Shown here piece by piece: positions 1 to 64,000 of a stretch of DNA of 64,000 bases. The DNA lies in the NCBI GenBank assembly GCA_964036045.1, contig OZ038401.1:30192492-30256491 (forward strand), written 5' to 3'. This stretch comes from Eutreptiella sp. 'Long Island Sound 2002'. Its lineage: Eukaryota; Euglenozoa; Euglenophyceae; Eutreptiales; Eutreptiaceae. The translations under genes and the position numbers were made by a program. How positions within the stretch are numbered: the first letter of the stretch is position 1; the number at the start of each line of letters is the position of its first letter. Below the pieces are notes generated by a model. The model was not told where the DNA came from. It saw nothing but the letters and a program-made list of their open reading frames with translations, and did no database searches.

Positions 1-540
1 GCTGTGCACCGCCTGGACATACCGGGAACACACTGAGACGTAAACGTTCCTCGCCTTCGATATGCAGCAAATAACACCTCCTCTCTGTCTGTCCATCTGT
101 GATATTGTTTTGGGCTGTCGCCCCCCGGAGACCAGGGGATTCACCCGGGGTGGGGGTTGGGGGAACGACACCTACAGGAATGCATATTGCGGTCTCCAAT
201 TCTGCAACCCCCTGTGACCCTCCCCAGCCGCTCCCAGCGTCCCCGGCCGACACCAACCGTCTGACCGCCCATCTCTGACCCTCGGCAACCTTTCCCGCCC
301 ATTGCAACCAACTCCAGCTCTCTCCAACTCTCTGCAATCGTTTCCAACCCACTCCCAACCAACCACATGAGAAAAATTTTCCTTAGCGGAAGTACGAAAT
401 TCATTAAAGGGGCTGGAAATGTGAGGCTGATTTTTAGGTACACAAACTTTTTTAGGGGAGCTCACACCCACCCATCCACCCCCCCCCCCTTGGACTTGAG
501 GTAGGTACCATACAAAGCAATGCCCTGCCATCGACTGACC
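1..540. repeat. Dispersed repeat, copy A
   Basis: The stretch is repeated with small indels at 2,889-3,300. Shared blocks are the opening GCTGTGCACCGCCTGGACAT, the Ctctctgtctgtccatctgtga block, a block around CATTAAAGGGGCTGGAAA and a block ending in caatg(c/g)cctgcca. Copy A has an extra 200-bp run of CTCCAACC-type short repeats (about 190-360). No coding potential is seen. It is probably a non-autonomous transposon family, but I see no clear ends. Confidence 0.7.
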
Positions 541-622
541 TGTCTGACCTGCAGACTAGTTTGAGTTTGCCACCGCATTTATACCATAGGCGTGACTTGG
601 TGTGGAGACGGGGGGGGGGGGG

Positions 623-684
<62 letters not shown>

Positions 685-1500
685 GGGAAGGAGAAAACCG
701 ATTGCAAGAGGAGAGGAAAGAGGACAAAGCGAACAAGCGGCATGTCGGCGGAGAGAGGGAGATGGAGAGGACACGGCAGAGCCAAGACGGTAGATATGAG
801 AGGCGAGAGGGGCGTGATGCGAAAGACATAGAGGAGCGGCACATGGAGACGGGGTTGCAGAGCATCTGCAGGCATGCCTTCAGCGCCTCCGTCACTTTGT
901 CGGACAATTTTTTGAGGTTCGCTTTCGAAAAGAAGGCGATCTCGGGATCTGTTGTGCTCTGATCCGGCATCGGTGTGCCCTGGGAGGTGAGGCGTCGAGA
1001 TAGCGATGGCAGAGGGTGCCAGATGGTGCAAAACACTCATCGGTCGGGAACACTTCTGCCTTGTGCCTCTGCCCTATACCCGCGCCCTGTGCCACTGCCC
1101 TGTGCCGTTGCCCTGTGTCTGTGCCCAATATCGAAAACAAAAACAAAATGCGGCCATCCCGTCCTTTTCTCGCCGACAAACGCCGACTCTTAAGAATCGT
1201 TGCGTGCAACCAGCCGTCCGTAAACATTGACTAACTGCCAACCGCTTCGGATAGTGGCCAACCAAAGTAGATTCGCGACTAAGGTCGACCTATCATACCC
1301 AACGATGCTGCACGGCCACGGAGGCCAAAATACATCCGTTTGACCGTTCATTCAAAAATGAACCGCGGCAATGTGGAATGGGTGGAATCGTATCGATATC
1401 TGACGTGCATTGAACTGCGCCCCGCATAAAACAAAAGGGGCACGGGGCATGGCACCCTTGCAGACGCATCGTGGCATCGTCCAACCACCTGCCGGCTGCC
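541..1500. other. Gene-free stretch with (GA)n microsatellite
   Basis: A GC run followed by about 26 GA dinucleotides lies at 623-681, preceded by a 14-G run. A short degenerate CCCTGTGCC tandem is at about 1,060-1,125. Open frames here come from the simple repeats and I do not regard them as genes. Confidence 0.7.
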
Positions 1501-1559
1501 ACCGACCAACCGCCGTCAGTACTCCCCAGACTGGGTCGTCTTCAGCGGACGACCTACAG

Positions 1560-2460
1560 ACCGCCCTGCTCCGTTCAACGCCAACATGACCAGGAACTCA
1601 CTGGCCGGGATACTAGACCTCTCCGTCGCAAGACCGTCCGCTCCCGCAGGAGTAAAGGGAAGTGAGAGATCGCAAAACGCATCAACACCACCTCCTAAAG
1701 CTGTGTCAATCGGGCGTCCGCGGCAGCAGGAGGACCGTCTCGCCGAGCATATGACTCTTAAGTATTAGGAAATAGAGTGGGCCTCGAGCAATGATGCACG
1801 TGTACAGCAATTAACGGCACAGGGGAAGCGAGAATTCTTGCTCAACCGGTCGCTGTTTACGGCAGCGCGTGATGCTTGCATGGCATATCGCTTACCGTCT
1901 AAGTGCACCAGAGGCAGGGCTTCATGCTCAACTAGTCTTCTGCCCCTGCTATCCTGGCTTTTGCTCCTCCGGCACACACGCACAAAAATTGCAAGGGTAC
2001 GACAAGATGCTCGACATTATGCAGTCGCGTCAAACGCTGCTGCAGTGGCACATACACCACGAACACGAAGCCTTAGACTGAATCGCTGAGTCTGGGTTAG
2101 CGACGGAACTTGCAGTAGTGCAGCATCCAGCGTCAGACAGGGAGACCAGACGGCGTATGAGAGAGATGTGATGTTAATTCGGAGGGAGTATCCAGAGCCA
2201 TCCACCAGGTGATGGACCGGACGTACCCCTGCCTCGTTGGGTTACGCCCGCGTTCGGCAAAGACAGGCAAGAGCACATGCACCCGCATGAAAACGAGAGT
2301 CACACCGGCTGCGGATCTCTGCGTTCAGGATCTAGACCTGGTGGATCAATGTCTCGAATCCGTTCTATCAGCGCGTGTCTGCAATATTGGCAATAGAACT
2401 CACGCATAACAGGATGCCGAGGGTGTACTATGCAAAAGCGGGAGATGGGCGAGCGAACGG
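1560..2460 (+). pseudogene. Possible decayed coding sequence, unrecognised
   Basis: One forward frame is open from 1,586 to 2,089 apart from a single stop at about 1,766. Its protein has a plausible soluble composition in the middle (residues such as ARVQQLTAQGKREFLL). The frame then seems to jump near 1,905. I do not recognise the product. It could equally be chance; the composition is the only evidence. Confidence 0.2.
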
Positions 2461-2529
2461 GTTCAATTAATGCCACCAATAACACTCACATTTCCTCAGA
2501 AGGCTTGAACGAAACGAAAAAAATATAAA

Positions 2530-2885
2530 GGGTTCGAGGGTTGGAGAAGGTTGCAGAGGGTTTAACTGGGTCTGCAACGGCTGGAGAGGGTCGCAGGAAA
2601 AAGAAGTACTCGTTTGAAATGATTGCAGAGGGATGGAGAGAGTTGGACGGGTCGCAGGGCGTTGGAGAGGATTGTAGAGGGGTTGAACAGCTGCGAGAGG
2701 CTCGACAGTGGCAGGGCAGACAAGTGTGGGTTTGAGACGTTTGGAGTGGATTGAAAACGATTGCAGAGAGTTGAAGAGAGATGGAGAGGGTTTGAATGGG
2801 GGCAAAGGTTGCAGAGGGCCAGAGATGGCCGGTCAGACGGTTGGTCGCAGGGGGTCACAGAGTCGGAGATTGCAATGGATTTCTC
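2530..2885 (+). repeat. Degenerate short tandem repeat (GGTTGCAGAG type)
   Basis: About 350 bp consist of imperfect 10-12-bp units of the form GGTTG(C/G)AGAG, mixed with TTGGAGAGG. The same motif appears on the other strand at 190-360 and 3,440-3,620, and in short patches near 5,700 and 54,130. This suggests a dispersed family with an internal tandem. Confidence 0.6.
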
Positions 2886-2888
2886 ATT

Positions 2889-3300
2889 GCTGTGCACCGC
2901 CTGGACATACCGAGGACGCACTGAGACATAAGTCTTTCTCGCCTTCTATGTGCAGCAAAACACCCCCCCCCTCTCTGTCTGTCCATCTGTGACCTGTTTT
3001 GGGCTGTCTTCCCCCAGCGACCAGGGGATTCTCCCTGGAGGGGGGGGGGGGCGAGAGGGAGAACCTGGCCAATCCACCGGACCTACCCAGCCAACCACCC
3101 AACCAACCACATGAAAAACATTTTCCTTTTCATTAAAGGGGCTGGAAAATTGAGGCTTATTTTCGGTACACAAACTTTCGGTGCAGGGGGCTCAGACCCA
3201 CCAATCCAGCTCCCCCCACCCACCCACCCCCCACTGGGCTTGAAATTAGGGTTAGGTTAGTTAGTTGCCATACCAAGCAATGGCCTGCCACACACATGTT
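2889..3300. repeat. Dispersed repeat, copy B
   Basis: Second copy of the repeat at 1-540, same orientation, lacking the internal CTCCAACC tract. A 10-G run (about 3,041-3,050) and a C-rich stretch near 3,210 mark places where the copies differ in length. Confidence 0.7.
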
Positions 3301-6190
3301 ACAGACACTTTGTTAAGGGTGGTCTATGCAATTGAATCACCTGTCCCAGCCATCATCAAACTGGAATTTGCGTTGGGCCTCCTTCTTAGCCTGAGACGAA
3401 AGTGCAGAATTGACCAGGAGGAAATGATGAAGGCCTGACCACGAATGGTACTCACCCTCCCTCCTTCATTCTCAAAACCTCTCAAACCCTCTGCAGCCCT
3501 GTCATACTCTTTGCAGCCCGCCGCACCCTATGCCACAATTGCATGCCCTCTCCAACCCTCAATCTTCACCAACCCTCTCCAGTCTTCCACGTCTGTCAAA
3601 CTGTCCCCTGCCCTGCAACATGGATGCGTCAAAATTGTTAGTCGCGCAAGAATGTGACAGCCTGGTCATCACCGCCGCCGGATGCTGCAGACACACGACC
3701 TCTACAAACATGCACAATTGAGCACTCAACGCACTAAGATGACATGCACAGGCCATTCTCCACCTTCAGACAAAACTGAACAAAGTAACCACTATTGGAA
3801 GACTGGGCCTTGGCTGCCAAACTACCCGAGCAACCCAACACCACCCACCCGCAGGACGGCCTACACGCGGAGAGCACTAAACCATCATGGCATTGAAATT
3901 ATCATGGGGCATTGTCCGGTGCATGATATTGTCATCGGTATGCTGCAGTTGCACACTGCCTGGGCACAAAAACAAAGGCACACAAAACCTCATCCTCCTG
4001 TCGGAATTCGTCCTTCAGATTCGACCCTAAGGACAACGGAGGGCCAACACCATTAAGGCTCATTGGGTGTTTTTGAGAAATTCCTTCATGTGTCCCTAGA
4101 GTTTCTTGTTTTCACTTCCGGTGAGTGGTCCACGGTTTTTCACATCTGTGTGCCGTCGAAATGCTCATTTAATGCGTAATTTAAAATATGAGCATCTTTT
4201 ATGGCAACCCCCCCCCTTTTCGTTCCGGACCCCACTCATGCCGCTAGTGTCATGTGACCTCACATGACCGTAACAACCATGTACGTTGTCGAGAATTACA
4301 CACGCTTTCTATGTTTCCGGTCCATAGTCCCACCAATCCCGAACCAGTGCCCTGTTACGATCACGTTCACCATCACTGTCCCTGTCACTGTCAACTGCTG
4401 GCTCAGCCGTGAGTAGTACTGCAACTGCGTACTGACGCTCTCATACCTTTTCCAACCCACTGCACGACATTGCGTCCGGAGTAGATCATAGGGCCCTGGC
4501 CCCATTCCTAGACTCGTTTGATTCTTTCCACCACGGAGGAAGTTTCAGTGCAGCTCTGGACATGTTTCTGTTGCCCGTTGAAGTGCTTCCGGTTCGGGTT
4601 CTCGTGGGGGTGGGGTGGGGGGGGGGGGAGGTTTGGTATGCCGTTGGCGCACGGGGAGTTGGCGCGTTTGCCGCATGGTGGGAAACGGGGGTTTGCAGAC
4701 GCTAAGTGACAAAATTAAGGAAGGGTGTTGAGGCCCCTGGCACGCGAAGAGTCCGATACCAACGTTGCGCATGAGGATGCCAATCTCTAGCCGTTGGTGT
4801 TTGGCGCGCTGTAGGGGGGCGGTGCGCAATGGACAAAGTCCACTTGTCATGAACAGCACACTGTCCGACATAGCCCATTTCTCTGTCGCGTGTGGTGTGT
4901 GGTGTGTGGTGTGTGGTGTGTGGCGTCACGTGCAGCGTGTGGCATGTGTAGCGTGGTGCGTGACACTGCCACGCATTTCGTGCTGCTTGACGATGGCCCT
5001 GTTATGACATTCTGGCCCTGAATATACGCATGCACAGTTGTGTTGTTGGCCCGTTGGTGGCCCAAAAAACTGGTGGAGGGGGGGGGATCCGGGGTCCCCA
5101 TTTCAACGCCTCAGTGGTTGTTTCTGCAGGAACTCCACTGTTTCGGATGCGTGCCATGCTACGAGCCATGCTCCCGCGTGCAGGCGTGGGTACATGAGCG
5201 CTGCTGCTGAAGCACCACGGCATATCCACACAGATTAGGGGATCCATCTCGGCGCCAAAGTGATGACTGGCAGTCACCATGGTCCGATCAACTAGCAAAT
5301 AACCACCGAATCAAACACTGCGTTCCTCTCCTGGCACTTTGGCGTCTTCCGTGCCGTTTTCCCATTCGCTTGGCCGCTGCACCATCGTGAGCGACGCCTA
5401 GCAATTCAGCGGTTGTTCTGCCATCGACTGCCTGGCCAAACCCTCAATCCGACGGCAACGCACCACGGAATCTCGCGTAGGTCGAATCCAGGAATATTTC
5501 CAAGAGATGGCAAACAGCCACGGAGGCCATGTATGTGACGCTGCGCTCTATCCTAATCATTGTTCCTGCTGGCTCAATCTTCTTGGTCTCTGTGTCACGG
5601 CTGTGCTTCGGATCCAAATACTGCGTGAAATGGTAACACACATGAAAGGGCGATGGTCAAAACCAAAACTTTCAAAGCAACCTTCACAACCTTCCAACAA
5701 CTCATTCAAGAGTTGCGGAGGGACGGGTTACATCACCTTTGGAGGGTTGTGGAGGGATGGACAGCGTTGCATGACCCACTTGTGAACAATTACCACGTTG
5801 ACGTGTGGAGGGTGATGCAGCCTTGACGGGATTGATTATGGGGAGGTGGACGATTTTGGGGTATACCACCAATGGGAGGGATGTGGAAGATTACCGTCCC
5901 AACCAATAAAGAACGCTTCACAATTATGCACACACAATCGGGTCATCGAATCTGCAAAAAAACCTCCACGAATCCTACACTATGGCGGACACAATGCTAA
6001 TTGTATTTCACCCTTGAGCTTTGCAAGAGGAACGCAGGCACGAATACTTCAACTACCCCCGTAGTCCTCCGACATCCGGGTAATCTACCACCACCTCATT
6101 GAACGCCATTGAGCTTGTTTTCGACCTAATCAGCGTCACCAATAATTGACTTTCTGCGTGCCCAATGCCCTTTACCTCGCGAAGTCCAAA
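3301..6190. other. Intergenic stretch, no gene recognised
   Basis: It contains a reverse-oriented CTCCAACCCTC tandem (3,440-3,620), a pentanucleotide-like GTGTG/TGGTG microsatellite at about 4,890-4,925 and several G runs of up to 14. Open frames on both strands are short, overlapping and of skewed composition. I see no domain, splice pattern or repeat boundary that supports a gene. Confidence 0.5.
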
Positions 6191-6202
6191 CTTGTATCGT
6201 CT

Positions 6203-6322
6203 TATATCCGGGGCATGGGCCCGAGGATATCCGCAGATATCCGGGGCATATGACCCGGGATACAGCAGCGGTGATATCCTGGGTCATATGCCCCGGATAT
6301 CTGCTGATATCCCTAGGGCATG
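6203..6322. repeat. Left palindromic array of the PHD-bearing element
   Basis: Nested palindromes built on GATATCCGGGGCATATG and its complement (for example ATCCGGGGCAT facing ATGCCCCGGAT). The array matches the reverse complement of 7,134-7,297, including the shared block CCCGAGGATATCCGCAGATA. Together the two arrays bracket the PHD-finger ORF, as palindromic arrays do around the genes of the larger elements in this window. Confidence 0.7.
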
Positions 6323-6422
6323 TAGCAAATCATCAAATTTGTAGATTAATCACCGGGAACAACAGAATGACCTAGGGTTGTGACCAATCAATGAAACCGC
6401 CTTTCCGAGGTGGTTCCAATGA

Positions 6423-7004
6423 GCTAAGGAAGAGAAGGCCTCTAATAGTGCCACTTTGTCACCAAAGCGTGAGGTCGTGTGTGTTAGCCTCAGTCCAGTC
6501 AAAGTAGAGAAGAAACGGAAGGATCGGACACCTTCTCCATCCTCTCCGAAGATCGTCATTGATCTAACAGCGGAGGAGGAGTATGCCACCTTCCCGTTGA
6601 CACAATTGAGTGAGAAAGAACCTTCTATATATGTGCTCAATGAGAAAGAGAGCATGGTATATGAATGTGAGATGTACCGTTCTCGTGCCTGGGCTGCCCC
6701 AGCAACACCTGCCAAGGCCCCAGTAAGTCAAGATTTGTCCAGTATTCCATCTCCTTTTGCCCAGGCTGCATTTGAAGAGCAACCCAAAAAAAAGGTGAAA
6801 AAGGACGTGCAGGTGAAAAAGGAAATGCAATGTTACCGTTGTGATTATGCCATTAAGAAGAATGCAGTTGGTGGCCAATGATCGGTCACGTGTGACAGTT
6901 GCCATGCTGTGTACCATATGTCTTGTGCCAAGCTCAGGTTTCCTCCGAAGTTTGGTTCCTGGGCCTGCGAATCTTGTGTCAGAGACATGATTGGCTCCCA
7001 ATAG
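6423..7004 (+). pseudogene. PHD-finger protein with SUMO-interaction-like motif, interrupted by one TGA
   Basis: The frame is open from 6,423 to a TGA at 6,879-6,881 and then continues in the same frame to TAG at 7,002-7,004. Across the stop the protein shows the PHD-finger pattern: C-x2-C (CYRCDY), the stop, CDSC, a Y-H-x3-C segment (VYHMSC) and a final W-x-C-x2-C (WACESC). Trp is usual near the stop position, so TGG to TGA is a simple explanation. The N-terminal half is basic and serine-rich and holds KIVIDLTAEEE, which fits a SUMO-interaction motif (hydrophobic core followed by acids), plus VKVE, a SUMO-acceptor-like site. No ATG opens the frame, so the 5' end is either missing or in an upstream exon. 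It lies between inverted palindromic arrays, so it is probably a mobile-element gene. Function is unknown; a chromatin-reader role is inferred from the PHD finger only. Confidence 0.65.
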
Positions 7005-7133
7005 ACCATCTATATGTGCCTATATTCCATGTTTGTAGAGAGCTTACTTGTAGCACCATGAGAGAAAGTGTGTCTCGGATTTGTTCCACTTGAAGTGTTG
7101 AGGCATCAAGGGCGAGGGAAGGGTTGCGCGCAA

Positions 7134-7297
7134 GGATCCCGGGTCATATGCCCCGGATATCTGCGGATATCCTCGGGCCCTAATGCCCCGGATATAAGAA
7201 TTGGGCCTAATGACCCGGATATCTGCGCTGTATCCCGGTCGATATCCGGGGCATATGCCCCGGGATACAGCGCAGATATCCGGGTCATAGGCCCAAT
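7134..7297. repeat. Right palindromic array of the PHD-bearing element
   Basis: Includes CCGGGGCATATGCCCCGG and several GATATCCGG/CCGGATATC units, in inverted orientation to the array at 6,203-6,322. The interval between them is about 810 bp. Terminal inverted repeats beyond the arrays are not clear to me. Confidence 0.7.
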
Positions 7298-9240
7298 TTT
7301 TGTATAGTTTTTGCAGTCTCCCTTGCTTTTCAATCTTTAGAACCCCACGCGCATAACCACCTCCACTAGCTTCAACAACACGTCAAACAGCTCGCAGTGT
7401 TTCCGCTCCACCTGTACGAGAACGAGAGTAAAACGCAAATGCGTTGACCAATGTGAGCGACACCTAAGACGGTGGGGCACCAAGTCATTGATGCCCTTTT
7501 TGTACTTCAATGCGTTGTGCATACAACTGGGCGCCATGGCTCTTTTGGTCATGGGGTTCGCACGTTTGCCGCACCACACCGTGCACTGTACACCGTACAC
7601 CGTGCGTTGCACATAAGCGGCCTCCACCCACTACGTTTTGGTACCTGAAGGTCGGGGATGACTTTGAGGCCACCGGCTTCATCTTTTAACAAATTTGGCA
7701 CTTCTTCCGTACAAAACTGCATGGCGAGGAACATGGGGACATCAACAAGTGTATGCATGCATACCAAGGTCAAGGTGCGTCGTGCACAAGATATGTACTC
7801 GACACACGATCCACGAGCAAAATATGAAACTTTCTTCGATGTCGTGTAATCTCAAATACTGCTTCACAACCCCTCGAAGGACGAGCACAAACGGGTCAAA
7901 ATATCTTGGATCATCATCATCTACAAGGCACCTTCACAAAGCTTGCTCGAGCACGGTGTTCGGAGTGGACTTCGGGTAGAATTGTAAGGACGAGGTCTTG
8001 GAACGCCGGAGGATACTCCTATGGCAAGGAAGGTGAATGGTCGCAAAACCTCATAATGATATCTTGTATGCATGCGTTACGGACAAGGTGACCTGAACCT
8101 CGCCCGACCGGTTTCCCTCTCCCCCCTTCAATCAACAATCTAGGCGTCATGCCAACCCTCACCAAACCTCGCGCGCTTGGCCGCGGCGCCGGACCACGGG
8201 CAGCCTACAAGTTCTCATTCCCGGTGTGTTTGGTGCATAATGCGTCCTTGCACGAGCACTCCCTACTACTGCTTCCAAGTGCTGCAAAACGTTGACGCTT
8301 CACGTGTTAGCTTGGAACAACCATCCAAGATTGGTCATATTCGAGCGTGCAAAGTTCTTGATCCAAAAAAGAACCCAAGGTTGGGGGTGGATGTGAATGG
8401 CGTGCATTGCCTTCATGATTGCCAACGAAAGTTCGTCACCACACTGATTGGCACACTTGAACAACCCTCCTGAAACCCCTACGGTTCGGCACGCAACAAA
8501 CAAAAGCCAAACAAAGGACAAGACAAAGCAAGGAGGCAGAGGGATGATGGTACCGAGCAATTGAGCGGGTTACTGATCATTAGGCACCGTGCAAGAAGGA
8601 CCAAGCACAGTGTCATGGCGCACCGGGGGGGCCCATACTGACTTCAACCATCACAACTACTGTCTTGGGGCAATGGCTGTGGTCGAGGAGGAAGAGGAGA
8701 GTTGTCCGCACCTTGTCCTCAAATTGCACACTTTTTTTTGTCAATGCGATCTCGGGTAATTTTTGAGGACTGCAATCTTCAGGATCGGTGGAAACAATCA
8801 CCCAAATGCCATCGACATTCGGCTTAGGTTTGGGTCGCACGGTATCCCAATCTTCTTTCACCGCTGTAAAAAAATTCTTGCAGCTGGGGTGGTCACACCA
8901 TTCCCAGAAACAAGGCATTACCCAGTCCCTCGCTCAAAATGTTGATGGAGACGACGCATGGTGCAAATCTGAAAGGAAAAATTAAGCATCCCGCTTCAAC
9001 CCAATCATTGGTGCGGAGAACTGGATCACAATGTACTAACAAGGAACGTGAAGAAACATCAACCACTTCAAGTTTGAAAGTTTGTCTCCCCAAAAGGTAT
9101 CATCACGCTATCACGGGGGGGGATAAGGTCAGCTTGTCCAACCGCTGCCTAGGGAGGCCGAAAATTCGACGGCTCATAAGGGAACCCTCATAAAAACCTC
9201 ATAAGGTCTGCCGTGCCAAGGAGCACAGTGGGGGGGCCCT
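7298..9240. other. Intergenic stretch, no confident gene
   Basis: Short open frames occur on both strands, the longest on the minus strand at 8,613-8,918 (101 codons, composition plausible, ending near a poly-G/C tract). I recognise no domain and no supporting splice sites. Decayed transposon sequence is possible. Confidence 0.4.
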
Positions 9241-9339
9241 TGGTTCCATTTCCAAACCTCCAAACTTCCAAACCCAATTTCCCTTCGCGACTTCGCGAAT
9301 TAGAAAGCTGCCAGCCAGAGTTGCGTTGACTTCAAAATC

Positions 9340-9866
9340 GACAGGCGGTGACTGAGACTTGACTGAGTCAAAAAACCGATGACCTGATGGCTGACTTGAG
9401 TCAGTCATCGGTCGGCGATTGTGACGGGTGACTCAGTCATTACTCAGTCGCCCCACCCACAAACTTGACTCATGACAGTCATACTCAATTTTTTTTGAAA
9501 AATTTGAAAAAATCATGGTGCCCTCCAAAGCTGGCACCCCACAAAGCGCAAGGTTGTTCTGCAGTAATGTACGGTGACATTGACATTAAAAATGCTACAG
9601 CGTAGGTTCGATCCCCGCCGACCATCAATGGACCAATCGCTCGCCCATCGCTCGCCAATCGCCCATAGGCTGAGCGATTGGCAGTGCGCCATGGTACAAA
9701 CCACAGTGGGATTTGAACCGGCGATCAATGACTCCTAGTGCCTATTCAGTCATAGTCACCGCGCAACATCGTGACTGGACTGAGTCGACTGGAGCGGCGT
9801 GACTGGTGACTTGACTTGACTGAGTCAAAAAGTTGTGACTCGTGACTGACTTGACTCAGTCAACCC
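9340..9866. repeat. Short element with GACTTGACTGAGTCAA palindromes
   Basis: Two clusters (about 9,346-9,452 and 9,747-9,864) are made of TTGACTGAGTCAA and GTGACT/AGTCAC units. The roughly 290 bp between them contain two tRNA B-box-like sequences in opposite orientation (GGTTCGATCC near 9,605 and the complement of GGTTCAAATCC near 9,710) and no ORF. It resembles a non-autonomous element of the same general design as the others here: palindromic clusters at both ends and a short core. Confidence 0.5.
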
Positions 9867-11570
9867 AACCGTGCTGCCAGCAGATTCCTCGCAGAAGCAG
9901 CAGAAATTGATAGAAGGAATGCATACAAGAAGGGCCAAAGGGTAATATCATTAATCGTTTGATTCACATACACCGACTTTGCGTGCCGGAAACAATCATT
10001 CTCATTCGAACGAAAGCCGCAGCTCAGAGGGCAAATGCCATAGGAGCAAGTCAACACACTCGCAACACCGGAAATGATGGAAAATTTTTCAGCGTTAATC
10101 CGACGCGGATAACAGTACATTGCAATTGAAGTCAAATCTACGCCTTGGCCTTGATTGCATGTCAACAGCTATGGGGTCATGGTGGCAACCCCAATTATTG
10201 TGGTATGAGGAAGCGGATCACAAGTATGCCATTGCCGCAAGGTGAGGTTGTCATTGGTGTCACTGGCTATTCAACGCCCACACACCACGAGTAAAGCATG
10301 ATCCCATCAGTGAAAACGAACTGAGTTGGTCGCTGGAAGCCGCTTTCATGGTACTCCTGTTTCGTGAAGTTTAGAACCCGAGTCTAGTGAAGGCAGGACC
10401 CGAAAAAACCTGCTGCTACTTTTGTTGCTTTGCAGTTTTTTCTACCCCTGTTGTTGCATTGCCGTGCTTGTCATCGTGGGAAATCTGCCTGAGTATCAGG
10501 CTGAAGAGGGCTGCCTAGGAACTGCATATAGGAGCGACAATGACTGTCTACAGTTTTACTGCTCTTGGTGCATGCTTGTCGTGCACGCCTGATTCGCTAA
10601 GCTACTATATATATACTATATCCGTCATTGGTCTCACAATTTCTTGGCGAAGAAATGTTATCACCGACCTCACTAGCAGGTAACGTTTCTTGGCGGAGAT
10701 ACGTCCATAGCGTTTCTTGGCGGGGGGGGTTCTTTGACCAAGAAATGTTATCACTGTTTCTCCTATCCTTTTTAGAGTAGCTCTATGGTTGGTGTGGTGC
10801 ATCAAGCATGTCGGTGTGGTGCCAAGAACACTTGGTGTATATCACCAAAAAGGTAAGAAGGTGGAATCAAGAGCAGAAATGCTATTGAGCAAACACAACG
10901 TGCCCCAATCCAAAGATGAGGAAGTCAAAGCAGAACCTTGCCCAAAACCACAAAAGCAAGATTCACCTGTTAAAGTGGAACGTTAGTCACCATCCAAAAT
11001 GGACAACAGTCAAAAAATGATTGATTATATTAATTGTATGATCATGCTATCTCTCATGATGATTTGCTCAGCTCACATTTTTGCAATTTGCCGAATACTA
11101 CCCCCCCCCCCCTGACAGTACACCCCGGCCCCTTAATTTTTGAACCCTAGAGCCAAAGGCCTGGGTCTCTTAAAGTGTACTTTTCCAAGTGGATCTCTTA
11201 TATTGTAGACCCAAGCCCTATTGTGACTTGTTTTTGAGCTCACGGAAATTGTACAAAAATTGTGCGTATGCCACATATATTTGCGGTGTACATCGCAAAT
11301 ATCCGTGGCATCAGGCACAATCTTGAATTAGCTTCTGTGTGCAATGGCGGAAACAAGATTGTCACGTATGACAATTTACAAAAACGACTTGGTTTATTTT
11401 GAGCCCGAAGCCAAGCTGCCTTAGGGCCACCTTGCCAAGGAACTGTAGGCTTTTGTCTGGCCGTCCCCATGGAGACCAAGGAGGCGGTCGCTGATACGTT
11501 AGTGGTGAAGTGCAATGCGGAGAAGCAACATGTCACTGTGAATTTCAATGGCGTAGCCTCCACAGTGCCT
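9867..11570. other. Intergenic stretch with small repeats and two short coding-like remnants
   Basis: At 10,637-10,765 the unit TTTCTTGGCG recurs four times, partly inverted (CCAAGAAATGTTATCAC). A 65-codon ORF (10,789-10,986) follows it; it is lysine-rich and has VKAE and VKVE, both SUMO-acceptor-like. At about 11,280-11,570 a forward frame with RGIRHNLELASVCNGGNK looks like real protein but has stops. Neither remnant is recognised. Confidence 0.35.
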
Positions 11571-11573
11571 TAG

Positions 11574-12625
11574 GCAGAGGGGGGGGGGGGGGTTGTGGGG
11601 TAGGTGATCGGAATCATTTTTGATCCAAACACTAGGCAAGGGGGGGGGGGGGGTTATGGGGTAGGTGATCCGTGGATCACTTTTGGATCATTCTTGGACC
11701 ATTTTCAACCATTTTGCTCACTGTACTTTCAACTGTGTGCAGATGGCCTTGTGGACTTGTGCATCATTTTTTGGAAGCCAAATTGTTGGAACGAGTGAAT
11801 TTACATTTTTGGATCATTTATAACACACATGGTTGGTTCAATATTTTGCTTTGTACTTGCACTATGTCACACTTATGTTTGGAAGTTGCGTTTTTGGATC
11901 ATTTTCGTGCACATGAATCGGTGGATCATTTCTTTTTTGGAACTTACATTTTTGGATCACATTTTTTCCACACAAATTGGTTGATCATTTCTTTTTTGGG
12001 ACTTAGCGAAACAAAAATGATCCAAAAATGGAAGTTCCAAAAAAGAAATGATCCACCAATTTGTGGAAAAAAAGTGATCCAAAAATGTAAGTTCCAAAAA
12101 AGAAATGACACAAATTGGTGGATCATTTCTTTTTTGGAACTTGCATTTCTGGATCACATTTTTTCCACAGAAATTGGTGGATCACTATGGTGCTTTGTAC
12201 TTTCTAGCTGCTAAGATGTGGCCTTTTTTGTTCACATGGACACGTACGCGTTGAAATCTCAACTCGTACGCACTGATTTTCCACACCGTACGCACTGGGT
12301 ACCAAACGCGCACGCGCTGCGTACGATTTTGCGCCAAACGCGTACGCAGTGCGTACGGTTTGGTAAATCAGTGCGTACGAGTTGGGATTTCAACACGTAC
12401 GTGTCGGGCTTTTAACACGTACGTGTCCATGTGAACAGATCTTAGCAGTTACATTGCACTATGTGTTACTGTTACTACCCGTTGGATCATTACGTGTCTG
12501 CATGGATGGTCCGGGAAATCGTCCAACGGGGCCTAGCGGGGGGGGAGGGATTTATGGGGTAGGTGATCCATGATCCGCGGATCATTTTGGGTGGGGGGGT
12601 TGGACCCCCGCGGATCAGTGACCCG
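11574..12625. mobile_element. Non-autonomous element with GATCC-based inverted repeats
   Basis: The left end carries two copies of a G-run followed by TATGGGGTAGGTGATCC (11,578 and 11,640 regions); the right end carries a third copy plus GATCCGCGGATC near 12,574. The core (about 11,925-12,190) is a patchwork of inverted copies of GGATCATTTCTTTTTTGGAA and CACATTTTTTCCAC, able to fold into several hairpins. No protein is encoded. A separate small element (12,206-12,450) is inserted in it. Confidence 0.55.
12206..12450. mobile_element. Hairpin MITE with CGTACG palindromes
   Basis: About 245 bp that fold back on themselves. The outer arms are CTGCTAAGAT at 12,208 and its complement ending at 12,448; the inner arms are TGTTCACATGGACACGTACG and its complement. 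The centre is an array of GTACGCACTG/CAGTGCGTAC units. TA or TTA stands next to each end, which would fit a TA target duplication. It lies inside the GATCC-type element, so it is younger. Confidence 0.6.
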
Positions 12626-13059
12626 TGGACTACCTACTGCACCCAGCTCAACAACCCAAAGTTAGTGGTCACTACAACTTTGACCTTGGAGAGGGTGGCT
12701 TCGGCCCATTTCTTTCTTCATGTGTTGGTACCTCCATCCAAATTTGGATGCATCTGTGAGCAGTTTTCTCAGCCTGCTGTCTTTACCAGCCCGTGGGGGC
12801 AGCTACACGGAAGGCATTATGGCCGGTCGAAAAAAAGCCGCAAGTGATCGGTTAGATGGGCGAAATTTTGGAAGTTTACACTATGGGATGCAGCGTTCTA
12901 GGGCGTGGTGCGGAACCCCCCCAATTTTGGGTGTTGTTAATATGGTTGGAACCCGGAATTTCACATGTTACATGGGTGCACTATGATGCAACAATGTGCC
13001 TTCCATGTTTCGTTTGCTCGATATTGCCCGTTTTGCACTTTTTGCGATTTGATCTTTGT

Positions 13060-13212
13060 GTGCTCTAACTAGTTAGAACGGGGTTAGAACGGGGTTAGAG
13101 CACTAGTTATCGCGTGGGTTATCGCGCGATAACCTAGTTATCGCGGGGGTTATCGCGGGGGTTATCGCGCGATAACTAGTTATCGCGCGAGTTATCGCGT
13201 AGGTTATCGCGC
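13060..13212. repeat. E1 palindrome array 1 (5' end)
   Basis: Tandem TAGTTATCGCG / CGCGATAACTA units, including full 20-bp palindromes TAGTTATCGCGCGATAACTA, preceded by GTTAGAGC/GCTCTAAC units. It lies just upstream of a probable 3' splice site (pyrimidine tract, AG at 13,241-13,242) and of the oxygenase start codon, so it may be inside a 5' UTR intron. Confidence 0.85.
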
Positions 13213-13268
13213 TTCATTTTATGTTTCCCCTTTTCGCTTTAGCTCTCAAAGCTTTCATATTCTTCGTA

Positions 13269-15389
13269 ATGGCCCTTGCTGCTGCCCACGCTTGGTGCGA
13301 GCACCATCAAAAGCTCCTTGGGGTCCGTCGCCTTGGCGGTCCTGAGGGGTTTACGATGGGTGATGCCAATGTGAGGCGCCCTGTGGCGACCCGCTTTGAA
13401 CATGGTGTGGACTTTGGACTCCTTGTCCATAAGTCCCCCTTCATGGCGGACAAGCGAGACCCCCTGGTTCTCAGCAACTACATCTTCGAGTTGCTAGAGG
13501 TAAATCCAGGGGTTGCTGGATTTTTGATCCAGCTTCATACCGAGGATGTGGACGCGGTGGTGGAGTCCGTCACCGCTCATGCCGAGAAGGGTGCGGGGAC
13601 GAAGACGACCCTCTATGTGGGTCAGGAGGAGGAGGAGGAGGAAGTGGAGGAGGAGGAGGAGGATGCGGGGGGGTGGGGGGCTGGGGGGAGGAAGGAGAAG
13701 CCCCACAACCCCCTCATGATCAGTGTCCAGAAGGTAAGGATCCGACCCGGTAAGGGGAAGGGGAAGTCGGATGGTTGGTTCCCCCAACCCCTCACCCACA
13801 ACACCCGCCGGGTCTGCACTGACGACCCCGAAAACAAGCTCCCCATGCACTCCCTTTGCCCCACAAGGGAGTGGGAGCGTGAGTGGTATGGGGTCACCAC
13901 TCCCAACATTATTTCGGGGCAGGGGGTGATTCTTTTTCCATTTGGGGCAACACCCCCCCTTATTGGGGAGGCGGAGGAGGTGGTTGCCGCCGAGCCCTTG
14001 GGGGCCTTTAATAGGGACCCCAATGACCTTGTGCTCACGGTGGGGGGAAAGCTGGTGGTCAACCACCTCCTGGAACACGATTTCTTCAGTGACATTCAGC
14101 TGCAAAGTCTTTTGGATGATTTGGATAGGGTGCCTCTCTCAGAGAAGGCACCCATTTTCAATGAGAACCCCCCCATTGTCGGCAGGCCCCAAGATTCTGG
14201 GACCCGCCGCACATTGTATGGCAACTATGGGGGTGCCAACCACCACAAGCGCAACCCCCACAAGCTCCATGATCTGCCAGTCCTCAAAAGGGTGGCAGAT
14301 CGTGTGCTTGAGACCGCGAAGAAGACTGTGGTGGGGGGGGTCGGATGGAGCTGCACCATCCTTGACATGGCCGAAATTTCGAGCTATGACCACACCCCCC
14401 AGCACCTCCATCGCGACGCCCCCCCCTACACCATTCCTGAAGGCACATTGATTGTCAATTGCCTTAGTATGCTAACCCATAATCATGAGGAGGAGGATGG
14501 GTCACATTTTCTTTTCGTGCCCTCCAGCAGTTCGGGGTTCCCTGACCCTTGGGTGGAGAGGGCTGTGCCATTCAAGAGGGGCACTGCCTTTTTTTTTAAT
14601 GCCCTTGATGTGCACAGGGGGTCGGGGATTCCCAAGGCCTCCCCCATGGGGGTAAGGGACCCCCGCCTCATGGCATTTTTTGCCATTGAGCTTACCCAGG
14701 GGGGGAATCTTCGATTCCCCAACCTGCACGTGACGCAGTCCATTAAAAGGCCCCAGCTGGGGGCACTTGGTGGCCGGGTGGCCAGGACAGTCCAGTGTGA
14801 TGGGGCGGTTAGGTGTAGGGGGAAGGTGGTAGCCAATTGCTACGGATGCAATCGGCTGATTTTGTGCACCGCCCACAAAGATGGCCTTTGTGTGCCATGC
14901 CAGGAGGGGGAGGAGGTGGAGGGGGAGGAGGAGGAGGAGGTGGTGGTGGACCCCAATGGGGTCAGCATTGAGCAATCTGCTCAGTGCTTGCTCCCGGTGG
15001 GAACAACCACAGGGCATTTTTTGTTGTCGGGGTGGGGGATTGGGAGGGAGGTGATTGCCCCCCTCACTAATGAGGAGGCGGGGGCGGTCGCAGGCCACCC
15101 CGATCAGTGCCCCTTGGCCAAGGTGTGCCATGGGGAGGCACTGCCCTGGCCCACCTTGCAAGGGCATGTTGGGATTAAGGTGCCGGCGGGCACCATTTTG
15201 GTGGTGAGGAGGGGGTTGTATGGGGGAGTGGCAAGGGTGGCCCCCGGGGTGGAGGGGGTGGCCCAGGTGGTGGAGTGGCGGCAGGTGGGGGAGTATGCGG
15301 CCGTCACGGACTTCGTGTGGCTGCGGAGGCTGGGCCTGGTGCTGGACGACGCCAAGAAGGAGGGCCAAGGCATGTGTCCATGTCACCAG
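13269..15389 (+). CDS. E1 2OG-Fe(II) oxygenase with zinc-binding segment (exon 1)
   Basis: About 707 residues. The oxygenase signature is visible: H381-R-D383 (HLHRD), H449 (DVHRG) and R466 (RDPRLMAF), the HxD...H metal ligands and the 2OG-binding Arg of a double-stranded beta-helix fold, resembling phytanoyl-CoA-dioxygenase-type enzymes. After it come a Cys-rich segment (CDGAV-x-C ... CYGC ... CTAH ... CVPC), probably zinc-binding, and a final Cys/His motif (MCPCHQ). An acidic Glu-rich insert lies near residues 118-138. I prefer the ATG at 13,269: the ATG at 13,221 sits in the pyrimidine tract of a likely acceptor (AG 13,241-13,242), and E2 has a matching start. The frame runs to a stop at 15,393, but a GT donor follows CAG at 15,389 and the E2 homologue splices at the same place. 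The substrate is unknown; modification of DNA, RNA or protein is possible. Confidence 0.8.
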
Positions 15390-15429
15390 GTGTGAAAAGT
15401 TCCCACAACACCCTGCTCTAACCCCTGCT

Positions 15430-15600
15430 CTAACTAGTTATCGCGCTAGGTTATCGCGTTCTAACTAGGTGCTCTAACTAGTTATCGCGCTAGGTTATCG
15501 CGTTCTAACTAGTTATCGCGGGGTTATCGCGGGGGGTTATCGCGGGGGTTATCGCGCGATAACCTAGTTATCGCGGGGGTTATCGCGCGGGTTATCGCGT
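15430..15600. repeat. E1 palindrome array 2 (inside intron 15,390-15,630)
   Basis: TAGTTATCGCG and CGCGATAACTA units fill most of the 241-bp intron and stop about 30 bp before the pyrimidine-rich 3' splice site (AG at 15,629-15,630). E2 has an intron at the same codon with its own, different palindrome. Confidence 0.85.
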
Positions 15601-15630
15601 GTTTTTTTTTGTTTCTTTTGTTTTTTTCAG

Positions 15631-16856
15631 GCTACCATCTTGCAGCTGCCCCGTATCTTCGTCAAGGACGACGCCCAGGCAGCCGAGGCAGCAGGCGGAG
15701 CAGCAGAAGCAGCAGGGGCACGGCCCGCCAAGCCGGTGGCGGCCCGGTTGGAGCTGGAGGGGGAGAAGAGGCTGCCGGAGGGGGCGTCGTGGCGGTGGGG
15801 GGAGCCTGGGGATGAGGCCTGCAGGATGGGGGGGACGGGATGGTACCGGCAGGTCACCATCACCGAGAAGGAGGGGGGGGTGGAGAGGAAGACCAACCTC
15901 ACCCTCCCCTCCTATGTGTGGGTTGGGGGGGAAACGGCCAAGTGGCCGAATGCCGCAGAGGGGGAAACGGTTGCGGCTTTTTTGTGTTTGTTTGGGATGA
16001 GCGACCCCCCCCAAAAGGAAATCTTATTTCCTTTTGAGGGTGTGTTTTTCGTGGGAGGGGGAGTATACGGGGAGGGAAGTGTGGCAGAAGCTGCACAGGG
16101 GGGGGGGCATCCACCAGGTTGGTGGGTATGACCCCCCCCCCTTCTGTGGTGGACGCCACTGCCGATTGGGTTCGGCAGTATGCACCCAAGGGGGGAAGGC
16201 CGGGAAAAGGCCAGACGAAGCGGGGACCAGACGTGGTGGAGGTTGAGCCGGATGCCCCCCCCCCCCTTAGGGGTAAGGGCCAAACCCCCGCCCCCAAGCC
16301 CTCCCCCAAGCCATCGAAGGTGGCAAAGGTGGCGGCGGCCCAGCCCCCCCATGAGGCCCTGGACGTGGAGGCCTTGGGGGCCAGTGTGGCCACCCACGTG
16401 ACGGACGCTTGCCAGGTTTTGGTGGAGCAGGCGGCCGCCACGGGGGTCGAGGCCGCACTGGCCAAGGGTCGGTCGGCCGACCACAAGTCGGCCTTGGCGA
16501 AGGCCGAAAAGGCCCAGGGCAACACCCAGCGTGCCCTGGACCAGGCCCTCAACCTGGCCGCCAAGAGGGGGGAGGAGGTGGAGGCGATGAGGGAGGCCCT
16601 GAGGGAGGCCCAGGAGGGGAGGCGGAAGGCGGAGGTGGAGGCGGCCCAGCTTAGGGTGGAGGTGGAGGGGCAGCGGAGGAGGGGGGATGACCTCCAGCAG
16701 CGCTTGGGGGTGGCTGAGGCGCAGGTGCACATTCTCACAGCCTCACCTCCACCCTCAGTGCCTCCTTCACCGCCCAGCAGGGGCTGGCGCCGCAAGGGTT
16801 GCAGAGTCAGGGTAGCGGGAGTAGGAGTGGGAGCCAATGACTCGTGGGTTTGCTAA
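15631..16856 (+). CDS. E1 downstream exon: unknown domain plus coiled coil, one frame change
   Basis: Reads on in phase from the oxygenase exon (CAG|GCT). The first about 160 codons end at a TGA (16,129-16,131); the protein resumes one frame back at about 16,119 and runs to 16,856. The frame change lies between a 10-G run (16,098-16,107) and a 10-C run (from 16,132). The second part has a lysine/proline-rich linker and an Ala/Glu/Arg-rich heptad region (about 16,370-16,720) typical of a long coiled coil, followed by a Ser/Pro tail. The E2 counterpart (33,783-34,851) has the same order and also a frame change at a G run. A homopolymer indel, real or from sequencing, is the simplest reading. 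The coiled coil suggests oligomerisation or binding to the transposase, which is inference. Confidence 0.6.
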
Positions 16857-17342
16857 GGGGGTTGCCCAAGGGCATTTTTCGTGGGGAGGAGCGATATGGG
16901 GCCCAAGTGGACATGTGCCACTTCGGCCTCGTGGGAAGTGGAAACCCCAACCCCTCTAATTTTAGGGCGACCCACATGGCCGCTGCTACCCTCAGGCCTG
17001 CCCTCACCCCCTTGGTTGCAGACCTCAATGGGTATTGCACCTCCAATGCTCCACCATGGTTCACATGGTGTAGCATCCAAATTGTTCGCCCCCAAGGGAC
17101 AGACACCATGGGCCTCCACTCCCATTTGCGGGATGGGGCGCCCATGTACCTGCGGCTCACTTGGAAATGTGAAGTTGAGGCTCAGTTGGGGCTAAAACGG
17201 CTCATTTGGGGCTAAGTGGTGTTTTTCAAGGGGTTTCATATGAAAAGTTGTGGCTTTCGGGGTTGGGTTGGGGTTTTGGAATGTCCCCAAAGGGACACCA
17301 ATCCCTAGGCCAAGAGGATTTGACCGGGGGGGTTTCTTTTTT

Positions 17343-17512
17343 TCGACGGCTCAGTTGACTGAGCACCCGACTGAGCCGTCACTGAGCCGTCACTGAGCCG
17401 GCTCACTGAGCGCTCACTGAGCGCTCACTGAGCGCTCACTGAGCGCGCCAAATGGCTCAGTGAGCGCTCAGTGAGCGCTCACTGAGAGCTAATTGGGGGC
17501 TCACTCAGGGCT
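17343..17512. repeat. Foldback outer-left palindrome array
   Basis: Repeats of GAGCCGTCACT and the palindrome CAGTGAGCGCTCACTG and its half sites. The array is the mirror of 21,582-21,735. Confidence 0.85.
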
Positions 17513-19019
17513 CACTCAGGAGTTTCTCCCCCTTTCCGCCCTCTCTTCCCACCCTTGCTGGCCCACACTTCACCCTTTTCACACCAACATTGGTCCGCAG
17601 TTCTCACCACGTCTTTTCTCCAAGAACTTGAGCGTGCATGCACACATACATACTTGCATACATGTACCCGTGGCGACAAACACACAAACATCCAAACACA
17701 CACACTTCGTCAGGGACACAAATAGCCAAACATATACACACACATACACCATACACACGTCCACACACACATGCACATGCACAAATTGACAACCACATTC
17801 ATTCTTGTGTGCAATTATCTTGCGTGTACATAAACACATGGCCACATTGAACCATGTGAAGTGAAGGGCTAGGGAGAGATGGTTACGGGGTTGGGGTTCG
17901 GGGATATGAACCTAACCATTTGCGAGGGTGTTCCTTGTTGCCTCATGAAAATGGCACCTACCCACCCCATACACACACACACACACACCATGAAGCACAA
18001 ATAGGGCACAAAGGACATTGCTCGCTTTTGTGAGGTTGATCATACAACCATCGTGACCTACACCATGACACATTGATACCCCTCCCTCCTTGTCCACTCC
18101 CCTCCCCTTTCGTTATGCTGCGTTCCCCCGCTTCCCTCGTGCGTAGCCCTTCTCTTATCTTGCCTGTCCCGTCCCCTTTGTCCTACCTTTCCTATTTTTT
18201 GGCCATGGCATCACATGCATGATGGTGGCGGCAAGGATGATGACCTTTGCAGGTATGTTGTGCTATTATGTGTGTGGGTGCGTGTGTGCGTGCTTGCGTG
18301 CGTGTGTAGTTGTGCCCATGCGCATGTGCGCAGCTATAGATGGTTTGTTCGTTCTTGGTTTCTCTCATTTAGTGTGTTTGTATGTCTGCTTGTGTGTGTG
18401 TGTGGGGGGGGGGGGGGGTTGCATGGATCGATGCGTGAGTGAAGGTGTCTTTGTGTGTGAGTGGTTGCGAGTGTGTGACTGCGTTCTTTGGTTTCTGGTT
18501 GCCTAGGTTCGTGCGTGTATGTGGATTCGTGAATGTGTGTACGCGCAGGTGTGTGTGTGTGTGTGTTGCAGCTGTTGTTTTGGATGTTGTTGTTGGTTTT
18601 GGTGTTGTGTGGCATAGGCTTTGATTGTGTGCGCATAACATTGTGTTTGTGGCTGCAGACGCAGGTATGCTTGTGTTTGTGGTTGTGGCTGTGGTTCCGG
18701 GCTTGCGTACGGTTGTTGCCATGGCTGTTGTGGTAGCTGTCGTTCTTGGTGTGGTTATGGTAGTGGCTGTGGTTGCGGCTTTGGTTGTGGGTGTGGGTGT
18801 GGGTGTGGGTGTGTGTCTGCAAGCTGTGTTGTGTGTGGATTTGGTTGTGGTTGTGTCAGTGTGTGTGGCCCTGGCTGTGGCAAAGGCTGCAGTTGCAGCT
18901 TTCACTGTGGCTGCAGCCGTTCTTTGGGTTCAGGCTGTAGCTCTGGGGGGGGGTGGTAAAGGACTACAAAGAGGGGGGCTGAAATCACCATCCACCCCCT
19001 CCCAAAAAAGACCGCACCA

Positions 19020-19411
19020 AGTTTACAGTGACAGTGTACAGTGACAGTGTACAATGACAGTGTATAGTGAGAGCATACAGTGCGTGTAGAGTGACAGTGT
19101 AGAGTGCTAGTATAGAGACTTGGGCGTTGTGGCGGACGTACTGTGCGTGGGGATACATTCTATGAGACCTTGGGGAGTACAGTGTACAGAGTACAGTGTA
19201 CAGTGTACAGTGTACAGTGTACAGTGACAATGTACAGTGACAGTGTATAGTGACAGTGTGCAGTGGCAGTGTGCAGTGTGCAGTGACAGCGTACAGTGCC
19301 AGAATACAGTGTACCATGTACAGTGACAGTAGATAGTGACACCATTGACAGTGTACATGGACAGTGTACAGTGACAGTGTACAGTGACAGTGTACAGTGA
19401 CAGTGAACCAT
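19020..19411. repeat. TACAGTGACAGTG satellite, left arm
   Basis: Tandem units of about 14 bp (TACAGTGACAGTGT) with variants TACAGTG and AGAGTG. Its reverse complement occurs at 19,621-19,995 in the other arm. Confidence 0.85.
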
Positions 19412-19620
19412 GAGTGAGCCCTCACTGAGCGCTCACTGAGCCATTTGGCGCGCTCAGTGAGCGCTCACTGAGCCATTTGGCGCGCTCACTGAGCGCTCAC
19501 TGCGCCGTTTCGCGCGCTCACTGAGCGCTCAGTGAGCGCTCAGTGAGCGCGCCAAATGGCTCAGTGAGCGCTCACTGAGCGCGCCAAATGGCTCAGTGAG
19601 CGCTCAGTGAGGGCTCACTC
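19412..19620. repeat. Foldback central palindrome array
   Basis: Built from CAGTGAGCGCTCACTG joined by CCATTTGGCGCG/CGCGCCAAATGG spacers, symmetrical around about 19,515. This is the loop end of the large hairpin and is itself made of small hairpins. Confidence 0.85.
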
Positions 19621-19995
19621 ATGGTTCACTGTCACTGTACACTGTCACTGTACACTGTCACTGTACACTGTCCATGTACACGGTCAATGGTGTCACTATC
19701 TACTGTCACTGTGCATGGTACACTGTATTCTGGCACTGTACGCTGTCACTGCCATTGCACACTGTCACTATACACTGTCACTGTACATTGTCACTGTACA
19801 CTGTACACTGTACACTGTACTCTGTACACTGTACTCCCCAAGGTCTCATAGAATGTATCCCCACGCACAGTACGTCCGCCACAACGCCCAAGTCTCTATA
19901 CTAGCACTCTACACTGTCACTCTACACGCACTGTATGCTCTCACTATACACTGTCATTGTACACTGTCACTGTACACTGTCACTGTAAACTTGGT
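19621..19995. repeat. CACTGTCACTGTA satellite, right arm
   Basis: Reverse complement of the satellite in the left arm, slightly shorter. It is followed by a (CACCCA)n tract at about 20,190-20,255 and CA-rich microsatellites near 20,480-20,540. Confidence 0.85.
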
Positions 19996-20483
19996 GCGGT
20001 CTTGTTTGGGAGGGGGTGGATGGTGATTTCAGCCCCCCTCTTTGTAGTCCTTTACCACCCCCCCCCCCACAGCTACACCCAAAGAACAGCTGCAGCCACA
20101 GTGAAAGCTGCAACTGCAGCCTTCGCCACAGCCAGGGCCACACACACTGACACAACCACAACCAAATCCACACACAACACAGCTTGCAGACACACACCCA
20201 CACCCACACCCACACCCACACCCACACCCACACCCACACCCACACCCACACCCACAAGCAAAGCCGCAACCACAGCCACTACCATAACCACACCAAGAAC
20301 GACAGCTACCACAACAGCCATGGCAACAACCTCACGCAAGCCCAGAACCACAGCCACAACCACAAACGCAAGCATACCTGCATCTGCAGCCACAAACACA
20401 ATGTTATGCGCACACAATCAAAGCCTATGCCACACAACACCAAAACCAACAACAGGATCCAAAACAACAGCCGCAAAAGCTGC

Positions 20484-20516
<33 letters not shown>

Positions 20517-21581
20517 TGGCACACACACACACACACACCTGCGCGTACACACATTCACGAATCCACGTACGCAAACAAACCTAGACAACCGGAAACCAAA
20601 GAATGCAGTCACACACTCACAGTGACGCACAAGGACACCTTCACGCATGCATCGATCCAAGCAAGCCCCCCCCCCCCCCCCCGACTCACACACAAACATA
20701 CATACAAACACACTAAATGAGAGAAACCAAGAGGGAACAAACCATCCACACTTGCGCACATACGCATGGGCACAAGCACACACCCGCGAACACACACACT
20801 AGCACAACATACCTGCAAAGGTCATCGTCATTGCCGCCACCATCATGCACTCGATGCCATGGCAATAAATAGGGAAGGCATGGCAAGGGCTGGGCAAGGG
20901 GACGCGACAGGCAAGATAAGAGAAGGGGTTGGCATGGGGTAAGCGGGGGGATCAGGCATGGCAAAAGGGGACGGGGGGGGATAAGGACGGAGGGGAATGA
21001 GTGTGTCATGGTGTAGGTCACGATGGTTGTATGATCAACCTCACAAAAGCGAGCAATATCCTCTGTGCCCTATTTGTGCTTCATGGCGCGCGCGCCCGTG
21101 TGTGTGTGTGTGTCTGGGGGGGGGGGGGGTGCCATTGTCATGAGGCAACAAGGAACACCCTCGCAAATGGTTAGGTTCATATCCCCAAACCCCAACCCCG
21201 TAACCATCTCTCCCTAGCCCTTCACTTCACATGGTTCAATGTGGCCATGTGTTTATGTACACGCAAGATAATTGCACACAAGAATGAATGTGGTTGTCAA
21301 TTTGTGCATGTGCATGTGTGTGTGGACGTGTGTATGGTGTATGTGTGTGTATGTGTTTGGATATTTGTGTCCCTGACGAAGTGTGTGTGTTTGGATGTTT
21401 GTATGTTTGTCGCCACGGGTACATGTATGCAAGTATGTATGTGTGCATGCACGCTCAAGTTCTTGGAGAAAAGACGTGGTGAGAACTGCGGACCAATGTT
21501 GGTGTGAAAAGGGTGAAGTGTGGGCCAGCAAGGGTGGGAAGAGAGGGCGGAAAGGGGGAGAAACTCCTGAGTGAGCCCTGA

Positions 21582-21735
21582 GTGAGCCCCCAATTAGCTC
21601 TCAGTGAGCGCTCACTGAGCGCTCACTGAGCCATTTGGCGCGCTCAGTGAGCGCTCAGTGAGCGCTCAGTGAGCCGGCTCAGTGACGGCTCAGTGACGGC
21701 TCAGTCGGGCGCTCAGTCAACTGAGCCGTCGCCAA
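21582..21735. repeat. Foldback outer-right palindrome array
   Basis: CAGTGAGCGCTCACTG units and AGTGACGGCTC units; mirror image of 17,343-17,512. Confidence 0.85.
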
Positions 21736-22529
21736 AAAAAGTACCCCCCACCTTGAACCTTGACCAAGTGAGTATCTAAAACTTCTAAAAACATTAAATG
21801 CACATTACCTAGCATGCAAAACGCACAACAAACAAGCACAAAGACATCGCAATGCACAACTGAGCCCCAAATGAGCCCCAACTTCACATTTCCACTTAGC
21901 CACCAGTGAGCCGCAGGTACACATGGCGCTTATTGTGTGTGTGGGGTCTTTCACGGGGGGTGAGTTTTGGGTGGAGAGTGGTGGCCTGCTGAATCCCTCC
22001 ATGAGGGAAAAAAAGCGGCACACCCGTGTGTGCAAGGGTAGGGCGGTGGAGGGTTGGGCATGCACCGCCACCCCCCAAGCCCCGGTGTTGTTCAACACCA
22101 GGGCACTACACGCTCCATTGCCATGGGAGGGCGAGCGATGGAGCGTGATTTTTTATAGTGCGGGGGGGGTTCTGCACTGCACGCCTGTGTGGCGGCAGCA
22201 GCTGGTGTCCATGGGTTTTAGGGTGCCCAATGCTTCCTCTAACCCCTCCAGCTAGTGTAATTTGTGATTCGATTATTGTTCACTATTTCTATTTTTTCTG
22301 CTTTGGTGGGATGCCCACCATGGTTTGTCATTGTGTACTCTGAGGAGGGGCAACTAGCCCGGAACATGTCCATTAGACTGATTTGAATTTGTGATTGTGG
22401 CGCCATATACCCCGTGCTTGCACATTGTTGACATCTCCAGGTTTCCTGGGTGCAAAATCAACGTTTGTGAAGGTTTTAGGGTGCCCAACGCTTGCTCTAA
22501 CCCCTCCAGTTAGTGCGCACTAACCCCTG

Positions 22530-22690
22530 CTCTAACTAGTTATCGCGGGGGTTATCGCGCGATAACTGGGTGCTCTAACTAGTTATCGCGGGGGGTTATC
22601 GCGCTCTAACTAGTTATCGCGGGGGGTTATCGCGGGGGTTATCGCGCGATAACCTAGTTATCGCGGGGGTTATCGCGTGGGTTATCGCGT
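22530..22690. repeat. E1 palindrome array 3 (before the transposase exon)
   Basis: TAGTTATCGCG/CGCGATAACTA units with GCTCTAACTAG spacers, ending about 48 bp before a probable 3' splice site (AG 22,737-22,738). A short block with TTTTAGGGTGCCCAA and CTCTAACCCCTCCAG is found twice just upstream (22,216-22,257 and 22,467-22,508). Confidence 0.85.
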
Positions 22691-22738
22691 GTGTTTTTTG
22701 GGCCCTTGCTTCAAAACCCTCCCTCATTTCGTGCCCAG

Positions 22739-24417
22739 GTCCTCTTATTCTTCATGGATAGTGCTGTCAATGAGGCCCTGCGGGCTCTCAACACAGCTAA
22801 CCTCCGGCGGTACACCGATCTGCAGTGCCCCAAGGCCCGGCGGCGGCGTTTGAAGGCGGTTCAGCGGCTGGTGCGAGTTCTATTGGGTGACCCAAACGTT
22901 GTGTGTGGCACCAACACCAAAGGCGAAGTTTGTTTAAGTGGTGGGGCGTGCACTGCCCTGTCTGGCCCACTTGGCGGCCATCTTGCATTAACAGCTCAGG
23001 AGCATGAGGCCCTGAGCATGCTACGCATGGCATGCAGCATGCATCTCTCCCAACGGGCCCTTTTGCGAATGCCCCGCCGTTGCACACAACGGGACCTAAG
23101 GACCGTTCGGCAACGGATCATGCCCTACTTTCCCCAAACAACCATTGTAAAGTCTACCACAGGCCGCAATAGGGCAGCTGCCCATGTGCCTTTGCAATCA
23201 ATTGTGCAAAATGCAATATCTATGGCCCGAGTTATCTGATCGGGAAACCCCCCCCTAGTGGCGTTGCCATTGTTGTTATTTCAGTTGATGCGACTTCCTT
23301 GTGGAAGGCATCCTCTACCCGTGCGGATGTATGGGTTAATGTATGGGGGGGGGCAAAATATGCTTCGAAGGTGAAGCTATGGGCCTCATGGTTTTGCATG
23401 GATGGCGGGGATGAACAGGCTTTTTTGAGAAGCCTGGACATCTCCGCCAACCTCAACCAAGAGGTGAGGGATGTGGAAGAGGACGTTGTCCTCTTTCAAA
23501 ACCAATTTTTGACTTGCACTGTCATTTTGACAGGGGATGGGAAGGGGATGCAAGCAATGGGGGGGGCTGGGTCTAAGTGTTGGTTGTGCAAAGACCCCAA
23601 TGGGATTGTTGAGCAAAGGGGGGTGGAGTCCACCTCAAGATGGGGGGCATTCTTGAGAAGTGTGACCCCTGATAGGCGGCCGGGGGACTACCAACATGCA
23701 GCATGCCGCATCCTAAACGGCATTGCAAAGCGCATTGAGACCACCCTTCAGGCCCTCCCCCCTGGTAACCCTGGTAAGGCCCAAGCTCTTGCAGCTTTGC
23801 AGGCCTTCAAACAAGCCCTCAAGGATGAGACCTCAGGCATCCCTCTCAGGGAACGCCTCCCTTCGGCCTCGAGGGCCACAGAAAAAGATTTCGATCTAAC
23901 AAGCACCAAGGTTTTCCTAACCTCCCCCCCCTTCCAAAGGCAATTTGTGGATTGCCTCAAAGAGCATGTCCCCACATTGAGGACCCCTGGGGGACCTATG
24001 TTATGGGTTGTTGTGCATGTCATGGTGAAATGCATTGAGGGTTTGTATGAGCTTTGGAGGGTGAGGGAGTTGTACACTCTAACCCAAGTGGAACGCCACC
24101 GTGCGTTGACCACAAAATTTTCAAAAGCGTGGGGAGACTCAGGTTGGTCCCCCACCAGGTGGATCCATTGGTGCTTGGCACATTCCACCTTTTTTGCCGA
24201 GAAATGGAGGAACATTTTTCAGTTTTCCTCCATCCCAACGGAGTATCGGCATGGGCCTTACAAAAGGAGGCTCAAAAATTGTTTTAAGGGTTGGTCCTTG
24301 GTGAGGCCAAGTGTGTCCCTCCGCCACATGCACCATTGCATGTCCATGAACGCCCTGGAGCAAGTGCTTTTGGGACTGGAGGCAGCCAAGGCCTCAGACA
24401 TTGATGACTTTGTATGA
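22739..24417 (+). CDS. E1 RNase H-fold (DDE-type) transposase, frame-shifted
   Basis: Starts after a probable acceptor; ATG at 22,754. The first part (to about 23,238) is a basic N-terminal region; the core continues one frame back, from about 23,250 to the TGA at 24,415-24,417. The two frames overlap beside an 8-C run. Core motifs: ISVDATSLW (Asp codon 23,287), LTGDGKGM (Asp 23,536) followed by KCWLC, a C-x2-C insert, and IPTEYR (Glu 24,241) in a region rich in K/R and aromatic residues. Spacing is about 83 residues between the Asp residues and 235 before the Glu, suiting a transposase with an insertion domain between D2 and E. E2 has the same three motifs (SDATVF, SGDGKV + KCWNC, IPTEWR). 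I assign no named superfamily. The frame change, if real, inactivates this copy. Confidence 0.7.
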
Positions 24418-24486
24418 AAAACGACCACACATGCTTTGTGCCAAGTGTTTTGTGTTGTTTGTCCTAGGGAGGGAGGGAGGAGGGGT

Positions 24487-24601
24487 GCGCGATAACTACA
24501 CGCGATAACTACGCGATAACCGAGTTATCGCGCGATAACTAGCGCGATAACTAGTTAGAGCAAGGTGCTCTAACTGCGTTCTAACTCTGTTCTAACTGTG
24601 C
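24487..24601. repeat. E1 palindrome array 4 (3' end)
   Basis: CGCGATAACTA units and their complement followed by GTTAGAGC/GCTCTAAC units, a mirror arrangement of the 5' array (13,060-13,212). It lies between the transposase stop and the right TIR. Confidence 0.85.
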
Positions 24602-24801
24602 TCTAACTCTTTGACCCCCCCCCAAAAAAACCACCCCTACAATGAGGGTTATGTGGCGAAAGAAAGGGGATGGGGGGTTTTTGAGGGTGCTGAATCCATT
24701 TTTTTAGGTGGTTTGCCCCAAAATTGAGGGTAGGTGGGTGTTCCAGAAATTGCGTTCTAACTAGGGGTTCCGCACCACGCCCTAGAACGCTGCATCCCAT
24801 A

Positions 24802-25272
24802 ATTTGTTCGTTTTGAAAGAGGAAAGCAGAGACATGATACGAATCCCGCTGGCAGAATTGGGGTGCATGCGTTTTGCAGATGAATATTTGTAGAAACAAT
24901 ACCTCCTCGCTCTCCGTCAAGCACCGGAGAAGGGTTAGCGTGCGCCAAGGTCCGTTGCCTCAAACAAGAGCGAGATTGCCATCCGCGCTATCCCCCCTAC
25001 CCCTGGGCAAGATGACGGCGTCCTAGCGGTGACCTACGTGAATAAGTCTCAGGAGTGGACTTGTTGCAGTTACTGACTCGAAATTGCAAAGGAGGCTGAT
25101 GCGGACACAGTGCACTTGTATCGTACCTCTAGGCAACGTACGCAACCCCATCGCAGAGGTTTGGACGTAGGTTGGCCTTCGGCTCGTCGCCAACGAAATC
25201 AACTTGGTCGCAAAACCCCAAGAACAAGGAAAGGCTACACAAACCAAGGCCAAAACTTCTGGCTACAGTGGT
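24802..25272. other. Flank of E1, unrecognised
   Basis: Continuation of the sequence split by E1 (left side 12,640-12,883). There is one forward frame without stops from about 25,168 that leads in frame into the ubiquitin remnant. No domain is recognised. Confidence 0.4.
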
Positions 25273-25444
25273 ATGCTAATTTTTATTAACAGTCTAACCG
25301 GCAAGACCACAACAATTGGCGTAGATCCGGGCGACACAATTAATTGATGTTGTCAAGGCGAAGATCCAAGATAAAGAGGGTACCCCCCCCCCCCCCGATC
25401 AGCAGCGGCTGAGGTTTGCTTGGAAACAAATGGAAGACGGTCGC
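25273..25444 (+). pseudogene. Ubiquitin remnant (about residues 1-54)
   Basis: ATG at 25,273 opens a recognisable ubiquitin: [20 protein letters not shown], then after a frame change [10 protein letters not shown], a 15-C run where the frame changes again, and [17 protein letters not shown]. Substitutions include Q2 to L, K6 to N and G47 to W. The sequence stops at the EDGR position (about residue 54) and passes without a gap into the 25-bp minisatellite; the C-terminal LRGG part is absent. The frame upstream is open for about 35 codons, so the ubiquitin may once have been fused to another protein. Non-functional as seen. Confidence 0.85.
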
Positions 25445-26834
25445 CCTCAATGGATACCATAGCGAATCCCCTCAATGAACACCACACCAAATCCCCTCAA
25501 TGCATACCACAGTGACTTCCTGCAATGCACACCACAGTGAACCCCTCAATCCATACCACAATGAATCTCCTCCATGCATCCCACAGTGAAGCCCTCAATG
25601 CATACCACAGTGAATCCCAGCAATGCACACAACCCCTCAATCCTTACCACAGTGAATCCCCTCCATGCACAACACAGTGAATCCCCTCAATCCGTGCACA
25701 CCACAGTGAATCTCTTCAATCCACACCACAGTGAAACTCCTCAATGCGCACCACAGTGAATCCTCTCAATGCACACCACAGTGAATCCCCTCCATGCACA
25801 CCACAGTGAATCCGCTCAATGCCAACCACATAAAATCTCAGCAATGCACACAACCCCTCAATCCTCACGACAGTGAATCCCCTCCATGCGCCACACAGTA
25901 AATCCCCTCGATCCACACCACAGTGAATCTCCTCAATCCACACCACAGTGAAACTCCTCAATGCACACCACAGTGAATCCTCTCAATGCACACCACAGTG
26001 AATCCCCTCCATGCACACCACATTGAATCCCCTCCATGCACACCACAGTGAATCCCCTCCATGCACACCACAGTGAATCCCCTCCATGCACACCACAGCG
26101 AATCCACTCAATGCCAACCACAGCGAAGGCCCTCCTTGCACACCACAGTGAATCCCCTCAAGACACACAACAGTGAACCGCCGCAATCCACACCACACTG
26201 CAAGTGAATCCCCTCAATGCACACCACAGTAAATGCCCTCACTGCATACCACAGTGAATCCCCTCGATGCACACCACAGTGACTCTCCCCAATGCACACC
26301 ACAGTGGTCTCCTCAATTCACACCACAGTGAATCCCCTCGATCCACACCACAGTGAATCCCCTCAATGCACAGCACAGTGAATCCCCTGGATGCACACCA
26401 CAGTGAATATCCTCAATGCACACCACAGTGAATCCCCTCAATGCACACCACAGCGAATGCCCTCAATGCACACCACAGTAAATCCCCTCAATGCACACCA
26501 CAGTGAATTCCCTCAATGCACACCACAGTGAATCTCCTCAATGCACACCACAGCGAATCCTCTCAATGCACACCACAGTGAATATCCTCAATGCACACCA
26601 CAGTGAATCCCCTCAATGCACACCATAGTGAATCCCCTGGATGCACACCACAGTGAATATCCTCAATGCACACCACAGTGAATCCCCTCAATGCACACCA
26701 CAGTGAATGCCCTCAATGCACACCACAATGAATCCACTCAATGCACACCACAGTGAATCCCCTCAATGCACACCACAGTGAATCCCCTCAATGCATACCA
26801 CAGTGAATCCCCTGGATGCACACCACAGTGAATT
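25445..26834. repeat. 25-bp minisatellite, left part
   Basis: About 55 imperfect copies of a 25-bp unit beginning CACCACAGTGAATCCCCTCA. The period is not a multiple of 3, so frames cycle every 75 bp and give long artificial ORFs on both strands (GIHCGVH- or HTTVNP-type proteins). The array is interrupted by the retroelement and resumes at 47,330. Confidence 0.95.
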
Positions 26835-27409
26835 CGATACGCCCCGTGTGCTCGAAAAAATGCCCGACCTACACGGCTCATGGACCCTGCACCTACCAAT
26901 TTCCAGACCAACACCACACCGGCACTGAAAATTTCACTGCCACACACATGCACCACCACCAATAACTTCACTGGACAACTCATACACTTAGGACAAATCC
27001 AAATTCATACATTGTCATGCACTCACAACACTCCTGGCACTATTGGTACAGACCCAACAGCAAGAATCGCGCGCGCGACCGGATCTGCACCCGCCTGTAA
27101 CAATCCCGCATCCCGATCTCCCAGTCTAATTACCTTCTGAAATTGCACCTCTTTCACCTGTGGTTCAACAATAATTTGTCTTCGCTAATTTTATCCGCAA
27201 TGTGTTTCTACATCGATATTGCAACTTTCCCAATCGACAAGCACTGGTGCAGTGGTCCAACCATACGGTTTCTTTGTTTCCCGCTACACAGGCATTGTTA
27301 TTCCACCTTCAATGCTTTGATTGCACTGCGTGCCCGCACTGCCATTGCCATTGGAGCTTTTTGGTTGAAGAGTCACGAGTGACGAGTGGAAGAGAGCAAG
27401 TAGGATTGA
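26835..27409 (+). repeat. PLE terminal direct repeat, 5' copy
   Basis: Begins CGATACGCCCC and ends AAGTAGGATTGA. It matches 46,755-47,329 except for a few substitutions and two small compensating indels (a TCATG stretch near 27,015 versus an added ATGC near 47,038). It corresponds to the pseudo-LTR of Penelope-like elements. Confidence 0.85.
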
Positions 27410-27647
27410 GCTTGGCTTTGTTACGTGTGCTTCGCAGCCGATAAACGTAGCAAGTTCCCTTATCTCCAACGACCCGTTCATTGCCACGAACACCGGAGCC
27501 ACTCTATGTTCTTTGGTACTCTCGGTGTTGCCGCTTTTGCTATTTTTGCGTATCTCACCTTCGCCTTCATTGCCACGTGCCCATCACTCCAACCTCCGGA
27601 CGAAGTATACGATTGTGTGTGCGTTGTAGCGGTACTATAAAGGCACC

Positions 27648-29000
27648 ATGTCTACGGCAACAACTTCGCCACCGCACAACTCAAGAATCACACCACCTAC
27701 CGCTACCAATAATCACGTGGAGCGACCACCGCCAACTACCGCCGCCCCGGAGACACGGCCGCCGATTCTCTCCAACCACAACGATAAAGCGTATGCCGGT
27801 GCGAAGTGGTGCAAGACACATGGTTGGTGCAATCATGCTACAACCCAATGCCGTGGCATGCAACGCTCCAAAGGCTCCGTAGCCCGTTTACGGTGTCTCG
27901 CATGCAAATCCTTGGACCATGTGTACCGTGATTGCCCACACAAGAAGAAGAGCCTAGTGTGTGACAATTGTTTGGGACCGCATCTCTTTGAAGATTGCCA
28001 AAAACCTTTTGATCCGGACGTGTACTTTCCTACGCGGCGAGCACGCATTGCAAAGTATCCCAGAAAAGAAGAGCCGGAGACGGTACCACCGGCTGCCGTT
28101 GTTGGATGCCTCTTTACCCGCAACTCACAAAACCTCCGCGCCGACCAATACCTTCCGCTCCTTGAAAGTGCGCCGGAATACTTGTCTCTCACGTTCATGA
28201 GTGATGCGGAAGGCGTCCGAATTGGCTATGGCTCTGAACTAGAGGCGGAGAATGCTAGCGCGGCACTCCAAGAAATGGTCAAGAAGCAACCGGGACTCCA
28301 ATTGCAATGTGCCCGATTACAAGGCCCCGCCGCGCGCTCCGCTCCGTCTACCCCGTCCTCCAGCCTTTCTACCCCGTCGTCCGCAACATCTTCGAATACA
28401 ACACCATGGCGCACTGAACTCCAAGCTTTGGATACCAAACTTACAGGAGAAATGACCGTCTTGAGGACCAAGCAAGAGGACCTCTCCCGAACCGTTTCCA
28501 CTATCCAAAACGTCCAAACACAAGATAGTTCTACTTTGCGCTTGGTGTCTATCCGCATCGGAGTCACTCCACCGGACCCGAATATTCCGCATGAAGTTGC
28601 TCTAGCTAGAGCCGGTTCACATAGGCGACCAAACTCTCTCTTACCGGAACCAGTAGCCGTGCGGCCCGAAGGGCCCGCTACTGCCATCCCGATGGAGGGG
28701 GTTGTGAGTGACACCGGCAAGCGAAAATCCCCGACGGAAGACGTCAGCCTACGCACCCGTTGGCTTCTGTGTGAACCGGGCGGGCTGCCCTTGCATGAAA
28801 ATGAGTGGTGCCACCGCCGCGTACATTTAATTGCCCAGAAAAGCGAACACGTATGGTACATGACGCTTGTTGACGAAAATGACACCCCCGAAGGTGACCC
28901 GTTCACTATCAAGTCCCCAATCATCGCCGCAACGGAAGAAGAGGCTGATTCACTACTTGCACAGAAAATTGCACGAGTTCGGACAACGTCGACATCATGA
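27648..29000 (+). CDS. PLE ORF1, zinc-knuckle nucleic-acid-binding protein
   Basis: 450 codons, ATG at 27,648 with a reasonable context. After a Thr/Pro-rich N terminus come three Cys/His motifs: CKTHGWCNHATTQC (about residue 54), CLACKSLDHVYRDC (C-x2-C-x4-H-x4-C, about residue 83) and CDNCLGPHLFEDC (about residue 105), as in Gag-like RNA chaperones. The centre is Ser/Pro-rich with a possible coiled coil (about residues 260-290), and a folded-looking C-terminal region has WYMTLVDENDTPEGD. The stop TGA overlaps the ORF2 start in ATGA (28,997-29,000). The role is inferred: RNA binding in the retroelement RNP. Confidence 0.8.
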   Translation: MSTATTSPPHNSRITPPTATNNHVERPPPTTAAPETRPPILSNHNDKAYAGAKWCKTHGWCNHATTQCRGMQRSKGSVARLRCLACKSLDHVYRDCPHKKKSLVCDNCLGPHLFEDCQKPFDPDVYFPTRRARIAKYPRKEEPETVPPAAVVGCLFTRNSQNLRADQYLPLLESAPEYLSLTFMSDAEGVRIGYGSELEAENASAALQEMVKKQPGLQLQCARLQGPAARSAPSTPSSSLSTPSSATSSNTTPWRTELQALDTKLTGEMTVLRTKQEDLSRTVSTIQNVQTQDSSTLRLVSIRIGVTPPDPNIPHEVALARAGSHRRPNSLLPEPVAVRPEGPATAIPMEGVVSDTGKRKSPTEDVSLRTRWLLCEPGGLPLHENEWCHRRVHLIAQKSEHVWYMTLVDENDTPEGDPFTIKSPIIAATEEEADSLLAQKIARVRTTSTS

Positions 29001-30631
29001 TGCCTGCACGATGCTCCCATACAACTGCGGCAGTGTGGAAAGTGCTATGGCAGCACATGTCCCCGTTCCTTACCATGCAAACTGGTCTCTTTGCCCTCAC
29101 GTTCGCCAACTGGGACAATATCCGCGCTGCCGGCGCATTGACCCTGTGCTACCGCCAAGTGTGTACTGTCCCCCCGAACAACTTGTTCAAGATATCCTGT
29201 GCAATGCTGCATGACAAATCCAATCACCATGTTCGCCGAGAATGGTGGGAACCGTTCTATGATTTCTTTCCCGTCCTGGTAACGAGCCTCCTGAACATAC
29301 GACAACCGTACACGTGCGCCCGATCCATAAAAATCTTTGTTCACCGCGCCCTCACCCATGACTGGGTTCCCAGTGACCTATGCCATACCATCTGTGATTT
29401 TGCTGAACGACAAACCGGAAAAACACTACCCACCCCCCGGGAAACCTGTACACAGGCGCAACCACACCCACCACCATGCCGAGAAAAAGCCAAGGGCAAA
29501 CAGAAAACAGCCACCCAATGCCCCCTGTCTAACGAAACATGGCACAAAGTTCACCCTGGCCGGCGATCGGGAAAAACGACTATAATGCCTCCTCTGAAGC
29601 CTTTTTCCTCTGAAACCCTCTGGGGTAATCTCCAATTGACACACCGAGCACGAAAGCAGGGGTCCCGAAAGCGAAGACCCCGATGGAAAAGAGCAGGTCC
29701 CACCCCAGATCGTGCAGCGGTGTTCAACACCCTGGTTGACTTGTTTCCTGTCCCCCTCCCTTCGCCCTCCCCACCTCTCCCAACCCTCCTACCCGAGCTA
29801 CCGTGGACACCAACAGTGGATGACCTCATCAACCGGCCGTTGCCTGACCTGGTGGCGCTGTTACCAATCCTGCAAGCGCGCCAAACTTGGCTCCAACAGA
29901 AACACACTGAATTGGCCGGTGCGGCATTTCAGCTCGAGAACACACTGTCCCCACCGACAGCAGGCCTAGTGCCTCCACAGACTACCGGTTCCGTCAGTTT
30001 CCAGTTTGATGACCCGCTACCACCGAATCCACACGAATGGTTGTCACGGTTCCATGCATATGTCCTCTCCCACCCCCGTGTCCAATCTTTTTGGTCCACG
30101 TACGCGTCACGTTATCATTGTGCCACCTGGCAGTCCATCAATTATGACCTCCTCAGTTCATTTGCCATTGATGCACGCCGAGTAGTCTCCAGCATTCCAC
30201 ATGACTCGTGGAGACCACAGTACAATTGGATTTTGTCGTTGACCCAAACCCTTAGTGCTGATACGGTGATTGATGGAGGCCCACTACCGCCTGATTTTCC
30301 CCAAACTTATGTGACGCTTAATGATGCCCTCAACCCTGTTTCCTCTGCCCCGAGTTGGATGAACTCTGCGCCCACCGTACCCTCTATGAATGCAGTCTGG
30401 TGCGTGCAACCGTCCACTCCGACAACTGCTGCGCAATGGTTCTTTGACCGCCTGTCCTCCCAATTACCGACGACTATACTCATAGTTGTCCCCACGGGAC
30501 ATGCACTGCAAAATGACCTGACCAGCCACCCCTCTGTCTCCCTGCTCTCTGAAATCCCCCACTTCACTGCCATACCACAATCTTTGAACATGCCGTCATC
30601 CCCCTACTCCCTACCTGTCACCCTGTTCTTA
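28997..30631 (+). CDS. PLE ORF2, N-terminal region (upstream of E2)
   Basis: Begins with ATGATG overlapping the ORF1 stop. 545 codons, no stops, up to the E2 insertion at 30,632. The sequence is Pro-rich in places with an LPELPWTPTVDDLINRPL segment and an aromatic-rich C-terminal half (WLSRFHAYVLSH, WRPQYNWILSL). No known domain is recognised. It joins in frame, after removal of E2 and a 2-bp duplication, to PGAYWFTFAP at 37,208, so E2 entered an open reading frame. Function unknown. Confidence 0.65.
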
Positions 30632-30835
30632 TGGTGAGCATAACCTGGCATACCAGGAATACCTGGGAGTATACGGGTAAAAAAGGGGGTTTTGGGAGAA
30701 AGGGGTATGTGGCATGTACAGGTGGGTACGAATGTATAATGCACAATGCATGCATAGGTGGGTTGGGGAATACCTCTAGTTTGCCAATTGTGATGGTCAA
30801 TGTTGTGTTTGAAACTACCCCATTTTGGGCTCTTG

Positions 30836-30935
30836 GGGTATACGGCCGTATACTCGAGGCTCCAATACCTCAGTATACGGCCGTATACTCTGGAGTATAC
30901 GGCCGTATACTTGGAGTATACGGCCGTATACTGGG
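30836..30935. repeat. E2 palindrome array 1 (5' end)
   Basis: Four copies of GTATACGGCCGTATAC. It is followed about 200 bp later by a strong 3' splice site (AG 31,140-31,141) just before the oxygenase ATG, so it may lie in a 5' UTR intron. Confidence 0.9.
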
Positions 30936-31160
30936 GGTATTTGTTTGCACCATGTGGTTGTTTCAAGTTGAAAAATTCCATTGTTGTGCCTTTTGTGCCC
31001 ATCTTGTTGCATGCTTTGCCTTTGCCCAACAATTGCACACCACTTGAAACCAATCTAGGCTCATACTTCACTCAAGATTGCAATGTATGTCTCCATATGT
31101 GTCCATTCCAATCCATATTATGTTGCTTCTTGCTCTCCCAGGCCCTCTTTTTCTGCCACC

Positions 31161-33224
31161 ATGACTGATGCGGGCACTCATGCCTTGTTGAAGAAGTGGG
31201 CCGATGCCGTAGCTCTCCGCACAGTGCACAGAGGTGTTTACAGCCCCGACAGCACACGCACCGTGTCTTGGCCTTCTCTTGAGAATTGTGCTCGGTCCAC
31301 CTTGGACACCCCTGTGGCCCTGGTGAAGCTAACGCACCCCGGCGTTGCCCAACCCCACAGCCTCACTGACCCTTTGTTGTCGTTGTTTGACAACAACCCT
31401 AATCTGCAAGCTATTGTGTTGCAGCTCCATGATTCGGATGCCCGCGCTGTCGTGGAGCATGTTAAAAAAAGCTGTGGGGGGCCCAATAGGGGGATGAGTT
31501 TGTATTTGAGGGAATGGGAGATGCAGGATGGCTCTCCGGGGATTCATGTCTCGGGGGACGTGGCCGCTGGCTGGCGCAAATGGGAGTGCAAGGCCCAGCA
31601 AGTGCAGCGGGGGCATTGGGAGGACACCGCCCCCCTCTACTCCCTCCACTCCCAATCGCCATGGTCCTGGCATGCCGATTTGCAGGGCCACACCCTCCCC
31701 ACCTGGTACAAGGGTACTGGGATGCACCCCTCCCTTTTCTTCCCCCTCACCACCACCCCCCTTTTTGGTGTTGAACACCATCGTGTCTCCATCCCCGTTG
31801 ACGTCGTCGATCATCGTCATGTCGACGACCTCAAGGATTTCAAGCAATGGGGCCATGCTTTCCAATCTGGCTTCATTTCTGTCAGTTGGATGGACAAGCT
31901 TCAGGATGAGTATGGGGAACTTAGGGCAGATGCGGGGCTCAATATTTTTAATGAGGATTGGCCCGCCGAGACTCGTGCAGGGGACAGTGACACCCGCCGC
32001 ACAATGACTCCACCGGAGGGGGGTGCAATGTACAGTTTCGCAAGGGAGGTCCTCATACCCCACTTGGAGACTCATTTGGGTTGGAAGTGTCCGGTCGTGA
32101 ATGTTACCACCTTTATTGTGGTGAAGGCCGGTACAGTGGATGTGGAAAAAAAACAGTGTTGGCACCGTGACATTAACCTCAGGTATGTTGCCGGCCCGGA
32201 CCAACACCATGTTATTTGCTTGTTTCCGATGTTCTCCCCCACACCCGATGATGGTTGTGCTGGGGATTTTGTGGTTGCATCCCACACGGGCCTCCCGGAC
32301 CCTTGGGTGGTGGCCCCAATGGCCCCATTGGACATCGGGGATGTGTGGTTGGGCAATGCACTAACTGTGCATCGCGGAGGTATTTGCCCTACCACAAACC
32401 CCCATCGGCCCCGTGTTTTTGGTTTCATTTCGGTTGGTACCTCCAGGTTCGACTACAACAACACTTGCCCTGTTGTTGTTCCCCCTTGGGCCGGCGAAGC
32501 GGCTGCATCCCCCGAAGGGTCTCAAGGCCCTCATGCCACTTGTGGTGCAGTTGGTTGTGAGGTGTTGTTAGATGTGAGTGATGCTACCACAGTTTTTTGT
32601 GTTACATGTGGTAACGTGCCATTGTGTGCCACCCACGCCCTGGAGGGGCAGTGTGGTGCCTGTGAGGAGGGCGCTTGGAATCAGGGTGAGACAATGACAC
32701 AACACAGTGGTGTTGCATGGGGTCGTTGTCCGGCCCCACTTCAGTTCTACATGCCCGTTGATGGGGCTACTTTTTTTGCAGTTCATGAACATTTGTCCCC
32801 TAGCCCCCTTCGAGTTGGGGTTGAGGGTCACCCTTCATATGAGGAGTGCCCATTGCGGCAAATGCATGCTAACCCCTTGCCTTCTGTGGGCTCGGCTGGC
32901 ACTTTCCTTGCTTGTCCCCCCGGTTCATTGGTGGTTTCGCGGGGTTTGATTGGTGGTGTTGCTTTGGCTTCCACCGATACCACAATTGGCGGGGTTTTGC
33001 ATTGGTTTGCACTTGGGCACAAGCACCACCTCATGGATGTTGCACTGGCGGAGAGCTATGGTTGGGTGAAGTGGTGGCCATTCAAGACGGTTTCAAGAAA
33101 GAAGAAGTCGAAGCCGAAGCCCAAGGCGAAGTCAAGGAAGGGCAAGGAGAAGGCCGGAGAAGAAGATGAGGACGTGGAGGAGGAGGAAGAGGAGAAGCAA
33201 GAGCTGTGGTGCATCTGCAATCAG
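31161..33224 (+). CDS. E2 2OG-Fe(II) oxygenase with zinc-binding segment (exon 1)
   Basis: 688 residues from an ATG in a good context (GCCACCATGA). H335-R-D337 (CWHRDIN), H404 (TVHRGG) and R418 (HRPRVFGF) form the metal and 2OG-binding set. The surrounding pattern (HxD, then VASHTGLPDPW, then GDVWLGNALTVHRGG) is like the phytanoyl-CoA-dioxygenase group. A Cys-rich segment follows: CGAVGCEV ... FCVTCGNVPLCATHA ... CGACE. The C terminus is basic then acidic (Lys-rich, DVEEEEEE) and ends with WCICNQ at a GT donor (33,225). It aligns along its length with the E1 protein, both starting near the same point and splicing at the same codon. All key residues are present, so the domain looks intact. The substrate is unknown. 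Confidence 0.85.
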
Positions 33225-33531
33225 GTATTTGTGGGAACCGGGCATGGGTTGAACTGTGTTGTTGTTATTCATTAAGTCCCATTTATCTCAAAAGGTAGGG
33301 TCACTGGTGGGTTTTTTTGTTTGGCCTGTCTTCAGCGCCTCCCTATATGGTTGCAGTTCTTCAGGTTGAGTTGAATTGAATTGATCATCAACCTCTTCAA
33401 CTTCTTCCCAGGATTCTTCAATGGCCTACACATGTTTTTGCATGTTTGAGGGCAGTGGGGTTTGAACCAGGAACGTTTCGGTTGCAAGTGTAGCATGCAT
33501 ACCTCTCACCCACCCAGTGCCATGGTCTGGG

Positions 33532-33712
33532 AATACGGCCGTATACCTTGTGTATACGGCCGTATACCCACGGTATACGGCCGTATACCCCCAGTATATG
33601 GCCGTATACCGCGAGTATACGGCCGTATACCTGCCCACCCATTTTGAGTATACGGCCGTATACTCCGAGGTATACGGCCGTATACTCGGAGGTATACGGC
33701 CGTATACTCATA
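33532..33712. repeat. E2 palindrome array 2 (inside intron 33,225-33,782)
   Basis: Eight copies of GTATACGGCCGTATAC (two with one change) in the second half of a 558-bp intron, ending about 70 bp before the 3' splice site. Some copies are spaced at about 21-22 bp, two helical turns. Confidence 0.9.
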
Positions 33713-33782
33713 GTATTTGTTGCCAATTTCGATCTATTTTGCCTAGTTCTTTGTTAGAATTCCACCCTTTCTTCCCATTCAG

Positions 33783-34851
33783 GTCCAGTATGATCCCTGG
33801 CCACTGCGGAGCATCACCAATTACGAGGTGGCCGAGCCCGAGGTGTCGGAGTTGGTGGCGCCAAAGGCTGCCGCAGGACAAGTGATCTCCGGTCGGGAGT
33901 ACGTGGACCCCATTCCTGTGGGTCGGGGGGATGTTGCCAGTGCGCCCTCCGACATGGCGTGCACCACTGGCAAGGACACGGGATACTATTCCCGTTTGAA
34001 TGTCCGTGCCAGTGGTGCACTTTACGACATTCGCCTGCCCATTAGGAGCAAGAGCTCCGGGAAGGTGCGGGTTTTTTTGAGCACCACGGGGGAAAAATGG
34101 AGCATTTCGGACTCCATTATGGTGCTCCAAAGTTTTGGGGGGGGAGCCTGTCCCCGGGGAGCACTCCCTCGCCCTCCAGGCCGAGTTGGCCTCGAGGGCG
34201 GGGAAACAGCTTGGGGGGAGGGGGCTGAAGCGGGCTCATGATGAGCCCGCTGAGCCAAGGGCCACCCCTGCACCCACCCCCACCCGGAAGGCCCCCAAGC
34301 CTTCCGGGTCTGCTGCTGCTGCTGTTGCTGTTGTCTCGGGGGGGCTTGAGGGGTTTGGGGGGGTGGGGGGGATTGAAGCAGCTGCCCGCCGTGGCACATG
34401 CGAGGCCCTGGGGGACCTCGATGTGCCCAGCACCGCTGACATTGTCAGCGGTGTTGTGGCGGGCTTGGGGAAGTCCCGGCTGAACATCTCCCGAGAGATC
34501 GGGGAGTTCAGCCGGACTTCCCTGACCTCCTTGAGGGAGGCCAATGGCTCCCTCAAGGAGGAGCTGAAGGTTGCCCATGCTGAGGGTGACGCCAAGGACA
34601 AGAGGATTGCGGACCTGGAGACCAAGTTGGCCGATGCCACCACAAGTGCCCATGACTGGCACCTCAAGGCCAAGGAGTTGGAGACGCAACTCCAAGCGGC
34701 CAAGGCCAACGAGGAGTGGGCGAGGTCCATTGTGGCCCATAGTGTCACACGGAGTGCACCCCCACCCCAAGGGTCCGGGAGTCAGGGCAGTGGGAGTCAG
34801 GGCAGTCAGGCCGCCTCCCCAGCACGTGGCCTCCCCCCAAAGCCGCAATGA
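33783..34851 (+). CDS. E2 downstream exon: unknown domain plus coiled coil, one frame change
   Basis: Starts in phase after the intron (CAG|GTC). About 120 codons encode an unknown domain (VQYDPWPLRSITNY, then GEKWSISDSIMVLQ). At the 8-G run (34,137-34,144) the coding frame moves by one, to the frame that ends at TGA 34,849-34,851. The second part has a basic Pro-rich linker and a heptad-like region with alternating Leu/Ala and charged residues (about 34,530-34,730), then a Gly/Ser/Gln tail. It is the counterpart of 15,631-16,856 in E1. An indel in the G run is the simplest explanation. Confidence 0.6.
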
Positions 34852-34879
34852 CTACCCCCATCCAACCCCGCCCTTGCAG

Positions 34880-35294
34880 CTTTATGCCGAGAGTTGGTGT
34901 ACTGCAAGGTGCACATCTTGGGTGTACAAGTGCACAATGTGCAGTTTGGGGCTACAGGGACACGCAGGCAGGGGAAGGATTGGCGCCGTGCGCGCTTGTG
35001 CAGCGGCAATGAAAGGCAAAGGGAGCTAATTTGCCTTTCAAATGCACATGCACATGCGAATTTTCCAAGGTGGTTCCATTGGACTACCATTCAAGTGGTA
35101 CAATGCGATACTTCACAAAGAATGCCGGGCCATCGCCATATGAGGGATCCTTCTCCGCTTTCCGCCATCTGCGTTGTCGGGGCGCACAGTGGTGGGGAGG
35201 TCTGTGTTGAAACAGGTGGAGTGCTCCATAGTCCCATGCAAGGGACCCCGATGCGGTTGGATGTACATGGAGGTGGTGTTGTGGATGCGTAAGA
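34880..35294 (+). pseudogene. E2 remnant of the second 2OG-oxygenase-like domain
   Basis: Begins after a good acceptor (CCCGCCCTTGCAG). One frame holds FHWTTIQVV, GHRHMRDPSPL and VVGAHSGGEVCVETGG, matching WCSIQIV, LHSHLRDGAPM and VGSFTGGEFWVESGG of E1. The part with the distal His and the Arg is missing or reduced; comparison with E1 suggests a deletion that fuses this region to the transposase N-terminal sequence. It is followed at once, in another frame, by the transposase. Confidence 0.5.
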
Positions 35295-36661
35295 CCCTCA
35301 CACCTTACCTGTCCAAGGGGAGGGTTCTGGAGGTGGCCACTAAAGGGGGTACCCGGACATGTGGGGTGGTGGAATTGCATGATATTGTCACCACCATGGT
35401 TGCATGTGCCCATGCCGAAGACAGCATTCGGAAGTATGAGGAGAATACATATTTGGCTGTTGTAATCTGTTCTGATGCCACTGTTTTTCATAATGCCAGT
35501 GCCACACGTTGTGACGTGTTTGTGGACCTATGGGATGATAGGGGGGCACACCATGATGGTCAGGCATGGGCCTCTTGGTGGGTTTTTGATGGGGGGGACG
35601 ATATGGCCCATCTGCAAAGGATGGATGCCGTGGGGAAATTGAATGACCAAGTCAAAAAACTTGAAGCCGAGGGCGGCATAGAAATTGGGGGCACTCCCAA
35701 AAAATTATTGTGTTTTAAAAGTGGGGATGGGAAAGTCATGATGTCGGGTTCGTGTGGGAAATGTTGGAATTGCAATCTCAAGTATGACCAATTTCAAGCC
35801 CATTTGTTTGCAATTGCAGATTTTCCAGTGCTTCCTCGCATTGGGTCCCTTATGTCTTGCATCCCTCCTGTCCGCAATGTTGGAGATGTGGCACATTGTT
35901 GTGCAAGGGTGGGGACAGGCATTGGGAAACGTCTCAAGGACAACGCCCGCACATGGGGTTCACCAGGAGCTCTAAGGGCCGTGTCCCATTTCATTTCTAA
36001 CCTCCGGCAAGAAGCAAAGCACATCCCTGTGGCTGAGAGAGTGATGCGTGCTCCCTCGAAAGAGAAGGAACACACTCTCGACATTAACGCCTCCCGTCTT
36101 TTTTTCGAAACACCTGAGTTGCACGCCGAGTTGGTGCGCATTGTTGCAATGTATTGTACCCATGTTGTGAAGTGGGAGGGCAACAGGTGGCTCAAAACCA
36201 GTGCCGCCCTGCACCTCATGTTGCAGGCCTGTTACTATATGCAAAAGATTTGGCGCCATGTGGGTCCTGTTCCCATGGATCAACGCCAACGTTATGCATC
36301 CATGGTTACACAATTCACCAAGGCATGGGGGGCATTGGGGTGGAGTGTTCCGGTTTGGGTGCATTGGGTGGTGTGCCACAGTGGGGCACACCTCCAAAGG
36401 TGGGGGAATTTTATTAAGTTTTCCTCCATTCCCACGGAATGGAGGAACAAAAGTTTTAAAATGGACATCCGCCATTGTTTTCAAGGGTGGAAGCTGAGCA
36501 AGCCTTATGTCACCCGATGGGGACTAAGGCATGCTCTGCACCTGGATGCCCTTGATTGGGGCATCCGGTTGTGGTTTGGGGAAAAGGGTTTGGGTAGAGA
36601 GGGGATCAAGTTTGGCATGCAACGCATGCGGAAGAAGCATCGTGCACCAAAGCACATGTAG
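35174..36661 (+). CDS. E2 RNase H-fold (DDE-type) transposase
   Basis: Uninterrupted frame of 495 codons to TAG at 36,659. Only the part from about 35,270 aligns with E1, so the first codons are probably not original. Motifs: VVICSDATVF (Asp codon 35,473), KSGDGKVM (Asp 35,726) followed by GKCWNC, and SIPTEWR (Glu 36,437). Conserved blocks shared with E1 include KFSK/QFTKAWG, W.HWVVCHS.H and CFQGW. The core is intact, unlike that of E1, but the N-terminal, probably DNA-binding, region is lost. Nuclear action on the element ends is the expected role. Confidence 0.75.
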   Translation: MSGRTVVGRSVLKQVECSIVPCKGPRCGWMYMEVVLWMRKTLTPYLSKGRVLEVATKGGTRTCGVVELHDIVTTMVACAHAEDSIRKYEENTYLAVVICSDATVFHNASATRCDVFVDLWDDRGAHHDGQAWASWWVFDGGDDMAHLQRMDAVGKLNDQVKKLEAEGGIEIGGTPKKLLCFKSGDGKVMMSGSCGKCWNCNLKYDQFQAHLFAIADFPVLPRIGSLMSCIPPVRNVGDVAHCCARVGTGIGKRLKDNARTWGSPGALRAVSHFISNLRQEAKHIPVAERVMRAPSKEKEHTLDINASRLFFETPELHAELVRIVAMYCTHVVKWEGNRWLKTSAALHLMLQACYYMQKIWRHVGPVPMDQRQRYASMVTQFTKAWGALGWSVPVWVHWVVCHSGAHLQRWGNFIKFSSIPTEWRNKSFKMDIRHCFQGWKLSKPYVTRWGLRHALHLDALDWGIRLWFGEKGLGREGIKFGMQRMRKKHRAPKHM

Positions 36662-36911
36662 GTATATATCATGTGATGTGCAATATGCGTAAGTGTGTAT
36701 ATTAGGTATATATAACATGGGGAAGTGGATCACATTTGACATTTCGGATGGGACATCAAACAAGGTTGCTTCTTGTGGTCTTCTGCTTTGCTCATATGGT
36801 GCTCTTTTGTGTGTACAATGTGTTTGGGGGTTGCAGGGTCATGAGTAAATGCAAGGGGGAGGGGTAGGTGATGAGAATGGTGGCATGGGTGGAAGGTAGA
36901 AAGTCCCCGTA

Positions 36912-36970
36912 TACTCCAAGTATACGGCCGTATACTTCTGAGTATACGGCCGTATACTCCGAAGTATACG
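36912..36970. repeat. E2 palindrome array 3 (3' end)
   Basis: Two full copies of GTATACGGCCGTATAC and one half copy, between the transposase stop and the right TIR. Confidence 0.9.
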
Positions 36971-37257
36971 GCAAGAATACTTCTCCAATACTTCGAGTAT
37001 ACTGACAAATACCTCAAAAAGTGTAGATTGCCACACACAGGTGTGGGTGTATGGAATTGGCTTTCCGGTTTTTTGACCCCCCCCCCTATTTTCAGGGTGC
37101 TAAACTCATTTTTTTATATCCCATGGGCACACGGAACGACTAGGTACATGTGCCAAAATGGCTGTTTTGGGGGGGTATTCTTGGTATGCCAGGTTATGCT
37201 CACCAGACCTGGCGCATATTGGTTCACCTTTGCCCCCGCATCAAATTGTAAGTATGC

Positions 37258-38178
37258 TTGGCCCTATCTGCCGGAAGAACTCCGCGACACTGTACCCCCT
37301 GCCCCCACAATGGGTCCAACCTACATCACGCCAACGGATGCGTGACCTCTTTTGGTCAAAATGGCATGCACAGACCGCCCACGCACGTGATATGTCCTCC
37401 TCCTGGACCCACTCAGACTGGTGTGCTTTCCTGCAGCAACGAGCGGTTTGCACCACAACCCCACCTACGTCGTTTGTGGAATTTTCGTAGGTACCGCCAG
37501 TGTCAGGACTTTGGGAAACGTGGCACATGGATTTATGCCCTGTTCTCTATTTCCTCCAAACGTGTCTACGTAGGCCAAACTGGGGCGCTTGGCCTCCCGA
37601 AGGCAGGAGTAACCCGCTTCCGCCAACATATCCGTGCCTGTAACAGCTACACTACCCTGTACGGCCACAAACACTGCCGGGAGCTCGGGTCTATATATCC
37701 GATGATGGCACGCACCGGCTTCGAAAACTGGGGCATGATTTTACTTGAGCACTGCCCCCCGAATAGAGCCTTACGTATGGAACGTGCATGGATGCGTCGC
37801 TTGACGCCAACCCTCAATGTCCGAGATGTCCCTGTCTACTCCCGTAGATGGGAACTCCTACTGCGAGGAAAACTGGCTGAATCCCCCCAACAACGCCTCT
37901 CCCTGAACTCCAGTGTACAATCCATCCTGCACAATCGCCGTCAAACGACCCCCCTTGCTGCCCGCCTTGCCCTGCTGTCACGTGTCCGTCGTTTCTACTC
38001 CCCGGAAATCTCCAATCATGTGTTCCAAAAGGTTCAACACCAGGTGCACCAGAGCACTGGGCTCAAAATCCTACAGCGTATGCCCATAACAATCCCTACC
38101 CTGCGTCACATTGAGCCCCGCACCCTCCGTGACATTGTTGCCTCCTATATCTCCCGCCTCCCAATCCCAGGATGTTGA
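37258..38178 (+). pseudogene. PLE ORF2, GIY-YIG endonuclease region
   Basis: From about 37,490 the frame encodes a GIY-YIG nuclease: GTWIYALFSISS (GIY strand), RVYVGQTG (YIG strand), RFRQHI (conserved Arg) and NRALRMERAWMRRLTPTLNV, where the Glu and Asn fit the metal and structural positions. The region upstream (37,208-37,480) is coding in three successive frames (PGAYWFTFAP, then WSKWHAQTAHA, then HLRRLWNF), so at least two frameshifts separate it from the E2 junction. It ends at TGA 38,176-38,178, after which the same frame continues into the RT. GIY-YIG nicks DNA to prime reverse transcription in Penelope-like elements. Broken in this copy. Confidence 0.75.
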
Positions 38179-39132
38179 CGAGAATATTTTGGCCGTACCT
38201 TAACTGTTGTGGCTAAACGCCATACCTCCGTCCGAGATGTGCTGTGCGCGCGAAAAATTCCACTGAATTTTTCTGAAATACAGGAACATGCCACGCTCCC
38301 ATGTAAGTGTGCGGACCTCGCTGCGGCACATGGCCTCCCACTGGTAGATGGCCACCTAATGGTCCGCCGACCAGCCCATCTCCGAAAACTGTTCGGCAAC
38401 AAAACCCCCATTGTTATCCAGGACCTAAAATCAGAACCGGTTCTCCCCTGGTGGACGGCAAAAACCATGGTTACGAGCGGGCTGAAACGACTTCTCTCCC
38501 ATCTGCCTGTCAACCCGACTTCTGCCCCAGACCTCTACACTGAAGTCCTATCCCACGTTCGAACAGCATGGTGTGCAGAACGCACAATCCAACCCTGGTA
38601 CTGTCGCCATGATGCCATAGAACGTTTCAAGAAGGACCACCCCGAGTTCATTTTCCTCCCTATGGATAAAAATGAAAGCCGATGTTTTGCGTGTTGCCCA
38701 ACACTATACTATACAAAAATCCTGGAAATTTATTCTGATCCTGCCCAGTTTGAATTTATTTGCGATTGTGAATCACCGAAAGATGCGCGTGAGTATGTTT
38801 CCTCAGCCCTCTACGACGCCAGTAAACAGTACAATCTGCACCGTTTTTGGAAACATGGCCCACGCCATGCGCCCCCCCACTCCTTTATACTGCCCAAGTG
38901 CAAAATGTCTGAGTCCACTGGCCAGTGGGAACAACGTGTACTGTTCTCCTATTATAACCACCCCCTGCGCTCCCATGGACGACTAGTCAGCCGTGCCCTG
39001 TCACTCCTCCTCCGCGAGGCAAAACGACTCATCCACAGCACTGCCATTCTTACAACTCAATGCTTGACCAGATTCACACGCCGTTGGAATACCTGGTTTG
39101 CCTCCCACACCGACCCCAGGCCTTCCCTCTTA
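38179..39132 (+). pseudogene. PLE reverse transcriptase, N-terminal part
   Basis: Same frame as the GIY-YIG region, directly after the TGA. It shows features of the RT fingers: FIFLPMDKNESRCFACCPTLY (basic-pocket-like segment) and PKCKMSES with WEQRVLFSYYNHPLRSHGR before an Arg/Leu helix. It is cut at 39,132 by E3; the partner begins at 45,663. Residues after the E3 boundary in this frame (TSCPPSRTPYT and so on) belong to E3. Confidence 0.65.
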
Positions 39133-39333
39133 GGCGTCACAAGTTGCCCACCCTCTAGGACCCCGTATACGCGCGATTTGACAATATTCTACATTTCTAC
39201 TTTGAGTATGTTATTTGACGTATGTGACCAAAGTTGTTGGCAGAGCTGTGTGACACCCGTTGAAATACGTGTTGATGTGTTAGCCTTGTGTATACCCGTC
39301 TTCTAGTGTGTTGTATTTGACTTTTTTCTGAAG

Positions 39334-39634
39334 CTGGCCGAAATTTCGGCCAAGTTTTGGGTAACATTGCAAACAACTATGTGTATATGCAGTTTTTGAC
39401 CCTTCTGGCCGAAATTTCGGCCAGCTTTTTGGTTTCTTGGTGAATAGGCATGATTATTTTCATTTTTCTTAGGGCTGGCCTAAATTTCGGCCAGCTTTTT
39501 GGTCTGTTCACTATTCAAGCACTTATATTCTGGTTTTTGGGTGGGCTGGCCGAAATTTCGGCCAGCTTTTCCTATTGTTGAACATTTAAGCAATTATTTC
39601 CCCTTTGAACACACCTGGCCGAAATTTCGGCCAG
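39334..39634. repeat. E3 palindrome array 1 (5' end)
   Basis: Five copies of CTGGCCGAAATTTCGGCCAG (starting 39,334, 39,405, 39,475, 39,545, 39,615; the first and third have one change). The spacing is strikingly even at 70-71 bp. A strong 3' splice site (TTTTCTTGTCTCAG, AG 39,699-39,700) lies between the array and gene A, so it may be in a 5' UTR intron. Confidence 0.9.
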
Positions 39635-39705
39635 CTTGCAATTGTCATTGTTCATGAGTATTACACCATACACTCCTACATAACTGTTTTCTTGTCTCAG
39701 CATTA

Positions 39706-41918
39706 ATGTCTTCTGCTATTACTGTCAATGTTGTACATGCTGCAGTTACTGGTGCTTTTGCTACTACAGCCAAAGGGCTGTTGCGAAATGCATTACGTGG
39801 TGGGACTCTGCAAAAGCTTTTGCAATTCTGCCTCTTCTTGCGGAAGAATCGCAGGAGCCGGCACTCCCTGACACAGTTGAAGGCCGCCGCCACTGAGAAG
39901 AAGCCCCCACGATGGTACTTGACATTTTTGTCACAGTTCCATGCCCTATACTGCCTGTTGCGCCGTATGGCCCTCCCATACTCTAACTGTGGGTCTGGTT
40001 ACAACTGGGGTATATGTCCTGCCGCCAACGCCGTAAGGTAGGAGACCTTGGTCAGTGTAACACTAAGCAGGAGTCCATTCACCATCGTGCTGGACTAGCA
40101 GCACACAACTTGTGGAACACCATGCAACGTAGCCAAGTTTGTATATGCTGTGATAACCTGAGGCGTTACAGGTCGGGAGCTGATCCCCATTCACCCGACT
40201 TAACCCTAAACTGTACAGCTGTTGCTGTTTTGCACACTACTGCCCTACCTGCATACCGGGGTCTGCCGGAGCTGGCCGAAATTGAGGCCAGGGTACCAAA
40301 GGTTGCTGATGACATCTTTCGCTCACATAGAGCATTGTTTGATCGTATTGATGTTGCCAACCAAGGTATTCAGAGAGTTTGGGTTCGTGCTCCTTTGGAT
40401 ATTGCCAGAAAAAATGTTCGTTCCCTCAACTGGAGACCCTTTTTCTTGTCTGAGCTCCGCTCCGGCACACACAAAGAGCTTTTGCAACTCGTGGTTGATT
40501 TGTCATGTGTGGAACACCGCACCAGACACTGTGTTCCGCTGCTTGTGGACATGAAAATACACTTTGCCCTACTTAAGCTGTGTTATGGTGCTGCTTATGT
40601 TCCCTGGAATGTACCACAATTACTGTTGGGTTTTCCTTTGGTGTACGGAGTATGGCATAGCTATAAGTATTGCGTTGAATTGATCTACAGGGCGTTCCTG
40701 CCGTTCATTAAGTTTTTGGAGCAGGGGAACAGCCTTCAGGTTGGGTCTATCCTCCCTCGCAAGGTCAAGGTCATCCATATGGAGAAGACGTTGCTTGGAC
40801 TCATGCTAGCCACATCGTCTAATAGAGGCAGACTAGATGAGCGCGTCACTTCCCTGCTCAATAGCCAGCGGGACCTGACACCCATTCAGCGCAAGGGTTT
40901 GCGTATGTTATTAGCCCTTAAGGCTTTGCTGTACCCATACTGTCCAGCTGCTTTCAGCATTGGGACTTTGGTTCGTGAGTGCAACTGGGAGGGACGGGGG
41001 GCAGGTTCCGGTATTGTAGCTAAGCAGGCACTTGAGATGTCCCTACTGCTCATGCTGAACATCCTAAAGCCCGAGGAACAGTTAACCACGGAGTATGTGA
41101 AAACCACCGCTGTTGCTCTTTTGTTTTGGAGTCAGTGGCATTCCGCCTCCCTAGGGTGTATCCACTCTGAGGAGCTGGGTGAGGCACTTCTGAGTCGGTT
41201 CTCAGCCCACTGTCGCCGCAACACTGCCTGTACTAGTGTCCAACAGTCGTCTGATTTATTTCTGACACTTCCCCCTGTCCAACCGGGAGAGAAAGTTTTG
41301 CGTGGTGTGCTGACTGAGAGATCCGTGGCAATGTTCTCTGCCAATCTTAAACAATTCATCTTGACAGCCCATACACAGAGCCTGCCCATTTGTGTTCCCG
41401 TTCCGGACTATAAAGTTGAGGTGAGAAGACTGGATGCAGTTGAGGATTTGACGTTCCCCGGTACCATGTCTAGGACACGAATCACCCCAGACCGTTTAAA
41501 AGTGGTTCTGTTGCATGCAATGCAAAATCTGGTTGCGCGTACCAGGGTTCCTGAGGGTGTTGAGGATTTTTTACAGACAAATGCACCTGCCCGCACTGCT
41601 GCCGAGCAAGGGGTGTTGCGTACTGCACATGCTTCTATTCGCGCTGCCAACCGTGCACCGCCTGCTGCTGCTGCTGCTGCTGCTCCTGGTGGAATTGCCT
41701 TGCCCCCAAAGCCACCCCCGAAGCCCCGAGCCAGAGGCCCCCCAGTACCCCCCCCGGCCCCCCCCCACCCAGTACCCCCCCCCGCCCTTGATGATTCCAT
41801 TGCTGTCGACTCTTGTGATAGTGACCAGGATATTGATTGTGATGCAGACAGCGTTGCCTCCTTTGAAGCCCTAGATGAGGCGGAACACATCGGTGTGTAT
41901 ACCCAGGATTGGGACTGA
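39706..41918 (+). CDS. E3 gene A, large protein of unknown family (possible transposase)
   Basis: ATG at 39,706, five bases after a probable 3' splice site. The frame reaches 40,032, where GTAAGG opens and AAGCAG closes a 38-nt interval; joining at 40,071 keeps the frame to TGA at 41,918 (724 aa). If 38 nt is too short for an intron, a frameshift is the alternative. Recognisable segments: CICCDN (C-x2-C), HCVPLLVDMKIHFALLK, where an Asp follows a hydrophobic strand, FPLVYGVWHSYKYCVELIYRA, VIHMEKTLLGL. I have an impression of a widespread protist family with these WHxYKY and strand-Asp motifs but cannot name it; an RNase H-like transposase is possible and unproven. The C terminus is an Ala run, a Pro-rich linker and an acidic tail (DSDQDIDCDADS). 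Soluble, no membrane segments. Confidence 0.65.
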
Positions 41919-42010
41919 TTTCTGTTTGCAGCTGTGTTTGTCACTGTGGTATGGGTTCTGCCACGCATTGCCAGTGATTTTGGTGTGTCTATTTGCTGTT
42001 TCATGTTTTT

Positions 42011-42169
42011 CTGGCCGAAATTTCGGCCAGACTTGTTGTTTTGTCATATGGCTACCCCCAGAACACAAATGACTTAAGGTTCTGGCCGAAATTTCGGCCA
42101 GCCTCTCAGAATGGTATTTGTACACAGTGGTTTGACATGCAGAGCAGTGCTGGCCGAAATTTCGGCCAG
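42011..42169. repeat. E3 palindrome array 2 (between genes A and B)
   Basis: Three perfect copies of CTGGCCGAAATTTCGGCCAG starting at 42,011, 42,082 and 42,150 (spacing 71 and 68 bp). A possible 3' splice site (CCTGTAG, AG 42,276-42,277) precedes the gene B start, so the array may be in its 5' UTR intron. Confidence 0.9.
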
Positions 42170-42288
42170 GTTTTCCGAATTTCCTGTGAGGCAGTCCGTT
42201 TTGGTCCTTTTTTGGTTGATCTGTGCTTGTTATTTGCTATCTGGGAACTCTCCCCTTCATGAAATGTTGCCCTGTAGCCCTTTATTTT

Positions 42289-44876
42289 ATGACTGAGCCT
42301 GGAGGGGTATCGCAGGACATGGCTGTTTCGCCAGATGGTGAGCCTGCAGCAGACAATGGGCAATCTCAAGTGCAATCCCAGTCTCAAGAGGACCAGGCGA
42401 GCACAGAGGGACTTCAAAAGAAGCCTAAGGCCGCACCAAAGAAAAATTCATCATCCTCCATCAAGTTATCCGACTGGGTTACGTCAACGACGAAAATAAA
42501 GGTTCGGTGGGATCAGATTATTATCGACCACGACCGAAAATTTGGGCAGGTCCGTAGGATTTCGGATGATCGCGTGCAACGCCGCTACGACGATCTGAAG
42601 GCAGCCCCGCCTGTGGATTACATCCAGGATCTTCTTTTTTATAAAGTCACTCGTATGTGTGTTGTGGTATTCTTCTCGATAGTACCGTTTTCGCGTCTGA
42701 ATTTTCGACCCTGCTGTTACGAATATCCCTGTTGCACAGCCACTCGCTGGGTTCTGTTGGGGGGTCAGCATGTTTACACTGCTGCCCAAAAACACAAGAC
42801 CGAATTTGAGATGAAAAATATGGAGACTCCGGATTGGACCCTGGTATTTGGTGGTTATGAAGTCAAACAGGACTGCCCCCTGCGGACTAGGCGCCGGCTT
42901 GCAGGCTTACATCAAATCCAGACCACTGCTGGCTCAGCATCCACCACATCGGAGCGAATGTCCCTACTCCTGGATAGGCTTGAGGATGAGGATGCCAATG
43001 AGTACACCCTGTACCATCACATTACTGTTATGCTTGAAGAGTGTGGTGTTACTGCCGAGGAAGGCACTGTGGTGTGTTTCATTTATTAATTCGGTTTTGT
43101 CGATCGACCTGGCCGAAATTTCGGCCAGCTTCTGTCTTCCACATGTTCTCCTGTGCAGAGTGCTGTTGCCAAACGATGGGGTGGCGTTGGGCGTTTGGTG
43201 AAATTTGTGGGTCTTCCTTCAGTAGACGCCATGGCAGCCATGGAAAAGCGTGGACTACATCCCGCACTGGGTACGTTCAAGGAAGTGGAAGGCATCACGC
43301 CTGACCGACTTCGCGAGATCGTAGGTTACATGGATGGGACAAAAAGTACCCTACCTGGTCTCAAAAAAATTATAAAAGATGTTAAAAAGGCCCAGATGTG
43401 GTCCTGGCACATTCTTCATCCCGAAGCGGCTACCAATGGGCTTGTGAACAACACCAGAGGTATGTTTTGGTCAAACAGGGGTTTGTATTCGAACAAATCG
43501 ACCGACCTGGCCGAAATTTCGGCCAGCTTGTGTGTCGTTCAATTAATGCACAATAGGGGCCCACCCTGTGCTACCACCTGTCTGCAGCTACACTTGGTAC
43601 TATCGAGATGGCCAAAAGGCAGTGCGCTATTGCATCACACCTGAAGGTAGCCTATGGCAGTTGGACCTGGACGGAAGAAAACCCCTGGCCCCCGTGGTCA
43701 GCAGTAATTAAGGCCCCTCTTTGGAAGGAACCCAAATATGAGGGGTTGCGGGGATTGTTGCAGAAGCCTGTTGCTAAGCCTGTTTGTGAAAAATGTGATA
43801 CTGGTCTGGTCAGTATCCAGTGTGCTAGGGAGTCCCTCGTTGAGTCAAGCACAGGCAAACTCATTGCAGAGTCAGGCCGTGTGGAACTGATGGCAATGCG
43901 TTGTGGAGTCCCTGTTCCCAGTATCATTAGTTCACTGCCCTTTGCTGCTTGTATCATTGAGGTGCCCCGCCTCTATACAGCTGGTTTGCATAACCTGGTT
44001 GCGCAGCTGCTTTTGTCCGGTGTGCCTGTGTTCATTGCGGGTGAGTCTGCTGATGTGAAAGCCACTGTTGCTGCTTTGAAGGCCACTGTGGCTGAGGATA
44101 TGTATCAGTGTGATGTTGCACTTTACAATTTGTCAAGCAAGACCCCGCTGTACACTTCTACGTCCCATGTGGTTTCCATTTGTTCTGCCACTGCCTTTGA
44201 TAACAGGCTTCCCCGTTACGTGGCTTTTACTGAAGGACCCATGTCGTCTGTGATGCCTGTTGAAATATTCTCATTTCTTTTGAGCCCGGTTCCGGTCCCA
44301 GAACGGGCAGGCAACTGGTTTTTGCTGGGGACTCTGTCTGTGTATTTTGCAAGCATGATGTCTACCAGGTTTTCCAAGGACTGTAATGTTGTGTGTGCCC
44401 TTTTGGGTGAGGAGACTGTTGTGCCCGATGACTTTGTTCAGCTCATCAGAGCAGGTATCACCAACGCCGACACGTGCCCCCCCAAGTCATGGGAGGATGT
44501 GCACCACGACTTGGGGGCAGGTTTTCCTGTGGATTGTTCTGGGGTTAGGTATGTAGATGAGGATCCTGAGGAGCAAGATGGGGAGGCAGAGTCGCAACCA
44601 GAGACACAGACTCCAAAGAAGAAACCCAAAACTGCCCCTGCCCCCTCACCCAGTGGCACGCAGTGCGCTCAGGCCACCCCAGCTTCCTCCTCAGGCACTG
44701 TTGCCCCTACTGGCAAAGGTATGAATACTTTTGTGAATCATTTTTCACCATCCCAGGGTGGAAACACACAGTCACAGAACTCTGCCACTGCCAAGTCTGG
44801 TGCTGCAGCCCCTGCCAAGCAGCCTGCTAACACAGGTGCTAAGAAGCCCCGTGCATCTGGTCTGCGCAAGCGCTAA
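42289..44876 (+). CDS. E3 gene B, ParB-like protein with long unknown C-terminal region
   Basis: Four exons: 42,289-42,652, 42,740-43,071, 43,159-43,459, 43,588-44,876; GT-AG throughout and phases agree, giving about 761 aa. A Gln/Ser-rich, then Lys-rich N terminus is followed by a ParB/sulfiredoxin-like domain: VRWDQIIIDHDRKFGQVRR, the spacing to RWVLLGGQHVYTAAQ (the GGQH motif matching the [DG]GQHR nucleotide-binding motif of ParB-like proteins). The middle has SDDRVQRRYDDL and TSERMSLLLDRLEDED. The C-terminal half has a C-x2-C (VCEKCDTG) and hydrophobic strands with FTEGPMSSVMPVEIFSF, then a low-complexity basic tail (KKKPKTAPAP, ASGLRKR). In bacteria and phages ParB-like domains are often fused to methylases; I see no clear methylase motif here. 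Introns 2 and 3 each hold one element palindrome. Confidence 0.7.
43109..43128. repeat. E3 palindrome in gene B intron 2
   Basis: One perfect CTGGCCGAAATTTCGGCCAG in an 87-nt intron (43,072-43,158), 30 nt before the 3' splice site. Confidence 0.95.
43507..43526. repeat. E3 palindrome in gene B intron 3
   Basis: One perfect copy in a 128-nt intron (43,460-43,587), about 61 nt before the 3' splice site. Confidence 0.95.
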
Positions 44877-44915
44877 TGCCAGTCCTGCTGCTTATATTGC
44901 CTGTCAGCATGAAGT

Positions 44916-45239
44916 CTGGCCGAAATTTCGGCCAGCATGCAGTCCTCAGCCTCTTCAGCCTTTTATTATTGTGTTTCCCCATAGGCACTGCAAAAGTCTG
45001 CTTTGATTCGTCAGGTGGCAAGTATTTGCTTGTAATTGAGTATATTATGTTGCACACCCTGTTCAAATGTCACTGCTCCTGTGTTCCTTGCTCATGTCTA
45101 CTGTCTTAGGTACCCATTTCAGTGATCATATTCGGAGTTTCGATGGACCTGGCCGAAATTTCGGCCAGCTTAGGCCTGTCTGTCAAATAGGACCATGTGT
45201 TTGGACATTTTTCGAAGAGCTGGCCGAAATTTCGGCCAG
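44916..45239. repeat. E3 palindrome array 3 (3' end)
   Basis: Perfect copies at 44,916, 45,149 and 45,220 (the last pair 71 bp apart, as at the 5' end), downstream of the gene B stop and upstream of the right TIR. A 17-C run follows at about 45,386. Confidence 0.9.
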
Positions 45240-45662
45240 GTTGGTTAAAATAGGAAATACAAGTACATGCTTTGGGATAGTTTTTTGTGTGCTTTAATGA
45301 AAGGTATGTTTGGGGTTCCCTCATCTGTGGTGTATAGGGGGGTTCTGTGATCAACCTCGAACAAAGGGGAGAGAAAAATAGGCAGCCCCCCCCCCCCCCC
45401 CCACACTCGAATGCAGTGGTCTAAATGTAAAACAACACTATATTTTGGTGATTGAATGTCTTTATTTTGAAAATCTGTGTGTTTCCAGAAATGCAAATAA
45501 TGGCATATATTTGAAATACACACCTTGCTTTTGCATGTTGCCACCAGGGGGGTTTGGGTACCCAAAAAATAACACCCCTTTTCACATACTTTCCCCCTCA
45601 TTACAACATGGACTTCCGTGGGCCATAGCGCCAGGTGGGGGGTGGGCAACTTGTGACGCCTA

Positions 45663-46644
45663 AGTCCCTGACCTCACCCCATTTGAACTTGATGTCTGCG
45701 AAATGTTTCCCAGCCTTGACCGTAAGGCCACTGTCCAAGCCATCCGGGACCTACATGAAGCGGTTGTCAAAGCCAGAAATGCCAGAGGTCTCAGCCTCAG
45801 ATTTGCTATCAATAAGCAAGACAATCACCTCGACCGGATAGGCACAGGGTACTCCCGTTACTTCCACAACCTCCAGTTTGAGGACGTGATCAAATTTTGC
45901 CAGTTCGATGTCTTTCATAATGACATGTTCACTGTAGGCTCGGCAGTTTACCGCCAAAAGCGAGGAATTGCAATCGGGGGTACGGGTAGTGCACAAATGG
46001 CAATTGCAAACCTTTTTATGTGTGAACTCCGCGGATACCCTGCCTATACCCCTGTCCCCACAGATGTACACCACTTACACCCCGCTGACCTCCCCGTCCA
46101 CCCCTTCCGCTATGTTGACAACATTGTGGGCGTAAAGCGGAAACACACCCCCCTGCAGGCAATCCAAGAAAATTTTGAACACTTGTATGGCCTCCGCCTC
46201 CAACCCGAGGCTGAAGGAGACTGTCTCATCTCACTTGAGGCCGAACTCCAAATCTCCCGCCACCCAACCCAGAACCACCCATACGTGCGTGTCAGATATG
46301 CAGACAAACGTGGTACGGACCTCCCCATTGAGAAGGTGAAACGACGGTTTCCTGAAACCTACAAACCCAGTGCACGGCGTGTTGTACAGAGTGTCATACC
46401 GTCCATGGCCCGAAACTGCATGTATTATCGCTCCTCCCATGATGACGTCCTTTTCAATGTCTCCCATGTGACTGCCTCAATGCAGGCGAAAGGGTATCCG
46501 CGCTCCTGGTGGGTACCTACACTCAGGGACCGCCTCACCCGCTGGGGGGCGCACCCGGAGGTGTTGGCTGCAACTATGCCTTGCATACCAGCCGGCAACG
46601 ACCAGTTTTGCTCCCCGCGTCAGGTCAGAGGCCCCCATCCCTGA
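45663..46644 (+). pseudogene. PLE reverse transcriptase, catalytic part
   Basis: Resumes after E3. Catalytic palm motifs are clear: FELDVCEMFPSLDR (first Asp, codon 45,691), QKRGIAIGGTGSAQMAIANLF (primer-grip-side motif with G-x2-G) and HPFRYVDNIVGV, the Y-x-D-D box with Asn in the last position (Asp codon 46,117). A thumb-like C-terminal region follows (VKRRFPETYKP, RSSHDDVLFNVS). No endonuclease follows the RT, consistent with the N-terminal GIY-YIG arrangement. Ends at TGA 46,642-46,644, about 110 bp before the 3' direct repeat. The YVDN variant may be natural to the lineage or a mutation. Confidence 0.8.
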
Positions 46645-46754
46645 ACTGCAGTCATCGTGACGAAACACAACTTTGCCACCAAACACCTGCCCCCTCGGGG
46701 GCTGTGTAGCCCGTGCATTTTGTTCGAGCACTGGGACGGTACGTCCAACCTGTC

Positions 46755-47329
46755 CGATACGCCCCCTGTGCTCGAAAAAATGCCCGACCTACACGGCTCA
46801 TGGACCCTGCACCTACCAATTTCCAGACCAACACCACACCGGCACTGAAAATTTCACTGCCACACACATGCACCACCACCAATAACTTCACTGGACAACT
46901 CATACACTTAGGACAAATCCAAATTCATACATTGCACTCACAACACTCCTGGCACTATTGGTACAGACCCAACAGCAAGAATCGCGCGCGCGACCGGATC
47001 TGCACCCGCCTGTAACAATCCCGCATCCCGATCTCCCATGCAGTCTAATTACCTTCTGAAATTGCACCTCTTTCACCTGTGGTTCAACAATAATTTGTCT
47101 TCGCTAATTTTATCCGCAATTTGTTTCTACATCGATATTGCAACTTTCCCAATCGACAAGCACTGGTGCAGTGGTCCAACCATACTGTTTCTTTGTTTCC
47201 TGCTACACAGGCATTGTTATTCCACCTTCAATGCTTTGATTGCACTGCGTGCCCGCACTGCCATTGCCATTGGAGCTTTTTGGTTGAAGAGTCACGAGTG
47301 ACAAGTGGAAGAGAGCAAGTAGGATTGAA
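46755..47329 (+). repeat. PLE terminal direct repeat, 3' copy
   Basis: Matches 26,835-27,409 end to end. It is followed immediately by the minisatellite (CCCCTCAATGCACACC). Confidence 0.85.
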
Positions 47330-50300
47330 CCCCTCAATGCACACCACAGTGAATCTCCTCAATGCACACCACAGTGAATCCCCTCAATGCACACCACAGT
47401 GAATCCCCTCCATGCACACCACAGTGAATCCCCTCAATGCACACCACAGTGAATCTCCTCAATGCACACCACAGTGAATCCCCTCAATGCACACCACAGT
47501 GAATCCCCTCAATGCACACCACAGTGAATCTCCTCAATGCATCCCACAGTGAATCCCCTTCTTGCACACCACACTGAATCCCCTCAAGACACACAACAGT
47601 GAACTGCCGCAATCCACACCACAAGAAATCCCCTCAATCCACACTGCAAGTGAATCCCCTCAATGCACACCACAGTAAATCCCCTCAATGCACACCACAG
47701 TTAATCCCCTCAATGCATCCCACAGTGAATCCCCTCAATCCACACCACAGTGAATCTCCTCCATCCACACCACAGTGAAACTCCTCAATGCACACCACAG
47801 TGAATCCCCTCCATGCACACCACAGTGAATCCGCTCAATGCCAACCACAGTGAAGGCCCTCCTTGCACACCACACTGCATCCCCTCAAGACACACAACAG
47901 TGAACTGCCGCAATCCACACCACAGGAAATCCCCTCAATCCACACTGCAAGTGAATCCCCTCAATGCACACCACAGTGAATCTCCTCCATCCACACCACA
48001 GTGAATCTCCTCAATGCACACCACAGTGAATCCCCTCAATGCACACCACAGTGAATCCCCTCGATCCACACCACAGTGAATCTCCTCCTTGCATACCACA
48101 GTGAATCCCCTCAATGGACACCACAGTGAAGGCCCTCAAGACACGCAACAGTGAACCGCCGCAATCCACACCACAGGAAATCCCCTCAATCCACACTGCA
48201 AGTGAATCCCCTCAATGCACACCACAGTGAATCCCCGCAATGCACACCACAGTGAATCCCCTTAATGCAGACCACAATGAAGCCCTCCATGCACACCACA
48301 ATGAATCCCCACAATGCATACCACAGTGAATCCCAGCAATGCACACAACAGTGAATCCCCTCCATGCACACCACAGTGAATCCCCTGAATCCACACCACA
48401 GTGAATCTCCTCAATGCACACCACAGTGAATCCCCTCCATGCACACCACAGTGAATCCCCTCAATGCACACCACAGTGAATCCCCTGGATGCACACCACA
48501 GTTGTTAGAGGGCCAAGAGGGGCAGGACGGGCGCAAACGGGTGCAATACATACCATAGTGAATCCCGTCAATGCACACCACAGTGAATCCCCTCAATGCA
48601 CACCACAGTGAATCTCCGCAATCCACACCACAGTGAATCACCCCACAACACACCACAGTGAATCGCACAATGCATACCACAGTTAACACCCCCAATGCAC
48701 ACCACACTGAATACCCTGAATCAACCCCACAGTGAATCCCGTCAATGCACACCACAGTGAATCAGCGCAATGCATACCATAGTGAATCCCCGCAATCCAC
48801 ACCATGGTGAATCACCCCATAGCACACGCATACCACAGTTAACACCCCCAATGCACACCACAGTGAATCCCCTCCTTGCACACCACAGTGAATACCCTCA
48901 ATGGACACCACAGTGAAGGCCCTCAAGACACACCACAGTGAACCGCCGCAATCCACACCACAGGAAATCCCCTCAATACACACTGCAAGTGAATCTCCTC
49001 AATGCACACCACAGTGAATCCCCTCAATGCATACCACAGTGAATCCCCTTAATGCAGACCACAGTGAAGCCCTCAATGCACACCACAATGAATCCCAGCA
49101 ATGCACACAACAGTGAATCCCCTCCATGCACACCACAGTAAATCCCCTCGATCCACACCACAGTAAATCCCCTCAATGCACACCACAGTGAATCCCCTCC
49201 ATGCACACCACAGTGAATCTCCTCAATGCACACCACAGTGAATCCCCTCAATGCACACCACAGTGAATCCCCTCCATGCACACCACAGTGAATCCCCTCA
49301 ATACATACCATAGTGAATCCCGTCAATGCACACCACAGTGAATCCCCTGGATGCACACCACAGTGAATCTCCGCAATCCACACCACAGTGAATCACCCCA
49401 CAGCACACCACAGTGAATCGCACAATGCATACCACAGTTAACACCCCCAATGCACACCACACTGAATACCCTGAATCAACCCCACAGTGAATCCCGTCAA
49501 TGCACACCACAGTGAATATCCGCAATGCATACCATAGTGAATCCCCGCAATCCACACCATAGTGAATCACCCCATAGCACACCACAATGAATCGCACAAT
49601 GCATACCACAGTTAACACCCCCAATGCACACCACAGTGAATCCCCTCAATCAACACCACAGTGAGTCCTCTCAATGCATACCGCAGTGAATCCCCCTCAA
49701 TCCACACTGCAAGTGAACCCCCTCAATCCAAACCACAGTCAATCCCCTGAATCAACCCCACAGCGAATCCCTTCAATCCACACTACAGTGAATACCCTCA
49801 GTCCACACCACACTGAATCCCCTCAATCCGCACCACAGTGAATGCCGTCAATGCACACCACAGTGACTCACCGCAATGCCCACCACAGTGAATCGCCTCA
49901 ATCCACACCACAGGAAATCCCCGAATCCACACCACGGTGAGTCCCCTCAATGCACACCGCAGTGCCTCGCCCGAATGCACACTCCACACCACAGTGAATC
50001 GCCGCAATGCACACCACAGTGAATCCCCTCAATGCACACCACAGTTAATCCCCTCAATGCATACCACAGTGAATCCTCTCAATGCACATCACAGTGAATC
50101 CCAGCAATCCACACCACAGTGAACCCCCTCTATGCACACCACAGTGACTAGCTGCAATGAACACCACAGTGAATCCCCTGTATGCACACCACCGTGAATC
50201 CCCTCAATCCACACCACAGTGAATCCCACCAATGCACACCACAGTTCATCCCCTCAATGCACACCACAGTTCATCCCCTCAATGCATACCACAGTGAATC

Positions 50301-50990
50301 CTCTCAATGCACATCACAGTGAATCCCACCAATGCACACCACATTGAATCCCCTCAAGGCATACCACAGTGAATCCGCTCAGTGCATACCACAGCAAATC
50401 CCCTCAATGCATACCACGGCGAATCCCCTCAATCCACACCACAGTGAATCCCACCAATCCACAACACAGTGAATCCCCTCAATCCACAACACAGTGAATC
50501 CCCTCAATGCACAACACAGTGAATCTCCTCAATGCATACCACAGTGAATCCCCTAAATGCAAACCTCAGTGACTCGCCCCAATCCACACCACAGTCAATC
50601 GCCGCAATGCACACCGCAGTGCAGCCCCTCAATGCACACCACAGTGAATCCCGTCAATGCACACCACAGTGAATGCCATCAATGCACACCACAGTGAATG
50701 CCCTCAATCGACACCACAGTGAATTGCCCCAATCCACACTACAGGAAATCCCCCAAATCCACACCACGGTGAGTCCCCTCAATGCACACCACAGCGACTC
50801 ACCCCAGTCCACACTCCACACCACAGTGAATCACCGCAATGCACACCACACTGAATCCCCTCAATGCATAGCACAGTGAAGCGCCCCAATGCATACCACA
50901 ATGATTGCCCCAATGCACACCACAGTGAATCCTCTCAACGCAGATGACATGTTAATCCCCTCAATGCCCACAATATGTGAATCCCCTTAA
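47330..50990. repeat. 25-bp minisatellite, right part
   Basis: About 145 imperfect copies of the unit seen at 25,445-26,834. Larger blocks of several units are themselves repeated (for example the run with AAGACACACAACAGTGAACC near 47,585, 47,887, 48,129 and 48,925), showing higher-order duplication. A 45-bp unrelated insert lies at about 48,502-48,546. Copies diverge most toward 49.6-51 kb. Open frames within it are artefacts of the repeat. Confidence 0.95.
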
Positions 50991-51189
50991 TCCAGGGACT
51001 CATACTGCTTTTGTGCAGCTTGGGCAGGCGCCCTGGGAGCAGAGGATGATGAACCGCCATTGCCCTCTGCAGCAGCGCCAAAATGCAGGGTCGGTTCCTT
51101 TTAAATATTGCAGTCTGACATCCCGTCTAGGTAAAATGAAGAAGTACGGAAGACAGTTAGTCGACCTGTGGTGGTTTGGCTTGGAGGCG

Positions 51190-51856
51190 GTGGCACATAT
51201 TTATTGTGAATAGTGACAATAAAGAAGAGCTCCACTGGTTTGTTTGTGCCATGGACCGCAGGGTGCAAGTATGGGCCTTCAAAGTCTAGATTTGGGTGCC
51301 ACTATGTGGTACCTGCTTGATCCGGCCAATGTTGGAACGCCTCCAACAAAATGGTGTTTCCACACATGCTCGGGCTTTGGGTTTTCAAAAGGATGGTTGG
51401 TCATGTGGCTATGAATCGTTGCATCTTTGAGACGAGTTGGTTGGCCATCAGGGAAGCCCGGAGGATATTGATGTTATTCTGACGACTTTGCCGAAAGGAT
51501 TCATCCTTGAAGCATTGCGCATTGTCAATGCAGATCGCTCTGTTCGAGTCCCTGGCACCATCCCAGAGAATGGATGGGACTACGAAGTGACTTGCTGGAA
51601 GGCCGGAGAATCTCCTCCTGCCCCAGTCTCCAACTTCGAGCCCCCCCCCCCCTTATCTACTTCGCCCCTGCTGTTTGATGAACAGAATCCTCTTTCACAA
51701 CCCGAGTACAATATTGCTACCTCCTCCTTGGAGCTGAAAGCTAGAGAATCTCTTGCCTCCCCAGCCTCCAACTCCAAGGACGTGCCACCAGCGGGGCAGT
51801 CAGTGAAGGGCAATGTTGACGCCACTCTTTTGCCTCTTCTCACCCACCACAAGTGA
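51190..51856 (+). pseudogene. Ulp1-like (C48) cysteine protease remnant
   Basis: One frame continues through two stops (TAG 51,287-51,289 and TGA 51,428-51,430). It shows the Ulp1 pattern in order: EELHWFVCAMD (catalytic His), RVQVWAF at the strand where the Asp is expected, and RALGFQKDGWSCGYESLHL (Gln of the oxyanion hole and the catalytic Cys), then LPKGFILEALRIVNADRSVR and a Pro-rich tail ending at 51,856. The N-terminal part is missing; the minisatellite ends about 200 bp upstream. Ulp1-type proteases cut SUMO or related tags and are often carried by large DNA transposons, so a mobile-element origin is possible. Non-functional as seen. Confidence 0.6.
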
Positions 51857-54800
51857 TGATGATCGTCCACCAATGCGCGTGCACAGCTGTGGCGCCGGCA
51901 ACAAAAAAATCATTGTATACTGCTTGCCAAGGGCCAAAGGGCAAATTGCATTTGCTGTTTGCAATTATGATAAACACCTCATATGGGTGTGCTCAAACAT
52001 TATTTCTTAATGTAGTTGGCCCAGGGTGCCTGGACTCAACTGGTATCAACTCAACTCAACTGGTGACTTGAGCTTTGCAGCCGGTGGCGCCGGCAGCAAT
52101 ATAGTCATTTGACACCGCTTGCCGAAGGGCAAATTGCATTTTTCGTTTGCAATCATCGAACTTGTTGAGCCTGAAAAAAAAAAACAAAAAAAAACAGCAG
52201 TCTGGTCCCTATTCCCGAAGTGGTACAGTGTCCCAATCACTGTCACAGCAAGTAGCAGATTGAGAGGGATCAAAACCCGCTGTGTGCTGTGTGCTACATT
52301 GGGGGAGATCTTTGTTGCCTTCCAGTGGCCCGCTACACAACAACACAGGTGCGAAAACTGCCTGAAAAAGAGAAGACCAACAGATGTTTTTTTGTATTGG
52401 GGCACTTGATGTCGCAAGGGAGACACTTTGAATTGCTATGGGGACACATTTTCTGGTCATGGGGACACTTTGCATTTGTGGTGACGAAACTGTGACAGAC
52501 TCCATCAAACACTGTTGAATGGATTGCTAGTACTTGTTGCCATGTATGCTATGCATGCGCTACTTGGGATATGTGCATCGTAGGGTTGTCTCACTTTTAT
52601 TTTTCGTGAGGGTGAGGGATCGGCGACATCAACCCACGAGGCACCCCCCCACACACACCGAAGTTGAGTGTGAAAGCTTCTAGTAAGCCTCAACAGCTTC
52701 ACAACCTACCAAGCAACTGTTGTCACCCCCTTGGGGAGTGTTTGCCTAGCACATGCCCGGCGTGCTACTTTTGTACCAAGTATCCCGAATGTAGCCCCAG
52801 CTTTACCCTACCCCAGAGACGCCCCACAAGCAGACCAGAATCACCTCAAACGCTTCCCTACACAGCACACAACATAAGACCAAAAAGCTGTGAATTCAAC
52901 GCTCATTGTATTGACCCACACACAAGTGTAGACAAACCTGTTTATTGATAATACAATACAATACAACAACACAATACATTCACCACAAAGTGTGGTGTTG
53001 TGCTTCTGGGATCACAATGCACAAACATCAACCTCATCCACTCCATCTTCTATGTCATATAGGCACTGGTGCATAGTCCAAGACATGATGCCCCACTACG
53101 AGGTCGGGGACGAGGCACCAAACCACACCCTAGGGGGAACGTCGGCCTCTTTTTCAGCCGAAATGCCCCTGACCATCACTACTAACCAAATACGAAGGTT
53201 TTGCCAACATATTTAATTCACGGCGCGATTAGGGTGAAATTTTGTTCAAACGAAAAACAAAATTAAAACAAAAAAATTAAATTTCCACCCACAAGCCACA
53301 AAAAGGGCTGAAATTTCGCAATATTAGACAATTAATTAATTAATTACGGCTATGAGTAGGACCACGGGAGTCTTACCAGTTTGCATTCTGCCTGATCACT
53401 TGATCACTGTTTGTGGCCCTCTTTGCTTCCTATGTCATACTCTGTGTGATGTTATGAAGCGGTCTAATGATATCAACTTTGTGTTGACAAATGTTGCAAT
53501 GCATTGGGAAAGGAGTTACCTGACATCCAGTGTGCACCAAGAATTGCCAACATCCATCTAGAGAGCACCAATATGCAGGCACTGCAGGTAAAAAAGCCTC
53601 ACGCAAAAATTTGTTTTTGCAAAAAATAAATAAGAAAACATACAACATTTCTGGCTGTACACGATGGTTTCATCACGCAAAACGCGTCATTCGCAAAAAG
53701 AATCGCAAAAAATTTTTTTTTCCACTTTTGGGGGGGGCAAAAACACATTTTTGCTAAATATTAATTGTTTTTCAGCTTCGCAAAAAATTCATATTTAAAA
53801 TTTTTCGTATTTGGTTGGTACTAAACAACGAAGGGCTATGCTCCTTAAAATGCATTTGACCATATTAGGCATGGAGGACCTAGTGAGCCTAACGGTGGTA
53901 GCCATGCCAACAGGATCTCACCAGCAGTGAACGGAAGGATACAGGGTGTCAGGATGGGGAGATCATGACACCTATGTACTGGGGAAGGAAATGTTGTTTC
54001 GTGCACATTTGCAGTTGCGAACACAAGGGCAACTCAGAAATGGTGTCTACACAAGCAAGGGCATACAAGAAGGAGAATTCGTATAAGGGATCTGGCGTCA
54101 ATGTGAGCAGCCATACAAATTTGTGGAGGGTTGTTGAGGGTTTGCAAGGGTTGCTCATGGAGGGATGGTTGACAGTTGTTGGCAAGCAGATTCCCGTCTC
54201 CTTTCTTGCCCTGCACCTGCCATGCGGCCCCTTTTAAGGGCCATGGGTTACACTGCAGCTGCCGAGCTCCAAAGAATGGATGCCAGAGTGTTGTTTGCCA
54301 CGAAGACCACCCTGAAACCAGCACTGTTATAGCTGTGCAGCTTTGTCTTGGCTGAACATGACGGCAGCCATTGTTTGGAGATCGGGGACCCCTGGTTTTT
54401 GTGGAATCATTATCTGACGACACTTTTGTGGTCCAGGCAAGATGATAGGGTTGTCAGCCACTTGTAGTGGGGAAAATGTGCTGATTCATGCCTGGGATGC
54501 TGACAACAACATTCTCTTCAACGTCAACATATTTTCTGAGCCTCAAATCGAAGGATGCTCACATTGGAATTGGAAAAGAAACACAGAAAACACTATCTTA
54601 CCAAGTTTGTATGGGCAAAGAAAAGGATTACTGGATATCAATTCCATTCAAGACCCAAAATATTCAGGTCCTTTTTTTTCCTTCGGGTTTCCGTGTTTTT
54701 GATTTTGTCGGCGTTCTTCTGCTTGGGACTGCAGCCCACTTCCATTCTTTTGATGCGATTTTTGGCGAGTTTGAACAGGAGTCCCATACCCCACAGAACC

Positions 54801-54979
54801 GCTTGTATATGGGTTGTGCAAAGGCCCAGCCCTGTCTAAGCACGGGATCCCTGTCTGACCGTAGCTTTCCCTGCCTTCGTCCGTGCTTGTGCAAGGGGGG
54901 GGACGGAGCACAGCTGCCCGCAGCGGTATATGGTTGCGATTCAATGTTGCGGCCCGACCTGCTGTTGCTTTCCCAGACA
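51857..54979. other. Gene-free stretch with AT-rich element remnant
   Basis: A short block (CAAATTGCATTTGCTGTTTGCAAT near 51,943 and GGCAAATTGCATTTTTCGTTTG near 52,129) is repeated. At about 53,195-53,810 lies AT-rich sequence with TATTTAATTCACGG at one side and TTTTTGCTAAATATTAATT at the other; the same two blocks occur near 59,900 and 60,555, so this is a second copy of the element found in the GH81 intron. No gene is recognised. The last 500 bp may be promoter and 5' UTR of the GH81 gene. Confidence 0.5.
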
Positions 54980-57900
54980 ATGTTATCCACCATGTGGTCA
55001 CTTCTACTGGTCCTACTCTGGCAGCCGCTGTGCCTGGGTGCTCCTCTCGGGCCCTTTGCCGAAACACAGCCTGTGCTGCGCAAGACCCCTCACCCCTTGC
55101 AGCCCTCCTCACTGTGGTCGCCGAATCTGAGGCCACCCTACCCCACCAACACCTGGTGGATCGATGCGGTGCTCGGGGATGGCAGCACAGGAATTACACC
55201 AGAGCCTTACACTGTTTGGCTCCAGCAGGATGGAGTAATGGTCGCTCTTAATCGGAAGGAAGTAGCCCCCAACACAATGTATATTTTGAAGGTCTGCATG
55301 GTTAGTTTGGTGATGGTGGTTGGTGTGGAGAAGGCGGTAGTTCCAGTGAGGGCGCTTTTTGGTGGTGCAGGTGGCTGGTGTCGTGAGGTAGATTTTTTGT
55401 CGTTGCAGTGGAGGAGGCTTCATGTACATGGCGTTGGGTAGTGTGGGTGAGGGTGGTCGGCGTGGTGAGGGTGATCTGTGTGGATGAAGGTGGTTGGTGT
55501 GGGTGAGGGTAGTTCTTCGTGGTGAGGGTGGTGTGCTAAAGGTGGCTGGTGTGGTAAGTGTCTTTGGCCGCTGTACCGTGCGATTGCTCCCGTTGTCCCT
55601 CCCCTGTTTCCATTTTGTAGGTCTGGAACTGGGGTGTGAAGATCTCTGTTGGCCCGCTCCACACTGTTGGCCACGAGATTACTGCCTACGACGCGCTCTC
55701 GGTCACCGCGCGGTACCACGATTTCAAGACCAAAACCCCATTCGTGACCTTCCCGCTTGTGCGCGGGGCACCGTACCTGACGGCGCATTTCAAGGCAGGC
55801 GTGCTGCCCTCTCTTACGTTCCCGCACGCCTATTTGACCGGGGCCACGGGCAACGCAGACAACAAGAAATCGACGCCGGGGGTAGTGACGGGAACGCAGT
55901 TTGTTCTTACGTTGAACGGGACGCTGCAGACGTGGGTGCTCTACACCGAACATGAGATGTCGTTCAAATGGGATGCGATCTCCTTCCGAGGCATGGCGCT
56001 TCCGAGGGTCGACTGGACACTGCGGTGCGTCTGCCTGCACCCCCCCTGTGAAGCATGCCGGCGCCGGCGTGGGTGGCACGTCAAGGGGCAGAAGCACCAC
56101 TTGTGAGCAGAGGGACAACTGTCCCACTCTCACGTACGCAAAATACTTTTCCCAGTGTAATGTATTTCTGAAGATTCAAACCAGTGCGTACACCCGCAAG
56201 TACTAACTGGCATACTTACTCAGCCACCCCCCATCCCCCCAATGCGTGAACATGCGTATTTGTTCTTGTTGTGGATGATGTGGTGGTGCCATCGCCGTCG
56301 TAGTGGTACTGCTGATGCTGGGGCTGGGGCTGCCGCTGCAGCTGTAGCTGCTGCTGCTGCTGTTTCTCTGTGTGCTATTTTTGAACGCGTGTTTTATGGG
56401 TTGGAGTTCTGACGGTGGTGTCCAGTGCGTGCGTGTGTGCGTAACCCGTAAATCCGTAAAATGCCGGCACGGATGCGCACTGTGAGGAGGACTGGGGCAC
56501 CCTGCCTGTTTGCAGAGGTACTTTTGTGCGTGTGTCGATGGGTGTTCTGTGAGTGCGATCGAGTGACCATGTCCCAGAAAAGTGGTACACCACAGTGGGC
56601 CACGTCTTTCAGACTGGACCGTTCGGAAACCGCCATCCGAGGCCCACCTCCCGTCTTTTGCCCAAGCCCTCGGAGCCCCCTCTCCCCTTTTCCAGTTGGA
56701 TGTGCCCACCCTTCCAAGCGCGCTCTATCCGTGCACACAGACTGGCCGCCGTGGATTTCGGAGTTGAGATCGTCACCGCGCGGAAAGTCCTGGACAGGTA
56801 CGCGGACTGTGTCCCGACAGGGGGAACGGCGGAGGCGGATGTGGCGGAGTCCGACGCCGTGACGCAGCTGCGGTGGAAGGCCTCGACGCTGAGCGGCAAA
56901 GGCTGCGCCCCTCTGATCCTGGCGCTGCCGCATCAACAGGGCGTCATCAGCAAGAAGACGCACTACTTCACGGATTTGAAGTACGACGGGCTGCTGGGCC
57001 CAATGGTGGGCATTGCCGGGGAGGCGTGGACGTATCAGATGCCGCTGATTGACGTGTCCTGGCAGGCTCCGGAGCCCATTGAGAAGGACAAGCACGCGCA
57101 GATCATTGCCCAGCTCAAAGAGGATATTGTAAGCGTGGGGTTCGCCCCGGAGCCCTACTCCTTCGGTGCTCGCCCAGCGCCCGCCCCTGTGCACATGCAC
57201 AATGCACCGTCTGGCAGTGTTCCGTTTACATGCCACACATATTAGTCCCTAGTCTTCGCTTACGGATGCATGTCATGTCTTACGCATTTGTGCGTGGTCT
57301 TGCACTTGCCCCCAAGATTTCAATTTTGAAGGTTATCTTTGTTTTGACAATACATTTCGGCAGGTCAACTTTGGATTCTGCCCTCCGCAGTCGCGTTAGG
57401 GCCGCATGCACATTTGCCACGACCCTTGAACGTGAGGGTAGGGGGATGACTTCTGAGGGGGACAAAATTTTGTGCACAATTTTGCGAATTTTGCGGATTT
57501 GTGTGGCAGATTCCCGCATATTCTCTGCTTCACTCCACGCGTACTGACATGTGTTGGTTGGTGCCTCCGAACCGTTCGTGCCGGGAACGCCTCAGGCTGG
57601 GGTTGAGCTGAAAAGGCCAATACAACATGTAACGGACATGTGAACAAATGTGTACAAAATTCAGTCACGAGCCTGTCAACAACGTGGCAATAGCGGAGGC
57701 CTGGCCTCCATTCACGCACTCCCTGGTTGGGCATTGCCGTGCATAAGTTGATAACCCTTTTGTAATCATCGGCACAGAATTTGTCGCGTTAGAATAAGCT
57801 GCTGCAGAATTTTGTCTATCCCCCCAACCCCCTCAACAAGTCAATGGCTGGTTGCAGTCAGTGACCGGCCAACTACTTTCAGTCAAATGATTTTTTTCAG

Positions 57901-60900
57901 GGTGGTTTTGGCTCGGGCAAAACCACCGGTGTGGCAAACCGTGGCATGGCGGGGACAAAGCCAACACCACTTCAGAACGGGATCTGACTGCTGCCCGCTC
58001 CCACACCCTCACCCCAACAGCAAGCCCCACTGCTGCTGGGGTCGTCGACTGAGTCGCCCCCTGTACACGTGCAGCACGCCCTACCGCCACCGCGCGTCAT
58101 CAGGCAAGCAAGTCTGCCGCTTCGCCCGGGCCTCACTGATCGCAGAGGCCCTGGGGCAGGAGAAGCTCATGCAGTCCGCGGACCACATCCTCAAAAGTGC
58201 ATTCGCGGGGTACACCGGACTGAAGCCGGACCCCTTGCCGCAGGAGCCTGCCACAGTCCCCGAAGGTCCTCCTGGTGGTTGGGGCCCCGGAGGTCCCCCG
58301 GGCATGGGGGCGGCAGGTGTGGCTTGTGCCTTGTAATGGCCGCCCCCGTCGCTGCGCCCATATCGATCTGTAGCGACGGGGCGACCCGAAAATTCCTCGT
58401 CCCATGGGGAGGGGGCGGTGGAACAACGGGTGACGTAGCTTAGGCTGCGCGGCGGTTGGTTCGAAGCAGGCTATTGCTTCGAGGGCGGGGGGGATTGGAG
58501 GCCAAAAAAGAGGGTGCTCTACATCGTTTGAGCGGAGGGTGATATATACTGTTCGTGCACCCCCAGAGATCCGAGGGGGTGTAATGCCCCCTGCGCTGAT
58601 TTATGAGCGCTCACTCAATTGTTAGGGGTGCGCCTGTTTGGGTGTGTCGGCAGTGGTAGGGCAGTGTGCTTTTGTGTGACCATCACTAATCCATGATTTT
58701 TGTGGTCCACAAGGGAAAGTAATAAGATTGGGCCCATTGTCTGGAAACGCAAGGAAAGACGGGCTGGAGCGTGCACGCAACGCTCACAACTGACAGCAAT
58801 CCTCCGGGTTTGGGCCGGGGATGTTAGGGTGCAAGGGACCCGGGCGGAGTCGAGGGCTTGCGATTTGCGTCGGCCCTTTAAAAACGGAAAGTCTGATGAC
58901 CAGCAGTGGCTTGGCCACACAGTTCCCCCCGGTGTTCCATACCGCAACATGATCATTGACTCATATCAGCCCCCGCCCCCCCCCCCGCCCATCCCCCCGG
59001 AAAAAACTTGAATCGGTGCGTGCATCCGGAAGTACGAACCGGCTTGATGACTTAGCGACCCCCCACCTCCCGTGCGGGCCCTGTCGGTGGATGGGAAGGG
59101 CAGGCGGCGGGTTTCGGGAAACGGGACTGCGTGCTGCCCCCCAACCCCCTGTACAAAGTAGACCACGTACACCCAGAAGCACCAAGCGGCACACTGACTC
59201 AGCCTTCATGGCAACCAAGTCATAGTTCCAGCCCCATCCCTTTCAACCGAGCAGTCAGGCTGATGTCTCGTGTTGTTGGGCTGGTGGGGCGCTCCAATTC
59301 GTGCGGGGTAGTGCCGACCGCCCCCCTTTCCCCCCTGCCCCCCGCCCCCCCCCTCGGCGCTGCAGGTGCCGGCGGGGTAGACGAGATGCTGTTCGATACC
59401 ACGTGGAGCGGCGTCGTGCCGGAGAACGGCCTCAAGTTCGCGGACGCAGACTTCGGGGCCGGCTACTACAACGACCACCACTTCCACTACGGGTACTGGC
59501 TGTACGCCGCGGCCGTGCTGGCCCGGCACGACCGCGAGTGGGGGAGGCAGAGCCGCGGCTTTTTCACGGCCTTGGCCAGGGACATCGCCAATCCATCCCC
59601 GGCGGACACGCATTTCCCGGTGCACCGCTACTTCGACTTTTACGCCGGGCACTCTTGGGCAGCTGGGCTGATGCAGTTCACCAGCGGCAGGAATCAGGTT
59701 TGCCTGCCTTGCGGACATGTTCGCACTGGCTCGATTGACTCTCCCCTGAGACACAAACCCCAACGGCCTGTATAACCGACCGTACCCGCTCCGGACTTTT
59801 GTGGCAACCCCCACCAACCACCCGCCTGACCGTCGTTTGATGGTGCATGCACTTCTGAATGAAGAATGGGCCTGATACCGGGCAAACTTTGAATTTTTGG
59901 CAAAATATTTAATTCACAGCCTGGATTCTGGTGATTTCAGTGTGTCCGCAAAAAAAAAAATTAACGCAAAAAAATCAAATAATTATGGCATTCGGCAGCA
60001 CATTCTTGAAGAAATGTACGCAGATTTAAAGGAAATTAAGTAAATGAATGAAGGCTTTACTTGAGAACTTGGGGTACAACGACTATGGCCTGCTGCTTGA
60101 GAGGGCAGGAGTAACAGGCTTGCAAGAACTGCGAGCGACCACTAAGGGTGAATTGGTTAAGATGGGGATCTTGGCAGGCCATGCTGCAGCACTTCTGCAG
60201 CAAGGGAGGCGTCCTGATGACGCCACACGGACTGCCAAGGTCCTGAAATCTGCTGCAAGCCCAGCACCCAAGGCAGCACCAAACCCATGCACCTGTGTTT
60301 CGTTGCTGCAGTTCTGATATGTCCTGTGTGTCCTGTGATTTGTCCTGTGTGCACTCATCATCTTGCAGGTGGCTTTGTGTGAGTTGACAAATGGCGGGTC
60401 CAAAACGTTTGACGCAAAAAGAAAAATCTGGCCAAATAAATCGCAGAAATTCAATTAAATATAGCCTTTGCTAGGGTTAAATTGGGTGCCACAAAATGCC
60501 TATTTATGAAAAAAATCGCAAAAAAAAATATCCTTTCCGTTTTTTTGGACAAAAACAAAATTTTTGCTAAATATTAATTCCGATCTCTAAACGCAAAATT
60601 CAAGTTCTACAGAAGTTCGCGGTTTGCCCGGTATGACACTGAGGGTGCAGCTGTGCCTGACCGGTGTACCTCAAAGATCATTTGGGGTGTGGGGGGAGGC
60701 TGGTTTGTTCGAGCCGAAAATCTGGGGGTCCACAGAGGGGCTCTCGTGGCAGAGCCCGTGTAGAAGGGTAGCCCTAAAGGCTGGCGGTGGCTTGAAAGTT
60801 TGTTGCACAGCGGCCCCATGATACAGAATGATCAGTGCGGCGTGGGAGACCCCCCCCCCAAAAGTTGAGTAGGCGTACCTAGGGACAGCCCCGGCTAGCA

Positions 60901-63797
60901 GACTGCTGCTGTGCACAGCTGTACAACAGTGAGCGCCCGGCCGTGCCTGCGCGACGCCGTGTAGCCGTGCAACCAGGGGATGCCCCCTCAGCTCTGCTGC
61001 CCCGCACTGCTACTGTCTCTCCATGCCCTCAGGAGTCCATATCCGAGGCCGTGAACGCCTGGTACTCCCTGCAGCTGTACGGCAGTGCCATCGGGGACGA
61101 CAACATGGTCCGCACTGCGCGAATGCTGCTGGCCCATGAAATGGAGGCCGGACGCGTCTACTGGCGGTCCACGCAGTCCTTCTCTGTGTACCCCCCAGAG
61201 TTCGCGAAGCACAAAGGCGTGGGCATGATCTGGGAGGACAAGGTGGCGTTGGAGACGTGGTTCGGCGCGGGGCCCGTGTATGCGCTGGCCATCAACATGA
61301 TGCCGTACACGCCGCTGTCGCAGTTCTACTTGCGGAAGGAGTGGGTAAAGGAGGCGTTACCCATCCTTGAAAAGGTCGGCGTCGCCCTCAGGCTGTTGCA
61401 GGGGGGGGTGCGCGCGCGCGCGTCAGACTGCGAGTACCAACCGGCCTACTCCACCTTTGGTGCACCCGCCGCCCCCCCTCTCTGTTACAACTTCCTACAT
61501 CATTGGTGGAGAGCACCCTCCTATACTCACGGTCTGGGAGTGATGGAATACGAAGCCTGTCATCGGTGGCGGCGAGTGGACGCCAGAGGGCAGTAGCTGC
61601 AGATGTGACCAGTGGGGCAGACATTCCACTTGCACTCACAAAACTGCACGACTACAACCCCCCCAGCCCCCCCCCCCCCCACACACACATTTTTACCCTC
61701 CAGGCACTCCAACAGTAGGCACGGATAGTCCCCACCAGGGGACACGCGGGCACTGCAGGGTACGGGTTGTAACGGGCATGTCCTTTATGAGCTTGTGGCT
61801 CACCTCCGGCCACAAGCTCATCCCTTAGGCCGCTGTAGGAGCAGATAGGGGCAGGGGTGTAAGAACAGGGCCACGCAACCACCGCCCCATAATGTCACAA
61901 GAAAAAGACGACCCCTGTTTCTCCGGTGTTTATTACAGGTTTGCTTTTCTTTTTTGGCACGTTTGCCTTCCTGCCCCCGCGATCAGAGGTGGAGTTTGCC
62001 CCTTGGGGCTCCTTGGACTCGCCATGGGGCGACTCTCACTCACAGCGCTTGCTTTGTGCTTGCTGTCTTTGGGTGCACCCTGACCTACGGGAGCCACGGG
62101 ACTGACTGCAGCGCGGCTCTCCCCCTCAGTTCTTTGGGCGCACCCTGACCTGCAGGAGTCACAAGACCGGCTGTGCGACGCCGCTCCCCCCCCCCCTCGG
62201 GTTGAGATCGGGTTCCGTGCGGTGACAAGAGGGCAACTCAGTTCGCTGTGGGCCTTGCAAGACGCGCTAAGACCTCCGGAGCCCGTGCACGACCTGAGGA
62301 GACACGCGCTCTGAGCCTCCTGTCATCAGGAACTGTTCACTTTCTTCACGAACTGCCTTGGCCGGTGGGGAAAAGTGAATGCCCAGTTCCCACGCCACCC
62401 ACGACGCTGGTGGTCGACTGTGCGATGGGTGGCCCTGAGCCAGATCTGCAGGCCACACTAAGGTCTGCAGGTGCAAGTCCTGCAGACCGTCACCACCACC
62501 ATCACCACCCACATCATTCTGATTGACCCCCTTCCCCCTCAGCAACAGCGCGGAGGTACGCCTCTACAAAACACAACCGAGTGCATGAAACCGGAAGTGC
62601 CATTGCGTCAAACCTTGCACCTTTGACGGTTCACTCCCCAAAATGCCTGGAAATGCTGCGCACCGCTGATGTATAACACTCCGGAGCCCCTGGCCGTGTG
62701 TTAGGTGTCCCATGTCAGTGGTGGTGGGCACCTTCCTGTCTTCGTTGTCTTGTGAAAGTCTTCTTGTGCGCATGCTGGTGCCCACATGGGACGCAAAGGG
62801 GCGGAAGCAGCGCTTGTGAGCAGAGGGGCAGCAGTCCCAATCTCGCCAACCAACAAAATGTCTTCCCACCATCTGTGGACAAACAATGTAGACAACTTCC
62901 TCCCCAAAGCTCAAGCCAGCGTGCACACTGGGAAGTAACAACAGCCAGACTTACTGATCCTTTACCCACCCACCATTTGAAGAGGATGCCAAAGCCATTT
63001 CGCGTCCCTTTCCGCAGGCGTTGAACGAAGGCACGTACTCTTCTGATTGGAAAGTGGTTGTGTACATGGCCCAGGCAGTGATCAGCCCCAAGGCGGCCTG
63101 GCGGAATCTGATGGCCTGCACCGTGCGCTCTGACGAGGGCATGACACGGTCCAACGCCATGTGGTGGGTCGCCACGCGCCCCAACCCCATGAAGCCCGAC
63201 CCCCCCATCCCCGAACCCGTGGAATCCCTGCGACCCGCCCGCTTCCCAGTCCCGACAGAAGCACCCCCCGTTCCCGTCACTGTCCCGGCACAGGTCTACC
63301 CCAGCCCGCCGCCCGCGGCCGCCGGGCCCGGCCTTTCCGGCCCGTCCCGCAACCGCTACACCACCTCGGGCCCCGCGCTCGCCCAGAACCCGCCGGACCC
63401 GGAGCTCCCGCACTACTCCACCACCAACACCCCCTTGACGCAGCCCGGTCCAGCCCCGGGCCTCTCTTCCACTGGGAAGCCGCTCCCGGACCCAGTGCCC
63501 ATTGGGAATCCAGTGCTCCGTGATCCGCAGGGACTCCTCGACCCCAAGGCCGACGTTCCCCCGGCTCCGGCTCCGGACTCCCCCCCGGACACCCCCGAAC
63601 TGGACCCAGCGTTGTCACTCGCGCAAGGTTCCAGCACCCACTCCCAGACCACTCGCCTGGGGCTCTGGCTCGTCGCCATTGTGGCGCTGTCCGCGTACGT
63701 GTGGCACAAGGTGCACAAGGAGGGCCGCGACGAGGACGAGATGATCCTCGTGGGCGGCGACGACTATTACACCTCTTCGTACCATTCGTCCGCATAA
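54980..63797 (+). CDS. Endo-beta-1,3-glucanase, GH81, membrane-anchored (seven exons)
   Basis: Exons that agree in phase: 54,980 (or ATG 54,992)-55,291; 55,621-56,024; 56,741-57,128; about 58,109-58,265 (least certain); 59,366-59,697; 61,033-61,374; 63,018-63,797; about 900 aa. A signal peptide (MWSLLLVLLWQPLCLG) is followed by PYPTNTWWIDAVLGDG, the GH81 N-terminal motif. Beta-sandwich exons come next, then LILALPHQQGVIS, SGKQVCRFARASLIAEALG, and the catalytic region GAGYYNDHHFHYGYWLYAA (Asp acid) with YAGHSWAAGL and ESISEAVNAWYS (Glu), as in family GH81. WWVATRP closes the domain. It ends with a Pro-rich linker of about 150 residues, a membrane segment (LGLWLVAIVALSAYVW) and a short charged tail, so the enzyme faces the exterior or a lumen. 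It hydrolyses beta-1,3-glucan (callose-type wall or storage polymer). No frame damage is seen in the conserved exons, and it is the one apparent host gene here. Confidence 0.85.
59885..60600. mobile_element. AT-rich element remnant inside GH81 intron 5
   Basis: AT-rich arms (TATTTAATTCACAG near 59,906; TTTTTGCTAAATATTAATT near 60,560) resemble those at 53.2-53.8 kb. Both copies contain runs of CGCAAAAA. The part between carries the SAM-domain ORF. Ends and target duplication are not resolved. Confidence 0.5.
60045..60317 (+). CDS. SAM-domain ORF within GH81 intron 5
   Basis: 89 codons: ATG at 60,045 or the next at 60,048. Residues 3-50 match a sterile alpha motif: LLENLGYNDYGLLLERAGV, then LQELRATTKGELVKMGI and GHAAALLQQ, the usual five-helix spacing. 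A basic Ala/Pro-rich tail follows and the frame ends at TGA 60,315-60,317. SAM domains mediate protein-protein or RNA contacts. It lies between AT-rich repeat arms, so it probably belongs to an element rather than to the host gene; a retained exon of GH81 is unlikely because the exons either side already join in phase. Confidence 0.5.
61375..63017. other. GH81 intron 6, no gene seen
   Basis: 1.64 kb between exons 6 and 7. It contains a (CG)n patch at about 61,409-61,420, a C-run near 61,670, a partly repeated GGGCGCACCCTGACCT block (62,070 and 62,140 regions) and no domain-bearing ORF. Confidence 0.6.
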
Positions 63798-64000
63798 GGT
63801 TTGCGGGAAGTGTCGGCACATGTCCTGGCTATGAGCATTGAGTGTCTACAAGCTGTGGGTACTGCCTGTTTTTGCACTTTCAAAAGCGGGTGTCCCAGAG
63901 CTATGGGCACTACCTGTTAGCACGTAATGGGCAGTGCTTGTCGGGGCAGCGCCTGTCCCAGCCACACAAGCCGCAGTAGCACCCCAAGCTACACCCAGTC
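63798..64000. other. 3' flank of GH81 gene
   Basis: Short imperfect repeats of GGGCAGTGC/GGGTACTGCCTG. No further gene is recognised before the window ends. Confidence 0.5.

Follow-up and report, generated by a model that had tools for sequence, protein, structure and literature searches.

A RAG1-like transposon family in Eutreptiella with a likely 2OG-Fe(II)-type oxygenase and branch-specific palindrome arrays

RAG1 and Transib elements have 5-bp target duplications and CACWRTG-type ends. Transposons of the CMCT clade are recognised by a D-D-E triad in which C(2)C and H(3-4)H motifs separate the second D from the E, and have target duplications of 2-5 bp and, "in most cases", 5'-CA..TG-3' termini (PMC12730594). 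In Pucciniomycotina fungi, the TET+ ESTA transposons carry a TET/JBP oxygenase gene beside such a transposase (Kojima 2025, PMC12730594). Arabidopsis VANDAL elements with the anti-silencing protein VANC have short element-specific motifs that recur in non-coding DNA, within introns, between genes and at the termini (PMC5735166). Here we describe a transposon family that shares features with these systems.

The window, the whole stretch of 64,000 nucleotides of Eutreptiella sp. DNA that we analysed, contains two elements, E1 and E2 (Table 1); both had been proposed in the original prediction, and their terminal repeats confirm them and their coordinates. Those of E1 (12884-12919 and 24764-24799) are perfect over 38 bp with the TA counted in, and those of E2 lie at 30632-30663 and 37174-37205. 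The termini of the family are TGG..CCA inverted repeats. TA directly follows the CCA end at 27 of 30 loci (24 distinct flanks), and stands on the left side at all three loci checked. Insertion without target duplication, considered from the flanks of E2 in the window (TA and GA), was dropped after TA was found at these 27 loci. Both elements are multicopy, with 61 oxygenase matches scored among 6486 candidates for E1, and 85 transposase matches among 6135 for E2. Searches with tblastn of viral_contigs and genome_contigs confirmed no relatives.

Table 1. Positions of E1, E2 and their component features within the window
Feature	Position	Strand	Remarks
E1 transposon	12884..24799	+	TIR TGGGATGCAGCG.., TA at both sides; multicopy
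E1 left TA target duplication	12882..12883	.	
E1 5' palindrome cluster	13118..13176	.	GTTATCGCGCGATAAC, 2 exact copies, further half-sites nearby
E1 oxygenase exon 1	13269..15389	+	HRD, H, R; Cys-rich segment; weak Pfam PhyH and 2OG-FeII_Oxy_3
E1 putative palindrome-bearing intron	15390..15630	+	CAG/GT donor, T-rich CAG acceptor
E1 exon 2, long heptad-like C-terminal part	15631..16856	+	
E1 candidate second oxygenase domain, first half	16859..17146	+	HSHLRD
Foldback insertion splitting E1	17147..21919	.	ends TACCTGCGGCTCAC / GTGAGCCGCAGGTA
E1 candidate second oxygenase domain, second half	21926..22252	+	LH..GER
E1 palindrome cluster upstream of transposase	22539..22689	.	
E1 RAG1-like transposase	22754..24417	+	
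E1 3' palindrome cluster	24488..24610	.	
E1 right TA target duplication	24800..24801	.	
E2 transposon copy, internally deleted	30632..37205	+	flanks: TA left, GA right
E2 5' palindrome cluster	30838..30931	.	GTATACGGCCGTATAC, 4 copies
E2 oxygenase exon 1	31161..33224	+	H369xD371, H438, R452 (residue numbering from 31059); Cys-rich segment
E2 putative intron	33225..33782	+	8 palindromes at 33531-33707
E2 exon 2: unknown domain and coiled coil	33783..34851	+	
E2 candidate second oxygenase domain, truncated	34852..35289	+	HRHMRD
E2 RAG1-like transposase	35290..36661	+	N-terminus lost in ~830 bp deletion
E2 3' palindrome cluster	36920..36957	.	2 copies

The copies in the window are damaged. A foldback insertion of 4.8 kb splits E1, whose reading frame is broken in exon 2 (near 16.1 kb) and in the transposase (near 23.2 kb). 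E2 has a frame break in exon 2 near 34.14 kb and lacks about 830 bp found in other copies, which hold the end of the second domain and the start of the transposase. Many E1 oxygenase copies contain one in-frame TAG. The gene order first proposed, in which an oxygenase is followed by an unknown or coiled-coil exon, a "second 2OG-like domain" and a transposase, holds for E1 and E2, save that our searches do not support the label of its third member. Linkage of the genes is established in many E2 copies. The HxD..H..R oxygenase gene and the transposase occur together in many copies with shared ends, and are thus not the pair that never co-occurs between inverted repeats, which the original prediction had named as the finding against it.

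The transposase, formerly described as DDE-type and left unplaced, has an RNase H-like DDE fold, and a fold search showed that it shares the RAG1/Transib-type catalytic fold over about 400-430 residues. The E1 and E2 proteins align at 31% over 374 positions (E 6e-60), with the motifs DAT..GDGK..CWxC..HWxxxHS..PTE, and C(2)C and H(3-4)H lie between the second D and the E as in the CMCT clade. The TA duplication falls within the size range of that clade; the TGG..CCA ends differ from the 5'-CA..TG-3' termini of most, not all, of its members. A RAG1-like transposase with TA duplications is the combination seen in ESTA, and the end design of the family (TGG..CCA ends, TA duplications) is closest to this fungal lineage. 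We first took the elements for possible KDZ transposons, an identity that the fold search and the TA duplications led us to drop. It is very probable that E1 and E2 are two old branches of one family of cut-and-paste DNA transposons of the CMCT clade.

The first oxygenase has the HxD..H..R set in both elements, as had been predicted, and the two proteins align at 25% over 654 positions (E 9e-27). The motif is intact in all 18 well-covered E2 sequences (8 distinct); copies L039 and L041 have gaps within exon 1. Its pN/pS is 0.27 (p 4e-5), and purifying selection acts on this gene. Gene capture is common among DNA transposons, and the in-frame TAG of many E1 copies might suggest that the oxygenase is a passenger gene, captured and of no use to the element. 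The low pN/pS, the intact motifs of the E2 sequences and the conservation of the gene between E1 and E2 argue against this explanation, already disfavoured, which we regard as highly improbable.

No protein of either element or of two database relatives matched Pfam above the curated cut-off, and the same is true of the ORF at 27630-28997 and of three ORFs of a third palindrome element. The likeness to the phytanoyl-CoA group stands, weakly, for the E1 core (PhyH, PF05721: 13.8 bits, E 0.073, against a cut-off of 22), but the E2 core matched no 2OG model in Pfam at E <= 10. The only 2OG models among the Pfam matches of the first oxygenase were PhyH and 2OG-FeII_Oxy_3 (E 0.07). The best PDB profile matches, all weak, were to 9wyc at E 0.0026, a chain named only "Oxidoreductase", and to TlxJ, an Fe(II)/alpha-ketoglutarate dioxygenase, at E 0.0093 or 0.26 depending on the profile; these alignments cover the HxD and, in one search, the distal H. 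Single-protein sequence searches of the PDB gave nothing relevant, only two RNA polymerase delta chains aligned to an acidic stretch (E 0.19). Structure prediction gave no usable model (pLDDT 29.6), probably because there are too few diverse relatives. The element likely encodes a 2OG-Fe(II)-type oxygenase, one that would probably depend on iron.

Since TET+ ESTA elements have TA duplications and RAG1-like transposases too (PMC12730594), and the HxD..H set is found in both enzyme groups, the enzyme could be a very divergent TET/JBP oxygenase, carried by an ordinary relative of TET+ ESTA. We find this doubtful: a TET/JBP model was absent among the Pfam matches (at E <= 1, and at E <= 10, where HMMER filters drop most weak matches), which gave PhyH and 2OG-FeII_Oxy_3 instead, and the best PDB profile matches were 9wyc and TlxJ and included no TET chain. 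PhyH-type enzymes mostly hydroxylate small molecules, and the substrate might thus be a small molecule, or a protein or RNA, with no role in silencing. Yet metabolism would presumably bring little gain to a selfish element, and the gene was retained under selection in two old branches, which makes this explanation unlikely.

The original prediction of an element with several 2OG oxygenases is not fully borne out: the proximal motif of the second domain is H-x-H-x-R-D in place of HxD. This domain is an ORF conserved between E1 and E2 (31% identical), with a distal H and an Arg in each, but no search recognises a 2OG fold in it. Profile searches of Pfam and the PDB matched no 2OG family, the PDB giving a glucanase alone (E 0.87), and no similarity was detectable between the first and second domains, for which both profiles are shallow. 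Its pN/pS of 0.55 is not significantly low (p 0.25).

The oxygenase is probably joined to the coiled-coil exon through an intron, as judged from the splice-site sequences. Exon 2 of E2 is a single ORF of 384-387 aa in copies L033 and L045. Its pN/pS is 0.46 (p 0.08, not significantly low), and 1.43, on few changes, between the window copy and L045. Pfam recognised no DNA-binding domain in exon 2 at E <= 10, so that binding of palindromes by the oxygenase protein is a guess. Two other candidates were set aside: an MBD-like domain in exon 2, considered by eye, is unsupported by any profile, and a PHD finger (CxC start) where exon 1 closes was dropped, as the exon seems to stop there and no continuation showed in the intron.

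Each branch has its own palindrome, which contains CpG and lies outside coding DNA in four positions that correspond between the branches. Allowing up to 2 mismatches, E2 holds 14 copies and E1 7, where 0.00 and 0.01 would be expected. DNA transposons usually have binding sites near their ends, and the clusters are found close to each end and also in front of genes. They could be subterminal or internal sites for the transposase or a transcription factor, serving transposition or transcription, with the oxygenase acting elsewhere or without sequence choice. However, each branch has one cluster in its probable intron, distant from the ends, and internal sites are not required for cut-and-paste transposition. 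We see this explanation as a real possibility, with a chance well below even.

The presence in both branches of a transposase, a likely oxygenase and private palindromes suggests that the family uses chemistry to shield its own DNA from silencing. The original prediction had inferred an enzyme that would alter DNA, RNA or chromatin to help the element escape silencing or transpose. Our tentative reading, given somewhat less than an even chance, is that the oxygenase/coiled-coil protein would act as a dimer on the palindromes or close to them, and would oxidise a silencing mark, be it a modified base or a mark on chromatin. The element's genes would then stay expressed, or its ends accessible, and the transposase would move it. 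A bolder version, which we deem improbable, is a built-in, sequence-addressed epigenome editor: the dimeric coiled-coil oxygenase would itself read the private CpG palindrome array and oxidise the mark, palindrome and reader would have changed together between E1 and E2, and the HxH domain might add a different chemistry.

Among the openly accessible papers listed in our searches, we found no report of an E1/E2 element. By titles and the openings of abstracts, the listed publications on phytanoyl-CoA dioxygenase with transposons or transposases describe no transposon-carried enzyme, and the study of TET+ ESTA (PMC12730594) is the only one among those listed that is directly on oxygenase-carrying transposons. 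E1 and E2 add a type of RAG1-fold transposon with TA duplications. If our reading is true, they join two anti-silencing strategies known separately, the transposon-borne oxygenases of fungal TET+ elements and the private motif arrays of VANDAL/VANC, and transposon-carried oxygenases reach beyond the recognisable TET/JBP group. The palindrome arrays make oxygenase targeting directly testable.

Among known systems, E1 and E2 share the transposase fold of Transib, RAG1-RAG2 and ProtoRAG, but have TA duplications, TGG..CCA ends and extra oxygenase genes, with no RAG2-like protein noticed, and show neither the 5-bp duplications nor the CACWRTG-type ends of RAG1/Transib. Like the KDZ transposons with TET/JBP (Kyakuja, Dileera, Zisupton), they are DNA transposons bearing an oxygenase; unlike them, they combine TA with a RAG1-like transposase, whereas Zisupton has 8-bp and Kyakuja 7-bp duplications, with KDZ transposases. 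The likeness to TET+ ESTA is one of described features: a CMCT-type RAG1-like transposase, TA duplications and an oxygenase gene next to the transposase (PMC12730594). In E1 and E2, the place of TET/JBP is taken by a weakly PhyH-like oxygenase that has a Cys-rich segment and whose gene includes a probable intron and a coiled-coil exon; the candidate HxH domain and the palindrome arrays come in addition. Unlike VANDAL, which is of MuDR type and whose VANC is not known to have an oxygenase domain, they encode an oxygenase, and their motif binding is putative. Like VANDAL/VANC, they have element-specific motif arrays in non-coding DNA that differ between related elements.

Our analysis showed that the two transposon branches E1 and E2, found in a genome of 2.28 Gb (2205 contigs), share the gene order claimed in the original prediction: stop-to-stop frames between the ends of each encode, all on the plus strand, an oxygenase, a coiled-coil ORF, a second-domain ORF and a transposase. 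The transposase, which could not be placed at first reading, is now assigned to a CMCT transposon. Identity between the branches is 25% over 654 positions for the oxygenases, 31% over 374 positions for the transposases and 31% for the second domains. Because elements so divergent keep the same gene set, the association of these genes is either old or repeatedly selected.

Positions of E1, E2 and neighbouring features
Feature	Position	Description
E1	12884-24799	inverted terminal repeat TGGGATGCAGCG.., perfect over 38 bp counting flanking TA
E2	30632-37205	inverted terminal repeat TGGTGAGCATAACC.., 32 bp, one mismatch
Inverted repeat immediately left of E1	12229-12437	103-nt arms 75% complementary, 3 nt apart; inner 64-nt pair 92% complementary
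Foldback element in E1 second domain	17147-21919	long inverted arms; termini TACCTGCGGCTCAC/GTGAGCCGCAGGTA, flanking sequences CCCATG/CACATG
ORF of another element, containing E2	28949-30637 / 37206-38178	
Third palindrome set	39302-45282	GGCCGAAATTTCGGCC, 12 exact copies, several ~70 bp apart
ORFs around which GGCCGAAATTTCGGCC is grouped	39987-41915, 42220-43086, 43557-44873	no family matched in Pfam
Apparent Penelope-type reverse transcriptase	38179-39306 + 45664-46641	by eye; split by 39302-45282
Direct repeats	26835-27409 and 46755-47328	~575 bp, aligned as three pieces at 99-100% identity
Large retroelement	bounded by the direct repeats	by eye Penelope-like, with a GIY-YIG-like segment

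The window copies are damaged, and fuller ones exist elsewhere. The window E2 is missing about 830 bp, with loss of the second domain's end, one palindrome cluster and the transposase start. In E1 a 4.8-kb foldback element splits the second domain, and there are also frame breaks. In L033 and L045, two fuller E2 loci of the same genome, exon 1 (the leading oxygenase) spans 746 and 732 residues from stop to stop, exon 2 (the coiled-coil ORF) runs as one uninterrupted frame (387 and 384 residues), and the second domain and transposase have 204 and 541 residues. Exon 1 closes at the same place in E1 and E2, with CAG before GT, exon 2 is opened in phase by a pyrimidine-rich CAG acceptor, and we infer from the sequence that the two are spliced together. 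Between L033 and L045, pN/pS is 0.27 for the oxygenase (Fisher p 4e-5), 0.09 for the transposase (p 0.002), 0.46 for exon 2 (p 0.08) and 0.55 for the second domain (p 0.25). Comparison of the window E2 with L033 and L045, respectively, gives ratios of 0.35 and 0.27 (oxygenase), 0.12 and 0.18 (transposase) and 0.49 and 1.43 (exon 2); the value of 1.43 comes from few changes.

The HxD..H..R set claimed for both first oxygenases is indeed invariant between E1 and E2 (H369xD371, H438, R452; E2 numbering from 31059). It is kept in 18 of 18 well-covered sequences (of 21; 8 distinct), none with a stop codon; L039 and L041 have gaps in exon 1. The suggested likeness to phytanoyl-CoA enzymes is weakly supported. 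At E <= 1, whole oxygenase ORFs had no Pfam match to a 2OG family. For the E1 core, PhyH (E 0.073) and 2OG-FeII_Oxy_3 (E 0.072) came up, both below cut-off; the E2 core matched no 2OG model, only the irrelevant 7tm_2 (E 0.066). Against the PDB, the core profile ranked first 9wyc, whose only name is 'Oxidoreductase' (E 0.0026), then 7vbq (E 0.26), the Fe(II)/alpha-ketoglutarate dioxygenase TlxJ (PDB entry), with HxD and distal H matched in both alignments. Unrelated strictosidine synthases appeared from E 0.44. A longer profile had as sole matches at E <= 10 TlxJ (E 0.0093), which we take to be a PhyH-type enzyme, and 9wyc (E 0.012). These matches lend modest support to a PhyH-type 2OG fold; the AlphaFold prediction of the oxygenase gave no usable model (pLDDT 29.6).

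The second 2OG-like domain fared less well. An ORF is conserved in both branches, with H-x-H-x-R-D, a G-G-E turn, a distal H and the GER arginine all kept, and its layout resembles, by eye, the end of a 2OG double-stranded beta-helix. Yet no search run supported a 2OG fold, shallow profiles detected no similarity to the first oxygenase, and both branches have His at the iron-ligand Asp position, such that HxH replaces HxD. The domain is a candidate oxygenase only.

E1 and E2 form a mobile family. As lower bounds, the genome holds at least 85 scored matches to the E2 transposase (of 6135 candidates), many of which share an open frame of 541 residues, and at least 61 to the E1 oxygenase (of 6486). 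Protein databases contain one oxygenase cluster, P0001, with 151 member sequences, and one transposase cluster, P0008, with 107, both from ENA contigs of ~2 Mb. Many of the E1 oxygenase matches (~96% identity) have in common a frame of 738 residues containing a single TAG. This would fit the spread of a TAG-bearing subfamily, either by mobilisation in trans or because the codon is tolerated. The right end reads CCA followed by TA in 27 of the 30 E2 transposase loci examined (24 distinct flanks); the window E2 (L001) reads GA, L009 has a changed end and L014 no recognisable one. All three loci showing the left end (L032, L039, L041) read TA followed by TGG, and E1 has TA at both flanks. The target duplication of the family is therefore TA, and its termini are TGG..CCA. 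The pairing of oxygenase and transposase recurs in other E2 copies: among 20 of the 85 E2 matches listed, mostly top-scoring, for which longer stretches were taken, 19 have the oxygenase region, in part or whole, beside the transposase (blastn pieces >300 bp). L042 has the transposase end only and L032 a portion of the oxygenase; internal deletions affect L039 and L041, and similarity starts within the oxygenase in L050.

Both branches carry palindrome arrays. E2 has 14 sites of GTATACGGCCGTATAC (<=2 mismatches) against 0.00 expected, and E1 has 7 of GTTATCGCGCGATAAC against 0.01. Exact E2 palindromes lie at four places in L039, L046 and L049, namely 5' of the oxygenase, in the intron, 5' of the transposase and close to the 3' end, and E1 clusters occupy the same four. 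Other E2 copies miss clusters (the third in L043, the intron one in L041), and some were examined over stretches ending short of the 5' cluster. Given the proposed splicing, 29/29 E2 half-sites and 38/40 E1 half-sites are non-coding, the remaining two lying 5' of the first ATG in the transposase frame. Elsewhere in the window there are no E1 half-sites outside E1, and two E2 half-sites, at 16063 (inside E1) and 39163. By eye, GTWWWCGS fits the half-sites of both.

The region of the third palindrome set is perhaps a further nested element whose non-coding parts contain palindromes; a search for its ends found none. Together with E2 it is nested in the large retroelement, which 25-bp satellite arrays flank on both sides.

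Overall, the original observation holds in its main lines. E1/E2 combine a CMCT transposon, an oxygenase not recognisably TET/JBP and private palindrome arrays. Escape from silencing would be a reasonable reading, and the mechanism is proposed because the palindrome layout resembles that of VANDAL motifs. In VANDAL elements, the VANC protein that the element itself encodes binds short motifs recurring in introns, in intergenic DNA and in terminal DNA; binding leads to methylation loss, and the motifs differ among related VANDALs (PMC5735166). By analogy, the E1/E2 palindromes would be putative sites for the element's own protein.
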